This document shows, piece after piece, positions 1 to 43,910 of a DNA stretch of 43,910 nt. The notes below the pieces were generated by a model. That model saw only the letters and a program-made list of their open reading frames with translations, had not been told where the DNA came from and ran no database searches. Location of the stretch: contig JAMLGI010000016.1 of NCBI GenBank assembly GCA_023958085.1, positions 1-43,910 of the forward strand. Reading direction: 5' to 3'. How positions within the stretch are numbered: position 1 is the stretch's first letter; each line of letters starts with the position of its first letter. A program made the position numbers and the translations under genes. The stretch comes from Solirubrobacterales bacterium. GTDB lineage: Bacteria > Actinomycetota > Thermoleophilia > Solirubrobacterales > 70-9.

Positions 1-1147
1 GGTACTCGGCCAGGCTCTGAGCCTGATCGATCGTGAACCCGCCGGAGATCTGCGCACCCTGACGCCCGTCGATCCCGTCCGGGTTGTCGAAGAAGTTGAT
101 GATCGGCTTCGAGACGACCTGGCCGTCGAGGATGATCGCGAAGTTGCCGGAAAGCGGGGCTGCCTGGTCGGATGAAGTGACGCCGCCAATCGCGCGCGCC
201 TGTCCTTCCTGGGCGATGGTCCGGGTGATGTCCTGGAACGCCTTGCGCCCCTCGCCCGTGAACTCGAAGGTCACGTTGGGCTGGTTGAACTCGTCCAGGC
301 TCTGCTGCGGATCCTTGATCTCCGACCCGGAGAGGGCGGCATCGTCCTTGACCACGAAATAGCCGGCCTGCGACTGGTCGTCGATCGTCCGGCCGTCCGC
401 GTCGGTGGGCAGTTCGTCGACGACGATCGTGCCCTGCGGGACCTTCTTGACGATCCCCTTGTGCGGGATCGGACGGCCCTGGTCGTTGAAGTAGAGGTCT
501 TCCTTGGCGGTGACAGGCCCCGAGATCAACTCATGGGTCTTCTCGTTGAACAGGTAGTACTTGTCACCGGAGGTGCAGTTCTCGCAATTGTCGTTCCGCG
601 GCTGCTTCGAAGCGAGATTGACCGCGTCCCACACCGTCGGCTCGGCGCCCTGGTTGATCCAGGTCCGGTTGAAATCCTCGGTCGGCGGACGGCCGGCCTT
701 GATCCAGGCCTTGCGTACGTCCTTCAGAACCTGTTCCTGATCTGCTCCGGTCCCGACCAGGCTGAGGTCGCGGGCCGGTCCGATCAGGTTGTCCTGCCAG
801 TTGTAAAAGTAGAGGCGAGCCGGTTTGGTCGCACATTCGGTTGCGGTACCGACGTTGGTGGCTCCCGGAATGCCGACCGAAATCTGGTCGGCGCCGAGAC
901 GGGAGACCTCGATCTCGGAGACGCCGAGCTTGTCGCAGCCCGAGCGGATGATGTCCACCGAGCGGTCCATCGCATCGGATGTGACTTCCTTGACCTGCGG
1001 GGTCGGACGGCCCTGCAGGGTCAGCTCGATGCCTCCCTGGAGGTCGAGTCCCAACTGCGTCGGCTTCTTCAGGCAGACGACCGCCGAAACGATCACCAGA
1101 CCGAGCACAAACAGCAGCACGAATATGTTGCGGCGCCTGCCTCCCAT
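1..1147 (-). CDS. secD: Protein translocase subunit SecD (3' part missing at window edge)
   Basis: SecD is a membrane subunit of the Sec complex that works with SecF and the proton motive force to help exported proteins leave the SecYEG channel. The reading frame is open from the ATG at 1147 to the window edge, giving 382 residues without a stop. After a basic start it has one membrane helix (about residues 8-26), then the family motif GLDLQGG at 33-39, and then the large periplasmic part. The C-terminal membrane helices would lie beyond the edge. It begins 12 bp after the stop of the zinc-ribbon/PAS gene and is probably co-transcribed with it. Order yebC-ruvCAB-secD is the actinobacterial one, but no yajC is seen between ruvB and secD. 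Identity is secure; whether secF follows cannot be seen. Confidence 0.93.
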   Translation of the reverse strand, partial: MGGRRRNIFVLLFVLGLVIVSAVVCLKKPTQLGLDLQGGIELTLQGRPTPQVKEVTSDAMDRSVDIIRSGCDKLGVSEIEVSRLGADQISVGIPGATNVGTATECATKPARLYFYNWQDNLIGPARDLSLVGTGADQEQVLKDVRKAWIKAGRPPTEDFNRTWINQGAEPTVWDAVNLASKQPRNDNCENCTSGDKYYLFNEKTHELISGPVTAKEDLYFNDQGRPIPHKGIVKKVPQGTIVVDELPTDADGRTIDDQSQAGYFVVKDDAALSGSEIKDPQQSLDEFNQPNVTFEFTGEGRKAFQDITRTIAQEGQARAIGGVTSSDQAAPLSGNFAIILDGQVVSKPIINFFDNPDGIDGRQGAQISGGFTIDQAQSLAEY

Positions 1148-1159
1148 TCGAGCGGAAGC

Positions 1160-1648
1160 TTACCCTTCTGGCGTCAAGACGATCATCAGGCCCCCGTCGT
1201 CGTCATAGGCGGGGAAGACATCGGCGATCGCCTGGGCGGCGGATTCCTTCTCGGAGCGCACTTCTACGCGCTTTCCGAGCGAGCGGACGCCCCATTCGAG
1301 CGAGGTCTCGATCGGGTCAGTCTCGCCGTCACCGTTGGTGTCGGCTTCGGGGCCGCCGTCTCCGGCATCGATCCATTCGAGGCCGAGCACGTCGCGAACC
1401 GGACGGCCGATCACGTCCTCGTCGGTGAGGCCGGTGAGTTCGAAGCTGCCGCGGCCCGCATCGATGACCCGGCCTTCCTGGTCACAGACGAAGAACGCCG
1501 CGTTGGGGGCCGGGTAATAGTCGTCCAGCAATTCGAACACGAAACCGAAACCGCACTTCGAGCAGCCCTTCGGACGCGGGCTGAACCCGGCGGTCCGGTC
1601 ACCGCTGGTCTCCCGGTTTCCACAGTTGGGGCAGATGAAGAACGGCAT
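1160..1648 (-). CDS. Zinc-ribbon plus PAS-domain protein
   Basis: The 162-residue protein starts with a zinc-ribbon-like CPNC at residues 6-9 and CSKC at 29-32. A PAS-like region of about 110 residues follows (core about 45-150, with FFVCD, GRVIDA, FELTGL and a GRPVRDVLG loop). It contains an acidic Asp-rich insert, near 96-112. No kinase, cyclase or DNA-binding domain follows, so it may be a stand-alone sensor or protein-interaction module; its ligand is unknown. The start chosen is the ATG at 1648, because a TACCCT hexamer ends 7 nt before it; an open frame further upstream is only antisense to the epimerase gene. It is the first gene before secD, where yajC often sits. Function is not assigned beyond the domains. 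Confidence 0.75.
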   Translation of the reverse strand: MPFFICPNCGNRETSGDRTAGFSPRPKGCSKCGFGFVFELLDDYYPAPNAAFFVCDQEGRVIDAGRGSFELTGLTDEDVIGRPVRDVLGLEWIDAGDGGPEADTNGDGETDPIETSLEWGVRSLGKRVEVRSEKESAAQAIADVFPAYDDDGGLMIVLTPEG

Positions 1649-1655
1649 CCCGGGA

Positions 1656-1661
1656 AGGGTA
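1656..1661 (-). promoter_or_regulatory. -10 element TACCCT, leaderless promoter of the zinc-ribbon/PAS gene
   Basis: TACCCT ends 7 nt before the ATG at 1648, so transcription should begin at or next to the start codon. No Shine-Dalgarno can fit. No -35 match is seen. It is divergent from the promoter at 1676-1681. Confidence 0.6.
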
Positions 1662-1675
1662 TTGAATCGGTGCCC

Positions 1676-1681
1676 TAGGCT
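1676..1681 (+). promoter_or_regulatory. -10 element TAGGCT, leaderless promoter of the epimerase gene
   Basis: TAGGCT ends 6 nt before the ATG at 1688. The two divergent start codons are only 39 bp apart, and both -10 elements lie inside that gap. Confidence 0.6.
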
Positions 1682-1687
1682 GCGGTC

Positions 1688-2599
1688 ATGAAGATCTTCG
1701 TCGCCGGAGCAAGCGGAGCCATCGGGCTCCCCCTGGTTCGCCAGCTCGTCGCTGCCGGCCATCAGGTGACCGGGTCGACCCGGGGCGGCGGCGGCGCCGG
1801 CAGGATCAGAGAGGCTGGCGGGGTCGCCGTGGCCTGTGACGTCTTCAACCGCGGCCAGTTGACCGAGGCCGTGAAACAGGCGGGGCCGGACATCGTCGTC
1901 AACCAGCTGACCAGCCTGCCGCCGAAGTTCGAGCCGAAGAAGAAAGGGTTCTACGACGCCAACAACCGGATCCGCTCCGAGGGCGGCGACAACGTGATCG
2001 CGGCCACCGCGGCGGCCGGAGCCGGACGGCTGGTCACCCAGAGCATCTCCTTCCTCTACGAACTCGAGGGTCCGATGATCAAGACCGAAGATGAGGCGGT
2101 CGACAGAAGCGGCACCCACGACGCCGTACTCGGGCATGAACAGAAAGCGCTCGAAGACGGTCGCTTCGAAACGGTTGTGCTGCGCTACGGATTGCTCTAC
2201 GGGCCGGGGACCTGGTACGCGGCGGACGGCCACATAAGCGAGGAAGTCCGCAAGCGGCGCCTTCCGGTTGTGGGCGACGGTGGCGGGTACTCCTCGTTCC
2301 TTCACGTAGAGGACGCCGCCTCCGCTGGGGTCGTGGCCCTCGACCGGGGAGAAGGCATCTACAACGTGACCGATGACGAGCCAGCTCCGCTGGCCGAGTG
2401 GCTCCCGGTGCTCGCGGAAGCGCTCGAAGCCAAACCGCCGCGGCGGGTCCCGGCCTGGCTCGCGTCACTGGTTGCGGGCCGGGCTATCGTCCGACAGGCC
2501 ACGGACGGGCGCGGCGCCTCGAACGCGAAGTTCAAGGCAGAGACCGGCTGGCAGCCCTCGATACCGAGCTGGCGCCAGGGGTTCTTCGAGGCGCTCTAG
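1688..2599 (+). CDS. NAD(P)-dependent epimerase/dehydratase (extended/atypical SDR)
   Basis: A 303-residue Rossmann-fold protein. The N-terminus [13 protein letters not shown] carries the GxxGxxG dinucleotide-binding motif at about residues 7-13. The middle has QSISFLYE and [13 protein letters not shown], and then [10 protein letters not shown], typical of the NAD-dependent epimerase family. The classical YxxxK pair is not obvious, which fits the atypical, NmrA/WcaG-like branch. Substrate is unknown. It stands alone on the plus strand inside a minus-strand region. Its TAG stop overlaps the ruvB stop on the other strand (sequence CTAG), so the two genes converge with no spacer. Confidence is high for the fold, low for any specific reaction. 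Confidence 0.85.
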
Positions 2600-3687
2600 A
2601 ACAGGGACTGGTGCCCCGACGGCACCGGAAGGCCGAGGTGCTCGAAAGCCGAGGGCGTGAGGACCCGTCCGCGCGGGGTCCGCTTCAGCATCCCCATCTG
2701 GAGCAGATAGGGCTCGAGCACGTCCTCGATCGTGTCCTGTTCCTCCCCGATCGCCACGGCAATCGTTGAAAGGCCGACCGGTCCGCCACCGAACCGGGTT
2801 GCGATCAGATCCAGCAGGGCGCGGTCGGCCCGGTCGAGACCGGCCTTGTCCACCTCCAGCATCTCCAGCGCCGCATCGGCCATGTCGGCGTCGACCGACC
2901 CCGAGCCCTTCACCTCGGCGAAGTCCCGCACTCTCTTCAACAGCCGGTTCGCCACCCGCGGCGTTCCGCGGGAACGCTCGGCGATCGCCAGCGCCCCGCC
3001 GGCGTCTATCTCCACTCCGAGGATGCCGGCCGATCGCTTGACGATCGTCGACAGATCCTCCGGCGAGTAGTACTCGAGCCGGTGCGAGACGCCGAAGCGG
3101 TCGCGCAACGGCGTCGTGAGCAGGCCGCTGCGGGTGGTCGCGCCGATCAGCGTGAACGGTGGCAGCGGCAGGGTCACGGTCTGGGCCCCCGCCCCCTGGC
3201 CGAGGACCACCGGCAACTCGCCGTCTTCCATCGCCGGATAGAGCGTTTCTTCCACGGCCCGGCCGAGACGGTGGATCTCGTCGATGAAGAAGACGCTGCC
3301 GGGCTCCAGCGAGGTCAGGAAGGCGGCCACGTCACCCTTTCGTTCCAGCGCTGGACCGGCCGTCTGGACCAGGGGCACCCCCATCTCGGCAGCGACGATG
3401 TTGGCGAGGGATGTCTTGCCGAGACCGGGCGGTCCGGCCAGCAGGACGTGATCCAGCGGCTCTCCACGACGCCGGGCAGCCTCGATGAACACGGCGAGCT
3501 GATCGGTCACCTGTTTCTGGTTGACGAAATCTTCCAGGCCGCGGGGCCTCAGCGACCGATCCAGTTCCCGGTCCGGAGGGTCGGCGTCGGCGTCATGGAC
3601 CCGTACCGATCCCCCCGCTTGAGAATCGGCGGAACCGAGATCAATCCGACGACCAGAGATTTCCGGCAGGTCGTCCACTTCAGCCAT
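2596..3687 (-). CDS. ruvB: Holliday junction branch-migration ATPase RuvB
   Basis: RuvB forms hexameric rings that drive branch migration of Holliday junctions together with RuvA. The 363-residue protein has Walker A GPPGLGKT at residues 85-92, Walker B DEIH at 136-139, a GATTRSG sensor region, and an RDRFG arginine-finger region, followed by the C-terminal winged helix. An N-terminal stretch of about 40 residues before RPRGLEDF is longer than in many RuvB proteins and rich in Asp. Its ATG overlaps the end of ruvA by 8 bp, so the genes are coupled. Identity is certain. Confidence 0.97.
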
Positions 3688-4282
3688 CCCGCATCGTGCC
3701 GGCCCGCTTCAGGGCGGCACTGATCAGAACCTGGGGATCATCGGCGCCCACTCCATCTTCGGTCCCGACAGCATCGAGCAGCTGCTCGGCTTCGAGCGGC
3801 TGGTATCCGAGCCCGACCAGACCGTCACGGGCCAGACTCCGGGCATCCACCCCGGTCGCGGGAGGCTCCGTCCCCGGCAAGGTCTCCACCCGGTCCTTGA
3901 GTTCGAGGATGATCCGGTCGGCGGTCCGCTTGCCGATCCCCGGTACCGCCTGGAAGCGTTTGGCATCACCATTGACGATCGCCCGTACCAGTTCGCGATG
4001 CGGGCCACCGGAAAGCGCCGCGATCGCCACTTTCGGGCCGATTCCGCTGACCCCGGTCAACTGGCCGAAGAGGTCACGCTCCTCCTCGCTGGAAAAGCCG
4101 TAGAGCTGGATGCTGTCCTCGCGACTGACCGTCACCGCATGCAGGAAGCAGTCCTGGCCTGCGGCCGGCACTGCTCGCAGGGTTTCCGAACTGACCGTCA
4201 ACCGGTAGCCCACCCCGGCCGCCTCGATCACCACATGATCGGATCGACGTACCAGCACCTCCCCACGGACCGTGGCGATCAA
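3680..4282 (-). CDS. ruvA: Holliday junction DNA-binding protein RuvA
   Basis: RuvA binds the four-way junction and loads RuvB. The protein is 200 residues, the usual family length: an OB-fold N-terminus (LIATVRGEV), two helix-hairpin-helix motifs ([12 protein letters not shown] and [12 protein letters not shown]) and the flexible C-terminal domain that contacts RuvB. The start is TTG at 4282: it overlaps the ruvC stop as TTGA, and the family always begins right before the I-x-x-V-R-G sequence. A longer open frame upstream is only a shadow of ruvC. It is part of a tight ruvC-ruvA-ruvB operon. Confidence 0.95.
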
Positions 4283-4800
4283 CTTGCCACCCGAAGCTGA
4301 ACCGCAGCGGCCTCGACCGCGTCCCGGCGACCGACCGTACCGCCGTGGCAGATCGCTACAGCGAGCGCATCTCCGGCGTGATCCGGCTTCGGCATGTCGG
4401 ACAGCCCAAGCCGCATCGCCACCATCTTCTGAACCTGTTTCTTGCCGGCCGAACCGGAACCGCAGATGGCCAGCTTGATCGCCTGCGGCGTGTAGGTGAA
4501 GCACTCGACTCCACCCTGCGCCGCCGCCAGCATGGAGACTCCCGAAGCCTGCCCCACCTTCAGCGCCGAGGAGACGTTCTGGTTGAAGTAGAGGTCCTCC
4601 AGCGCGACCGCGGTCGGACGATGCCACTGGACGAGATCGACCAGAGCCCGGTGGATCTGATCGAGTCGTCGCTCGATCGGATCCCCGGAAGAGGTCTCGA
4701 TCACGCCGCCGTCGAGTGCGACCATCCGGCCCGCCTCCACCCGGATCACACCGAAGCCGAGATTTGCGGTTCCGGGATCTATGCCCATCACCACTCTCAT
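4279..4800 (-). CDS. ruvC: Crossover junction endodeoxyribonuclease RuvC
   Basis: RuvC cuts Holliday junctions symmetrically. The 173-residue protein has the RNase H-like fold with the four acidic catalytic residues visible: D8 in GIDPGT, E68 in LEDL, and D140 and D144 in PDHAGDA. The loop FNQNVSSALKVGQA is typical. It starts with ATG at 4800, 68 bp after the yebC stop. A stretch AGGTCGGG just before the ATG could act as a weak ribosome binding site. It overlaps ruvA by 4 bp. Confidence 0.96.
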   Translation of the reverse strand: MRVVMGIDPGTANLGFGVIRVEAGRMVALDGGVIETSSGDPIERRLDQIHRALVDLVQWHRPTAVALEDLYFNQNVSSALKVGQASGVSMLAAAQGGVECFTYTPQAIKLAICGSGSAGKKQVQKMVAMRLGLSDMPKPDHAGDALAVAICHGGTVGRRDAVEAAAVQLRVAS

Positions 4801-4868
4801 CCCGACCTATTCTCCACATCCGGTCGGACACCTTCCGGTGACCCGACCGGCTCCGGCATCGGAACGGC

Positions 4869-5618
4869 TCAGCCGGCCAGCTTCTCCAGCACCGCTTCGG
4901 GGATGTCGAAGTTCGCGTGAACCTCGTCCACATCGTCCTGGTCCTCGATCGCTTCGAGCATCCGGATCAGGGTCCCGGCGTCCGCCTCGTCGATCTCGAC
5001 CGTGTTCTTCGGGACCACTTCGAGCTTCGTCTCACGGGTCTCGATCCCGTCCGCCTCGATCGCTTCACGGACCGCGGTCAGGTCCCCCGGGTCAGCCAGG
5101 ACCTTGAGCTGATCGTCTTCGACCCGGACGTCGCTTGCCCCGGCGTCGATTGCGCCGATCAGGTCGTCCTCGCTGTACCGCCCGCCGTCGACCGTGATCA
5201 CTCCGTGCGTCTCGAAGATCCAGGCGACCGAGCCGGGCTCCCCGAGGCTGCCCCCGTTGCTCGAGAAGGCGTGGCGCACCTCGGCCGAGGTGCGGTTCCG
5301 GTTGTCGGTCAGGGCATTGACCAGGATCGCCACCCCGCCAGGGCCGTAGCCCTCGAACTGAATCCGCTCCACCGCGACCCCGTCGGCGCCCTCACCGGTG
5401 CCCCGGTCGATCGCCCGCTCGATGTTTGCCTTCGGCATCGATTCGGCTCTGGCCTTCTGGATCGCGGTCGCCAACGCGGGATTGCCGTCCGGATCACCGC
5501 CGCCCTCGCCCGCGGCTACGGTGATCGCCCGCGCCAGCTTGGTGAACAGCTTGCCCCGCTTTGCGTCGGCGGCGCCCTTCTTGTGCTTGATCGAGGACCA
5601 CTTCGAGTGACCGGACAT
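4869..5618 (-). CDS. YebC/PmpR-family protein
   Basis: A 249-residue YebC-family protein. The N-terminus MSGHSKWSSIKHKKG and the internal KANIERAIDRGTGE are family signatures. YebC proteins were long called transcriptional regulators; recent work links members to relief of ribosome stalling, so both names are in use. The start is the ATG at 5618: the family begins exactly there, and TACAAT ends 7 nt upstream. An in-frame extension further upstream is therefore rejected. It lies before ruvC, as in most actinobacteria. Confidence 0.93.
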   Translation of the reverse strand: MSGHSKWSSIKHKKGAADAKRGKLFTKLARAITVAAGEGGGDPDGNPALATAIQKARAESMPKANIERAIDRGTGEGADGVAVERIQFEGYGPGGVAILVNALTDNRNRTSAEVRHAFSSNGGSLGEPGSVAWIFETHGVITVDGGRYSEDDLIGAIDAGASDVRVEDDQLKVLADPGDLTAVREAIEADGIETRETKLEVVPKNTVEIDEADAGTLIRMLEAIEDQDDVDEVHANFDIPEAVLEKLAG

Positions 5619-5625
5619 GCCTGTA

Positions 5626-5631
5626 ATTGTA
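5626..5631 (-). promoter_or_regulatory. -10 element TACAAT, leaderless promoter of yebC
   Basis: TACAAT differs from TATAAT at one base and ends 7 nt before the yebC ATG. The start codon of the divergent membrane-protein gene is only 21 bp from that of yebC, so there is no room for a normal leader on this side. Confidence 0.65.
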
Positions 5632-5639
5632 TTCGGACG

Positions 5640-6092
5640 ATGACCGACCACGGATCAGAACCCGGTCGGCGGGGATCGGGCCCGCCGGCCCGGAACCGTC
5701 TGGCTGCCGGGCTGATCGCAGCCGCGATGCTGCTGATCGCCCTGTCGCTCTGGACCGTGATCCCGATCGCCTGGCTCTGGATCGGCTCACAGCTGGCCGC
5801 CACCCAGTTTCCCTCGCTGGGCCCGTACGCCGTGGTCCTGATCGGCGTGATCGTCTCGATCCTGATCGGAGCCTGGGTTCTGGGACTGCTGAACGAGCTT
5901 TACATGCGGTTGACCGGCACCCATGACGTGGTGCCGATCCGGCTGGGATGGTTACGCAGCCTTCGTGACAGTTCGAGTGCCCAGCATCCTCCGTCGGTCC
6001 TTGAAACGGTGATTGTGGGCTCGGTGATCCTCGCCCTCGCCGCCTTCCTGCTCTGGTTCTTCACCCTGGCCGGTTCGCCCCTGCCAGGCTGA
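5640..6092 (+). CDS. Small integral membrane protein, function unknown
   Basis: A 150-residue protein with three predicted membrane helices (about residues 22-50, 62-85 and 120-145) and a short positively charged loop after the second. I do not recognise a named family. The ATG at 5640 is used because the sequence upstream is antisense to yebC, and a polar N-terminus followed directly by a helix begins here. The gap to the yebC start is 21 bp. The sequence TGTATT ends 6 nt before this ATG, an imperfect version of the leaderless -10 seen elsewhere in the window. It converges with pdxT, whose stop is 4 bp away. Confidence 0.7.
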   Translation: MTDHGSEPGRRGSGPPARNRLAAGLIAAAMLLIALSLWTVIPIAWLWIGSQLAATQFPSLGPYAVVLIGVIVSILIGAWVLGLLNELYMRLTGTHDVVPIRLGWLRSLRDSSSAQHPPSVLETVIVGSVILALAAFLLWFFTLAGSPLPG

Positions 6093-6096
6093 GCCG

Positions 6097-6711
6097 TCAG
6101 GGAAGTCCGGCCGGTTCACGGGCGACGCAGAGTTCCGCGAACCATCGGTGAATCCGCGAATCCGTGGTCAGCTCCGGGTGGAAGGACAGGGCAACCACCC
6201 GACCCTCACGGACCGCGACCGGGTGGCCCCGCACCTCCGCCAGGACCTCGACCGCCGGGCCTGCCTCTTCAACCCAGGGAGCCCGGATGAAGACGGCCCG
6301 AACCGGCCCGCCCCCGATGCCGGGAAGGTCGAGGTCCTGCTCGAACGACGCGAGCTGGCGGCCGAACGCGTTCCGCCTGGTCGTGATGTCGATCAGCCGG
6401 AGATGTTCGCGTCCGGCCACGATCATCCCGGCGCAGGTCCCGAGAATCGGCAGACCGGCCGCGTGATGGTCTCTGACCTTCCCCTCGAGACCGTCCCTGG
6501 CGAGACCCTTGAGGATCGTGGTGCTCTCCCCGCCGGGGAGGATCAGACCATCGAGCCGATCGAAATCCGGGGCGTTCCTGACTTCGACCGGCCGGGCTCC
6601 GACCTGCCGGAGATGATCCAGGTGGGCAGCGAAACCACCCTGGATCGCAAGGACGCCGATCCGGGGGCCGTCGGACCGACCGCTACCAGCCGCGGCCGGC
6701 CAGCCTTCCAT
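6097..6711 (-). CDS. pdxT: Pyridoxal 5'-phosphate synthase glutaminase subunit PdxT
   Basis: PdxT splits glutamine and channels ammonia to PdxS in DXP-independent vitamin B6 synthesis. The 204-residue protein shows a class I glutaminase: LPGGEST at 58-64, nucleophile C93 in GTCAGM, and the catalytic H178 and E180 in SFHPE. The start is not certain: the ATG at 6711 overlaps the end of pdxS by 29 bp and adds about 16 residues before the conserved [11 protein letters not shown]; no better canonical start is visible between them. It follows pdxS in the usual pair. Confidence 0.93.
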
Positions 6712-7567
6712 CTTCCCCGAGCGACGAGATCTCGATCCCGGGCATCGCATCGCCCAGATTCTCGGAGGCTGCGGCGATCCGATCCGGATCGTTGAAGTGG
6801 GTGGTCGCCTCGACGATCGCCCGGGCCCGGACTTCCGGGTCTTCACTCTTGAAGATGCCGGAACCGACGAAGTTTCCTTCTGCGCCGAGCTGCATCATCA
6901 GGGCCGCATCGGCCGGGGTTGCAATTCCCCCGGCGCAGAACATCGGCACCGGAAGCCAGCCGGTGTTTGCGACCTCACGGACCAGGCTGATCGGGGCTCG
7001 CAACTCCTTCGCCGCGGCCGGAAGTTCGGCCGGGGTGATCCCGGCCAGCCGCCTGATGCCGCCCACGATGTCGCGCATGTGGCGAACCGCCTCGACCACG
7101 TTGCCGGTGCCCGCCTCTCCCTTGGATCGGATCATCGCCGCGCCTTCGCCGATCCGCCTGAGGGCCTCACCGAGATTGGTGGCACCACAGACGAACGGCG
7201 CGTCGAACTCGAACTTGTCGACGTGATTGACCTCGTCGGCCGGGGTGAGTACTTCCGACTCGTCGATGAAATCGATCGAGAGTGATTGCAGGACCTGTGC
7301 CTCGACGAAGTGGCCGATCCGGACCTTCGCCATCACCGGGATCGAAACGGCATCCTGAATCTGCTTGATCATCTTCGGGTTCGACATGCGGGCAACGCCG
7401 CCGTCCCTGCGGATGTCGGCAGGCACCCGCTCCAGCGCCATTACCGCGCAGGCTCCTGCTTCCTCGGCGATTCTCGCCTGTTCGGCATCAACCACATCCA
7501 TGATCACGCCGCCCTTGAGCATCTCTGCCAGGCCCGTCTTGACTCGGAAAGTCGCTTCTTCAGCCAT
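6683..7567 (-). CDS. pdxS: Pyridoxal 5'-phosphate synthase lyase subunit PdxS
   Basis: PdxS builds PLP from ribose 5-phosphate, glyceraldehyde 3-phosphate and ammonia from PdxT. The 294-residue TIM barrel keeps the key residues: D24 (IMDVVD), K81 (VMAKVRIGH), which forms the first Schiff base, and K149 (RSKGEAGTG). The ATG at 7567 is supported by homology and by TATATT ending 7 nt before it. Forms an operon with pdxT. Presence of pdxST implies that dxs in this window serves isoprenoid rather than B6 synthesis. Confidence 0.97.
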
Positions 7568-7574
7568 TAGCTGA

Positions 7575-7580
7575 AATATA
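7575..7580 (-). promoter_or_regulatory. -10 element TATATT, leaderless promoter of pdxS
   Basis: TATATT ends 7 nt before the ATG at 7567. The same hexamer at the same distance is found at the M42 peptidase gene (38072-38077). Confidence 0.65.
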
Positions 7581-7612
7581 GAGATTCCCCCCTCTCGGGA
7601 AGGACCCGGGTG

Positions 7613-8449
7613 CTACTTCAGCTTGTAGGCGCGGATCCGCTCCTGATGGGCGCCTTCGTCCCGGGAGTAGACCCCGTGGGCAAGCGCATGGACCAGAGCC
7701 AGCAGAGCCGTGTTCGAGCGCAGGAAGGAGGGGCTGTTGGAAGAGAAGTAGAGACTCAGGTCCGCCTTTTCGGCCGCTTCGGAGAGCGTGGCATCGGCGA
7801 TCGCCAGGGTACGGGCTCCGCGGTGCCCGGCGAGTTTCATCGCTCTGGCAAGCAGCGCGTGGGAACGGCCTGCGGAGAGGGTTACCAGGAGGGTTTCCTC
7901 GTCGATCCGGCCCAGCCGCTGGAGTGACGGGCCGGCGGTCGAGGTGACGATCTCCGCCCGGATGTCGAGCAGGCTCAGGGTGTGGCGCAGGTAGCTGGCG
8001 AAGAAGGCCATCTGATCGGTCCCGACGATCACCACCTGGCCGGCCTCCGCCAGAGCCGCGACGGCTCCGTCGATCTGATGCTGTTCCAGTTTCCGGGCCG
8101 TTTCGGCGAGGTTGGCGTGGTCAGCCCCGAGTGACGCCTCGAACTCGGAGTGATCAAACGAGAACAGCATCGCACCGCCACCTTCGCTGCCGATGGTGGC
8201 CCGGTACTCCTCGATCGCCGAGGCCTGAAGCTCGGGATAGCCCTCGAAACCGAGCGCCTGGGAGAAGCGGACCACGGTCGAGGAAGAGGTCCCCGCCCTC
8301 CGGGCCAGTTCCTCTGCCGTGAGGAAGGCAGCCTCGTCCAGATGATCAACGATGTACCGGGCAACGTCCTTCTGCGAACGGGAGAACTCGGTGATCCGGT
8401 CCTGGATGTAAGTTGACAGAGACTTGGTTTCGGCGATCACTGTGCTCAC
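7613..8449 (-). CDS. MurR/RpiR-family transcriptional regulator
   Basis: About 278 residues. The N-terminal third is an RpiR-type helix-turn-helix (ARYIVDHLDEAAFLTAEELA, then RAGTSSSTVVRFSQALGFEGYPEL). The C-terminal part is a SIS sugar-phosphate-binding domain (VVIVGTDQMAFFASYL, LVTLSAGRS). Such proteins control sugar-phosphate or amino-sugar genes in response to a phosphosugar; no such target is adjacent. The start is ambiguous: GTG at 8449 is used, TTG at 8458 and GTG at 8440 are possible. It ends 45 bp before pdxS begins and is divergent from the small zinc protein. Confidence 0.85.
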   Translation of the reverse strand: MSTVIAETKSLSTYIQDRITEFSRSQKDVARYIVDHLDEAAFLTAEELARRAGTSSSTVVRFSQALGFEGYPELQASAIEEYRATIGSEGGGAMLFSFDHSEFEASLGADHANLAETARKLEQHQIDGAVAALAEAGQVVIVGTDQMAFFASYLRHTLSLLDIRAEIVTSTAGPSLQRLGRIDEETLLVTLSAGRSHALLARAMKLAGHRGARTLAIADATLSEAAEKADLSLYFSSNSPSFLRSNTALLALVHALAHGVYSRDEGAHQERIRAYKLK

Positions 8450-8499
8450 GCCGGTCAATTTCGCCCCAGGCGGACGTTTCCCTTCAAGCAGGTGCCAGC

Positions 8500-8835
8500 A
8501 TGCAATCTCTTTCCGGGCTTCCGAACCGCAAGAACAGCCTGACCGGGCTCACCGATGAGGGTGACGAGATCTGGATCATTCGCTCGATCTCACAGAAGTA
8601 CTACCTCTGCGGCGGCTGCAAGGGAGAGATCCAGATCGGCGACGAGCATGTGGTGGTGCAGTACCTCGGCCGCGGAGGCGGCACGGAGCACTCCCACTGG
8701 CATCGTCGCTGTGCCGAGGAGATCCTCTACAGCCAGATCCGGAGCGTCCGCACCGTCTCGGCCCGCGAGTCGAGCCGAGACCGGCTGGAACGGCGGGGCC
8801 GACGGCCCGCCGGCAGACGAAACCGTCCGCGCTGA
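8500..8835 (+). CDS. Small putative zinc-binding protein
   Basis: A 111-residue protein with CGGC at 37-40 and HWHRRC at 66-71, so C37, C40, H68 and C71 can form one zinc site. The pattern resembles small actinobacterial proteins often mislabelled ATP/GTP-binding. The C-terminal 35 residues are strongly basic (many Arg), which suggests nucleic-acid contact; that is inference. The ATG at 8500 is preceded by CAGGTG, a weak ribosome binding site. It is divergent from the RpiR-type gene and converges with the next gene, leaving only 11 bp between stops. Function unknown. Confidence 0.7.
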   Translation: MQSLSGLPNRKNSLTGLTDEGDEIWIIRSISQKYYLCGGCKGEIQIGDEHVVVQYLGRGGGTEHSHWHRRCAEEILYSQIRSVRTVSARESSRDRLERRGRRPAGRRNRPR

Positions 8836-8846
8836 TCCGGCTGCGG

Positions 8847-9497
8847 TCAGTTCCTGACGGTGCGGCGGCGCCGAAGCAGCAGCGCGCCGCCACCCACTGC
8901 CAGCACCGCCAGCATCAGGAAAGGCAGAACCGGCACCTCATCGTCACGCCCCTGCCAGTAGAGGGTCCCGTTGATCTGCGCCGGTTCGCCTCCGACCCGG
9001 AGCGGGATGGTGTAGGGAAAGATCTCGGTCCTCTCCGATTCATCCTTCACCTGGGGTGGCACTCCGTTACCCATGTAGTGGGAGCGATGGTCATGCCACT
9101 CGAATCGTCCGTCGGTATCAACCTGCTTCCAGTCCGGCTTCGCATCCTTGTCGGCCCGGGCCGGTATTTTCACGTTCGCGAACCGATCTTCGTTCTTGTA
9201 GTGGGTAGGTGAGTTCAGGTTCACCTCAACCGTCCCGTCGGCCAGGATCCGGGCGTACGGTTCACCGTCATAGCCGAGGATCTCGACCTCCCTGCCGGAG
9301 CGGTTCTCAAGCACTACGTGATCGTCGAAGTTCACGACCTGAGCCGTCAGGCCGTCAGCCAGCCGGGCGGGAGTGATCGAACTTATTACCGAACGGTAGT
9401 CCGAATTGCCCTGATGCGCGTGGGCCGTCGCTGTCACCGTGCCCACGATGGCGAGGGCCAGCAAGAGAAGGCCCGCGACTGACTTGAGGAACGCCAC
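8847..9497 (-). CDS. Secreted, membrane-anchored protein with His-rich motif
   Basis: A 216-residue protein with a Sec signal peptide (hydrophobic about 8-24, likely cleavage AHA|HQG near residue 27), an extracytoplasmic beta-rich domain, and one C-terminal membrane helix (about 190-208) followed by RRRR, so the domain faces outward. The motif WHDHRSHYMG and the His just after the predicted cleavage site recall extracytoplasmic metal-handling proteins, but I cannot name a family. Start is GTG at 9497, with TAGACT ending 7 nt before it. Confidence 0.72.
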   Translation of the reverse strand: MAFLKSVAGLLLLALAIVGTVTATAHAHQGNSDYRSVISSITPARLADGLTAQVVNFDDHVVLENRSGREVEILGYDGEPYARILADGTVEVNLNSPTHYKNEDRFANVKIPARADKDAKPDWKQVDTDGRFEWHDHRSHYMGNGVPPQVKDESERTEIFPYTIPLRVGGEPAQINGTLYWQGRDDEVPVLPFLMLAVLAVGGGALLLRRRRTVRN

Positions 9498-9504
9498 GGC
9501 GGCC

Positions 9505-9510
9505 AGTCTA
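9505..9510 (-). promoter_or_regulatory. -10 element TAGACT, leaderless promoter of the secreted protein gene
   Basis: TAGACT ends 7 nt before the GTG start at 9497. The same hexamer at the same spacing precedes dnaG (15712-15717). Confidence 0.6.
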
Positions 9511-9594
9511 CCCGTACGCTTCGTCCGCGAAGACTACCCTTCGGGGAGTATCGATCCGAGGGCTGCCGGCCCTTCACCGAGAGGAGACTCCGAA

Positions 9595-10530
9595 TTGGCT
9601 CACCCCCCCGGCCCCGAGCAGAGCGAACCCGGTCGTGCGTCTCCGGCCGAGTCCGGCCGAGCGAAGAACCCGATCACGGCGACCGTCTTCAGTGACCCTG
9701 CCTGCCCATTCGGCTACTCGGCGAATCCGGTCCTCAGGACACTCGAGTGGCGCTACCGCGATCAGATCACCTGGGATCTGGTCACGATCGGCCTTTCCGA
9801 CCCGGAGAACCCCTCTCCCTACGGCCCCGCGGAGCAGGCTGCCGGGTGGATTGAATTCAGGGAGCGGTACGGGATGCCGTTCGCGGCCGAACCCAAGGCC
9901 CGATCCTTCACCACCGCACGTGCCTGCCAGACGATCGCCTCCGCCCGCCTCTCACACCCCGGCAGCGAGTGGCGCGTTTTCAGGACCTTTCAGTTGCTTC
10001 ACTTCAATACTCCCCTGCTGCTCGACGATGACGACCATCTCGCCGAGGCCCTGGCCACGGTTCCCGGAATTGACGCAGCGGCGGTCGCCGCCCGGGTTGA
10101 CTCGACCGAGGTCCGGGCCGCGTATCTGACCGACCACAGTCTCGCCCGCCGCGCCGGTCGCGGCCCGGCGTGGCTTCAGGGGCGCACTGCCGATTCGCCC
10201 CAGGGACCGCGCTACACGGCCCCCTCGGTGATCTTCAGCCGGGAAGGACAACGCTGCGAGATCGGCGGGTTCCAGCCGATCGAGGCCTACGACGTGGTGA
10301 TCGCCAATCTCGATCCGGGCCTGAACCGGCTCGACCCGGCCGAGGATCCGCTGGACGCCCTGCGCCTCTATCCCGCCGGGCTGACCACCAGTGAGGTCGC
10401 CTCGCTTCAGTCACCGGGTTCCGAGGCTCCAGACCGTGGCCGCACCGAGCGCGAGCTGGTCCGTCTGGTCGGCTCCGGCCGGGTGCGACGGGTCCCGCTG
10501 GGCAGCGACGCCCTGTGGCTCACTTCCTGA
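9595..10530 (+). CDS. DsbA/FrnE-family thioredoxin-fold protein
   Basis: A 311-residue protein. The N-terminal 25 residues are Pro/Gly/Ser-rich. A DsbA-like domain then has FSDPACPFGYS (C37-P-F-G40), where the second cysteine of the usual CxxC is replaced by Gly. The helical insert and the PSVIF cis-Pro region follow. A C-terminal segment from about residue 260 (LTTSEVASL to ELVRLVGSGRVRRV) looks like a small winged helix. With a single active-site Cys it may be an isomerase or glutathione-transferase-like enzyme rather than a dithiol oxidase. Start is TTG at 9595, supported by GAGGAG at about 9581-9586; upstream starts would overlap the divergent gene. No signal peptide, so it is likely cytoplasmic. 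Confidence 0.78.
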   Translation: MAHPPGPEQSEPGRASPAESGRAKNPITATVFSDPACPFGYSANPVLRTLEWRYRDQITWDLVTIGLSDPENPSPYGPAEQAAGWIEFRERYGMPFAAEPKARSFTTARACQTIASARLSHPGSEWRVFRTFQLLHFNTPLLLDDDDHLAEALATVPGIDAAAVAARVDSTEVRAAYLTDHSLARRAGRGPAWLQGRTADSPQGPRYTAPSVIFSREGQRCEIGGFQPIEAYDVVIANLDPGLNRLDPAEDPLDALRLYPAGLTTSEVASLQSPGSEAPDRGRTERELVRLVGSGRVRRVPLGSDALWLTS

Positions 10531-10569
10531 TCTCTGCCGCGACTCCCGGAACCCACAGACCGAACGAAA

Positions 10570-10596
10570 GCGACCCGGGCCGAGGGCCCGGGTCGC
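10570..10596. terminator. Bidirectional hairpin between convergent genes
   Basis: Perfect 12-bp stem (GCGACCCGGGCC with GGCCCGGGTCGC) and a GAG loop. It serves both the DsbA-like gene (plus) and the coiled-coil/winged-helix gene (minus). There is no long U-tract. Confidence 0.75.
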
Positions 10597-10615
10597 GTCG
10601 TCAAGCCAGACTGTT

Positions 10616-11065
10616 TCAGCTGAGCTTGTAGGTCTTTGACGCCGACTTCTTGACCTTGCCTTCGGCGACCGCCTTCTTGGCAATGTTGTTCGCCGCGCTG
10701 GCCTGTATGCCGATGCCGCGGGCGATGTCTGCCAGCTTCGAGTCCGGATTCTTGCCGACATAATCCAGGAACTGCTTTTCCCGCATCCCCCGCGGGGCAC
10801 GCGTGCCACCCTTGGCGGCGGAACCGTCGCCTCCGAGTGCCTTCTGAATCCGTGACTGGGCGTCCTTGATCGCCTTCTCCGCCTCACGAGCTTCCTGCTT
10901 GGCCCGGGCCTTCTTGTCCTTGTACTCGGCCTTCACCTTGGCGGTGGCGTCCTTGGTGGCTTCACGGACTGCATCCCTGACCGCCCGACTCTCTTCAACC
11001 GAAAGCTGTTTCAGCTTTCCGGCTGACTGTTCCAACTGCTTGATCGCATCTTCGATGCTTGACAT
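10616..11065 (-). CDS. Coiled-coil / winged-helix protein, possibly nucleoid-associated
   Basis: A 149-residue protein, Lys/Ala-rich. Residues 1-75 form a long charged helix (coiled coil: EEVSRAV-type repeats rich in E, K, A). A Gly/Ala/Lys linker follows, and then a winged-helix-like domain at about 93-149 (FLDYVGKNPDSKLADIARG, then ANNIAKKAVAEGKVKK). A helical oligomerisation part plus a small DNA-binding part suggests a nucleoid-associated protein, but this is inference. Unlike most genes here it has a proper leader: GAGGAG lies 5 nt before the ATG at 11065, downstream of an AT-rich promoter region. It may therefore be strongly expressed. Confidence 0.7.
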   Translation of the reverse strand: MSSIEDAIKQLEQSAGKLKQLSVEESRAVRDAVREATKDATAKVKAEYKDKKARAKQEAREAEKAIKDAQSRIQKALGGDGSAAKGGTRAPRGMREKQFLDYVGKNPDSKLADIARGIGIQASAANNIAKKAVAEGKVKKSASKTYKLS

Positions 11066-11073
11066 TACTTCTC

Positions 11074-11130
11074 CTCGTTTATTTCAGATGAAGGCAGATG
11101 CCAGATAATCATATGCCATAAGCGATACTT
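11074..11130 (-). promoter_or_regulatory. AT-rich promoter region and leader of the coiled-coil/winged-helix gene
   Basis: Read on the minus strand, this stretch holds TATGATTATCT followed by a leader with AAATAAACGAGGAG and the ATG. It is clearly AT-richer than its surroundings. The exact -10 (TATGAT or GATTAT) cannot be decided. Confidence 0.45.
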
Positions 11131-11198
11131 GAAGGCACGATTGTGTACATCAACTGCGCGATCCTGCCTCGATCAAACTTCGGAGCCCGCTTGAAGTA

Positions 11199-11272
<74 letters not shown>

Positions 11273-11318
11273 GGATCAGGAACTGATCGCTCCCGATCAG
11301 CGCCGGATTCTATGAAGC

Positions 11319-11681
11319 TCAGATCGCGAAGAGCTGCGAGAGGGACCTGCCCACATCCGGCGGCTCCTCCATGCCGGTGGCTTCCGCTGCGACCCCGGCC
11401 GCCAGGGCCTCGGCGGCCTCGGAGATCTGGCTCGCCCGGCTGGCCCGGATCTCGCCGGCCTTGGCCGCGTCGGAAAGATCCGACTCCATCAGTCCGGCCA
11501 GTTCACCAAGCCTCCTGAGGCCAAGCGTGGTTGCGGTCCCGTGGAGCGCGTGGGCTTCCTGCCGCAGCGTCTCGAAGTCGGTGGTTCCCGTGTCGAGCCC
11601 GGCCGAGATCACGTCACAGCGTTGACGGGCCTCCTTGGCGAACGCGTTTAGCAGTTCCCCGTTCGGCTTCTCTTCGCTCAC
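11319..11681 (-). CDS. Hpt (histidine phosphotransfer) domain protein
   Basis: A 120-residue all-helical protein. The motif HALHGTATTLG starting at H44 matches the Hpt pattern H-x-x-K/H-G-x-x-x-x-L-G, where the first His accepts phosphate from a response-regulator receiver. No histidine kinase or receiver gene is adjacent, so it would act in a phosphorelay encoded elsewhere. Start is GTG at 11681, preceded by GGGGGTGA at a usable distance. The tRNA lies 46 bp downstream on the same strand. Confidence is moderate, because the domain is short and only the motif supports it. Confidence 0.7.
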   Translation of the reverse strand: MSEEKPNGELLNAFAKEARQRCDVISAGLDTGTTDFETLRQEAHALHGTATTLGLRRLGELAGLMESDLSDAAKAGEIRASRASQISEAAEALAAGVAAEATGMEEPPDVGRSLSQLFAI

Positions 11682-11759
11682 AGCTCGTCACCCCCTGAAG
11701 ATGGTCTCCGACGTCTCTCCCCTCCATTCTTGCCGTTTCCGCGATCCGCTGCACGGCGG

Positions 11760-11765
11760 TAGTCT
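11760..11765 (+). promoter_or_regulatory. -10 element TAGTCT of the SDR-glycosyltransferase operon
   Basis: TAGTCT lies 38 nt before the ATG at 11804. Here a leader of about 32 nt with a GGAGCGGGA ribosome binding site is predicted, so this promoter contrasts with the leaderless ones. Confidence 0.45.
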
Positions 11766-11803
11766 GTCCCGGCATCTGACCAGCGGGCGGAAACGGAGCG
11801 GGA

Positions 11804-12541
11804 ATGGCGAAAAGAGCGGCACTGGTAACCGGGGGTTCGGGCGGCATCGGCCTGGCGATTGCCCGCCGGTTGGCAGAGAGCGGGTACGCGATCACCATCT
11901 CGGGTCGCCGGGAAGAGAAGCTTGTCAAGACCGCCAGGGAGCTGACCGACGAAGGCCTCGAAGTCCATGCCGTCGCCGCCGATGTCAGCAGCGAGGAGGC
12001 TGTGGTCGGCCTCGTCGCCAGTCATCTGGATCGGTGGGGTCGAATCGACTGCCTGGTCAACAATGCCGGGATCGGGATCGGCCAGCCGATCGATCAGATC
12101 ACCGCCAAGCACCTCGATCTCCAAGTGGGGGTGAACCTCCGTGCGACGGCGCTGGCCACCCGTGAGGCCCTTCCGAAGCTGCGTGAGGCCGGACGGGAGC
12201 ACGGCAAGGCGCTGATCGTGAACCTTGCCTCGATCGCCGGAGTCCAGTCTCCCCCGTGGCTCTCGATCTACGGGGCGACCAAGGCTGCCGTCCTCGGGTT
12301 CTCCCGATCGACCCAGAAGGAGGTCGGTGAGGACGGGGTTGCGGTCACCGCGATCGCCCCCGGCTTCGTCGCCACCGAGATGACCGAGTTCGTCCAGGGG
12401 GAGATCCGCCCGGAGAAGATGATGCGACCCGAGGACATCGCCGAGGCCGTCGACTTTCTGCTCCGGGTCTCGCCCAACTGTGCCGTCCCCGAGCTGGTCA
12501 TGGCCCGACCGGGTTCGGGACCGGACTCGGGCGGGATGTGA
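11804..12541 (+). CDS. Short-chain dehydrogenase/reductase (classical SDR)
   Basis: A 245-residue classical SDR, close to the standard length. TGGSGGIG at 9-16 binds NAD(P), NNAG is at 86-89, and the catalytic S143, Y156 and K160 (YGATK) are all present. The PGFVATEM segment after the active site is also typical. R34-R36 after strand 2 (SGRREEK) suggests NADPH preference. The substrate is unknown. It has a good ribosome binding site (GGAGCGGGA) and is followed after 7 bp by a glycosyltransferase, so the two may act on one lipid or secondary metabolite. Confidence 0.9.
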   Translation: MAKRAALVTGGSGGIGLAIARRLAESGYAITISGRREEKLVKTARELTDEGLEVHAVAADVSSEEAVVGLVASHLDRWGRIDCLVNNAGIGIGQPIDQITAKHLDLQVGVNLRATALATREALPKLREAGREHGKALIVNLASIAGVQSPPWLSIYGATKAAVLGFSRSTQKEVGEDGVAVTAIAPGFVATEMTEFVQGEIRPEKMMRPEDIAEAVDFLLRVSPNCAVPELVMARPGSGPDSGGM

Positions 12542-12548
12542 ACCGGGG

Positions 12549-13727
12549 GTGCGTTGCCTGGTAGCGGCCTTCGGGGATCCGGGCCACGTTTTTCCCGCGA
12601 TCAGCCTCTCCCGGAAGCTGCGGGAGCGGGGTCACGAAGTGATTCTCGAGACCTGGCCGCAGTGGGAGCAAGCGGTCACCGAAGCCGGGCTCGGGTTCCG
12701 TAGCGCCGATCAGTACCAGGTTTTCCCGCCCCCGTCCGGTGGCCGTGCTGGAAGCGGGGCGGCTGCCCGGGCGCTGCTGCCGCTGCTGGAGGAGTTCCGC
12801 CCGGATGTGGTGGTGAACGACGTGCTCACGGTCGCTCCCGCCCTCGCCGCGGAGGCGTTCGGAGCTCGTCGGGCGACCCTGATCCCGCACATCTATCCGG
12901 TGGCCGCGGAAGGCCTGCCCCTGTTCTCGATCGGGGCCGGACCACCGCGCACGGCTTCCGGCACCCGATTCTGGAAGGCCACCGACCGCCTGGTACGCCA
13001 CGGGCTGGAACGGGGCCGCCGGGACCTGAACGCCCAGCGGCAGATCACCGGTCTGCCGCCGACCGACCGATTCCACGGCGGGACCAGCCCCGATCTTGCC
13101 CTGGTCGCCACCTTTCCCCAACTCGAATACGACCGGACCTGGCCGGACGGGGTTCACGTGACCGGACCGATGCATTTCGAGCTCCCCCACCCCGAGATGG
13201 AACTCCCCCCGGGTGACGAACCACTGATTCTGGTTGCTCCCAGCACCTCCCAGGATCCCGACAACCGCCTGGTCCGGGCGGCGCTCGCGGCTTTCAGCCA
13301 CCAGCCGGTCAGAGTGATCGCAACGACCAACCGGGTGCGACCGAGCCGGCCGATCGAGGTGCCCGGGAACGCGGTGCTGGTCGAGTGGCTGAGCTACAGC
13401 CAGATCCTGCCGCTCGCCTCGGTGGTGATCTGCCACGGTGGCCACGGGACGGTGGCCCGGGCACTCGGGGCAGGGGTGCCGGTCCTGGCCTGCCCCGCCG
13501 CCGGTGACATGAACGAAACCGCGATGCGGATCGCCTGGGCCAGGGTCGGACGCTCGGTCCGCTGGAGCCTCACCGGACCGCGCAGCCTCCGGTGGGCCGT
13601 GGCCGAGATCCTGGGCGACCCGGTCTATCGGGTCCGGGCCGGTCAGATCCGCTGCTGGGATCGTCAGAACGACGGCCCCGCTCACGGGGCCGACCTGATC
13701 GAGAGGCTCTCCGCCGGACGGCTGTAG
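12549..13727 (+). CDS. GT1-family (UGT/MGT-like) glycosyltransferase
   Basis: A 392-residue GT-B protein. The N-terminus has FGDPGHVFPAISLSRKLRERGHEV, the acceptor-binding start of the UGT/macroside glycosyltransferase family. The C-terminal half has the donor-site signature CHGGHGTVARALGAGVPVLACP, followed by GDMNETAMRI. Such enzymes move a sugar from a nucleotide donor to a small hydrophobic acceptor. The acceptor is unknown. Start is GTG at 12549, 7 bp after the SDR stop; the SDR and this gene form an operon. It ends 26 bp before the convergent tRNA-Asn. Confidence 0.88.
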   Translation: MRCLVAAFGDPGHVFPAISLSRKLRERGHEVILETWPQWEQAVTEAGLGFRSADQYQVFPPPSGGRAGSGAAARALLPLLEEFRPDVVVNDVLTVAPALAAEAFGARRATLIPHIYPVAAEGLPLFSIGAGPPRTASGTRFWKATDRLVRHGLERGRRDLNAQRQITGLPPTDRFHGGTSPDLALVATFPQLEYDRTWPDGVHVTGPMHFELPHPEMELPPGDEPLILVAPSTSQDPDNRLVRAALAAFSHQPVRVIATTNRVRPSRPIEVPGNAVLVEWLSYSQILPLASVVICHGGHGTVARALGAGVPVLACPAAGDMNETAMRIAWARVGRSVRWSLTGPRSLRWAVAEILGDPVYRVRAGQIRCWDRQNDGPAHGADLIERLSAGRL

Positions 13728-13753
13728 ATGCCTGCTTCCGGGCGGAATCGAAG

Positions 13754-13826
13754 CTCGGGGGGGCGGACTCGAACCGCCAACCGTTCGGTTAACAGCCGAA
13801 TGCTCTACCGATTGAGCTACCCCCGA
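13754..13826 (-). tRNA. tRNA-Asn (anticodon GTT)
   Basis: The 73-nt cloverleaf has acceptor TCGGGGG/CCCCCGA, D-arm GCTC...GAGC, anticodon stem TTCGG/CCGAA with loop CTGTTAA, T-arm with GGTTCGAGTCC, and discriminator G as expected for Asn. CCA is not encoded. Confidence 0.93.
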
Positions 13827-13837
13827 CCGCGTTCGGG

Positions 13838-13843
13838 AGATTA
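13838..13843 (-). promoter_or_regulatory. -10 element TAATCT, promoter of tRNA-Asn
   Basis: TAATCT lies 11 nt before the tRNA 5' end, which would give a transcript with a short 5' extension for RNase P to remove. The hexamer lies between the dnaG stop and the tRNA. Confidence 0.55.
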
Positions 13844-13913
13844 CCGGACCGGACCGATCGGATGGCTCCCCGCCGGTCGCGGAGGCCGCCGCTGCATCGA
13901 GCGCTGCTTTTCC

Positions 13914-15704
13914 TCATTCCACGCTCTCGTGATCCTCTGCACGAAGCACCGACTCGGCCAGGGTCGACCGCTTGCGGTGAAGCTCGGCGAGGGTCGCGTG
14001 ATCGCCCCGGTCGCTGCTCTCCCGGATCTCGTCATCGAGGGCCAGCAGTTCGAGTTCCATGAAGTTCCTCCGGATCGAACCGCTGCCCACCCGGTCGGGG
14101 TCAACCCGGGCGGTCAGGGCAGCGATCAGGCGGCGCAGATCGTGGTCATCGGGATCGAGTCCGGCCGCCGGGTCCTCAAGGTGATCCTGAAGCCAGGCGA
14201 CCGTCCGCTCGATCAAGGGAGAAGAGAGGTGTCGCGCTTCCAGCCGACGGAGCCACTCGGCTCCCTCGTCCGGGCGTGAGACGCACATCGCCAGCAGCGA
14301 CCGTTCGGTGCGCTCACGCTTGGTCAGCAGGGACCCGGGCCGGGCCGGAGCCGTGGCATCCACATCGGGCCGGGATCCCGGACCGGCCTCTGCCCCGGTC
14401 CCGGTCGGCGCCTCTGCGATCCGGGCAGCTACCACTCCCGGCTCGATCCGCAGTCGTTCCGCGGCCCTTCGGCTCAGCTCCTGGCGGGCCGCCCCGTCCG
14501 GCACGGTGGCCAGCACCGGGGCGATCTCGGCCATCCCCCGATCACGATCCCGGGGTGACTCGCTGTCGACCCCGCCCAGGATCAGATCGAGCCGGAACTC
14601 GGTCAGTTCGACCGCCGAATCAACCAGTTGACGAAAGCGGTCCGCTCCGCCATCGGTGGTCACCATCTCGGCCGGGTCGGTGCCGGCCGGCATCGCTGCC
14701 ACCAGGATCCGCAGTCGGCGCCGGGCCGCGATCTCCCCGGCCCGAACCATCGCTTCCTGGCCGGCAGTGTCGGCGTCGAGGGCCAGGATCACGGTGTCGG
14801 TCCGGGCGGAAAGCTGGGCCAGCTGCGACTCGGTGACCGAGGTCCCCATTGCCCCGACCGCTTCGGTAAACCCGACCTGGTGAAGCGCGATCACATCGGT
14901 GTACCCCTCGACCAGGATCGCCCGTCCACGCTTGCCGATCGACCAGCGGGCGCGATCGATCCCGTAGAGGACGTCGCTCTTGTGAAAAAGCTCACCTTCA
15001 GCCGAGTTCAGATATTTCGGTTGCTGATCCGGCCTCGTGGCACGGGCCCCGAAGCCGATCACCCGATCCCGGACGTCCCGGATCGGAAAGGTGATCCGGG
15101 CCCGAAAACGGTCGTAGTGGCCTCCCTGGCGCCCCCTGGTGGCGAGTCCGACCCGTTCCAGTTCCGGCACCCGGTACCCGGCCCGCTGGCTGCGGACGAG
15201 GAGCGTGTCCCAGGCGCTGGGGGCGTAGCCGACCCCGAACTCGGCCAGGATCTCCGGGTCGAGGCCACGATCGGCCAGGTAGCTGCGGGCCCTGCCCGCC
15301 TCCGAACCCTCCTTCAGCACGTTTTCGTAGAACAGCGCTGCCCGACCCATCAACTCGATCAACCTGGCGCGCTCGGACCGGCGCCGTTCAGCCTCGGGGT
15401 CCTCCTCCTCGCGGGAAAGCTCGATCCCGTACCGCTCGGCCAGCAGTTCAACCGCTTCCGGGAAGTCGATGCCTTCCACCGCCATCACGAAATCGAACAG
15501 GTCGCCCCCCACCCCGCAACCGAAGCAGTAGTAGAGCCCGTCGGCCTGGTTCACCGAGAAGGAGGGTGTTCGCTCGTCGTGGAACGGGCAGAGACCGGTG
15601 TGTCTGCCTCCCTGTTGACGCAGGTCGGTGTGGGCGGAGGCAAGCTCCACCAGATCGGCCGCCGAACGGACCTGCTGAATCGTTTCGTCGCTGAACCGGG
15701 ACAG
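13914..15704 (-). CDS. dnaG: DNA primase DnaG, probable CTG start
   Basis: DnaG makes RNA primers at the replication fork. The protein (596 residues from the CTG) has the N-terminal zinc finger (C39, H42, C60, C63 in CPFHDERTPSF and CFGCGVGGD), then the primase core, and the TOPRIM domain with VEGYTDV and LDADTAG, and a C-terminal DnaB-binding region. The canonical start nearest to the zinc finger is GTG at 15650, but this removes the conserved helix RFSDETIQQVRSAADL. In frame before it the only plausible start is CTG at 15704, exactly 7 nt after TAGACT, the spacing seen in the other leaderless genes. The dGTPase-like gene ends 52 bp upstream. Confidence 0.93.
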   Translation of the reverse strand: MSRFSDETIQQVRSAADLVELASAHTDLRQQGGRHTGLCPFHDERTPSFSVNQADGLYYCFGCGVGGDLFDFVMAVEGIDFPEAVELLAERYGIELSREEEDPEAERRRSERARLIELMGRAALFYENVLKEGSEAGRARSYLADRGLDPEILAEFGVGYAPSAWDTLLVRSQRAGYRVPELERVGLATRGRQGGHYDRFRARITFPIRDVRDRVIGFGARATRPDQQPKYLNSAEGELFHKSDVLYGIDRARWSIGKRGRAILVEGYTDVIALHQVGFTEAVGAMGTSVTESQLAQLSARTDTVILALDADTAGQEAMVRAGEIAARRRLRILVAAMPAGTDPAEMVTTDGGADRFRQLVDSAVELTEFRLDLILGGVDSESPRDRDRGMAEIAPVLATVPDGAARQELSRRAAERLRIEPGVVAARIAEAPTGTGAEAGPGSRPDVDATAPARPGSLLTKRERTERSLLAMCVSRPDEGAEWLRRLEARHLSSPLIERTVAWLQDHLEDPAAGLDPDDHDLRRLIAALTARVDPDRVGSGSIRRNFMELELLALDDEIRESSDRGDHATLAELHRKRSTLAESVLRAEDHESVE

Positions 15705-15711
15705 GCATCCG

Positions 15712-15717
15712 AGTCTA
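15712..15717 (-). promoter_or_regulatory. -10 element TAGACT, leaderless promoter of dnaG
   Basis: TAGACT ends 7 nt before the CTG codon at 15704. An ATG nearer to the hexamer (3 nt away) is in the wrong frame for DnaG. Confidence 0.6.
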
Positions 15718-15756
15718 GACCTACGGCCCGGATCGAGCCGGTCCTGGTGGTTCGGG

Positions 15757-16755
15757 TCAGAGCCGGGATCGCTCCGGAACGTAGAGCTCGGTGAAGTGGG
15801 CGATGCAGTAACGGTCGGTCATGCCGGCCAGCAGGTCGGTGACCCGCTGCACCGGCTCGGGTTCGGTTCCCGGGGTCTCCTCCGGACGTTCGATGTAGTG
15901 GTCGAAGAGAATCGCCAGCGCCCGGTGCACCCGTTCATGTTCGGCCCGCGCCTTCGGCCCGAGATACACCCGCTGGAACATGAACTCGCGGAGCCGCAAC
16001 ATGGCCTGTCCCATGTGCTCCGACTGGGCGAGGACTTCGCTCCCGGCCGATCGTTCGACGATGTCGGTGACCAGCGCATCGATCCGGGCCGCTCCGGTCG
16101 GTCCGAGCAGCGAGATCTCCTCTCCGGGCAGGTCATCCTCGGTCAGGATCCCGGCTCTGAGGGCATCGTCGATGTCGTGATTGATGTAGGCCACCCGGTC
16201 GACCAGGCGTACGATCTGTCCTTCCAGCGAGGCCGAACGTTCCGGACCGGTGTGCTTGAGGATTCCCTCCCGCACCGGCTGGCACAGGTTGAGGCCGCGC
16301 CCCTCCCGCTCCAGTTCATCCACCACCCGCAACGAGTGGACGTTGTGCTTGAAGCCGGCCCCCCCGTGGCGGCGGTTGGCGGCATCCAGTGCCTGCTCAC
16401 CGATGTGGCCGAACGGGGGGTGGCCAAGGTCGTGGCCGAGCCCGACGGCTTCGGTCAGATCCTCGTTCAGGCCCAGAGCCCGGGCGGCCGTTCGGGCGAT
16501 CCCGGAGGTCTCGAGAGTGTGGGTCAGCCGGGTTCGGTAGTGATCGCCTTCCGGGGCGACGAAGACCTGGGTCTTGTGCATCAGCCTCCGGAACGACTTG
16601 CTGTGGACGATCCGGTCCCGATCGCGCTGAAACGGTGTCCTGAGGGGACTGTCCGGTTCCGGCCGAACCCGGTCCGCCGGGTAGGACGGAACCGCATGGG
16701 GCGAAAGCCACTCGGACTCACGACGGCGGACCGCCGCCTCGAACTCCCCGTTCAC
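15757..16755 (-). CDS. dgt: Deoxyguanosinetriphosphate triphosphohydrolase-like protein (HD domain)
   Basis: A 332-residue HD-domain dNTP triphosphohydrolase, which hydrolyses dNTPs to nucleoside and triphosphate. Motifs: FRRLMHKTQVF, then the metal ligands H79 (LTHTLE), and H108-D109 (GLGHDLGHPPFGHIGE), and a later YINHDIDDA. The start GTG at 16755 overlaps the recO stop as GTGA. The recO-dgt-dnaG order is found in mycobacteria and relatives, with dNTP supply next to primase. The substrate preference of this type (type 2) is not fixed by the sequence. Confidence 0.92.
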   Translation of the reverse strand: MNGEFEAAVRRRESEWLSPHAVPSYPADRVRPEPDSPLRTPFQRDRDRIVHSKSFRRLMHKTQVFVAPEGDHYRTRLTHTLETSGIARTAARALGLNEDLTEAVGLGHDLGHPPFGHIGEQALDAANRRHGGAGFKHNVHSLRVVDELEREGRGLNLCQPVREGILKHTGPERSASLEGQIVRLVDRVAYINHDIDDALRAGILTEDDLPGEEISLLGPTGAARIDALVTDIVERSAGSEVLAQSEHMGQAMLRLREFMFQRVYLGPKARAEHERVHRALAILFDHYIERPEETPGTEPEPVQRVTDLLAGMTDRYCIAHFTELYVPERSRL

Positions 16756-17489
16756 GCGGCCGACCTTTCCTCCGGGCGGGACAGATGAACCTGTGCGTGC
16801 TCCGCAAGGACCTCGGCAATCGCCCGGCCGGCCTGCCGGACGGCCTGTGGTCCGGCAGCTGGAAGTTCACTCATGGGCAGGGCCAGGGAGTCGACCATGA
16901 ACGAGTGGGCCGCTTCGGAAAACGGGAAGGACCCGGCTTCACAGGTGGCGCAGACCACGCCTCCGGCCGTCCCGGAAAATCCACTCAGGTGTTGCTCGCT
17001 GCCACACCGGGCGCAGGCCGAGAGCTCCGGAGCGAAACCGGCCGCGAGGGCAAGTTTCAACCGGAAAGCGACCGTCCCGGCGGGACCGGCCAGATCAGCC
17101 TCCGGATCCTGATCGACCAGGTCGAGGAAGCGACAGAGCAGGTTGTAGGCCGGGGGGTTCGGCTCCGATCCGTCCAGCAGCTTCAGCACCGCCCCGCAGG
17201 CGTCGGCACCCGCGGCGATTCCGCGTCCGGAGGAACGGAGCGTTCCGTGCCCGGCCACGGTCTCGGCAGCGGACACCGTGTGAAGGTCGCTGCGGCCACG
17301 GTGCAGCACCAGGGCCAGCCGGAAAAACGGCTCCAGCCGCCCCCCGAACCGGGAGCGCGGCTTGCGGACGCCTTTGGCGATCGCCCCGATCCGCCCGTGC
17401 TCAAGCGAGTACAGGTGAAGCACCCGGTCGGCCTCTCCAAACCGGATCGACCGCAGCACCACCGCTTCAGTCTTGAAGGTCTTGCCCAC
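16752..17489 (-). CDS. recO: DNA repair protein RecO
   Basis: RecO works with RecR and RecF to load RecA on SSB-coated gaps. The 245-residue protein begins with an OB fold (TFKTEAVVLRSIRFGEADRVLHLYS) and has a C-terminal zinc-binding region (CARCG, then about 16 residues, then CATC). Start is GTG at 17489: the conserved OB strand begins 3 codons later. A longer frame up to 17573 would add 28 residues without homology and would run toward the hairpin region. It overlaps the downstream dGTPase gene. No TANNNT hexamer is visible before this start. Confidence 0.9.
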   Translation of the reverse strand: MGKTFKTEAVVLRSIRFGEADRVLHLYSLEHGRIGAIAKGVRKPRSRFGGRLEPFFRLALVLHRGRSDLHTVSAAETVAGHGTLRSSGRGIAAGADACGAVLKLLDGSEPNPPAYNLLCRFLDLVDQDPEADLAGPAGTVAFRLKLALAAGFAPELSACARCGSEQHLSGFSGTAGGVVCATCEAGSFPFSEAAHSFMVDSLALPMSELPAAGPQAVRQAGRAIAEVLAEHAQVHLSRPEERSAA

Positions 17490-17613
17490 CCGACAGATGG
17501 TGCCGAACAGCTCGGACGACCAGACCCCCAACCCGCCATCGAGATGTAGGAAAGTCGGCACTATCCCTGACAACCATCATCTCGTTGCGCGAGGATCAAT
17601 GAAACTCCCCGGG

Positions 17614-17666
17614 TCCTTCTGGAGCCGATTGTGGCGGCCATACCGCCCAAATCGGCTCCAGAAGGA
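17614..17666. repeat. Bipartite hairpin A1 (17-bp outer stem)
   Basis: The outer arms TCCTTCTGGAGCCGATT and its exact complement pair over 17 bp. A 2x2 internal loop follows, then an inner 5-bp stem GGCGG/CCGCC with loop CCATA. It lies 22 bp from hairpin A2, which has the same outer arms. Confidence 0.85.
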
Positions 17667-17687
17667 ACTGAAACGTAACTGGAACCA

Positions 17688-17734
17688 TTCTGGAGCCGAT
17701 TGTGGAGGCTATATCGCCTGAATCGGCTCCAGAA
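17688..17734. repeat. Bipartite hairpin A2 (14-bp outer stem)
   Basis: The outer arms TTCTGGAGCCGATT/AATCGGCTCCAGAA are identical to those of A1 over 14 bp. The inner part differs: AGGC/GCCT with loop TATATC. The repeat spacing A1 to A2 is 71 bp. Both lie between the fpg stop and the recO start, all on the minus strand. Confidence 0.85.
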
Positions 17735-17765
17735 CGACCCGCGGGACACTTGGGTGGTGACCGGA

Positions 17766-18650
17766 TCAGCGTCTTGGTTTCCGACGGAGGCGGGTTTGGC
17801 AGTCGGGGCAGAAGTAGGTCGAGCGGCCGCCGACCACGATCCGCCGGATCGGTTCACCGCATTCGGGGCAGGGCTCGCCTTCACGCCGATGGACCAGAAA
17901 CTCGGTCTGCATGGTTCCGCGCCGGCCCTTTGCGTCACGGTAGTCGTCGATCGAGGCCCCCCCGAGGTCGAGCCCTCGCTGGAGGGCCTCCACCACCCCG
18001 TCCCGGAGGGCCCGGTGATGCGCCTCCCGCATCGATCCCGCCGGAGACAGCGGATGCAGGCGGGCCCGGAAGAGAGCCTCGTCGGCGTAGATGTTCCCCA
18101 CCCCTGCGACCACCTGCTGGTTGAGCAGAAAGGACTTGAGCGGACCGGTACGGCCGGCGCTCACCCGGGCCATCTCCTCCACGGTGAACTCGTCCGAGAG
18201 CGGCTCGACACCCAGCCGCTTCCCGAAGTAACCCTGGAGTTCGTCCGGTCCGGCGACGAACCCGCGACCGAATCTGCGGGGATCCGAGAATCTCAGTTCA
18301 CCACCATCATCCAGCTCGAATCTGACCTTGAGATGGCGCTCCCCGAGATCAGGAGTGTCAATTCGGGGGTCGCCGGGGTTGGCGATACCGTCCGGTGAGA
18401 CCAGGACCAGCGATCCGGTCATCCGCAGGTGGATGACCACGGATCTTCCATCATCCAGTTCGAGCAGCAGATACTTGCCGCGGCGGCCGACGTCGATCAC
18501 TTCCCGGTCAACGACCGCCCGTTCAAACTCGGCCGGACGGCCCGGCTTGGTGAAGTACTCGTCGAGGACCTCCACCGCGGCGATCCGGCGTCCGGTGAGA
18601 TCCGGATCGAGCTGGCGACGGATGGTCTCGACTTCGGGCAACTCGGGCAC
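17766..18650 (-). CDS. mutM: Formamidopyrimidine-DNA glycosylase (Fpg/MutM)
   Basis: Removes 8-oxoguanine and formamidopyrimidines and nicks the abasic site. The 294-residue protein has the catalytic P2 and E3 (MPELPEVETIRR), K59 (GRRGKYLLLEL), the helix-two-turn-helix VAGVGNIYADEALF, and the C-terminal zinc finger C261, C264, C281, C284. Start is GTG at 18650, fixed by the need for Pro at position 2. A TAGAAC hexamer ends 6 nt before it, a weak form of the leaderless -10. The xerD stop lies 55 bp upstream. Confidence 0.96.
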   Translation of the reverse strand: MPELPEVETIRRQLDPDLTGRRIAAVEVLDEYFTKPGRPAEFERAVVDREVIDVGRRGKYLLLELDDGRSVVIHLRMTGSLVLVSPDGIANPGDPRIDTPDLGERHLKVRFELDDGGELRFSDPRRFGRGFVAGPDELQGYFGKRLGVEPLSDEFTVEEMARVSAGRTGPLKSFLLNQQVVAGVGNIYADEALFRARLHPLSPAGSMREAHHRALRDGVVEALQRGLDLGGASIDDYRDAKGRRGTMQTEFLVHRREGEPCPECGEPIRRIVVGGRSTYFCPDCQTRLRRKPRR

Positions 18651-18705
18651 CGGGCGGTTCTATCAACCACCGTCCGGCGATGCGCGCCCGACCCGCGACT
18701 CCCGG

Positions 18706-19674
18706 CTACCGCTTGATCACTGCCCTGGGGTGGCTGCGGTAGTAGACATCCTTGAGCTGGCGGCCGGACAGGTGGGTGTAGATCTGTGTGGTTGCCACGT
18801 CGGCGTGTCCGAGCATCTCCTGTACCGCCCGCAGGTCACAGCCCCCGGCCAGCAGATGGGTGGCGAAGGAGTGTCTCAGAGTGTGGGGGCTCATCCGGTC
18901 CTCCAGCCCGGCCGCCCTGGCATGTCCCTGAACGATCTTGTAGAGGCCCTGCCGGCTCAGGTTGCGGCCACGGAAGTTGAGAAAGAGAGCCTTCTCGGGC
19001 CGACCCCGGACCAGTTCCGATCTGCCACCGGCGAGCCAGGACCGAACGGCAGCAATGGCCTGGCTGCCGAGCGGCACTATTCGTTCCTTGGAGCCCTTGC
19101 CGCGGGCCCGAAGCATCCCTTCCCGGAGATCCACATCGGTCAGCTCGAGACCCACGACCTCGGACGCCCGCAGCCCACAGGCGTACATCACCTCGAGGAT
19201 CGCCCGATCCCTGCGGGCCGAAGGCGAACTCCCGACCGGAGTGGACAGCAGCTTCGAGACCTCCGCCTGGTTGAGCACCTTCGGCAGCTTCTTCGCCCGT
19301 CTCGGGGTGACCAGCCCGGCGGTCGGATCGTCGGCAATCAGGTCCTCACGCCTGAGGTGGCGGTAGAAGGCACGCAGGGCGGCCGTCTTGCGGTGAACCG
19401 TCGCCGGAGCCAGGGGCCGGCCATCGGCCCCCGGGCTGAGGCTGGACACGTAGTCCGACAGCTCCCCCGGGCCGACCTCGACCGGGTCGGCCCCGACCCG
19501 GGTGAGCCACGACCCGTACTGGAGCAGATCGGTCCGGTAGGCGTTCAGGGTATTTCGGGAAAGTCCGCGCTCGAGTTCGAGGTGAGCGAGGAAGTCGAGT
19601 AGCAGGTGCTCGAAACGGGCTCCGGCCGCCGGCGAAGTACCGGAGGGATCGGTCACGGTCACGGACGGGGGCAT
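18706..19674 (-). CDS. xerD: Tyrosine recombinase XerD (Xer family)
   Basis: Resolves chromosome dimers at dif together with a second Xer protein. The 322-residue protein has the N-terminal SAM-like core-binding domain (ERGLSRNTLNAYRTDL) and the catalytic domain with all residues: R169 (CGLRASE), K193 (GKGSKER), H264 and R267 (HTLRHSFATHLL), H290 and Y299 (IYTHLS). Start is ATG at 19674, with a strong GGGGGAAGAGG ribosome binding site. XerD is favoured over XerC by length and by its place in the pyrG neighbourhood, as in mycobacteria. It is followed by fpg. Confidence 0.93.
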   Translation of the reverse strand: MPPSVTVTDPSGTSPAAGARFEHLLLDFLAHLELERGLSRNTLNAYRTDLLQYGSWLTRVGADPVEVGPGELSDYVSSLSPGADGRPLAPATVHRKTAALRAFYRHLRREDLIADDPTAGLVTPRRAKKLPKVLNQAEVSKLLSTPVGSSPSARRDRAILEVMYACGLRASEVVGLELTDVDLREGMLRARGKGSKERIVPLGSQAIAAVRSWLAGGRSELVRGRPEKALFLNFRGRNLSRQGLYKIVQGHARAAGLEDRMSPHTLRHSFATHLLAGGCDLRAVQEMLGHADVATTQIYTHLSGRQLKDVYYRSHPRAVIKR

Positions 19675-19731
19675 GCGCCCCTCTTCCCCCTGCCGGGGCG
19701 GGCCCCTTCCGGCGCAATCGATCGGCCGGGA

Positions 19732-20802
19732 TCAGGGGCAGAGACCGGCCAGGCGCTGTCCGGCAGCGAGCGGCGCGGCAAAGAAGGCCGGATCATCGGT
19801 CAGGTCGCGCCCCATGCTCCGGCGGGGCAGGCCGCTTTTCAGGTATCCGGTCAGGTCGGCCCTCTCGGGAGCGGCTCTGTGTCCGCCACGACCAAGCCCT
19901 CGGACCAGCGCCGGGAGCCCGCCCTCGGGGGCGAGGTCGCCGAGCAGTTCATCCACATTTTCCGGAACCGGCACCTCGACCGGTCCGAGACAGAGCGAGA
20001 GCACCGCCCGGGAGTGGTGACTCAGGCCGGTGTGACGAGGGCGAGGATCGGCGGCCGAGATCCGCGGCACGAGCAGCGCCGGCAGGTCCAGGGCGAGGGC
20101 CGCGTGGAGGACCTCCAGGGCGGCCATCCCGCCATGCCCGAAAGCGGTCTCGGAACCCAGGATGCCCGGGCCCGGACCGGCGATCACCCCGTCCCAGCCG
20201 AGACTGTCGGCCGCATCCAGGGCTCCGACCAGGGTGATCGTCTCGAGCTGACCCCCGTAGGCCGGTCCGGCCGTCAGGTGACCGGCCAGGATCCCTCGGT
20301 CGATCAGTTCCCGGACGTCGCGCGAAAGCTTGCCGGGGAGCGCCCCTCCCCCGGTCTGGACGTACCCGATCCGGGGCCGCTCCGGGGCCGGCCCCTGGCC
20401 CGCCGCCCAGGCTGCGGGGGCGAGATGGCCGTGAAGCCCGAGCGCGAGGACCGGCACTCCTCGCTCGGGCCGGGGCGGATTCTTTCCGGAGGGACCCACC
20501 GCCCGTTCGACGGTGGCCACCGGATGCTGGAGCGGGCTGTAATTCAACTTCATCACGTGCTCGGTCGCGGAACCCGATCCGGCCAGACCCCGGGTCAGGT
20601 TGACGCAGACCAGGTCGAAACCGCCCGATCCGAGTCCGAGGTCGAGGGCCTCGACGTTGAGCACCACCTCGTCGCCGATTCGGCATTCGCCGACCAGAGC
20701 GGGGTCGGCCCAGGCGGGGCGGTCCTCACCTTCAGCGGCGTCTTCGAGCCGCACGGTCAACGGCTCGGTCGCGACCACCCGACCACGCCGAAGTTTCAGC
20801 AC
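19732..20802 (-). CDS. DUF3866-family protein
   Basis: A 356-residue protein that I match to DUF3866, a family of unknown function in actinobacteria and Firmicutes. Visible features are the N-terminal KLRRGRVV beta strand, MKLNYSPLQHPV, LGLHGHLAP, YVQTGGGALP, and a Gly-rich VIAGPGPGILGSETAFGHGG. The order suggests a two-domain soluble enzyme, but no known catalytic site is evident. Its GTG start overlaps the M20 peptidase stop by 7 bp. The xerD start is 57 bp downstream of its stop. Family call rests on memory of the motifs. Confidence 0.75.
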   Translation of the reverse strand: MLKLRRGRVVATEPLTVRLEDAAEGEDRPAWADPALVGECRIGDEVVLNVEALDLGLGSGGFDLVCVNLTRGLAGSGSATEHVMKLNYSPLQHPVATVERAVGPSGKNPPRPERGVPVLALGLHGHLAPAAWAAGQGPAPERPRIGYVQTGGGALPGKLSRDVRELIDRGILAGHLTAGPAYGGQLETITLVGALDAADSLGWDGVIAGPGPGILGSETAFGHGGMAALEVLHAALALDLPALLVPRISAADPRPRHTGLSHHSRAVLSLCLGPVEVPVPENVDELLGDLAPEGGLPALVRGLGRGGHRAAPERADLTGYLKSGLPRRSMGRDLTDDPAFFAAPLAAGQRLAGLCP

Positions 20803-21902
20803 GCGGCTTCCCGTTCCGCGGCCCGTTCCACGATCTCCTCGCAGATCGCCAGCATCCGGAACAGGTCGTCACGGGCCACCGCTTCCGAGGAGGTGTGATT
20901 GTCACTGCTCCCGTCAGCGAGCAGCAGACAGTCCATCCCGCGGTCGATGAAGACATTGGCGTCCGACCCACCCCCGGTTGCGACCCGGCTGGCAGGGATC
21001 TCCAGAGCCCGAAGGGCGGACTCGGCAACCTCGAGGGCTGCCGATTCCCCCGGGATCCGGTACCCCGGAAACACCCGCTCGGTGACCAGATCCACCTCAC
21101 AGCCCGCCTCGGAGGCGGCCAGGGTCATCCGGTCACCCATCTCGGCGATCAGCGCCAGCGCCCGTTCGTGGTTCACCGACCGGGCTTCGGCCTCGATCCG
21201 GCAGATCCCCGGAACCACGTTCCCGGAGCTGCCTCCGGAAATCAGCCCGACGTTGGCGGTGGTCTCCTCGTCCAGTCGGCCCAGATCCATCGAGGAGATC
21301 GCGTCTGCGGCTGCGGCAATCGCCGATCGACCGTCCTCGGGTCGGACCCCGGCGTGTGCCTCGACTCCCTGGAAGGTGGCCCGAATCCGCATGTGAGTCG
21401 GGGCCGCCACGATCACCTCGCCGACCGGGCTGGCATGATCGATCACGTAGCCGATCCGGGCCTTCAGGCGATTCTGGTCGAAGGCGACCGCCCCCAGCAA
21501 CCCCTGCTCCTCCGCGACCGTGAGCAGCAGCTCGATCCCGATCGCGGGTGGTTCGTCGGCATGCCGGGCGGCCAGTTCGAGCAGCACCGAGACCGCCGCC
21601 TTGTTGTCCGCTCCGAGGATCGTGTCACCGACCGAACGGTAGATCCCGTCCCCGTCGAGAGTCACCTCGATCGGACCCTCGTGCGGCACCGTGTCGAGGT
21701 GGGCGCAGAACATCACCCAGCCCGGTGATCGTCCCGGGATCCGGCAGAGCAGATTGCCCGCCCCGGCACCGGCCGGGCCGGCCGCGTCGTCTTCATCGAC
21801 CGTGAACCCGAACGATTCGAGCTCTGCACGGACGAGATCGGCTACCCGACGTTCCTCCCCGGTCGGGCTGGCCGTTTCACAGAGGCGGACAAAGCGGCTC
21901 AC
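20796..21902 (-). CDS. M20-family metallopeptidase (PepT-like)
   Basis: A 368-residue zinc peptidase. FCAHLDTVP carries the first metal ligand H and catalytic D; DTILGADNKAAVSVLLEL has the bridging Asp; TVAEEQGLLGA has the catalytic Glu and next ligand. A dimerisation (lid) domain follows, with GVEAHAGVRPEDGRSAI. The sequence resembles tripeptidase T and relatives. Substrate is unknown but probably small peptides. Start GTG at 21902, 15 bp after the stop of the membrane-protein gene; overlaps DUF3866 by 7 bp. Confidence 0.87.
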   Translation of the reverse strand: MSRFVRLCETASPTGEERRVADLVRAELESFGFTVDEDDAAGPAGAGAGNLLCRIPGRSPGWVMFCAHLDTVPHEGPIEVTLDGDGIYRSVGDTILGADNKAAVSVLLELAARHADEPPAIGIELLLTVAEEQGLLGAVAFDQNRLKARIGYVIDHASPVGEVIVAAPTHMRIRATFQGVEAHAGVRPEDGRSAIAAAADAISSMDLGRLDEETTANVGLISGGSSGNVVPGICRIEAEARSVNHERALALIAEMGDRMTLAASEAGCEVDLVTERVFPGYRIPGESAALEVAESALRALEIPASRVATGGGSDANVFIDRGMDCLLLADGSSDNHTSSEAVARDDLFRMLAICEEIVERAAEREAAC

Positions 21903-21917
21903 CGAGGCCGGCTCAGC

Positions 21918-22433
21918 TCACGGTGCAGCGACGTCGGCCGACTTCCGACCGATTCCGGAAAGCCGGTACAGAATGATCAATATCAACGGGTTGAGAAGAT
22001 CGAGCCAGAGAACCGCCCCGCTGTTGTTCGGCTCGTGATTGTCGTACTTGACCAGTTGGTGGATGTGCCCGTAGGCGTCACCCCAGAACAGTATGGTCGC
22101 GAACAGCACCGCCGCCAGCCAGAACTTCGGGTCCCGAATCCAGAAGCAGAGCAGCCCGACCACGCCGATGGCGAGATCGCCCATCGCGTTCTCGAACTGG
22201 AACGCCCCGGTCCCGGTCGGGGTCCAGGGGACGAACCCGATCCCCTCGGCGGTCTCCTTCGCATCGAAAACGTGAAAGGCCGCCCCGAAGATCGAGGCGA
22301 CACCGATCGCGATTCCGAGCCAGTACATGAGCAGGACCCTCGCGACGGCTTCCCGACCGCGTTCCTCCTTGCGTCGCCAGAGGTGGATCGCTGCTCCGAT
22401 CAGAGCGACGACAATCCAGAAAGCGAACGCCAT
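21918..22433 (-). CDS. Four-helix membrane protein, DUF6790-like
   Basis: A 171-residue integral membrane protein with an N-terminal helix, WLGIAIGVASIFGAAFHVF, FENAMGDLAIGVVGLLCFW, ILFWGDAYGHIHQLVKY and LLNPLILIILY. His residues in AAFHVF and YGHIHQ lie in or near the membrane. I think it belongs to the DUF6790 group, whose function is unknown, but this is a weak family call. Starts with ATG at 22433, 2 bp after the pyrG stop, so it is co-transcribed with pyrG. Confidence 0.68.
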   Translation of the reverse strand: MAFAFWIVVALIGAAIHLWRRKEERGREAVARVLLMYWLGIAIGVASIFGAAFHVFDAKETAEGIGFVPWTPTGTGAFQFENAMGDLAIGVVGLLCFWIRDPKFWLAAVLFATILFWGDAYGHIHQLVKYDNHEPNNSGAVLWLDLLNPLILIILYRLSGIGRKSADVAAP

Positions 22434-22435
22434 CC

Positions 22436-24873
<2,438 letters not shown>

Positions 24874-24936
24874 CCCGGCAGGGATCAGAACCGCCCCAAC
24901 CGCCGTGCCGACCAGGATCCCGGCCCAGACGACGGC

Positions 24937-25842
24937 TCAGCCCTTCCCTTCGGCGCGATCCGGACCGGTGCTGGAGCCGGGAACGGGGGCCAGCAACTCC
25001 GGAACCAACGCCCCGGCATCCGGCCCTACTCCAAAACTTCCTACCGCTCCGTTCAGGGAGTAGATCAGGCTGACCTTTCCCGAGGGCATATCGACGTTGT
25101 CGACCGTGGTCAGGTTGTTGTCGTGGAAGAATCCGATCCCGGAGGGTTCGGTGCCCAGGGTTTCGACCCCGACCACCCGGATTCCGGTGCCGGCCGCTCC
25201 CGAGACGACTGCCCGGTCGAGCTGGTCGCTGAGTCCCGCCCCGTCCCCGGAACCGGCCTCCTTCTCGTCCCGGTAGAAGACAAGTCCGTCAAGTCGGCCG
25301 AACTGGCCGCTCGACTGGGAGAACATCACTCCGTCGGTCAACTCCAGCACCCGACCTCCGGTGACCAGCTGGCGACCGAACGTCTCACCGAAACGGGTCA
25401 CCAGACGCGGGCGGGCCCCCAGCCCGGCCAGCCGGGTGCCTCCGAGTGCGTCGGCCAGCTCACCGGTTTCGGGCGGCTGGCGGAGCGCGCCCACCGCGAC
25501 CAGTCTGCCCCCGGTCGGTTCGATCGCCTCCTCCACCGACTCGGTCACCTCTGACGGCAGCTCGCCAAACCCGACCAGCCCGATCCGTCGTCCGGCCAGC
25601 CGGGAGTCAACCAGCAGCGGATAAACCGTGCGCCCGAAACTGTTCGACCAGCCCTCCCGGCGTTCGAGTTCGCTGACCTCGGTCCGGGACGCGTCCAGAT
25701 CCTTGGTCAGACTCTTCTCCAGGTCCTTCCGGGTGCTGTTCAGGAGCTCGCCGCCGTACTGCGAGCCGAGCAGAATCCCGATGGCCAGAGCGAAGAAGAC
25801 GGCCGCCAGCGAAGCAGCGTGATAGCGAGCGCTGTATCCCAT
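24937..25842 (-). CDS. MctB/SteB-like membrane-anchored protein
   Basis: A 301-residue protein with one N-terminal membrane helix (about 10-28, AVFFALAIGILLGSQYG), a coiled-coil stretch (LEKSLTKDLDASRTEVSELERR), and an extracytoplasmic domain. It matches the mycobacterial Rv1698 (MctB, a copper transport protein) and corynebacterial SteB type, found directly after SteA and before pyrG in many actinobacteria. SteB is reported to work with SteA in cell separation; whether copper export or cell division is its role here cannot be told. TAGTCT at 25852-25857 ends 9 nt before the ATG, overlapping the steA stop. Confidence 0.82.
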   Translation of the reverse strand: MGYSARYHAASLAAVFFALAIGILLGSQYGGELLNSTRKDLEKSLTKDLDASRTEVSELERREGWSNSFGRTVYPLLVDSRLAGRRIGLVGFGELPSEVTESVEEAIEPTGGRLVAVGALRQPPETGELADALGGTRLAGLGARPRLVTRFGETFGRQLVTGGRVLELTDGVMFSQSSGQFGRLDGLVFYRDEKEAGSGDGAGLSDQLDRAVVSGAAGTGIRVVGVETLGTEPSGIGFFHDNNLTTVDNVDMPSGKVSLIYSLNGAVGSFGVGPDAGALVPELLAPVPGSSTGPDRAEGKG

Positions 25843-25851
25843 TCCGGGCGA

Positions 25852-25857
25852 AGACTA
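25852..25857 (-). promoter_or_regulatory. Possible internal -10 element TAGTCT before mctB/steB
   Basis: TAGTCT ends 9 nt before the ATG at 25842 and contains the TAG stop of steA. The spacing is 2 nt longer than the clear leaderless cases, so this is a weak call. Confidence 0.3.
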
Positions 25858-27039
25858 AAGCCCCAGCCAGATCTTGATCTTCAGCCACAGCATGTCGTAC
25901 AGGTTGGCCAGGGCCGGCGAGGTCAGGACCACGATCACCACCAGGACCAGGAAGGCCCCGAGGAACAGCATCAGTGGCCCTGCGGTCAGCCCGGGGTTGT
26001 AGAGCCGGCTCACCCCGCGGGCATCAACCAGGATCTCGCCGATCCTCAGGCGAGTCAGAAAGGTCGAGGACATCCCGGCCCGGTCCTTGTCCAGAAACTC
26101 GGTCAGATTGAAGTGGGCACCGACCGTGACGATCAGCGAGGCACCCTTTTCGAAGGCCATCAGCATCGCCACGTCCTGACTGGTTCCGACCGAGGGCAGC
26201 ACGGTGTGTTCGACCTCGAGATCGACCAGCCGCTCCCGCCCCGGGGCCCGTCCGTCGGCGTAGGCGTGGACGATCACCTCGGTTCCGGAGCGCAGGATCT
26301 CGTCCGAGGCCGAGTCCATGTCTCCGAGGATCATGTCCGGCCGGTAGCCGGCGTCACGGATCGCGTCGGCGGCGCCGTCGACCCCGACGATGATCGGTCT
26401 GGTGTCACGTATGTAGGCCCTGAGTGCCCGCAGGTCACGCTTGTAGTTCGGCCCCCGTACCACGATCAGAACCGGCCGGTCACGGAAATCAACCCGGGTG
26501 TCCGGGAGTTCGATCGAGCCCGAGAGCAGTTCGGACTCCTCCCGAATACGGGAGACCGTGTTCTCGGCGAAGTCGGCCAGCGCGTGATGAATCTCGGCCT
26601 GCTGCTCCTCGAGCTGGCGCAACAGCCCGGGCTTCAGCTGCTCGATCCCGCAGGCGACGACGTCGCCGCCGCGCAGCAGGTCCGGTCCGTCGAGTTCGAT
26701 CCGATCACCGTCGTGAAGCAGGGAGAAAAGCTCCTGCTCGGGGAAGTCGATCAGCCTGACCCCGCCCTCGACCAGGATCAGCGGACCCTGATTCGGGTAG
26801 TGGCCGTCCGACGATGACTGATCGTTGAGCACCACCTTCACCCCGGTTGCGACCAGATCCTCGGCCGCAACCCGATCGAGGTTGCGGTGACCGATCACCG
26901 CCACGTCGCCCGGCTTCAGGGTCTTGACCAGATCCTTGGTCCGCCGTCCGGTGCGCACGATGCCGCTGCTGACCGGGTTCGGGGAGGACCGTTGTCCGTT
27001 TCCGGTCGACCGCCAGAGCTTTTCGCGGATCATCGCCAC
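25855..27039 (-). CDS. steA: SteA-like protein (thiamin pyrophosphokinase-like domain, cell separation)
   Basis: A 394-residue protein with a cytoplasmic N-terminal region (DVAVIGHRNLDRVAAEDLV), a thiamin-pyrophosphokinase-like core (GVDGAADAIRDAGYRPDMILGDMDSAS) and a C-terminal membrane helix (LMLFLGAFLVLVVIVVL). This is the Rv1697/SteA arrangement; corynebacterial SteA is a cytokinetic-ring protein acting with SteB. Start is GTG at 27039, because TACCCT ends 6 nt before it; the preceding GTG at 27042 gives one more residue. It lies between recN and mctB/steB, the conserved order. Enzyme activity of the TPK-like fold is not expected. Confidence 0.85.
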   Translation of the reverse strand: MAMIREKLWRSTGNGQRSSPNPVSSGIVRTGRRTKDLVKTLKPGDVAVIGHRNLDRVAAEDLVATGVKVVLNDQSSSDGHYPNQGPLILVEGGVRLIDFPEQELFSLLHDGDRIELDGPDLLRGGDVVACGIEQLKPGLLRQLEEQQAEIHHALADFAENTVSRIREESELLSGSIELPDTRVDFRDRPVLIVVRGPNYKRDLRALRAYIRDTRPIIVGVDGAADAIRDAGYRPDMILGDMDSASDEILRSGTEVIVHAYADGRAPGRERLVDLEVEHTVLPSVGTSQDVAMLMAFEKGASLIVTVGAHFNLTEFLDKDRAGMSSTFLTRLRIGEILVDARGVSRLYNPGLTAGPLMLFLGAFLVLVVIVVLTSPALANLYDMLWLKIKIWLGL

Positions 27040-27045
27040 CACTTG

Positions 27046-27051
27046 AGGGTA
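27046..27051 (-). promoter_or_regulatory. -10 element TACCCT, leaderless promoter of steA
   Basis: TACCCT ends 6 nt before GTG 27039, within the 54-bp gap between the recN stop and steA. It implies that steA and downstream genes can be transcribed independently of recN. Confidence 0.55.
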
Positions 27052-27093
27052 ATGGCTACCCGGATGTCGGATCCTCGCGGACCGGCCGGACGC

Positions 27094-28785
27094 TCAGCGA
27101 TGGGTCGAGAGGAGTTCGGCCGCGTGACGGGTCGCGGTGGCATCGCCCGCTTCGGCCCCCATCATCCGGCGGATCTCCCCCACCACGTCATCACCGACGA
27201 GCGACTCGACCCGGGCGGTGGCCGGCTCCTCGCCGACCTCCTTGGTGATCGCAAAGTGGGCCTCGGCCCGGGCAGCGACCTGCGGCAGGTGGGTGATCGC
27301 GATGACCTGGCGGGTCGTGGCCACCTTTCGCAGCCGGTCTCCCACCGCCCCGGCGGTGTTGCCACCGATCCCGGCATCGATCTCGTCGAAAACCAGGGTG
27401 CGGCCGCCATCCGCATTTCCGTCTCCGGACGCGGCCAGCGCCAGCATCACCCGGGAAAGCTCCCCGCCGGAGGCCGTGTCGCGCAGTGGCTGGGCCGCCA
27501 TCCCGGGGTTGGGAGCGAGGATGAACTCGGCCGCCTCCAGCCCCCCCGGGCCGGGACCGTCCGGGAGGGCTTCGAGTCTGATCGTGAACTCGGCCCCCGC
27601 CATGGCCAGTTGATCAAGGTCGATCGAGATCCGCTCGGCCAGGTCTTCGGCGGCGCGGGTCCGGCTCTGGCTCAACCGCACCGCCAGCTTTCCGAGCCCG
27701 GCCCGGGCCTGATCGAGTTCCCCTCGCAGCTCCTCCTCGCGGGCGGCGCCACCTTCGAGCCGGTCGATCTCCGCCCGACACCGTTCGGCGTGATCGAGCA
27801 CCTGCTCGATCGATCCGCCGTGTTTCCGTTCGAGTCGCGACAGCAGATCGATCCGCTCACCGACGACCGTCAGGCGCTCCGGGTCACCGACACTCGCTTC
27901 ACTCCTGGAACCGAGATCCTGCCCGACGTCGTCGAGCTCCAGGGCGAGGCTTTCGAGCCGTCGGTCCAGGTCATCGAGACCCGGATCCACCCCGCGGAGC
28001 GGTGCCAGCAGGCCACGTACCGCAGCCAGCTCGCCGAGGGTGCCGGCGCCCGGACCGATCTGCTCTCCGCGCAGGAGGGAGGCAGCCTCGGCGGTCGCCC
28101 GTTGCATCTCCTCGATCCGTTCAAGCCGGATCCGCTCCGCTTCCAGAACTTCGGGTTCACCCGGCACCGGTGCGGCGGCCTCGATCTCTTCGAGCTCGTA
28201 CCGGTACAGGTCGAGGTCCCGCTCCCGCCCGCTCTCCCCGGCGAGCTCGTCCAGCTCGGACTCCAGGCGGCGAAATCGGGTCCAGGCTGCCCTGTAGTCC
28301 TGAAGCAGATCTGCGTGGCGGCTGCCACCGGCTGCGTCCACCATTCCGGTCTGGACCGAGCTGATCGTCAGCCGCCGGTGCTCGTGCTGGCCGTAGAAGG
28401 TGATCAGCCTTGCGGTGATCTGCCGCAGATCCGCCGCGGACGCTGCCCGGCCACCCAGAAAGGCGGAGGTCCGGCCCGAGCTGAACACCCTGCGCCCCAG
28501 GATCAGCTCTTCCGTGTCGGCCGGAAGGCGCTCCAGGATCGGTTTCAGTTCGGGGTCGTCGGCCAGCTCGGTGGGCAGGTCGAACACACCCTCGACCCAG
28601 GCCTCGTCGGCACCGGGGCGTACGATGTTCCGCTTCGCCTTGCCACCCATCAGCAGATCGAGCGAGTGGGCAAGCACCGTCTTGCCGGCCCCGGTTTCCC
28701 CGGTCAGCACATTCAGGCCGGGATCGAGCCGAAGCTCGGCCCGTTCAATCAGCAGGAGGTTTTCGATCCTGAGCTCGCGCAGCAT
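27094..28785 (-). CDS. recN: DNA repair protein RecN
   Basis: RecN is an SMC-like ATPase in double-strand break repair. The 563-residue protein has Walker A GETGAGKT at 29-36, a long two-part coiled coil in the middle (about 150-360), the ABC signature-like SGGELSRVMLAL, and Walker B TLVFDEIDAGIGG near the end. Start ATG at 28785 is fixed by MLRELRIENLLLIE, the usual N-terminus. A TAAACA sequence ends 9 nt before the ATG; it is a poor -10. nadK ends 100 bp upstream, with no other gene in the gap. Confidence 0.96.
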   Translation of the reverse strand: MLRELRIENLLLIERAELRLDPGLNVLTGETGAGKTVLAHSLDLLMGGKAKRNIVRPGADEAWVEGVFDLPTELADDPELKPILERLPADTEELILGRRVFSSGRTSAFLGGRAASAADLRQITARLITFYGQHEHRRLTISSVQTGMVDAAGGSRHADLLQDYRAAWTRFRRLESELDELAGESGRERDLDLYRYELEEIEAAAPVPGEPEVLEAERIRLERIEEMQRATAEAASLLRGEQIGPGAGTLGELAAVRGLLAPLRGVDPGLDDLDRRLESLALELDDVGQDLGSRSEASVGDPERLTVVGERIDLLSRLERKHGGSIEQVLDHAERCRAEIDRLEGGAAREEELRGELDQARAGLGKLAVRLSQSRTRAAEDLAERISIDLDQLAMAGAEFTIRLEALPDGPGPGGLEAAEFILAPNPGMAAQPLRDTASGGELSRVMLALAASGDGNADGGRTLVFDEIDAGIGGNTAGAVGDRLRKVATTRQVIAITHLPQVAARAEAHFAITKEVGEEPATARVESLVGDDVVGEIRRMMGAEAGDATATRHAAELLSTHR

Positions 28786-28885
28786 GGGACCCCGTGTTTA
28801 GCAGCGGGACCGGATGAAGTCCGGCTTCGTCAGCGGCAGATCCCTGTTTCTCCCGCAAAGCGCAGGAAAATCCCTCGCGGTGAGG

Positions 28886-29698
28886 TCAGACGGCGAGGTG
28901 CCCGAACTTCTCGCGGATTCGGTGGTAGAAGTTCGAACCCGGCAGCTGGGCCAGACGGGCGGCGTCCGGACGGTAGCTCACTTCCGCTTCGGCGCCCGGC
29001 TCCAGCCTGCCGATCCCGATCCCGTCCGCCTCGCAGTCGACCACGTCGCGGCTACGGTGGTTGACCACGTGGAGAACGTCGTCGGGTGCCACCACCAGCG
29101 CCCTGGCGGTGAGGGTGTGGGGCGCGATGTAGCTCACCACGTAGCCGGAGACTCCCCAGGCGAGGATCGGTCCGTGATTGGCGAGGTTGTATCCGGTGGA
29201 TCCGACCGGGGTCGAGGCAACCAGGCCATCGCAGCGCACGTGGCCGACCTCCTCGCCGGCAATCCGGTAGCTCAGTTCGGCCACCCCGGTCTGGGGATGA
29301 CGACTGAAACTCACGTCGTTGATCGCAGTCGTCTTGACTCCGTCGATCACGACCTCGAGTCCCGGTATCTCCAGCAGTTCGTAGTCCCCTGCGAAGGCCC
29401 GGTCGAGCCCGAGTTCGAGCTGATCGGCCTCGACTCCGGAGAGGAAGCCGACCCGTCCGTAGTTGATTCCGAACACCGGAATCCCGGTTCCGACGGTGTC
29501 ACGGAGCGCGCTCAGGATGCTGCCGTCACCGCCGAGCACCAGGCAGAGGCCGGGCTGCTCGCCGGCGTCCGCCCCCGGCCCACCCGCCGGCCGCAGATCC
29601 CAGCCGTGCCGGTTTGCCGCTGCCTCGGCGACCACTTTCGCCCGGTCGATTCCTTCGGCGTGTTCATGGGTGTAGAGCAGGGCGATCGGGCGGCTCAT
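28886..29698 (-). CDS. nadK: NAD kinase
   Basis: Makes NADP from NAD with ATP or polyphosphate. The 270-residue protein carries GGDGS at 56-60, NYGRVGFL, the NDVSF motif, and CDGLVASTPVGSTGYNLAN. Its ATG overlaps the tlyA stop (ATATGA), so it is coupled to tlyA as in mycobacteria. The C-terminus IREKFGHLAV is typical. Confidence 0.96.
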   Translation of the reverse strand: MSRPIALLYTHEHAEGIDRAKVVAEAAANRHGWDLRPAGGPGADAGEQPGLCLVLGGDGSILSALRDTVGTGIPVFGINYGRVGFLSGVEADQLELGLDRAFAGDYELLEIPGLEVVIDGVKTTAINDVSFSRHPQTGVAELSYRIAGEEVGHVRCDGLVASTPVGSTGYNLANHGPILAWGVSGYVVSYIAPHTLTARALVVAPDDVLHVVNHRSRDVVDCEADGIGIGRLEPGAEAEVSYRPDAARLAQLPGSNFYHRIREKFGHLAV

Positions 29699-30486
29699 AT
29701 GGCTACACCTTCGCAGAGCGCGGCCCCGTCGGGGGCACCAGGCCCGGGGTGACCGAGGCGGATGAAGGTCTCCAGATTCCCTTTCGGCCCGGGCAGCCCG
29801 GTCGGGGCGATCCCGTTCAGTCCGAACCCCAGACCCCGGGCGAAGTCGGCAACTTCGGAGACCGCCTCGCGCCGGTCGGTCTCGCTCCGCACCACCCCGC
29901 CACGGCCAACCCGGGCCCGGCCGAGCTCAAACTGAGGCTTGACCATGGCGAGGATCTCGCCGTCCGGGTGGATCATCCCCCGGACCGGGCCCAGCACCTT
30001 GGTCAGCGAAATGAAGGAGACATCGATCACGGTCAGGTCCGGTTCGTACTCGAGATCACCGGGCTTCAGGTCACGGGCGTTCAGGCGCTCGATCACGGTG
30101 ACCTGCGGGTGCCGCCGTAGCGAATCCTCGATCTGTCCGTAGGCAACGTCCAGGGCAATCACGTGAGCCGCCCCGTGCTCGAGCAGGCAGTCCGTGAATC
30201 CGCCGGTCGAGGCACCAACGTCGAGACAGCGCCTCGCCTTGACCGGGACCTCCAGCGCCTTCAACGCGTTTTCCAGCTTGATCCCGCCGCGGGAGACGAA
30301 TCGACGGGCCTCGGCCAGTTCGACCTCCTGATCGGCCATTACCTCCTGGCTCGGCCTGAGGGCCACCGGCCCATCGCGACCGAGCTTGACCTGGCCGGCC
30401 CGAACGGCTCTCGCGGCAACGGTCCGGGACGGAAACAGATTCCTTTCGGTCAAGAGCACGTCCAGCCGGATTCGCTTTCTGGGCAT
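29695..30486 (-). CDS. tlyA: TlyA-family rRNA 2'-O-methyltransferase / hemolysin A homologue
   Basis: In mycobacteria TlyA methylates 16S and 23S rRNA at cytidine 2'-O positions, which affects capreomycin sensitivity. The 263-residue protein has an N-terminal S4 RNA-binding domain (IRLDVLLTERNLFPSRTVAA) and a FtsJ-like SAM domain with DVGASTGGFTDCLL at about 85-98, and VTVIDVSFISL. Start is ATG at 30486: TACCTT ends 6 nt before it, and the S4 domain begins five residues later. A longer frame to 30516 adds 10 residues through the promoter and is rejected. Its neighbours nadK and recN agree. Confidence 0.93.
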   Translation of the reverse strand: MPRKRIRLDVLLTERNLFPSRTVAARAVRAGQVKLGRDGPVALRPSQEVMADQEVELAEARRFVSRGGIKLENALKALEVPVKARRCLDVGASTGGFTDCLLEHGAAHVIALDVAYGQIEDSLRRHPQVTVIERLNARDLKPGDLEYEPDLTVIDVSFISLTKVLGPVRGMIHPDGEILAMVKPQFELGRARVGRGGVVRSETDRREAVSEVADFARGLGFGLNGIAPTGLPGPKGNLETFIRLGHPGPGAPDGAALCEGVAI

Positions 30487-30492
30487 TCCGGA

Positions 30493-30498
30493 AAGGTA
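30493..30498 (-). promoter_or_regulatory. -10 element TACCTT, leaderless promoter of tlyA
   Basis: TACCTT ends 6 nt before the ATG at 30486. An inverted repeat at 30509-30530 lies in the position of the -35 and could be an operator. Confidence 0.55.
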
Positions 30499-30508
30499 CC
30501 GGGAGGCA

Positions 30509-30530
30509 ATTGACACGCAATCATGTCAAT
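30509..30530. promoter_or_regulatory. Inverted repeat ATTGACA-N8-TGTCAAT, possible operator
   Basis: Perfect 7-bp arms around 8 bases. It sits between divergent tlyA and the small membrane gene, centred about 34 nt upstream of the predicted tlyA start and about 61.5 nt upstream of the predicted start of the other transcript. Confidence 0.5.
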
Positions 30531-30531
30531 A

Positions 30532-30547
30532 TGTGATGAGCCTCACA
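30532..30547. promoter_or_regulatory. CRP-like site TGTGA-N6-TCACA
   Basis: A perfect match to the CRP consensus palindrome. With the -10 TAGGTT at 30569-30574 and a start at about 30581, the centre (30539.5) is at -41.5, the classical class II activator position. Confidence 0.6.
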
Positions 30548-30568
30548 CACCGGCCCTCCGAGTCGGCC

Positions 30569-30574
30569 TAGGTT
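30569..30574 (+). promoter_or_regulatory. -10 element TAGGTT of the small membrane protein gene
   Basis: TAGGTT should start transcription at about 30581, giving a leader of about 17 nt containing AAAGGAGGT (30582-30590), a near-perfect ribosome binding site, 7 nt before the GTG. Confidence 0.5.
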
Positions 30575-30597
30575 CGAGTTCAAAGGAGGTGCTCAAA

Positions 30598-30948
30598 GTG
30601 CCCAATCGACCGATCAAGATCGACTTTCACAACGCTCTCGTCCTCGCGATCGCCCCGCTGATGATGATCGTTCCCTACGTCCTGACCTTCGACCCCAAAC
30701 TCGGCCTGCTCAGCTTCTTCCTGGGTGCAGCCGCAATGGGAATCGCGCTCAGCGGCATCCGGCCGCAGACCCTGCCCGGATCGACGATTGCGGGCTTCGA
30801 CCGCATTCTCGGCCTGACCACGGTGCTGGTCGGCCTCGTTTCCGGCCTCACCGGCCAGCCCGTGGTTACCACCATCTTCCTGGTCGGGTTCGGCGCCGCT
30901 CATCTCGCCCTGACCGCGGCAACGCGGTACGGCTCTCGCGGCGCATGA
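30598..30948 (+). CDS. Small four-helix membrane protein under a CRP-like site
   Basis: A 116-residue protein with four hydrophobic segments (about 12-30, 35-54, 69-86, 89-108), and a short polar N-terminus. No family is recognised; it resembles in layout SPW-repeat-like membrane proteins. Start is GTG at 30598, set by the strong AAAGGAGGT sequence 7 nt upstream, which is the best ribosome binding site seen in the window. The gene stands alone, with its own terminator (31009-31048). The combination of activator site, strong translation signal and terminator suggests a regulated, highly expressed single gene, perhaps linked to stress or carbon state. That role is inference. Confidence 0.75.
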   Translation: MPNRPIKIDFHNALVLAIAPLMMIVPYVLTFDPKLGLLSFFLGAAAMGIALSGIRPQTLPGSTIAGFDRILGLTTVLVGLVSGLTGQPVVTTIFLVGFGAAHLALTAATRYGSRGA

Positions 30949-31008
30949 GGACCCGACCCACCTCCCACCGATCAACAACATAGAGAGCAGACACTCTCCT
31001 CCAAGTGA

Positions 31009-31048
31009 CGAAAGGTCCCGCACCCCAAGGCGGGACCTTTCGTCTTTT
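31009..31048 (+). terminator. Rho-independent terminator after the small membrane protein gene
   Basis: 12-bp stem CGAAAGGTCCCG/CGGGACCTTTCG with a 10-nt loop, followed by TCTTTTCC. Confidence 0.85.
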
Positions 31049-31103
31049 CCGGGCCGGGATCCTGGGTTGGTCAGGTCCGCCGTGGATCCGCCCTCCCGGG
31101 GTC

Positions 31104-31109
31104 TAGTCT
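31104..31109 (+). promoter_or_regulatory. -10 element TAGTCT, leaderless promoter of the recQ-like gene
   Basis: TAGTCT ends 6 nt before GTG 31116. The GTG at 31113 is only 3 nt from the hexamer and is too close. Confidence 0.55.
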
Positions 31110-31115
31110 GGGGTG

Positions 31116-33245
31116 GTGTCCGACTCCTCCACCCCATCCGTCCCCCTTCCGTTCGGCCTGCGGGCGGAGTGGTTGATCGAACGGCTGGAACTGGAGGCCC
31201 GATCCGGCGTGAGGGACCCCGGGCTGGATGCCGATCTGACCGAGCTTCGCGAGAGCTGGCGCCTTCTCACCGAACCGGAGCGTGAGCATTCCGCCGCCGT
31301 GGTCGAACGGATGGGCGCCCTGACCCGGTCCCGTCCGCCCGCCGGGTCGCCGGAGTCCGACTCGATCGGGATCGGGGGCACCGTCCGGGCATCCGGACCG
31401 GGAGCAGCCATCCCCCCGCCCCGTGACGAACAGGCCGAGGCTACGATCGCCCTCCAGGGACTCGAGGGACTGGAGCTCACCGACGCGCCACCCTCCCGGA
31501 GCTACCACGGCCCGCCGGATCCGGACTCGCTGCTCGCCCACATGGGTTACGACTCCTTCCGGCCCGGCCAGAGGCAGGCGGTCGAGGCGGCGCTGGCGGG
31601 CCGTGACAGCCTGGTGGTGATGCCGACCGGAGGCGGCAAGAGCCTCTGCTACCAGCTCCCTGGCCTCGCCGGCGAAAATCTGACCCTGGTGGTCTCGCCA
31701 CTGATCGCGCTGATGTCCGACCAGGTGCGGCGACTGCGCTCCGACGGTCATCCGGCTGTCATGTTCGCTTCCGGCCTCTCCCCGGAGGAGAGCGAGGCCT
31801 CCCGAAGCGCGGTGGCCGACGGATCGGCCCGAATCGCCTACTGCTCACCGGAACGGTTCGGTTCTGCCGCCTTTCTCGAGCTGATCTCCAGCCGTGAGAT
31901 CGCTCTGCTGGCGATCGATGAGGCTCACTGTCTGTCGGAGTGGGGTCACGATTTCCGGCCCGACTACCTGCGGCTGCCCAAGGTTGCCGAACGACTGGGG
32001 CGGCCACCGGTGATGGCTTCGACCGCGACCGCCACGCCCGAGGTGGCAACCGAGATCGCCTCCCGGATGGGGATGCGCGATCCGGTCGAGGTCCATTCCG
32101 GCTTCGACCGCCCCAATCTCAGCTTCGACACGATTGCCCTGGAAGGCAAGGGCTCAAAGGCGAAAAAGGCCGCTCTGCTTGAACTCGGCCTGTCCGATCC
32201 GGCAAACCGGCCGGCGATCGTCTACTGCGGTACCCGTCGGGACACCGAAGAACTGGCCGACGCCCTCGCCGCAAACAACCTCCAGGCTGTGGCGTACCAC
32301 GCCGGGATGGCCCCCGATGAACGGGCCTCGGCCCAGATCCGGTTCATGGAGGGTGACGTCGACGTGGTGGTCGCCACCAATGCCTTTGGCATGGGAATCG
32401 ACAAGGCTGACGTGCGATCGGTCTGGCACTGGGCGATCCCCTCCAGCGTCGAGGCCTACTACCAGGAGGCCGGCCGGGCCGGCCGCGACGGCGCCCCGGC
32501 GCGGGCAGTCCTCCTGGCCATGCGGGCCGATCTTGGCCGCCTGATCCGATTCATCGAGCAGAAGAGGGTTGACCCGGACGACGTCCTCGCCTTCATCGAG
32601 CGACTTCGGGAAGCCTGCGGCGAGGAGGGGTCAACCGAGGTCGAGGCCCCACGAGGCGACTCCGATCGGATCCGGTTGGCGGTGGCCGAGCGGGCCGGGG
32701 CCCTGGCCGTGGATCCGGCCCCCGGCGGCCGACTTCGGGTCGAACCTCTGGATCGGGTTGCGCCGGGCGCGATCCGGTCCGCCTGTCGGGTCCCCGAGGA
32801 CCGCGGCTGGCGGGCCTACCGGGCGGTCGAGGCCTTCGCCTTCTCGGACACCTGTCGGCGGCGACAGCTACTCGACCATTTCGGTGACGGCTCACCCACC
32901 CGACCGACCGGCCGCTGCTGCGACGTCTGTGATCCAGACAGTTTCCTGCCGGATCCCGACAGCCTGGTGATCGGCCGTCCACGAGCCAATCCGAAAGCGA
33001 AATCCAGTCCACCTCCGGAACTCGCCGCAGAGAACGAGGAGCTGTTCGAGGCGCTCAGGGCGTGGCGCCTCGAGGCGGCCGGGGACCGGCCCGCGTTCCA
33101 TGTCGCCTCCAACCGCACCCTGGTCGCCATCGCCACCGCCCGCCCGGCCGACCAGGATGAGCTGCTGGCGATCCGCGGGGTCGGACCCGCCTTCATGGAC
33201 AACTACGGGGCCGCAGTTCTGCGGCTGGTTTCAGCCCATTCCTGA
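31116..33245 (+). CDS. recQ: RecQ-family ATP-dependent DNA helicase
   Basis: A 3'-5' DNA helicase for recombination and repair. Of 709 residues, the first about 130 are a family-atypical N-terminal extension, helical then Pro/Ser/Gly-rich. The helicase core follows: FRPGQRQAV, MPTGGGKSLCYQLP (Walker A), IDEAHCLSEWGHDFRPDY (DEAH and aromatic loop), STATATP, FDRPNL, YCGTR, and YQEAGRAGRDG (motif VI). A zinc-binding CRRRQLLDHFG and CCDVCDP follow. A C-terminal HRDC-like end has LLAIRGVGPAFMDNYG. The start at GTG 31116 follows the -10 spacing rule. dxs converges 34 bp downstream. Confidence 0.92.
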   Translation: MSDSSTPSVPLPFGLRAEWLIERLELEARSGVRDPGLDADLTELRESWRLLTEPEREHSAAVVERMGALTRSRPPAGSPESDSIGIGGTVRASGPGAAIPPPRDEQAEATIALQGLEGLELTDAPPSRSYHGPPDPDSLLAHMGYDSFRPGQRQAVEAALAGRDSLVVMPTGGGKSLCYQLPGLAGENLTLVVSPLIALMSDQVRRLRSDGHPAVMFASGLSPEESEASRSAVADGSARIAYCSPERFGSAAFLELISSREIALLAIDEAHCLSEWGHDFRPDYLRLPKVAERLGRPPVMASTATATPEVATEIASRMGMRDPVEVHSGFDRPNLSFDTIALEGKGSKAKKAALLELGLSDPANRPAIVYCGTRRDTEELADALAANNLQAVAYHAGMAPDERASAQIRFMEGDVDVVVATNAFGMGIDKADVRSVWHWAIPSSVEAYYQEAGRAGRDGAPARAVLLAMRADLGRLIRFIEQKRVDPDDVLAFIERLREACGEEGSTEVEAPRGDSDRIRLAVAERAGALAVDPAPGGRLRVEPLDRVAPGAIRSACRVPEDRGWRAYRAVEAFAFSDTCRRRQLLDHFGDGSPTRPTGRCCDVCDPDSFLPDPDSLVIGRPRANPKAKSSPPPELAAENEELFEALRAWRLEAAGDRPAFHVASNRTLVAIATARPADQDELLAIRGVGPAFMDNYGAAVLRLVSAHS

Positions 33246-33279
33246 CCGCGCCCGACCGGCTACCGGATCGTGTCTCTGT

Positions 33280-35301
33280 TCAGGCTGTCGGGGCGTGGTG
33301 CCCGAGTGCGGCCAGCACCTGTTCCGCAACGGACCCCGCAGTGAACCCGACCTCTTCGTGAAGCAGGGCAGGCTTTCCGTGGGTGATGTAGCGGTCGGGC
33401 AGTCCGATCCGGATCACCCGGGCCCGTTCGGCCGGGTTCACGAAGCTGTCCTCGAGATGCTCGACCACGGCTGAACCGAAGCCGGCCTCACGCACCCCCT
33501 CCTCGACCGTAACCAGCAGATCGTGTGAGACCGCGAGCCTTTCGATCAACTCGGCGTCGAGCGGCTTCACGAAGCGGGCGTCGGCGACGGTGGCTTTCAG
33601 TCCGCCCTCGGCCAGCAGGTCGGCGGCATCGAGTGCAAGCGCGACCCCGCTGCCGTAACCGAGGAGCGCGACCCGTTCACCGTGACGAAGCGTTTCACCG
33701 GTGCCGACCGGGATCAACTCGGGCCGGTCCGGGAGGTTCACTCCGAGTCCGGCCCCACGCGGATACCGCAGTGCCGCCGGGCCGTCGTGGGCGATCGCGG
33801 TGTGAAGCATGTGAACCAGCATCGCCTCGTCCCGGGGGGCCATCGCCACCATGTTCGGCAGCGGGCGCAGATAGGCGATGTCGAAGGCGCCGTGGTGGGT
33901 CGGTCCGTCGTCGCCGACCAACCCGGCGCGGTCCATCGCAAAGGTCACGTCGAGGTTCTGCAGGCAGACGTCGTGGACGATCTGGTCGTAGGCACGCTGC
34001 AGGAAGGTGGAGTAGATGCCGCAGACCGGTTTGCCGCCCTGGAGGGCGATCCCGCTGGCCATCAGCACCGCGTTCTGTTCGGCGATCCCGACGTCGTAGT
34101 ACTGCTCCGGTCGTTCATCGGCGAGCCGCTGCAGCCCGGCCCCGCCGGCCATCGCCGCGGTGATCCCGATCACCCTCGGATCGGCCGCCGCCTCGGAAAC
34201 CAGGGCATCCGAGAAGACCTTGGTGTACTGCGCAGGGGCCGATGCCGGCTCCGGTTTCTCAAGCAGTTCCGGGGCGATCGAGGGCGGCGCGTCGGACTCC
34301 TGGAACGGCACCAGCCGCGGCTTCTCCTCGCTGGCCGGAGAGCCGTTCACGATCGAACCCGGCTTGGCTGCATGCCATTTCTCCATGCCGGCCAGGCCGC
34401 CCTCCTCGGCCGGAGCGAAACCGCGCCCCTTGACCGTGTGGACGTGGACCACCACGGGGCGGTCGGCGGCCAGGGCCTCGGCCAGAGCGCGCCTCAGCGC
34501 CGCCACGTCATGACCGTCGATTACTCCCATGTAGGCGAGATCCAGTTCCTCGAAAAGCAGCCCGGGGGCCCAGTAGGCCTTGATTGCCGACTTCAGTTCC
34601 GGGCCGAGCCGCTCGATCCGTTTGCCCAGACCGAGCGGCAGTCTGGTCAGTCGCTCCTCGACTCCCTCCCGGGCGTGATGGAAACCGGGTTTGAGTCGGG
34701 CCCGCTGGAAGTAGCTCGACAGCGCTCCCACATTCGGAGAGATCGACATGCCGTTGTCGTTCAGCAGGATCACCATCGGAGTCTGGAGTCCGCCGGCCGC
34801 ATGCATCGCCTCGTAAGCGACGCCACCGGTGAGCGAGCCGTCACCGATCACCGCGACGACCTTGCCGTCCTCGCCCTGGCCACTCCGCATCGCCTCCTTC
34901 AGACCGAGGCCGTAGGAGATCGAGGTCGAGGCATGGCCGGCCCCCATGATGTCGTGCTCGGACTCCTCGATCGAACAGAAAGGGGTGAGCCCGCCGTACT
35001 GCCGGATCGTGTCGAGCCGGTCACGGCGCCCGGTCAGGACCTTGTGCGGATAGGCCTGGTGGCCTACATCCCAGAGGATCTTGTCCCGCGGCGAGTCGAG
35101 CAGGCTGTGGAGTGCCACCGCGATCTCGCAGGTACCGAGATTGGCCCCGAAGTGACCGCCGATCTGGCCGATCACATCGATGATGTGACTCCGGACCTCG
35201 GCGGCCACCCGCTGAAGCTGCTCATCGTCCAGACCGTGGAGATCCTGCGGTGAGTCGATCTGCGGCAGCAGCGGCATTTCGGGTTTCGGTGGCTGGCTCA
35301 A
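33280..35301 (-). CDS. dxs: 1-deoxy-D-xylulose-5-phosphate synthase
   Basis: First enzyme of the MEP isoprenoid pathway, joining pyruvate and glyceraldehyde 3-phosphate. The 673-residue thiamin-diphosphate enzyme has GANLGTCEIAVALH, WDVGHQAYPHKVLTGR, the ThDP motif GDGSLTGGVAYEAM...NDN, the catalytic Glu in DVGIAEQNAV, and a transketolase C-terminal domain. Start is TTG at 35301, overlapping the ispA stop as TTGA. It is the last gene of nusB-xseB-ispA-dxs. Together with IspA it supplies prenyl diphosphates, including those for polyprenyl-phosphate carriers. Confidence 0.96.
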   Translation of the reverse strand: MSQPPKPEMPLLPQIDSPQDLHGLDDEQLQRVAAEVRSHIIDVIGQIGGHFGANLGTCEIAVALHSLLDSPRDKILWDVGHQAYPHKVLTGRRDRLDTIRQYGGLTPFCSIEESEHDIMGAGHASTSISYGLGLKEAMRSGQGEDGKVVAVIGDGSLTGGVAYEAMHAAGGLQTPMVILLNDNGMSISPNVGALSSYFQRARLKPGFHHAREGVEERLTRLPLGLGKRIERLGPELKSAIKAYWAPGLLFEELDLAYMGVIDGHDVAALRRALAEALAADRPVVVHVHTVKGRGFAPAEEGGLAGMEKWHAAKPGSIVNGSPASEEKPRLVPFQESDAPPSIAPELLEKPEPASAPAQYTKVFSDALVSEAAADPRVIGITAAMAGGAGLQRLADERPEQYYDVGIAEQNAVLMASGIALQGGKPVCGIYSTFLQRAYDQIVHDVCLQNLDVTFAMDRAGLVGDDGPTHHGAFDIAYLRPLPNMVAMAPRDEAMLVHMLHTAIAHDGPAALRYPRGAGLGVNLPDRPELIPVGTGETLRHGERVALLGYGSGVALALDAADLLAEGGLKATVADARFVKPLDAELIERLAVSHDLLVTVEEGVREAGFGSAVVEHLEDSFVNPAERARVIRIGLPDRYITHGKPALLHEEVGFTAGSVAEQVLAALGHHAPTA

Positions 35302-36176
35302 GTCTCTCTCTTGTAAATGTAGTCGGCGACGCTCTTCAGGTCATCGGTGCGGCCCTCGGCACCGGCGAGCGCCGCCAGTGCCTGGCCGTGTGACCGGGCT
35401 GCGAGTTCGCGGGCCCGGTCGAGTCCGTAGAGACTGACGTAGGTGAGCTTGCCGAGCCGTTCGTCGCTGCCGTGACTCTTGCCGAGTTCCTCGTCGCTAC
35501 CGGTCACGTCGAGGATGTCGTCGACGATCTGGAACAGCAGTCCGAGTTCGGTCGCAAAGCGGATATAGGGCTCTCGGGCAGGCGGCGGCAGTCCCTCGAG
35601 GGCGAGGGCGATCTCGACCGAGGCCCGGATCAGCCGACCGGTCTTCAGAGAGTGGAGGTGCCGGAGACCCTCCGGACTCAGGTTCCCGGCGGTCACGTCC
35701 ACATACTGGCCGCCGACCATTCCCTCCACCCCGGTCGCCTCACACAGGAGCTGGACCGCCTCCAGGACCCGGTCGGCCGGAGCTTCGGTCGAGGCGAGGA
35801 AGCGGATCGCCTCGGCGAACAGCCCGTCGCCGGCGAGTATCGCCACAGCCTCCCCGTAGCGAACGTGGGAGGTCGGGATGCCCCGGCGGAGCTCATCGTT
35901 ATCCATCGCCGGAAGGTCGTCATGGACCAGCGAGTAGGTGTGGACCATCTCGAGGGTCGCGGCCGGCACCAGGAAATCGGCAGGCTCCCGGCCAAGCGCT
36001 CTGGATGTGGCCAGGCAGAGCACCGGTCGGATCCGCTTGCCCCCGGCCAGAAGTGAGTACCGCATGGCCTCGTCGAGGCCCTCGGTCCGGGCACCGTCCG
36101 GACCGGGTGCGGCACTGAACCGGACCGATTCCAGGTACCGGTCGATCAGTTCTCTCAGGTCCTCGGGATAGCTCAC
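35298..36176 (-). CDS. ispA: Polyprenyl synthetase (farnesyl/geranylgeranyl diphosphate synthase type)
   Basis: Condenses isopentenyl diphosphate with allylic diphosphates. The 292-residue protein has GGKRIRP at 45-51, the first Asp-rich motif DDLPAMD at 86-92, GDGLF, the LKTG motif, and the second Asp-rich motif DDILD at 219-223. The two residues inside the first motif (DDLPAMD rather than DDxxD) mark the bacterial FPPS/GGPPS type. Chain length is not certain. Start GTG at 36176 is 8 bp after the xseB stop; its stop overlaps the dxs start. Confidence 0.92.
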   Translation of the reverse strand: MSYPEDLRELIDRYLESVRFSAAPGPDGARTEGLDEAMRYSLLAGGKRIRPVLCLATSRALGREPADFLVPAATLEMVHTYSLVHDDLPAMDNDELRRGIPTSHVRYGEAVAILAGDGLFAEAIRFLASTEAPADRVLEAVQLLCEATGVEGMVGGQYVDVTAGNLSPEGLRHLHSLKTGRLIRASVEIALALEGLPPPAREPYIRFATELGLLFQIVDDILDVTGSDEELGKSHGSDERLGKLTYVSLYGLDRARELAARSHGQALAALAGAEGRTDDLKSVADYIYKRET

Positions 36177-36184
36177 GATCGGAC

Positions 36185-36379
36185 TCAGTCCCGGTTCAAC
36201 TGTTCGGCCGCGTCAGCCGCCTTCTTCGAGGCTTCCTCGATCAGGGCAGCCGCTTCGGCGGCGAGCTCGGCGGCTTCGCCGTCTCCGGTCTGCCCGTCAC
36301 GCAGCAGCGCGGTGATCTGCTCCAGCCTCAGCCGGATCCGGTCAAACCGGTTGGCGACGCTGTCCGGCCCGTCACTCAC
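36185..36379 (-). CDS. xseB: Exodeoxyribonuclease VII small subunit (XseB-like)
   Basis: A 64-residue helical protein from GTG at 36379. RFDRIRLRLEQITALLRDG is followed by a second Ala/Glu-rich helix, giving the helix-turn-helix layout of XseB, although residues are not close to the model family. The call leans on gene order nusB-xseB-ispA-dxs. The start overlaps the nusB stop by 8 bp. No xseA is in the window, so the large subunit must be elsewhere or the gene has another role. Only moderate confidence. Confidence 0.6.
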   Translation of the reverse strand: MSDGPDSVANRFDRIRLRLEQITALLRDGQTGDGEAAELAAEAAALIEEASKKAADAAEQLNRD

Positions 36380-36848
36380 CGCTCGCCGCCCTGCTTCGTT
36401 CCAGTTCGGCCGCTTCCCGTTCCTCGGCCGCTTCGCGCTCGATCTGCGCCGTTCTGGCTGCGATCGCGTCGGCGTCAGCGCCCATCGCCCGGGCCACCGA
36501 ACCGAGGATGCCATTCACAAAACCGGGCGCATCGGCCCCGCAGAACCGCTTGGCGCACTCGACCGCTTCGTCGATCGCCACCTCGAACGGCACGTCGTCC
36601 CGGAAGTTCATCTCGAACAGGGCGACCCGCATGATGTTCTTTTCAAGTGGCGCGATCCGGTTCAGCGTCCAGCCCCGGGCGTATTCGGAGATCACTTCGT
36701 CCAGTTCCGCCCGATGCTCCTCGACCCCCAGAGCCAGCTCCCTGGTGAAGGTCCCGGAGTCGGCCAGCAGGACGTCGAGCGACCGGTCGGTGACTTCCTG
36801 CTGGTAGCAGGCAAAGACGGCATCACGCCGCTGGGAGGAACGTCGCAT
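36372..36848 (-). CDS. nusB: Transcription antitermination factor NusB
   Basis: NusB works with NusE (S10) in rRNA antitermination. The 158-residue protein has the usual N-terminus RRSSQRRDAVFACYQQEV, IAPLEKNIMRVALFEM, PFEVAIDEAVECAKRFCG and FVNGILGSVAR. A 20-residue Glu/Ala/Arg-rich tail follows. Start ATG at 36848, with TATCCT ending 7 nt before it (an overlapping TAATAT is 3 nt further away). It opens the nusB-xseB-ispA-dxs operon. Confidence 0.94.
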   Translation of the reverse strand: MRRSSQRRDAVFACYQQEVTDRSLDVLLADSGTFTRELALGVEEHRAELDEVISEYARGWTLNRIAPLEKNIMRVALFEMNFRDDVPFEVAIDEAVECAKRFCGADAPGFVNGILGSVARAMGADADAIAARTAQIEREAAEEREAAELERSRAASGE

Positions 36849-36855
36849 CGAGGGA

Positions 36856-36861
36856 AGGATA
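36856..36861 (-). promoter_or_regulatory. -10 element TATCCT, leaderless promoter of nusB
   Basis: TATCCT ends 7 nt before the ATG at 36848. TAATAT at 36859-36864 overlaps it and would give a 3-nt leader instead. Confidence 0.55.
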
Positions 36862-36882
36862 TTAGCCCGGCAAAACCCCGGC

Positions 36883-36926
36883 GGTGGGGCCCTCAGGTGT
36901 CTATATGGACACCTGCGGGCCCCACC
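36883..36926. repeat. Bipartite hairpin B1
   Basis: Outer stem GGTGGGGCCC/GGGCCCCACC (10 bp), a 2x2 internal loop, and an inner stem AGGTGTC/GACACCT (7 bp) with loop TATATG. Confidence 0.85.
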
Positions 36927-36942
36927 CGCAGATTCCTCTCAC

Positions 36943-36986
36943 GGTGGGGCCGATCAGTATCACCACGGATACCTGTGGGCCCCACC
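36943..36986. repeat. Bipartite hairpin B2
   Basis: Outer stem GGTGGGGCC/GGCCCCACC (9 bp) identical to B1, then an unpaired region, and a different inner stem GTATC/GATAC with loop ACCACG. Repeat spacing B1 to B2 is 60 bp. Both lie between the M42 peptidase stop and the nusB promoter. Confidence 0.82.
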
Positions 36987-37011
36987 CTCAGATGGAGGGG
37001 GGCTCTCTGTT

Positions 37012-38064
37012 TCAGCGGCTGAGGTCCACCCCGGGCTCGAGGCGCTCGACGAAGGCGACGATCAGCCTCACCGTGTTCTCGACGTCCTCGAGATCCACCA
37101 TCTCGACCGGCGAGTGCATGTAGCGCAGCGGGATCGAGACCAGACCCGCCGGGATCCCGTTGCGGGAGATCTGAAGCGAGTCAGCATCGGTGTGGGTGGC
37201 GTTGCCGCTGGCCCCGATCGAGTACGGGATCTCCTCGGCTTCAGCGGTTTCACGCAGGAGCTCATAGACCTTCGGCGAGAGGGTCGAACCGCGACCGATC
37301 ACCGGGCCGGAACCGAACGGATGGGAGCCAACCTCCTTCTCTTCAACGCCGGGCGCATCGGTGGCGTGGGTCACGTCCACCGCCACCGCCAGATCGGGCC
37401 GGACCGTGAACGCGGCGGTGCGGGACCCGAACAGCCCGATCTCCTCCTGGACCGCGGCCACCGCGGCAAACCGGCCCTTCAACCGGGCGTTCTCGTGGCA
37501 TCGCCGCAGCGCCTCCAAGGCAACGTAGGAGCCGAGCCGGTTGTCCATCGAACGGGAGACCAGCCGGCTCCCGGCGACCGGCAGCGGTTCGCAATCGATG
37601 ACCACCGGGTCCCCGACCGAAACCAGCTTCCCGGCGTCGTCTCGATCTTTCGCCCCGATGTCGAGGTGCATCTCCTTCAGCTTCACCACCTTCTTGCGCT
37701 GCTCCGGTTCCAGCAGATGGATCGGCTTGCGCCCGGCCACTCCCGGGACCGGCCCGTCGTTGCCGGTGACGGTGACCCGCTGACCAACCAGGATCTGGGG
37801 GTCCCACCCGCCGATCGGTTCGAAGTAGAGGAAGCCGTTCTCATCGATATGGGTAACCACCAGACCGATCTCGTCGATGTGTCCGACCACCGCAACCAGT
37901 GGACCCGTCCCTTCGTCCCCGATCGTGGCCACGCTGGAACCGAGCCCGTCGGTGGTGATCCCGGCGAAATCGGCCGCCGTCCGCCAGACCGAGGCAGCGG
38001 GTGCCTCGTAACCGGAGGGAGCGGGTGTGCGAAGCATCTGATCCAGCAAAGGAGGAGTGACCAT
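37012..38064 (-). CDS. M42-family metallopeptidase (glutamyl/deblocking aminopeptidase-like)
   Basis: A 350-residue di-zinc aminopeptidase of the tetrahedral (TET) type. Visible are GHIDEIGLVV (first metal ligand and catalytic Asp), RSMDNRLGSYVALEAL (bridging Asp), VAAVQEEIGLFGSR (catalytic Glu and ligand), AVDVTHATDAPG, and RYMHSPVEMVDLEDVENTVRL (last ligand His). Start is ATG at 38064, since TATATT ends 7 nt before it; the longer frame to 38073 would put the -10 inside the gene. No peptide partner is adjacent. Likely cytoplasmic. Confidence 0.9.
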   Translation of the reverse strand: MVTPPLLDQMLRTPAPSGYEAPAASVWRTAADFAGITTDGLGSSVATIGDEGTGPLVAVVGHIDEIGLVVTHIDENGFLYFEPIGGWDPQILVGQRVTVTGNDGPVPGVAGRKPIHLLEPEQRKKVVKLKEMHLDIGAKDRDDAGKLVSVGDPVVIDCEPLPVAGSRLVSRSMDNRLGSYVALEALRRCHENARLKGRFAAVAAVQEEIGLFGSRTAAFTVRPDLAVAVDVTHATDAPGVEEKEVGSHPFGSGPVIGRGSTLSPKVYELLRETAEAEEIPYSIGASGNATHTDADSLQISRNGIPAGLVSIPLRYMHSPVEMVDLEDVENTVRLIVAFVERLEPGVDLSR

Positions 38065-38071
38065 GAACCCC

Positions 38072-38077
38072 AATATA
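38072..38077 (-). promoter_or_regulatory. -10 element TATATT, leaderless promoter of the M42 peptidase gene
   Basis: TATATT ends 7 nt before the ATG at 38064, the same hexamer and spacing as pdxS. Confidence 0.65.
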
Positions 38078-38155
38078 GGCCGCGCCCGCTCCCGCCGAAC
38101 GGAGACTCACTCAGCATGGCGATGCACCGGTACCTGCCCGGCCCCGTTGCGGCGG

Positions 38156-38161
38156 TAGTCT
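38156..38161 (+). promoter_or_regulatory. -10 element TAGTCT of efp
   Basis: TAGTCT ends 9 nt before the efp ATG at 38171. A leader of zero to three nt is implied; no ribosome binding site is possible beyond GGCTCC. Confidence 0.45.
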
Positions 38162-38170
38162 GCTGGCTCC

Positions 38171-38731
38171 ATGATTTCCACCAGCAACTTCAAGAACGGC
38201 ATGCACGTCGAGATCGACGGGAACGTCTTCCGGATCATCGAGTTCCAGCACGTGAAACCCGGGAAGGGCGGAGCCTTCGTGCGGACCAAGCTCCGCAAGA
38301 TCGATGACGGGTCGGTTCAGGACAAGACCTTCCGGGCCGGCGAGAAGTTCCGGCCGGTCCACACCGAGTCCCGCAAGATGCAGTACCTGTACGAGTCCGG
38401 TGACGCGGTCGTTTTCATGGACAGCCGCTCCTATGAACAGATCGAGCTGCCCGGCGACCTGGTTGCCGACGCGATGAAGTGGGTGCTCCCCAACGACGAG
38501 GTCGACGTGCTGTTTGTGGACGAGAAGCCGAGTGACGTCCAGGCAGCCGGCGCGGTCGACATGAAGGTCGTGAAGACCGAACCGGGCCTCAAGGGCGACA
38601 CCGCCTCAGGTGGCGGGGCCAAGCCGGCCACCCTCGAGTCCGGCGTGGAGGTACAGGTTCCGCTCTTCATCGAGGAAGGCGAGACCATCCGGGTCGATAC
38701 CCGCAGCGGCGAGTACGTCTCCCGCGCCTGA
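38171..38731 (+). CDS. efp: Translation elongation factor P
   Basis: EF-P rescues ribosomes stalled at polyproline. The 186-residue protein has three beta-barrel domains; the tip loop HVKPGKGGAF carries K32. The other markers are YLYESGD, and VPLFIEEGETIRVDTRSGEYVSR at the C-terminus. No modification gene (epmA, earP, ymfI) is visible in the window, so the loop modification is unknown. Usually efp lies between pepQ and nusB on one strand; here it is on the plus strand, split from both. Confidence 0.97.
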   Translation: MISTSNFKNGMHVEIDGNVFRIIEFQHVKPGKGGAFVRTKLRKIDDGSVQDKTFRAGEKFRPVHTESRKMQYLYESGDAVVFMDSRSYEQIELPGDLVADAMKWVLPNDEVDVLFVDEKPSDVQAAGAVDMKVVKTEPGLKGDTASGGGAKPATLESGVEVQVPLFIEEGETIRVDTRSGEYVSRA

Positions 38732-38851
38732 ACCAAGCCGGTCGGGCGGGCCCTCCGCGAGTCGTCCCGAACCCGATTCGTGAACGGATTTGTTCTCCTG
38801 ATCGCCGGAACGGCAACTCCCGACGACGCAACTTTCGGGCTCCGAGCGGGC

Positions 38852-38857
38852 TAATAT
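38852..38857 (+). promoter_or_regulatory. -10 element TAATAT of the secreted hydrolase gene
   Basis: TAATAT should start transcription near 38864, giving a leader of about 60 nt with GAAGAGGGAG before the ATG at 38926. Confidence 0.5.
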
Positions 38858-38858
38858 C

Positions 38859-38876
38859 GGTGACTCACGTCACACA
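38859..38876. promoter_or_regulatory. CRP-like palindrome overlapping the hydrolase transcription start
   Basis: GGTGA-CTCACG-TCACA matches TGTGA-N6-TCACA at 9 of 10 positions. It can also be read as GTGAC-N4-GTCAC. Its centre is at about +2 of the predicted transcript, a position that favours repression. No regulator gene is adjacent. Confidence 0.4.
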
Positions 38877-38925
38877 GCGTCGGCCACCGGGGCCGGCGCG
38901 GACTGAAGAGGGAGTTGCGCCGCGC

Positions 38926-41646
38926 ATGAATTCTTATTCGGGAACAGGGAAAGCGAGTCGCCTCGTCGCGATTGCGCTTTCGCTGCTCATGGCCTTCACC
39001 GTGATGGCACTCGCCACCGGCCAGGCCGACGCCAGGAAGAAGTCGAAGAAGACCAGGGTCACGCTGAAGGTCACGACCAAGAACCAGAAGCAGCTGATCA
39101 ACCAGGGCAGGCTGACGGTCCGGGTCAAGGCTTCCGGCAAGACCAAGGTCAGGCTGAGCGCGACCGGCTTCAAGGGCCGCTCGGTGAGCTTCGGCAGGAA
39201 GGGTGTCAAGACCGTCAAGCTGGCCTGGACCGAGTCCGGCCGCTTCGAGCTGCGCAAGTGCAAGGCCCAGATCGTCAGGGTCACCGGCAAGTACAAGGGC
39301 AAGAGGACGAGCACGAAGAAGCGACTGGCCAAGGGCTCGAACTGCGCCAAGACCCAGACGGTGAATCTCGGTACCAGCCCCGCAACCTGTGACTTCCTCG
39401 ACACCACGGTCTGCCTGCAGCCGTTCCCGAACGACTACTACACCAAGAAGGACCGGTCGACCCCGACCGGACTGCGGCTCAACCTGGCCAAGGACTCGAC
39501 CCCGATCAACACCGGGGCGTTCCCGGCCAACAAGCGCCGGAACATCGACGTGACCGACATCAACCGGGCCGATGGTTTCAGCCCCGGGAGCCAGATCACC
39601 CTGAAGGTGCCCGGGCTCGATACCCCGGCCGCAGTGCAGAACTCCGGTCTGGTCGGGCTCGCCGACATCGAGACCTGGAAGGCTGCGAACCAGCCGGTGA
39701 TCCTGATCGACGCCAAGACCGGCAAGCGCCAGATGATCTGGGCCGAGATCGACGCCAACCCGACCTCGGTCGATCCGGTGCTGCCGTCGCCTCCCGGTGC
39801 CCCGGGCGGTATCAACCAGAACCCGACCAACACCGGTCCGGTCAACCTGCTGGTACGGCCCGGCAAGAACCTCGAGTTCGGCCACCGTTACATCATCGCC
39901 TTCCGCAACCTGAAGGATGCGGACAACAAGGCGATCCAGTCGCCGCTCGGGTTCCGGGTCTACCGGGACGAGTTGCCGACCAACCAGAGCGTGGTCGAGA
40001 AGCGCCGCAGCCACATGAACTCGGTGATCAAGACCCTGACCTCGAAGGCCGGCGTGAAGCGTTCCAGCCTCTACATGGCCTGGGACTTCACGGTTGCCTC
40101 CCAGAAGAGCGTCACCGGCCGGATGACCACGATCCGTGACGACGCCTTCAAGCGTCTCGGGGACACCAATCTGGCCAACCGCAAGATCGAGGGCAACGCC
40201 CCGCAGATCGAGGTGCTGGCCTGGTGCGACAAGTCAAATCCGGGTGCCAACACCCCGACCAACGGGGATGCGACCTGCGGCAACAACTACCCGGGTATTC
40301 AGGCATACAACCCGAGCCAGCCGGCCAGTTCGCCGACCCCGGGTACGGAGGAACAGCGGACCGTCGTGGGTCTGATCAAGAACGTTCCCTGCTACCTGGA
40401 TCAGGACGGCTGCCCGGCCAACTCGGTCAAGCCGGCCCAGTTCGAGTTCGACTCGAGCAACAAGCTGAAGTGGAACACCGCCTACAAGACGAACGTTCCC
40501 TTCCGCTGCCGGATCCCGATGTCCACGGTTGACAGCGGGGCCGTCATCCCCGGCGGAACCGGCACCTACGGTCACGGGCTGCTCGGGACGCTGAACCAGA
40601 TCAACGCCACCCGGTCGGTTTCCAACCTGAACAACTCGACGTGGTGCGCGGCGAACTGGGACGGCTTCTCCGACCTGGATCTCGGCATCGTGCTGAAGGC
40701 ACTCGGCGACATGTCGTACTTCAGTTCAATCACCGACCGCATGCAGCAGGGGATGGTCAACTTCCTGATGCTGCAGCGGGCGCTGGCCCACCCGCAGGGA
40801 ATGGCCCAGCAGCCGGCGTTCATCATGGATCACAACGACACCACCCCGATCACTCCCGGCCCGGCGATCGACACCAGCAAGGGAATGGACACCCGCGGGA
40901 TGTACTACGGGATCAGCCAGGGCGCGATCATGGGCGGGGCGCTGACCGCGCTCAACCCGGATGTTGATCGCGGTGCGCTCGGCGTGGCCGGCATGAACTA
41001 CTCGACCCTGCTCCGCCGTTCGGTGGACTCGGACGAGTACTTCCAGGCCCCGGGTTACGGCCTCTACGCCAACTACCCGGACCTTTCCTCGCGTCCGCTG
41101 CTGCTGTCTCTGATGCAGCTGCTGTGGGACCGCGGCGAAGGTAACGGCTACGCCCACAACATGACCGACAATCCGCTCGAGAACACCAACCCGCACGAGG
41201 TTCTGCTTCAGCTGGCGCTTGGCGACCATCAGGTCACCAACTTCGCTGCCGAAGTCGAGGCCCGGACGATCGGTGCCCAGCGGTACGCTCCGACCCTGAG
41301 GCCCGAGCGGACCTGGGATCTGGACTACGAGGCCCTGCCTCCGACGACCAGCTTCCCGGCCGGTCCGGACGAGAGCTTCATGGTCTACTACGACGGTGGC
41401 CCGACCGGCTTCAACGGCACCCTCGACCCCGGCACGGCAGTGCCGCCGCTCGAGAACGTGCCGCCGCGGCCGGAATGGGGCTTCGGCGAGGATCCGCACG
41501 GATTCCCGCGCAAGGCCCTCGACGCCAATCTCCACATCAAGTCGTTCTATGAGGACGGAACGATTGACAGCTGCGAGACGACGTCACCGTCGCCAAGCGA
41601 CGCCTACTGCTACGCCAACGGCTGGGACGGAGTTACCGGCCTGTAA
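38926..41646 (+). CDS. Large secreted alpha/beta-hydrolase-like protein with Lys-rich N-terminal domain
   Basis: A 906-residue secreted protein. A signal peptide covers residues 1-36 (hydrophobic 12-32, cleavage near ADA|RKK). Next is a strongly basic, Ig/FN3-like beta domain (about 37-145) rich in Lys and Arg. Then a long region has FLDTTVCLQPFPNDYY, resembling the start of bacterial virulence-factor-type lipases. The hydrolase core has YGHGLLG at 548-554 (oxyanion-type HG), the nucleophile elbow GISQG with S664, and a possible catalytic His in GDHQV (H768). Several cysteines suggest disulfides. Substrate unknown; a cell-surface lipase/esterase is plausible. It has a GAAGAGGGAG ribosome binding site and two terminators. 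Confidence 0.72.
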   Translation: MNSYSGTGKASRLVAIALSLLMAFTVMALATGQADARKKSKKTRVTLKVTTKNQKQLINQGRLTVRVKASGKTKVRLSATGFKGRSVSFGRKGVKTVKLAWTESGRFELRKCKAQIVRVTGKYKGKRTSTKKRLAKGSNCAKTQTVNLGTSPATCDFLDTTVCLQPFPNDYYTKKDRSTPTGLRLNLAKDSTPINTGAFPANKRRNIDVTDINRADGFSPGSQITLKVPGLDTPAAVQNSGLVGLADIETWKAANQPVILIDAKTGKRQMIWAEIDANPTSVDPVLPSPPGAPGGINQNPTNTGPVNLLVRPGKNLEFGHRYIIAFRNLKDADNKAIQSPLGFRVYRDELPTNQSVVEKRRSHMNSVIKTLTSKAGVKRSSLYMAWDFTVASQKSVTGRMTTIRDDAFKRLGDTNLANRKIEGNAPQIEVLAWCDKSNPGANTPTNGDATCGNNYPGIQAYNPSQPASSPTPGTEEQRTVVGLIKNVPCYLDQDGCPANSVKPAQFEFDSSNKLKWNTAYKTNVPFRCRIPMSTVDSGAVIPGGTGTYGHGLLGTLNQINATRSVSNLNNSTWCAANWDGFSDLDLGIVLKALGDMSYFSSITDRMQQGMVNFLMLQRALAHPQGMAQQPAFIMDHNDTTPITPGPAIDTSKGMDTRGMYYGISQGAIMGGALTALNPDVDRGALGVAGMNYSTLLRRSVDSDEYFQAPGYGLYANYPDLSSRPLLLSLMQLLWDRGEGNGYAHNMTDNPLENTNPHEVLLQLALGDHQVTNFAAEVEARTIGAQRYAPTLRPERTWDLDYEALPPTTSFPAGPDESFMVYYDGGPTGFNGTLDPGTAVPPLENVPPRPEWGFGEDPHGFPRKALDANLHIKSFYEDGTIDSCETTSPSPSDAYCYANGWDGVTGL

Positions 41647-41670
41647 GCAGAGCAGCAAGAGTCAACGAGG

Positions 41671-41697
41671 ACGGGGCCCTGCGGGGCCCCGTTTTCG
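41671..41697 (+). terminator. Rho-independent terminator of the secreted hydrolase gene
   Basis: 9-bp stem ACGGGGCCC/GGGCCCCGT with a 4-nt loop, followed by TTTCG. It lies 25 bp after the stop codon. Confidence 0.85.
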
Positions 41698-41712
41698 TTG
41701 CACCGTCCGGGT

Positions 41713-41750
41713 GGGTCGGATTTTCCGTGCTGGCGCAGGAAATCCGACCC
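41713..41750. repeat. Inverted repeat hairpin
   Basis: Arms GGGTCGGATTTTCC and GGAAATCCGACCC pair over 13 bp with one bulged T and an 11-nt loop. It has no U-tract and stands between two terminators. Confidence 0.75.
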
Positions 41751-41791
41751 GCCTGCCGTGGCCTCGCTTCCCCAGGGGTGGGGCATGCAAT

Positions 41792-41823
41792 GAAAAGACC
41801 GGCCCCCTCAGGCCGGTCTTTTC
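41792..41823. terminator. Bidirectional terminator hairpin
   Basis: 13-bp perfect stem GAAAAGACCGGCC/GGCCGGTCTTTTC with a 6-nt loop. The A- and T-rich ends make it a terminator on both strands. Confidence 0.85.
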
Positions 41824-41921
41824 GTCTGCACCTCTCTCCTCAAAAACTCCCTCGCCATATTGCTCTGGAGTTCCCTCCCCACTCGTGACAGAAGCAACGT
41901 CGTCTGTGTGACGGGTATCAC
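41824..41921 (-). ncRNA. Candidate small RNA (minus strand)
   Basis: TATAGT at 41922-41927 is a good -10 for a minus-strand transcript starting near 41914 and ending at the terminator at 41792-41823, about 120 nt. No gene follows, so the transcript would be a small RNA or mRNA for a 16-residue peptide (ATG at 41858, stop at 41808). No -35 match or conservation data are available, so this is speculative. Confidence 0.3.
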
Positions 41922-41923
41922 AC
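41906..41923. promoter_or_regulatory. CRP-like site GTGTGA-N6-TCACAC
   Basis: A perfect 6-bp-arm palindrome containing TGTGA-N6-TCACA. It overlaps the predicted minus-strand -10 and start. It lies between convergent genes, which is unusual for an activator site. Confidence 0.45.
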
Positions 41924-41965
41924 TATAGAGGATCGTCACGATTGATGCGTTCTCCTAAAAGAGAA

Positions 41966-43054
41966 CTAAATGAAGAGCAACTCTTTCGTGACCGAAGACA
42001 GGTTCCGTTCGACGCCGCCCTCCCCGACGACCGCCAGGTCTTCAATCCGGACCCCGGTCGCACCCGAGACGTAGATGCCCGGCTCGACAGTCACGACCTC
42101 CCCCGCAATCAGCTCGTCCTTGCTGCTCGGCCCAAGCCTGGGAGCCTCGTGGATCTCGAGCCCGACGCCGTGGCCGAGCCCGTGTCCGAAGTTCTGCCCG
42201 TAGCCGGCCTCCCGGATCACGGCCCGGGCAACTTCATCGACCGCCGCCCCGTCGGCTCCCGCCTTCACCGCAGCGAGCCCTGCTTCGTTCGCCCGCAGGG
42301 TCACGTCGTAGATTTCGCGTGAGAGCGAATCGAGATCGCCCTCGTTGCCGGTGGCGAAGGTGCGGGTGCAATCCGAGCAGTAGCCGTCGAGCTTCACCCC
42401 CATGTCGACCGTAACCAGCTCCCCCGGTCCGATCTCGCGGGGCCCCGGCTCGGCGTGAGGCGAGGCGCCGTTCGGACCGGAAGCGACGATCGGCGGGAAC
42501 GAAGGCTCCGCGCCCTGTTCCCGCATCCAGCCCGTGAGCCAGTTGTCGACCTGGACCTCGGTCTGGCCGGATAGCCCTCTCTCGATGAGAAGTTCGTAGA
42601 GACGGTCGGTCATCGCGGCAGCCGCCGCGATCAGTTCGATCTCGTCAGGATCCTTGACCCTCCTGAGCCGCTCGACCTGCCCTCCGGCTTCGAGGAGTTC
42701 CGCACTGCCCGCGGCCTGCTTCAACTGGTTGGAAGTACGAACCGTCACCTGATCGTCTTCGAATCCGGTCCGGCCTTCGAGACGACGGGCCAGCCCCTCC
42801 AGCCACAGCCCGGAGATGATCTCCGTCTCCCAGCCCTGAATCGCCGCCGCCCTCTCCGCGTACCGGAAGTCGGTCAGGAAGACGCGGCGTTCATTCGAGA
42901 CGAGGCAGGCCCCGTTGGTCCCGGTGAAACCGGTCAGGTACTCGACGTTGACCAGATTGGTGACGAGATAGGCGTCCAGGGGAGAAGCATCCGGCCCCGC
43001 GGTCGCGAGCGCTGCGACCAGCCGGTCGACTCTGGAGCCATCGGCCCCGTTCAT
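41966..43054 (-). CDS. pepQ: M24-family Xaa-Pro aminopeptidase/dipeptidase (PepQ-like)
   Basis: Removes or cleaves next to N-terminal Pro. The 362-residue pita-bread enzyme has an N-terminal creatinase-like domain (YLTGFTGTNGACLV). The metal site uses D207 (DMGVKLDG), D218 (CSDCTRTF), H285 (HGVGLEIHE), a Glu in VTVEPGIY, and a last Glu near GVRIEDL. It starts with ATG at 43054, overlapping the aroQ stop as ATGA. In many bacteria it precedes efp; here a secreted hydrolase sits between. Confidence 0.93.
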   Translation of the reverse strand: MNGADGSRVDRLVAALATAGPDASPLDAYLVTNLVNVEYLTGFTGTNGACLVSNERRVFLTDFRYAERAAAIQGWETEIISGLWLEGLARRLEGRTGFEDDQVTVRTSNQLKQAAGSAELLEAGGQVERLRRVKDPDEIELIAAAAAMTDRLYELLIERGLSGQTEVQVDNWLTGWMREQGAEPSFPPIVASGPNGASPHAEPGPREIGPGELVTVDMGVKLDGYCSDCTRTFATGNEGDLDSLSREIYDVTLRANEAGLAAVKAGADGAAVDEVARAVIREAGYGQNFGHGLGHGVGLEIHEAPRLGPSSKDELIAGEVVTVEPGIYVSGATGVRIEDLAVVGEGGVERNLSSVTKELLFI

Positions 43055-43500
43055 ACCCCGAGTCGCCCCGCGAGGAGTTCCAGCGCCTCGCGGTACCCGT
43101 CTACTCCCTTGCCGCAGATCTTTGCCTCAACCAGGCCCTCGAACACGGAAACCTTGCGCCAGTCTTCACGATTCTCGACGTCGGAGAGATGAACCTCCAC
43201 GGTGGGCACCGGATCGACCGCGAGGGCATCCCCGATCGCCCGGCTGTAGTGGCTCCAGGCGCCGGCGTTGACGATCGCTCCGTCAGCGGTCTCGGACACG
43301 CGATGCAGGTACCCGCAGAAATCCGCTTCTGAATTGGACTGGAAGAAGATCGGCTCGAGGCCGAACTCGCCGGCCCAGCCGCCGATCCTGTATTCGAGCT
43401 CGGCGAGACTGAGGCCGCCATAGAGGTCAGGGTCGCGCTTTTCCAGCACGTCGAAGTTGACGCCGTGGAGGACGGCCACCCGGTTGGTCGCGGCGCTCAC
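43051..43500 (-). CDS. aroQ: 3-dehydroquinate dehydratase type II, divergent active-site loop
   Basis: Third step of the shikimate pathway. The 149-residue protein keeps the catalytic Arg and Tyr (R22, Y27 in KRDPDLYGG), N78 and H84 in VNAGAWSHYS, and the VEVHLSDVENREDWRKVS segment. The opening motif is HGVNFDVLE rather than the usual NGPNLNLLG, so it belongs to a divergent branch, but the fold and residues fit. Start is GTG at 43500, overlapping the aroB stop as GTGA. With aroB it makes dehydroshikimate. Confidence 0.9.
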   Translation of the reverse strand: MSAATNRVAVLHGVNFDVLEKRDPDLYGGLSLAELEYRIGGWAGEFGLEPIFFQSNSEADFCGYLHRVSETADGAIVNAGAWSHYSRAIGDALAVDPVPTVEVHLSDVENREDWRKVSVFEGLVEAKICGKGVDGYREALELLAGRLGV

Positions 43501-43910
43501 GGGAGCAGCTCCTCGACCGAGGCGAGAATCGCCGCGTCTTCGACGGGCCGGTCGATCATTGGTTTGCCCGGTTCGTTCAAGAGCACGAAGCCTACCCCGC
43601 GGGAGGTTTTCTTCTTGTCGAACTGGACGGCTTCCACCACCGAGCCCGGGTCGATCGACGGATCCAGTTCGACCGGGAGACCGTGGCGGAGGTTCCATTC
43701 GCGAACCTGCTCCCGAAGGGATTCCGCCCCGGAAAGGCGAAGAGCCGCCAGCAGCCCGAGGGCGATCGCCTCGCCGTGACGGTATCTCTCGTAGGAGGTG
43801 ACCGACTCGATCGCGTGACCCACGGTGTGGCCCAGGTTGAGCTGGGCCCGCAGCCCGGTGTCACGCTCGTCGGCCGCCACGACCGCGCATTTATAGCGGG
43901 CGCAGGCGAA
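43497..43910 (-). CDS. aroB: 3-dehydroquinate synthase (5' part missing at window edge)
   Basis: The C-terminal 137 residues of AroB are visible. The zinc ligands are in LNLGHTVGHAIES and YRHGEAIALG, and the end has DKKKTSRGVGFVLL. The frame is open to the right edge, so the NAD-binding domain lies outside. It overlaps aroQ by 4 bp. The start cannot be seen. Confidence 0.93.
   Translation of the reverse strand, partial: FACARYKCAVVAADERDTGLRAQLNLGHTVGHAIESVTSYERYRHGEAIALGLLAALRLSGAESLREQVREWNLRHGLPVELDPSIDPGSVVEAVQFDKKKTSRGVGFVLLNEPGKPMIDRPVEDAAILASVEELLP

Follow-up and report, generated by a model that had tools for sequence, protein, structure and literature searches.

Genes transcribed without a leader are already known in actinobacteria, and the habit itself is not unusual. 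In an in silico study, Zheng 2011 (PMC3160421) described TA-led leaderless genes, with TAnnnT about 10 bp before the start, at a level of about 20% in Actinobacteria and in 86 of 89 genomes. In Mycobacterium tuberculosis, Cortes et al. 2013 (PMC3898074) measured 26% of the genes with a primary start site to be leaderless. TANNNT was centred 7–12 bp before the start site without a conserved -35, and the purine start commonly followed C. In M. tuberculosis, that study found no leaderless ribosomal protein, initiation factor or elongation factor. Shell et al. 2015 (PMC4633059) reported that leaderless translation needs a 5'-terminal ATG or GTG, CTG being a poor initiator in that position. According to its title and the opening of its abstract, PMC12340547 describes the same arrangement, with the -10 region adjacent to ORFs, in a different phylum, Deinococcus-Thermus. 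Among open-licence PMC papers, no description of a leaderless mode was found for Solirubrobacterales.

The stretch studied here (the window) comprises positions 1 to 43,910 of the forward strand of contig JAMLGI010000016.1, from a Solirubrobacterales bacterium MAG (GCA_023958085.1). The initial annotation had placed TANNNT hexamers 6 or 7 nt before the starts of eleven genes. Scanning for TANNNT-N6/7-[AGT]TG on both strands and direct inspection located all of them; ten of the starts are ATG or GTG. The eleventh, that of dnaG, was missed by the scan because the codon at this spacing is CTG. The boxes, and one example of a leadered start, are as follows.

1656..1661, minus strand: -10-like TACCCT, 7 nt before ATG 1648 of a PAS-like gene (1160-1648)
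1676..1681, plus strand: -10-like TAGGCT, 6 nt before ATG 1688 of an epimerase gene (1688-2599)
5626..5631, minus strand: -10-like TACAAT, 7 nt before ATG 5618 of yebC (4869-5618)
7575..7580, minus strand: -10-like TATATT, 7 nt before ATG 7567 of pdxS (6683-7567)
9505..9510, minus strand: -10-like TAGACT, 7 nt before GTG 9497 of a putative secreted protein gene (8847-9497)
15712..15717, minus strand: -10-like TAGACT, 7 nt before CTG 15704, the likely start of dnaG (13914-15704)
25852..25857, minus strand: -10-like TAGTCT, 9 nt before ATG 25842 of an unnamed gene (24937-25842)
27046..27051, minus strand: -10-like TACCCT, 6 nt before GTG 27039 of steA (25855-27039)
30493..30498, minus strand: -10-like TACCTT, 6 nt before ATG 30486 of tlyA (29695-30486)
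30583..30589, plus strand: Shine-Dalgarno-like AAGGAGG, read directly, 8 nt before GTG 30598 of a small gene in the leadered mode
31104..31109, plus strand: -10-like TAGTCT, 6 nt before GTG 31116 of a recQ-like gene (31116-33245)
36856..36861, minus strand: -10-like TATCCT, 7 nt before ATG 36848 of nusB (36372-36848)
38072..38077, minus strand: -10-like TATATT, 7 nt before ATG 38064 of an M42 peptidase gene (37012-38064)
38156..38161, plus strand: -10-like TAGTCT, 9 nt before ATG 38171 of the EF-P gene (38171-38731)

The PAS and epimerase promoters are divergent, with 39 bp separating the two start codons. The boxes of EF-P and of the unnamed gene, both at spacer 9, were absent from the initial list and lie outside its 6–7 nt rule; the TAG of the latter box is the stop codon of steA. 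One further scan match, at a 54-aa ORF at 21628 on the minus strand, was doubtful. A Pfam search with the putative secreted protein gave no match.

TANNNT is a loose pattern, and starts could have been picked to fit it. The rule requires CTG for dnaG, and for steA and the recQ-like gene it requires the second of two consecutive GTG codons (GTGGTG), the first of which lies at spacer 3. The orthologues, on the other hand, backed the second GTG as the start of both genes. Within the window, 10 ATG or GTG codons that open at least 100 codons had TANNNT at spacer 6–7; 24 control spacer pairs (spacers 12–59), applied to the same class of codons, gave a mean of 0.92 and a maximum of 4.

The count was extended to a genome sample of 800 kb plus the window (681 genes, about one-third of the genome), with starts called by our own gene caller, blind to the motif. 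TANNNT stood at 6–7 nt in 89 of the 681 genes versus about 4.3 expected, an excess of 20-fold, and the enrichment over other distances that the initial annotation had called for was thus observed directly in this third of the genome. Spacers 6, 7, 8, 9 and 10 held 55, 34, 19, 21 and 7 genes, respectively, against a background mean of 2.17 per position at spacers 40–99 nt.

Altered hexamers were counted at the same 6–7 nt. Fourteen of the 18 gave 2–19 matches versus 3.1–17.5 expected, some reaching twice the expectation, and GA...T gave 29 versus 18.1. Three were raised: TA..T. (18 versus 3.6), T..A.T (27 versus 7.0) and TAT..T (12 versus 1.0). The genes concerned also held TANNNT at 5–10 nt in 18/18, 22/27 and 12/12 cases, respectively. 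The altered hexamers therefore either stayed close to background or exceeded it only where the gene holds TANNNT as well, which supported the enrichment of TANNNT itself. Chance matching with selected starts was rejected by the spacer controls, the altered hexamers, the motif-blind starts and the orthologues, and we consider it extremely improbable.

An EM model run on divergent genes from a TANNNT seed kept the motif (T.75 A.90 N N N T.94) at spacers 6–9, and shifted control windows lost it. Its mixture fraction of 0.38 was dropped as a firm estimate; the control windows converged to 0.33–0.62 on unrelated motifs.

The 89 box genes at spacer 6–7 started with ATG (61) or GTG (28) and never with TTG, which opened 31 of 392 other genes (p 0.003). 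These 392 genes, from which closely packed downstream genes were excluded, served as the comparison set for the base and codon tests. The restriction was also seen directly when in-frame codons were counted: TANNNT stood at 6–7 nt before 92 of 641 ATG, 40 of 723 GTG and 137 of 29,139 of all others. The base at -1 was a pyrimidine in 66 of the 89 box genes versus 156 of the 392 others (p 4e-9). This fits a pyrimidine-purine transcription start step on the start codon.

Leaderless or near-leaderless transcription, in the ordinary actinobacterial mode, is very probably the best explanation of these observations. The promoters would be of the main (sigma-70-type) kind, with TANNNT as the -10 element and without a clear -35. 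With this element fixed 6–9 nt before the start codon, RNA polymerase would begin at the A or G of ATG or GTG, or at most about 3 nt from it. The resulting mRNA would have no leader or one of a few nt, lacking a Shine-Dalgarno site, and the ribosome would initiate on the 5'-terminal RTG. The assignment to a sigma factor, the exact position of the 5' ends and the initiation of translation there are predictions made from sequence.

It is possible, with a probability clearly below even, that the boxes are true -10 elements but that many transcripts carry leaders of 1–5 nt and are not strictly leaderless. The genes at spacers 8, 9 and 10 point in this direction, and the 21 at spacer 9 imply short leaders rather than strict leaderlessness. 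At spacer 8, 15 of 19 genes had a purine at -1 and 15 of 19 had a pyrimidine at -2, as if transcription began one base earlier, with the qualification that a purine at -1 is common elsewhere too (236/392). The yebC orthologues, whose spacers drift between 6 and 9, are also in line with it. On the other hand, the distribution peaks at 6–7, where both the pyrimidine at -1 and the limitation to RTG are consistent with transcription beginning on the start codon itself.

A Shine-Dalgarno site was present in 1 of the 89 box genes versus 126 of all 681. This absence was dropped as independent support, for decoy hexamers at the same place exclude the site equally (2/80). It also bears on whether some boxes are just one of several promoters, with most of the transcript arriving from upstream with a normal leader. 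Close same-strand genes upstream of nusB, dnaG and steA suggest such an arrangement, dnaG lying about 50 nt after dgt. The near-lack of Shine-Dalgarno sites for a longer transcript to use argues against it, although box position alone may explain that lack. Overall, we regard this arrangement as unlikely.

The conservation of the box was likewise observed directly. The box was kept by relatives for nine of ten genes tested, for dnaG and recQ within the genus. The counts below take in the window's own locus (except for pdxS), and the related genomes are not independent. Control positions gave 0 or 1 for every gene, dnaG included. TANNNT stood at 6–9 nt in 20/20 PAS loci, one of which (G010) is identical to our own, and at 16–19 nt in 0/20. 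At 6–8 nt, the box was found in 21/30 yebC loci (control 0/30) and in 28 of 39 pdxS loci (of 80 fetched; control 1/39). It was also present in steA (25/30, control 1/30), tlyA (23/30, control 1/30) and nusB (17/30, control 0/30). The recQ gene, testable almost only within the genus, had it in 8 of 9 usable loci (of 30), all 8 from the same genus (control 0/9). For M42, the strict motif was found in 3 of 29 usable loci and, allowing CATAAT and similar, in 15/29 (strict control at 16–18, 0/29); most relatives have CATAAT in place of TANNNT.

The EF-P orthologues had the box at 6–8 nt in 23/30 family loci and at 6–10 nt in 27/30 (control 0/30). EF-P thus looks, from sequence, leaderless or nearly so, which is a new detail and differs from the lack of leaderless elongation factors in the M. 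tuberculosis report (PMC3898074).

Of 15 same-genus dnaG loci, 12 had the box at 6–8 nt; these 12 include the 4 of the 15 that start with CTG. In loci from other genera the box was found in 0/15. In other genera of the family, dnaG showed apparent stop-start coupling to the upstream gene. The codon restriction found here is that of Shell et al. (PMC4633059), and the dnaG CTG, also a new detail, is the exception; CTG is poor at the leaderless position in Mycobacterium smegmatis. The idea that CTG serves generally as a leaderless start was not supported: only 3 in-frame CTG near the 681 called starts were boxed, and CTG fell outside the 22 codons of highest rate. The dnaG start itself lay outside the range of this assay because the caller had put it 150 nt downstream. 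We tentatively suggest, at somewhat less than even probability, that dnaG is leaderless in this genus and that Solirubrobacterales ribosomes can initiate on CUG at the 5' terminus, perhaps to keep primase output low. This start allows the strictness of the ATG/GTG rule to be tested directly beyond mycobacteria.

Across the genome sample, TANNNT at 6–10 nt was found in 135 of 681 genes (about 11 expected by chance), the same hexamer and about 20% share as in the TA-led genes of Zheng 2011 (PMC3160421). When the starts were allowed to vary, the box stood at 6–10 nt in 87 of 230 divergent genes, compared with 5 and 13 for two ranges of control spacers. The box mode was therefore present in about one-fifth of all genes and about one-third of divergent genes, the others having leadered or operon-internal Shine-Dalgarno starts. 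The initial annotation had taken leaderless promoters to be the main type for operon-leading genes, which a share of about one-third of the divergent genes does not support. What stands of its interpretation is a -10-like box at fixed spacing, such that transcription would begin on the start codon or no more than a few nt away from it. Its view that two initiation modes coexist was borne out, boxed starts occurring alongside Shine-Dalgarno-led internal genes.

These results extend the actinobacterial leaderless mode, on strong comparative evidence, to Solirubrobacterales, and the box may be used for correcting start codons in such MAGs. A phylum-wide count of the pattern versus its reversal (149 genomes) was too crude for ranking lineages, especially genomes rich in both, and reversal is not a control for spacing.

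Where it overlaps the PAS gene, the plus-strand ORF 461-1678 from our own caller is probably spurious; the PAS gene itself is present in 45 of 50 family genomes. Positions 1 to about 3300 of the window, within which the PAS and epimerase boxes fall, were nearly identical to the MAG of another species (G010). This near-identity probably reflects a chimeric join rather than recombination.

The initial annotation placed a -10-like TANNNT hexamer (the box), followed by a 6- or 7-nt spacer, before the start codons of eleven genes, and read this as a sign of leaderless mRNA, which starts on the start codon. The box, the spacer and an ATG or GTG were found at 10 of the 11 sites; in steA and the recQ-like gene the start was the second GTG of GTGGTG. 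At dnaG, TAGACT and the 7-nt spacer were present, but the codon there was CTG. In the window, 10 ATG or GTG codons opening at least 100 codons had the box at spacer 6–7, whereas 24 control spacer pairs (12–59) gave a mean of 0.92 and a maximum of 4. The stop codon of steA, TAG, forms the first half of another box, TAGTCT (25852–25857, minus strand), 9 nt before the ATG of the next gene.

The count was extended to 800 kb from three contigs, about a third of the genome, with 681 genes called by codon usage, blind to promoters and Shine-Dalgarno sites. TANNNT at 6–7 nt preceded 89 of these genes, against about 4.3 expected, and at spacer 6–10 it preceded 135. Among 18 altered hexamers, 14 gave 2–19 matches at 6–7 nt versus 3.1–17.5 expected, some up to twice the expectation, and GA...T gave 29 versus 18.1. 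Three were clearly raised: TA..T. (18 versus 3.6), T..A.T (27 versus 7.0) and TAT..T (12 versus 1.0). Genes with these three also held TANNNT at 5–10 nt in 18 of 18, 22 of 27 and 12 of 12 cases, respectively.

Box at 6–10 nt by gene class (136 matches in 135 genes)
Divergent genes: 60 of 230
Same strand, gap of at least 60: 38 of 190
Gap of 20–59: 26 of 95
Gap below 20: 12 of 166

When other in-frame ATG or GTG starts were allowed, the box was found in 87 of the 230 divergent genes, against 5 and 13 for two control spacer ranges. This indicated a large minority of leading genes; the suggestion that the box is the main promoter type of operon-leading genes was not supported.

Near gene starts, ATG (92 of 641) and GTG (40 of 723) were the only in-frame codons that stood out for the box; the other codons pooled gave 137 of 29,139. 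A pyrimidine directly preceded the start codon in 66 of 89 leaderless-type genes versus 156 of 392 others. This excess was expected if the start codon is the transcription start. Transcripts of M. tuberculosis start with a purine, most often after C, according to excerpts of Cortes 2013 (PMC3898074). Alignment of the 89 box genes on the box revealed no clear -35 element.

Shine-Dalgarno sites were found in 1 of the 89 box genes, but also in only 2 of 80 cases with decoy hexamers at the same place, so this absence is no independent proof. Two matches to the anti-Shine-Dalgarno end of 16S rRNA, as candidate 16S copies, were present in the genome. In closely packed downstream genes (n = 86, first sample), purines peaked clearly at -8 to -11. 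The two proposed initiation modes do coexist, the GTG at 30598 behind AAGGAGG being a leadered example.

The box-to-start distance was held in orthologues, and the DNA farther upstream differed by eye, most plainly for pdxS. The box was found at 6–8 nt in 28 of 39 pdxS loci (L021–L059, of 80 fetched), and in 25 (steA), 23 (tlyA), 21 (yebC) and 17 (nusB) of 30 loci each. The PAS-like gene had it at 6–9 nt in 20 of 20 loci. For recQ it was present in 8 of 9 loci, all 8 of the same genus, after 21 of 30 were dropped because the alignment started too late or the locus ended. Controls at 16–20 nt gave 0 or 1 per gene. The comparison covered these seven genes together with M42, dnaG and EF-P. Each count other than that of pdxS takes in the window's own locus, and the relatives are of shared ancestry.

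The M42 gene spoke against conservation, with a strict box in only 3 of 29 loci (one more was dropped at an edge) and a relaxed motif in 15. The TATATT of the window (38072–38077, minus strand) was an exception in the genus: of the other 13 loci from that genus, 12 had CATAAT 6–7 nt before the start. TANNNT alone therefore undercounts such promoters.

The dnaG box was found at 6–10 nt in all 15 same-genus loci sampled (12 at 6–8 by script, three read from rows); two further genomes of the genus contain the start region but yielded no locus. The start was ATG in 8, GTG in 3 and CTG in 4 (G000, which holds the window, and its relatives G007, G012 and G015). By script, no box was found in 15 loci of other genera; in about ten of them the start codon was seen by eye to overlap a stop triplet, putatively that of the upstream gene.

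No ATG, GTG or TTG stood at the conserved N-terminus of the window's dnaG (13914–15704, minus strand). In three of the CTG genomes, the interval from the CTG back to the preceding in-frame stop was free of all three codons, and in one of these, G015, that stop was inside the box itself; the fourth, G012, had one TTG 87 nt upstream. Over codons 2–16, comparison of the CTG genomes in pairs gave 14, 12 and 40 differences at the first, second and third codon positions, against 59, 53 and 62 over the 45 nt upstream of the CTG. The residues after the CTG look conserved in these genomes. Alternatively, dnaG might start at an ATG (GTG in G000) about 17 codons downstream. According to Shell 2015 (PMC4633059), CTG in the leaderless position initiates poorly in M. 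smegmatis, and PMC5622118 gives AUG-to-CUG start switches as very rare (2 of 61,358). That the CTG is a working leaderless start is a tentative reading, which we lean slightly against.

A gene for EF-P was identified at 38171 (plus strand). The box preceded it at 6–8 nt in 23 and at 6–10 nt in 27 of 30 family loci, and from its sequence EF-P (38156–38171, plus strand) looks leaderless or nearly so in those 27. This would differ from M. tuberculosis, for which the excerpts of PMC3898074 report neither initiation nor elongation factors among the leaderless genes. TAnnnT-led leaderless genes, about 20% and present in 86 of 89 Actinobacteria in the extracts of Zheng 2011 (PMC3160421), form a pattern that the present genome fits. 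Among the matches listed in the open-licence PMC literature, there was no account of leaderless genes for Thermoleophilia, Solirubrobacterales, Conexibacter or Solirubrobacter (for the last, 20 listed of 290); the leaderless literature matching Thermoleophilia concerned, in its retrieved parts, anti-Shine-Dalgarno classes, and that matching Conexibacter dealt with an M. tuberculosis toxin-antitoxin pair.

The genome measures 2.44 Mb in 31 contigs, of which the window is C16. The eleven best named matches of the window's pdxS, at 82–90% identity, were all MAGs filed under Solirubrobacterales, an order of the class Thermoleophilia. The window was compared in 200-bp pieces with a contig of another same-genus MAG (G010:C130, L321). 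Identity was 98–100% from position 1 to about 3200–3300; the next piece gave 90%, and most pieces thereafter about 80% or less. The left end of another contig of the same genome (G000:C5, 1 to about 1700, L322) showed the reverse: at the corresponding point within ruvB, identity rose from about 80% to 100%. The window is likely a chimeric assembly join of two related species, although recombination is a rival explanation. With a chimeric join, the PAS and epimerase sites (2 of the 11) would probably come from the other species. In the copy of the PAS gene carried by C5, TAGATT stood at spacer 9.

The names yebC, pdxS and epimerase were supported by Pfam matches, and those of dnaG, steA, tlyA, nusB and a RecQ-family helicase (the recQ-like gene) were likewise supported. 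The M42 gene matched an M42-type aminopeptidase, but below curated cut-offs, and the PAS match was present but weak, below the Pfam cut-off. The PAS-like protein (1160–1648, minus strand) has 162 aa, with a four-cysteine stretch at the N-terminus. It was found in 45 of 50 genomes with 69–100% identity across the family, and was more conserved than YebC (59–83% in full-length matches).

What the first reader, a model, noticed from the sequence alone, without database searches (positions are those of the whole stretch)
15700..15720. dnaG appears to start at CTG on a leaderless transcript
Homology requires the conserved N-terminal helix (RFSDETIQQVRS), which no ATG, GTG or TTG precedes in frame. 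The only codon that fits is CTG at 15704, exactly 7 nt after TAGACT. The nearest canonical start, GTG at 15650, would remove 18 conserved residues. An ATG next to the hexamer is out of frame. CTG initiation on an essential gene is rare.
Basis: partly seen in the sequence, partly recalled or inferred. Interest (0 to 1): 0.68.

Follow-up and report, generated by a model that had tools for sequence, protein, structure and literature searches.

The report
Leaderless primase gene starting at CTG
The gene for DNA primase, an essential replication enzyme, appears to start at the rare codon CTG at the very 5' end of its message, and five sister species do the same, although the one comparable actinobacterial experiment found that CTG does not work there.

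Summary
On the minus strand, dnaG (13914-15704) has no ATG, GTG or TTG in frame before GTG 15650. CTG 15704-15702 lies exactly 7 nt after TAGACT.

In the window alone the motif is at chance level (2 sites, 2.1 expected). Comparison decides it. In 17 of 17 same-genus genomes with dnaG the aligned codon is NTG: CTG in 6, GTG in 3, ATG in 8. All have TANNNT 6-10 nt upstream and no Shine-Dalgarno core. In two CTG genomes an in-frame stop lies four codons upstream with no canonical start between. Among the six CTG genomes pN/pS drops from 1.0 before the CTG to 0.22 after it, so codons 2-17 are translated. Sequencing error is excluded. The initiator tRNA found is ordinary.

About a third of conserved starts here look leaderless, nearly all ATG; dnaG was the only clear leaderless CTG in the stretches compared. 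In M. smegmatis only ATG and GTG worked at a leaderless start, so a CTG kept on an essential leaderless gene is a notable exception to a stated rule.

Leaderless transcription is inferred from promoter spacing; there are no RNA data. In passing, a neighbouring gene appears to start at GTC/GTA.

The parts
15702..15704 (-). CTG start codon of dnaG
   Evidence: NTG at this column in 17/17 genus genomes, CTG in six; pN/pS boundary
15712..15717 (-). -10 hexamer TAGACT of the inferred leaderless promoter
   Evidence: TANNNT 6-10 nt upstream in 17/17
15705..15711 (-). 7-nt spacer CGGATGC; the mRNA 5' end is expected at its last bases or at the CTG
   Evidence: sequence; TSS inferred from -10 spacing
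13914..15704 (-). dnaG coding sequence from CTG, 596 aa plus stop
   Evidence: TIGR01391 408 bits; Pfam DnaG domains; length
15648..15650 (-). GTG, first canonical start in frame; would delete 18 residues
   Evidence: constraint on the 16 codons after CTG argues against it
15706..15708 (-). out-of-frame ATG, 3 nt after the hexamer, probably upstream of the mRNA 5' end
   Evidence: inference from spacing
15757..16755 (-). dgt (deoxyguanosinetriphosphate triphosphohydrolase), upstream gene; its stop is 52 nt before the CTG
   Evidence: NF002327 420 bits; distance

Best explanation
dnaG has its own sigma70-type promoter in the dgt-dnaG junction. Its -10 box, TAGACT, places the transcription start at or within about 2 nt of the CTG, so the mRNA is leaderless or nearly so. 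A ribosome, probably 70S, binds the 5' end and starts with ordinary fMet-tRNA on CUG. The protein begins (f)Met-Ser-Arg-Phe-Ser-Asp-Glu, the Met probably being removed before Ser. The weak start would keep primase output low; that purpose is speculation. Shown by sequence: the position of the start codon, its recurrence in six species, translation of the N-terminal helix, the conserved -10 spacing and the lack of a Shine-Dalgarno core. Inferred: the exact TSS, 70S binding, Met as first residue, low expression.
For: 17/17 genomes have NTG at this column, CTG in G000, G002, G004, G005, G009 and G017. In G005 and G009 an in-frame stop lies four codons upstream with no canonical start between. pN/pS among the CTG six: 1.007 for codons -16..-1, 0.22 for 1..16, 0.224 for 17..60. 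G000 against the other 16: 1.08 upstream, 0.384 for 1..16. TANNNT sits 6-7 nt before CTG in all six, while the distance from the dgt stop varies from 9 to 52 nt; no Shine-Dalgarno core in any of 17. Leaderless starts are common in the genus: 40 of 118 aligned conserved starts in G000 carry the motif at 5-10 nt. The one match in G000 to an initiator-type anticodon loop reads CAT.
Against: No RNA or peptide data. RNA polymerase prefers a purine at +1 and CTG begins with C, so a 1-2 nt leader is likely (general knowledge). In M. smegmatis only ATG or GTG worked at a leaderless start (PMC4633059). Divergence is high (pS about 0.5-0.7), so pN/pS values are rough. The window genome and probably all relatives used are MAGs or draft assemblies.
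Confidence: 0.8

Rival explanations
1. CTG is the start, but ribosomes reach it by re-initiation after the dgt stop, or on a longer leadered mRNA, rather than on a leaderless transcript.
For: dgt is directly upstream on the same strand; in G002, G005 and G009 its stop is only 9-10 nt before the CTG. A neighbouring gene appears to use stop-coupled GTC/GTA starts. In sampled genera outside this one dnaG mostly abuts or overlaps the dgt stop.
Against: The stop-to-CTG distance varies (9, 9, 10, 35, 46, 52 nt) while the -10 distance stays 6-7 nt; no Shine-Dalgarno core; 52 nt in the window itself.
Confidence: 0.14
2. Translation starts downstream, at GTG 15650 (or at the conserved ATG at codon +17 in relatives), and the upstream stretch is not translated.
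For: GTG 15650 is the first canonical start; all five other CTG genomes have ATG at codon +17.
Against: pN/pS of 0.22 over codons 1-16 in the CTG genomes against 1.0 upstream of CTG; NTG at the column in 17/17; loss of the N-terminal helix seen in solved primases.
Confidence: 0.04
3. A base error or small indel in the assembly hides an ATG.
For: ATG 15708 would come into frame if one base of the following run were missing; the genome is a draft MAG.
Against: Five other genomes have CTG at the same column with different flanking DNA and no such out-of-frame ATG.
Confidence: 0.02

Closest known systems
Leaderless genes with a TANNNT -10 box in Actinobacteria and Deinococcus-Thermus (PMC3160421, PMC12340547)
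   Same: TANNNT about 6-10 nt before the start codon, no Shine-Dalgarno, a large share of the genes in the genome
   Different: The start codons in the passages read here are ATG or GTG; this one is CTG
Leaderless RTG initiation in mycobacteria (PMC4633059)
   Same: Same broad phylum, same leaderless layout
   Different: In their zeocin selection only ATG or GTG at +1 gave translation, and CTG was not enriched even at a leadered site with a Shine-Dalgarno
Rare CUG start codons in bacteria (PMC5622118)
   Same: CUG replacing AUG at an orthologous start
   Different: There only 2 of 61,358 ancestral AUG starts switched to CUG; here CTG is present in 6 of 17 species at one essential gene
Non-canonical starts found by proteomics in Deinococcus deserti (from memory; that paper was not found in the held library)
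   Same: Non-ATG/GTG/TTG starts in a leaderless-rich, GC-rich genome
   Different: Other phylum; not checked here

Membership tests
DnaG primase | TIGR01391 above its curated cut-off, with zinc ribbon, DNAG_N and Toprim domains | tested here: met
   408.3 bits over a cut-off of 283.6; Pfam domains
Leaderless gene | -10 box at leaderless distance from the start codon | tested here: met
   7 nt in the window; 6-10 nt in 17/17
Leaderless gene | No Shine-Dalgarno upstream | tested here: met
   No GGAG/GAGG/AGGA upstream in any of 17
Leaderless gene | mRNA 5' end at the start codon | not testable with these tools
   Needs 5' RACE or differential RNA-seq
Leaderless gene as defined in mycobacteria | Start codon is ATG or GTG (RTG) | tested here: not met
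   CTG in the window and five relatives; RTG rule from PMC4633059. It has the layout of a leaderless gene but breaks this rule
CUG-initiated gene | CTG at the orthologous start column with no canonical alternative upstream | tested here: met
   None upstream in G000, G002, G005 and G009; G004 and G017 have one 29 and 11 codons upstream
CUG-initiated gene | N-terminal peptide starting at the CTG | not testable with these tools
   Needs proteomics
Termination-coupled (re-initiating) gene | Start kept at a short, fixed distance from the upstream stop | tested here: not met
   9, 9, 10, 35, 46 and 52 nt in the CTG genomes

The most novel reading that the evidence does not exclude
This genus has relaxed start-codon discrimination as a lineage trait: CUG is a working, evolutionarily stable start on a leaderless essential gene, and GUC/GUA is a working start in a stop-coupled gene 9 kb away. 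Initiation rules drawn from E. coli and mycobacteria would then not hold here.
Probability: 0.4. Interest if true: 0.72.

Novelty: new variant of a known kind. Interest (0 to 1): 0.55.

Why it matters
Leaderless mRNAs are thought to need AUG, or AUG and GUG in mycobacteria, because codon-anticodon pairing is almost the only contact that selects the start. A CTG kept across several species on an essential leaderless gene says that rule is not general and gives a natural substrate for asking what replaces the lost pairing. In practice, annotation limited to ATG/GTG/TTG would truncate DnaG by 17-18 residues here and in most of the related CTG species.

Tried and rejected
1) Bare motif count in the window: chance level, so not used as evidence. 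2) SSB (G000 C1:159779 region): CTG after TAGATT, rejected because the conserved ATG is preceded by AAGGAG. 3) A class II aldolase-like gene (G000 C1:339109): CTG overlapping a stop; relatives have GTG, TTG or CTG near there and the alignment is ragged, so inconclusive. 4) Variant initiator tRNA: one match in the genome to the initiator anticodon loop, reading CAT. 5) Missing IF3: present. 7) The tree could not decide between one origin of CTG with reversions and several origins (3-4 changes; G000 on a long branch). 8) The many 'no shared start' pairs look mostly like antisense frames or misplaced alignment ends and were not all resolved. 9) No paper on a CTG start in dnaG was found.

Full report
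WHAT IS THERE. dnaG is on the minus strand, its stop codon ending at 13914. Reading upstream, GTG 15650 is the first ATG/GTG/TTG in the entire stop-to-stop frame, yet recognisable DnaG sequence continues upstream (RFSDETIQQVRSAADL). CTG 15704-15702 follows TAGACT (15717-15712) by 7 nt. The protein from CTG is 596 aa and is DnaG by TIGR01391 and Pfam domains. In the solved primase fragment 1d0q, chain residue 4 aligns with residue 3 counted from this CTG, so CTG gives a normal-length N-terminus.

CHANCE. TANNNT-N7-CTG occurs twice in the window with 2.12 expected. The motif alone proves nothing.

COMPARISON. The window is contig C16 of a 2.44-Mb draft genome. Its closest named dnaG relatives are mostly Solirubrobacterales, so the organism is probably one too (inference). 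Of 18 genomes held for the genus, 17 have dnaG. At the aligned start column all 17 have NTG: CTG in G000, G002, G004, G005, G009, G017; GTG in G006, G008, G016; ATG in eight. At all other codon columns from -10 to +20 NTG occurs in 0-2 genomes, apart from a conserved Met codon at +17. In G005 and G009 only three codons separate CTG from an in-frame stop, none of them a canonical start. G004 and G017 do have a canonical codon 29 and 11 codons upstream in the open frame, but the sequence between is not constrained as protein.

CODING CONSTRAINT. Among the six CTG genomes pN/pS is 1.007 for the 16 codons before CTG, 0.22 for the 16 after it and 0.224 for codons 17-60. For G000 against the other 16 it is 1.08 before and 0.384 after. 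Protein constraint therefore starts at the CTG, which argues against both a downstream start and an upstream one.

LEADERLESS LAYOUT. TANNNT lies 6-10 nt before the start in 17 of 17 genomes; shuffled upstream DNA gives 2.6% per genome. No Shine-Dalgarno core was found in any. The distance from the dgt stop to the start ranges from 9 to 52 nt in the CTG genomes while the -10 distance is 6 or 7. In G002, G005 and G009 the -10 box overlaps the dgt stop codon. CTG genomes have spacers of 6-7 nt and ATG genomes 8-10 nt; the separation is complete but not corrected for relatedness. In 118 aligned canonical starts between G000 and G010, 40 in G000 (37 ATG, 3 GTG, no TTG) and 43 in G010 (38 ATG, 5 GTG) carry TANNNT at 5-10 nt, 37 in both. 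Leaderless genes are thus common in this genus and nearly all start with ATG; dnaG was the only clear leaderless CTG in the stretches compared.

HISTORY. On the DnaG tree CTG is scattered over several lineages and needs 3-4 changes. CTG may be old in the genus with later return to ATG, or have arisen several times. Either way it persists between species whose DnaG proteins differ by about a third from that of the window.

MECHANISM. The likeliest route is a leaderless or near-leaderless mRNA bound at its 5' end by a 70S ribosome with fMet-tRNA. The initiator anticodon found is CAT and IF3 is present, so no altered tRNA or missing factor was found that would explain CUG use. The exact TSS and the purpose are inferred; a weak start to limit primase is a guess.

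AGAINST WHAT IS KNOWN. In M. smegmatis a selection found that only ATG or GTG at +1 drives leaderless translation; at a leadered site with a Shine-Dalgarno CTG was not enriched either (PMC4633059). A start-codon evolution study states that leaderless mRNAs appear to require AUG and found 2 AUG-to-CUG switches in 61,358 (PMC5622118). A review says CUG and other codons are much less efficient than AUG on leaderless mRNAs in E. coli (PMC9031893). Structural work notes that initiation complexes on CUG are less stable than on AUG, GUG or UUG (PMC11497404). Leaderless genes with a TANNNT box are widespread in Actinobacteria and Deinococcus-Thermus (PMC3160421; PMC12340547). The present case is a new variant of a known kind: a conserved leaderless CTG start.

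IN PASSING. A membrane protein gene at 24097-24936, next to an MctB-like gene (PF11382), seems to start at GTC 24933-24931. The same column is GTC, GTA, GTG or ATT in 12 genus genomes and ATG, GTG, TTG or CTG in 15 other members of the family; three more distant members could not be aligned there. pN/pS changes from 1.02 before to 0.34 after it in eight genomes with GTC or GTA. This start abuts or overlaps the upstream stop, so it would be stop-coupled, unlike dnaG.

Noticed in passing
window 24097-24936 (-), start candidate GTC 24933-24931: A multi-pass membrane protein gene (by eye MraY/WecA-like motifs; no Pfam hit) directly after an MctB-like gene has no ATG/GTG/TTG before its conserved N-terminus. 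The column is GTC or GTA in 9 of 12 genus genomes and ATG/GTG/TTG/CTG in 15 other family members; pN/pS falls from 1.02 to 0.34 there. It looks like a stop-coupled GUC/GUA start.
   Followed up: partly
L022 (G028, another genus of the family), dnaG start: dnaG seems to start at a CTG overlapping the dgt stop (CTGA), so CTG may start dnaG outside the genus too, but coupled rather than leaderless.
   Followed up: no
dnaG loci of the 17 genus genomes (L112-L128): The -10 to start spacing is 6-7 nt in all CTG genomes and 8-10 nt in all ATG genomes; not corrected for relatedness.
   Followed up: partly
G000 C1:339109 (L205): Class II aldolase-like gene with a possible CTG start overlapping the upstream stop; relatives vary.
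   Followed up: partly
window 9439-10530 (+): DsbA-like protein whose frame carries a long N-terminal extension; the relative G010 has a leaderless-looking ATG at the conserved start where the window has no canonical codon.
   Followed up: no
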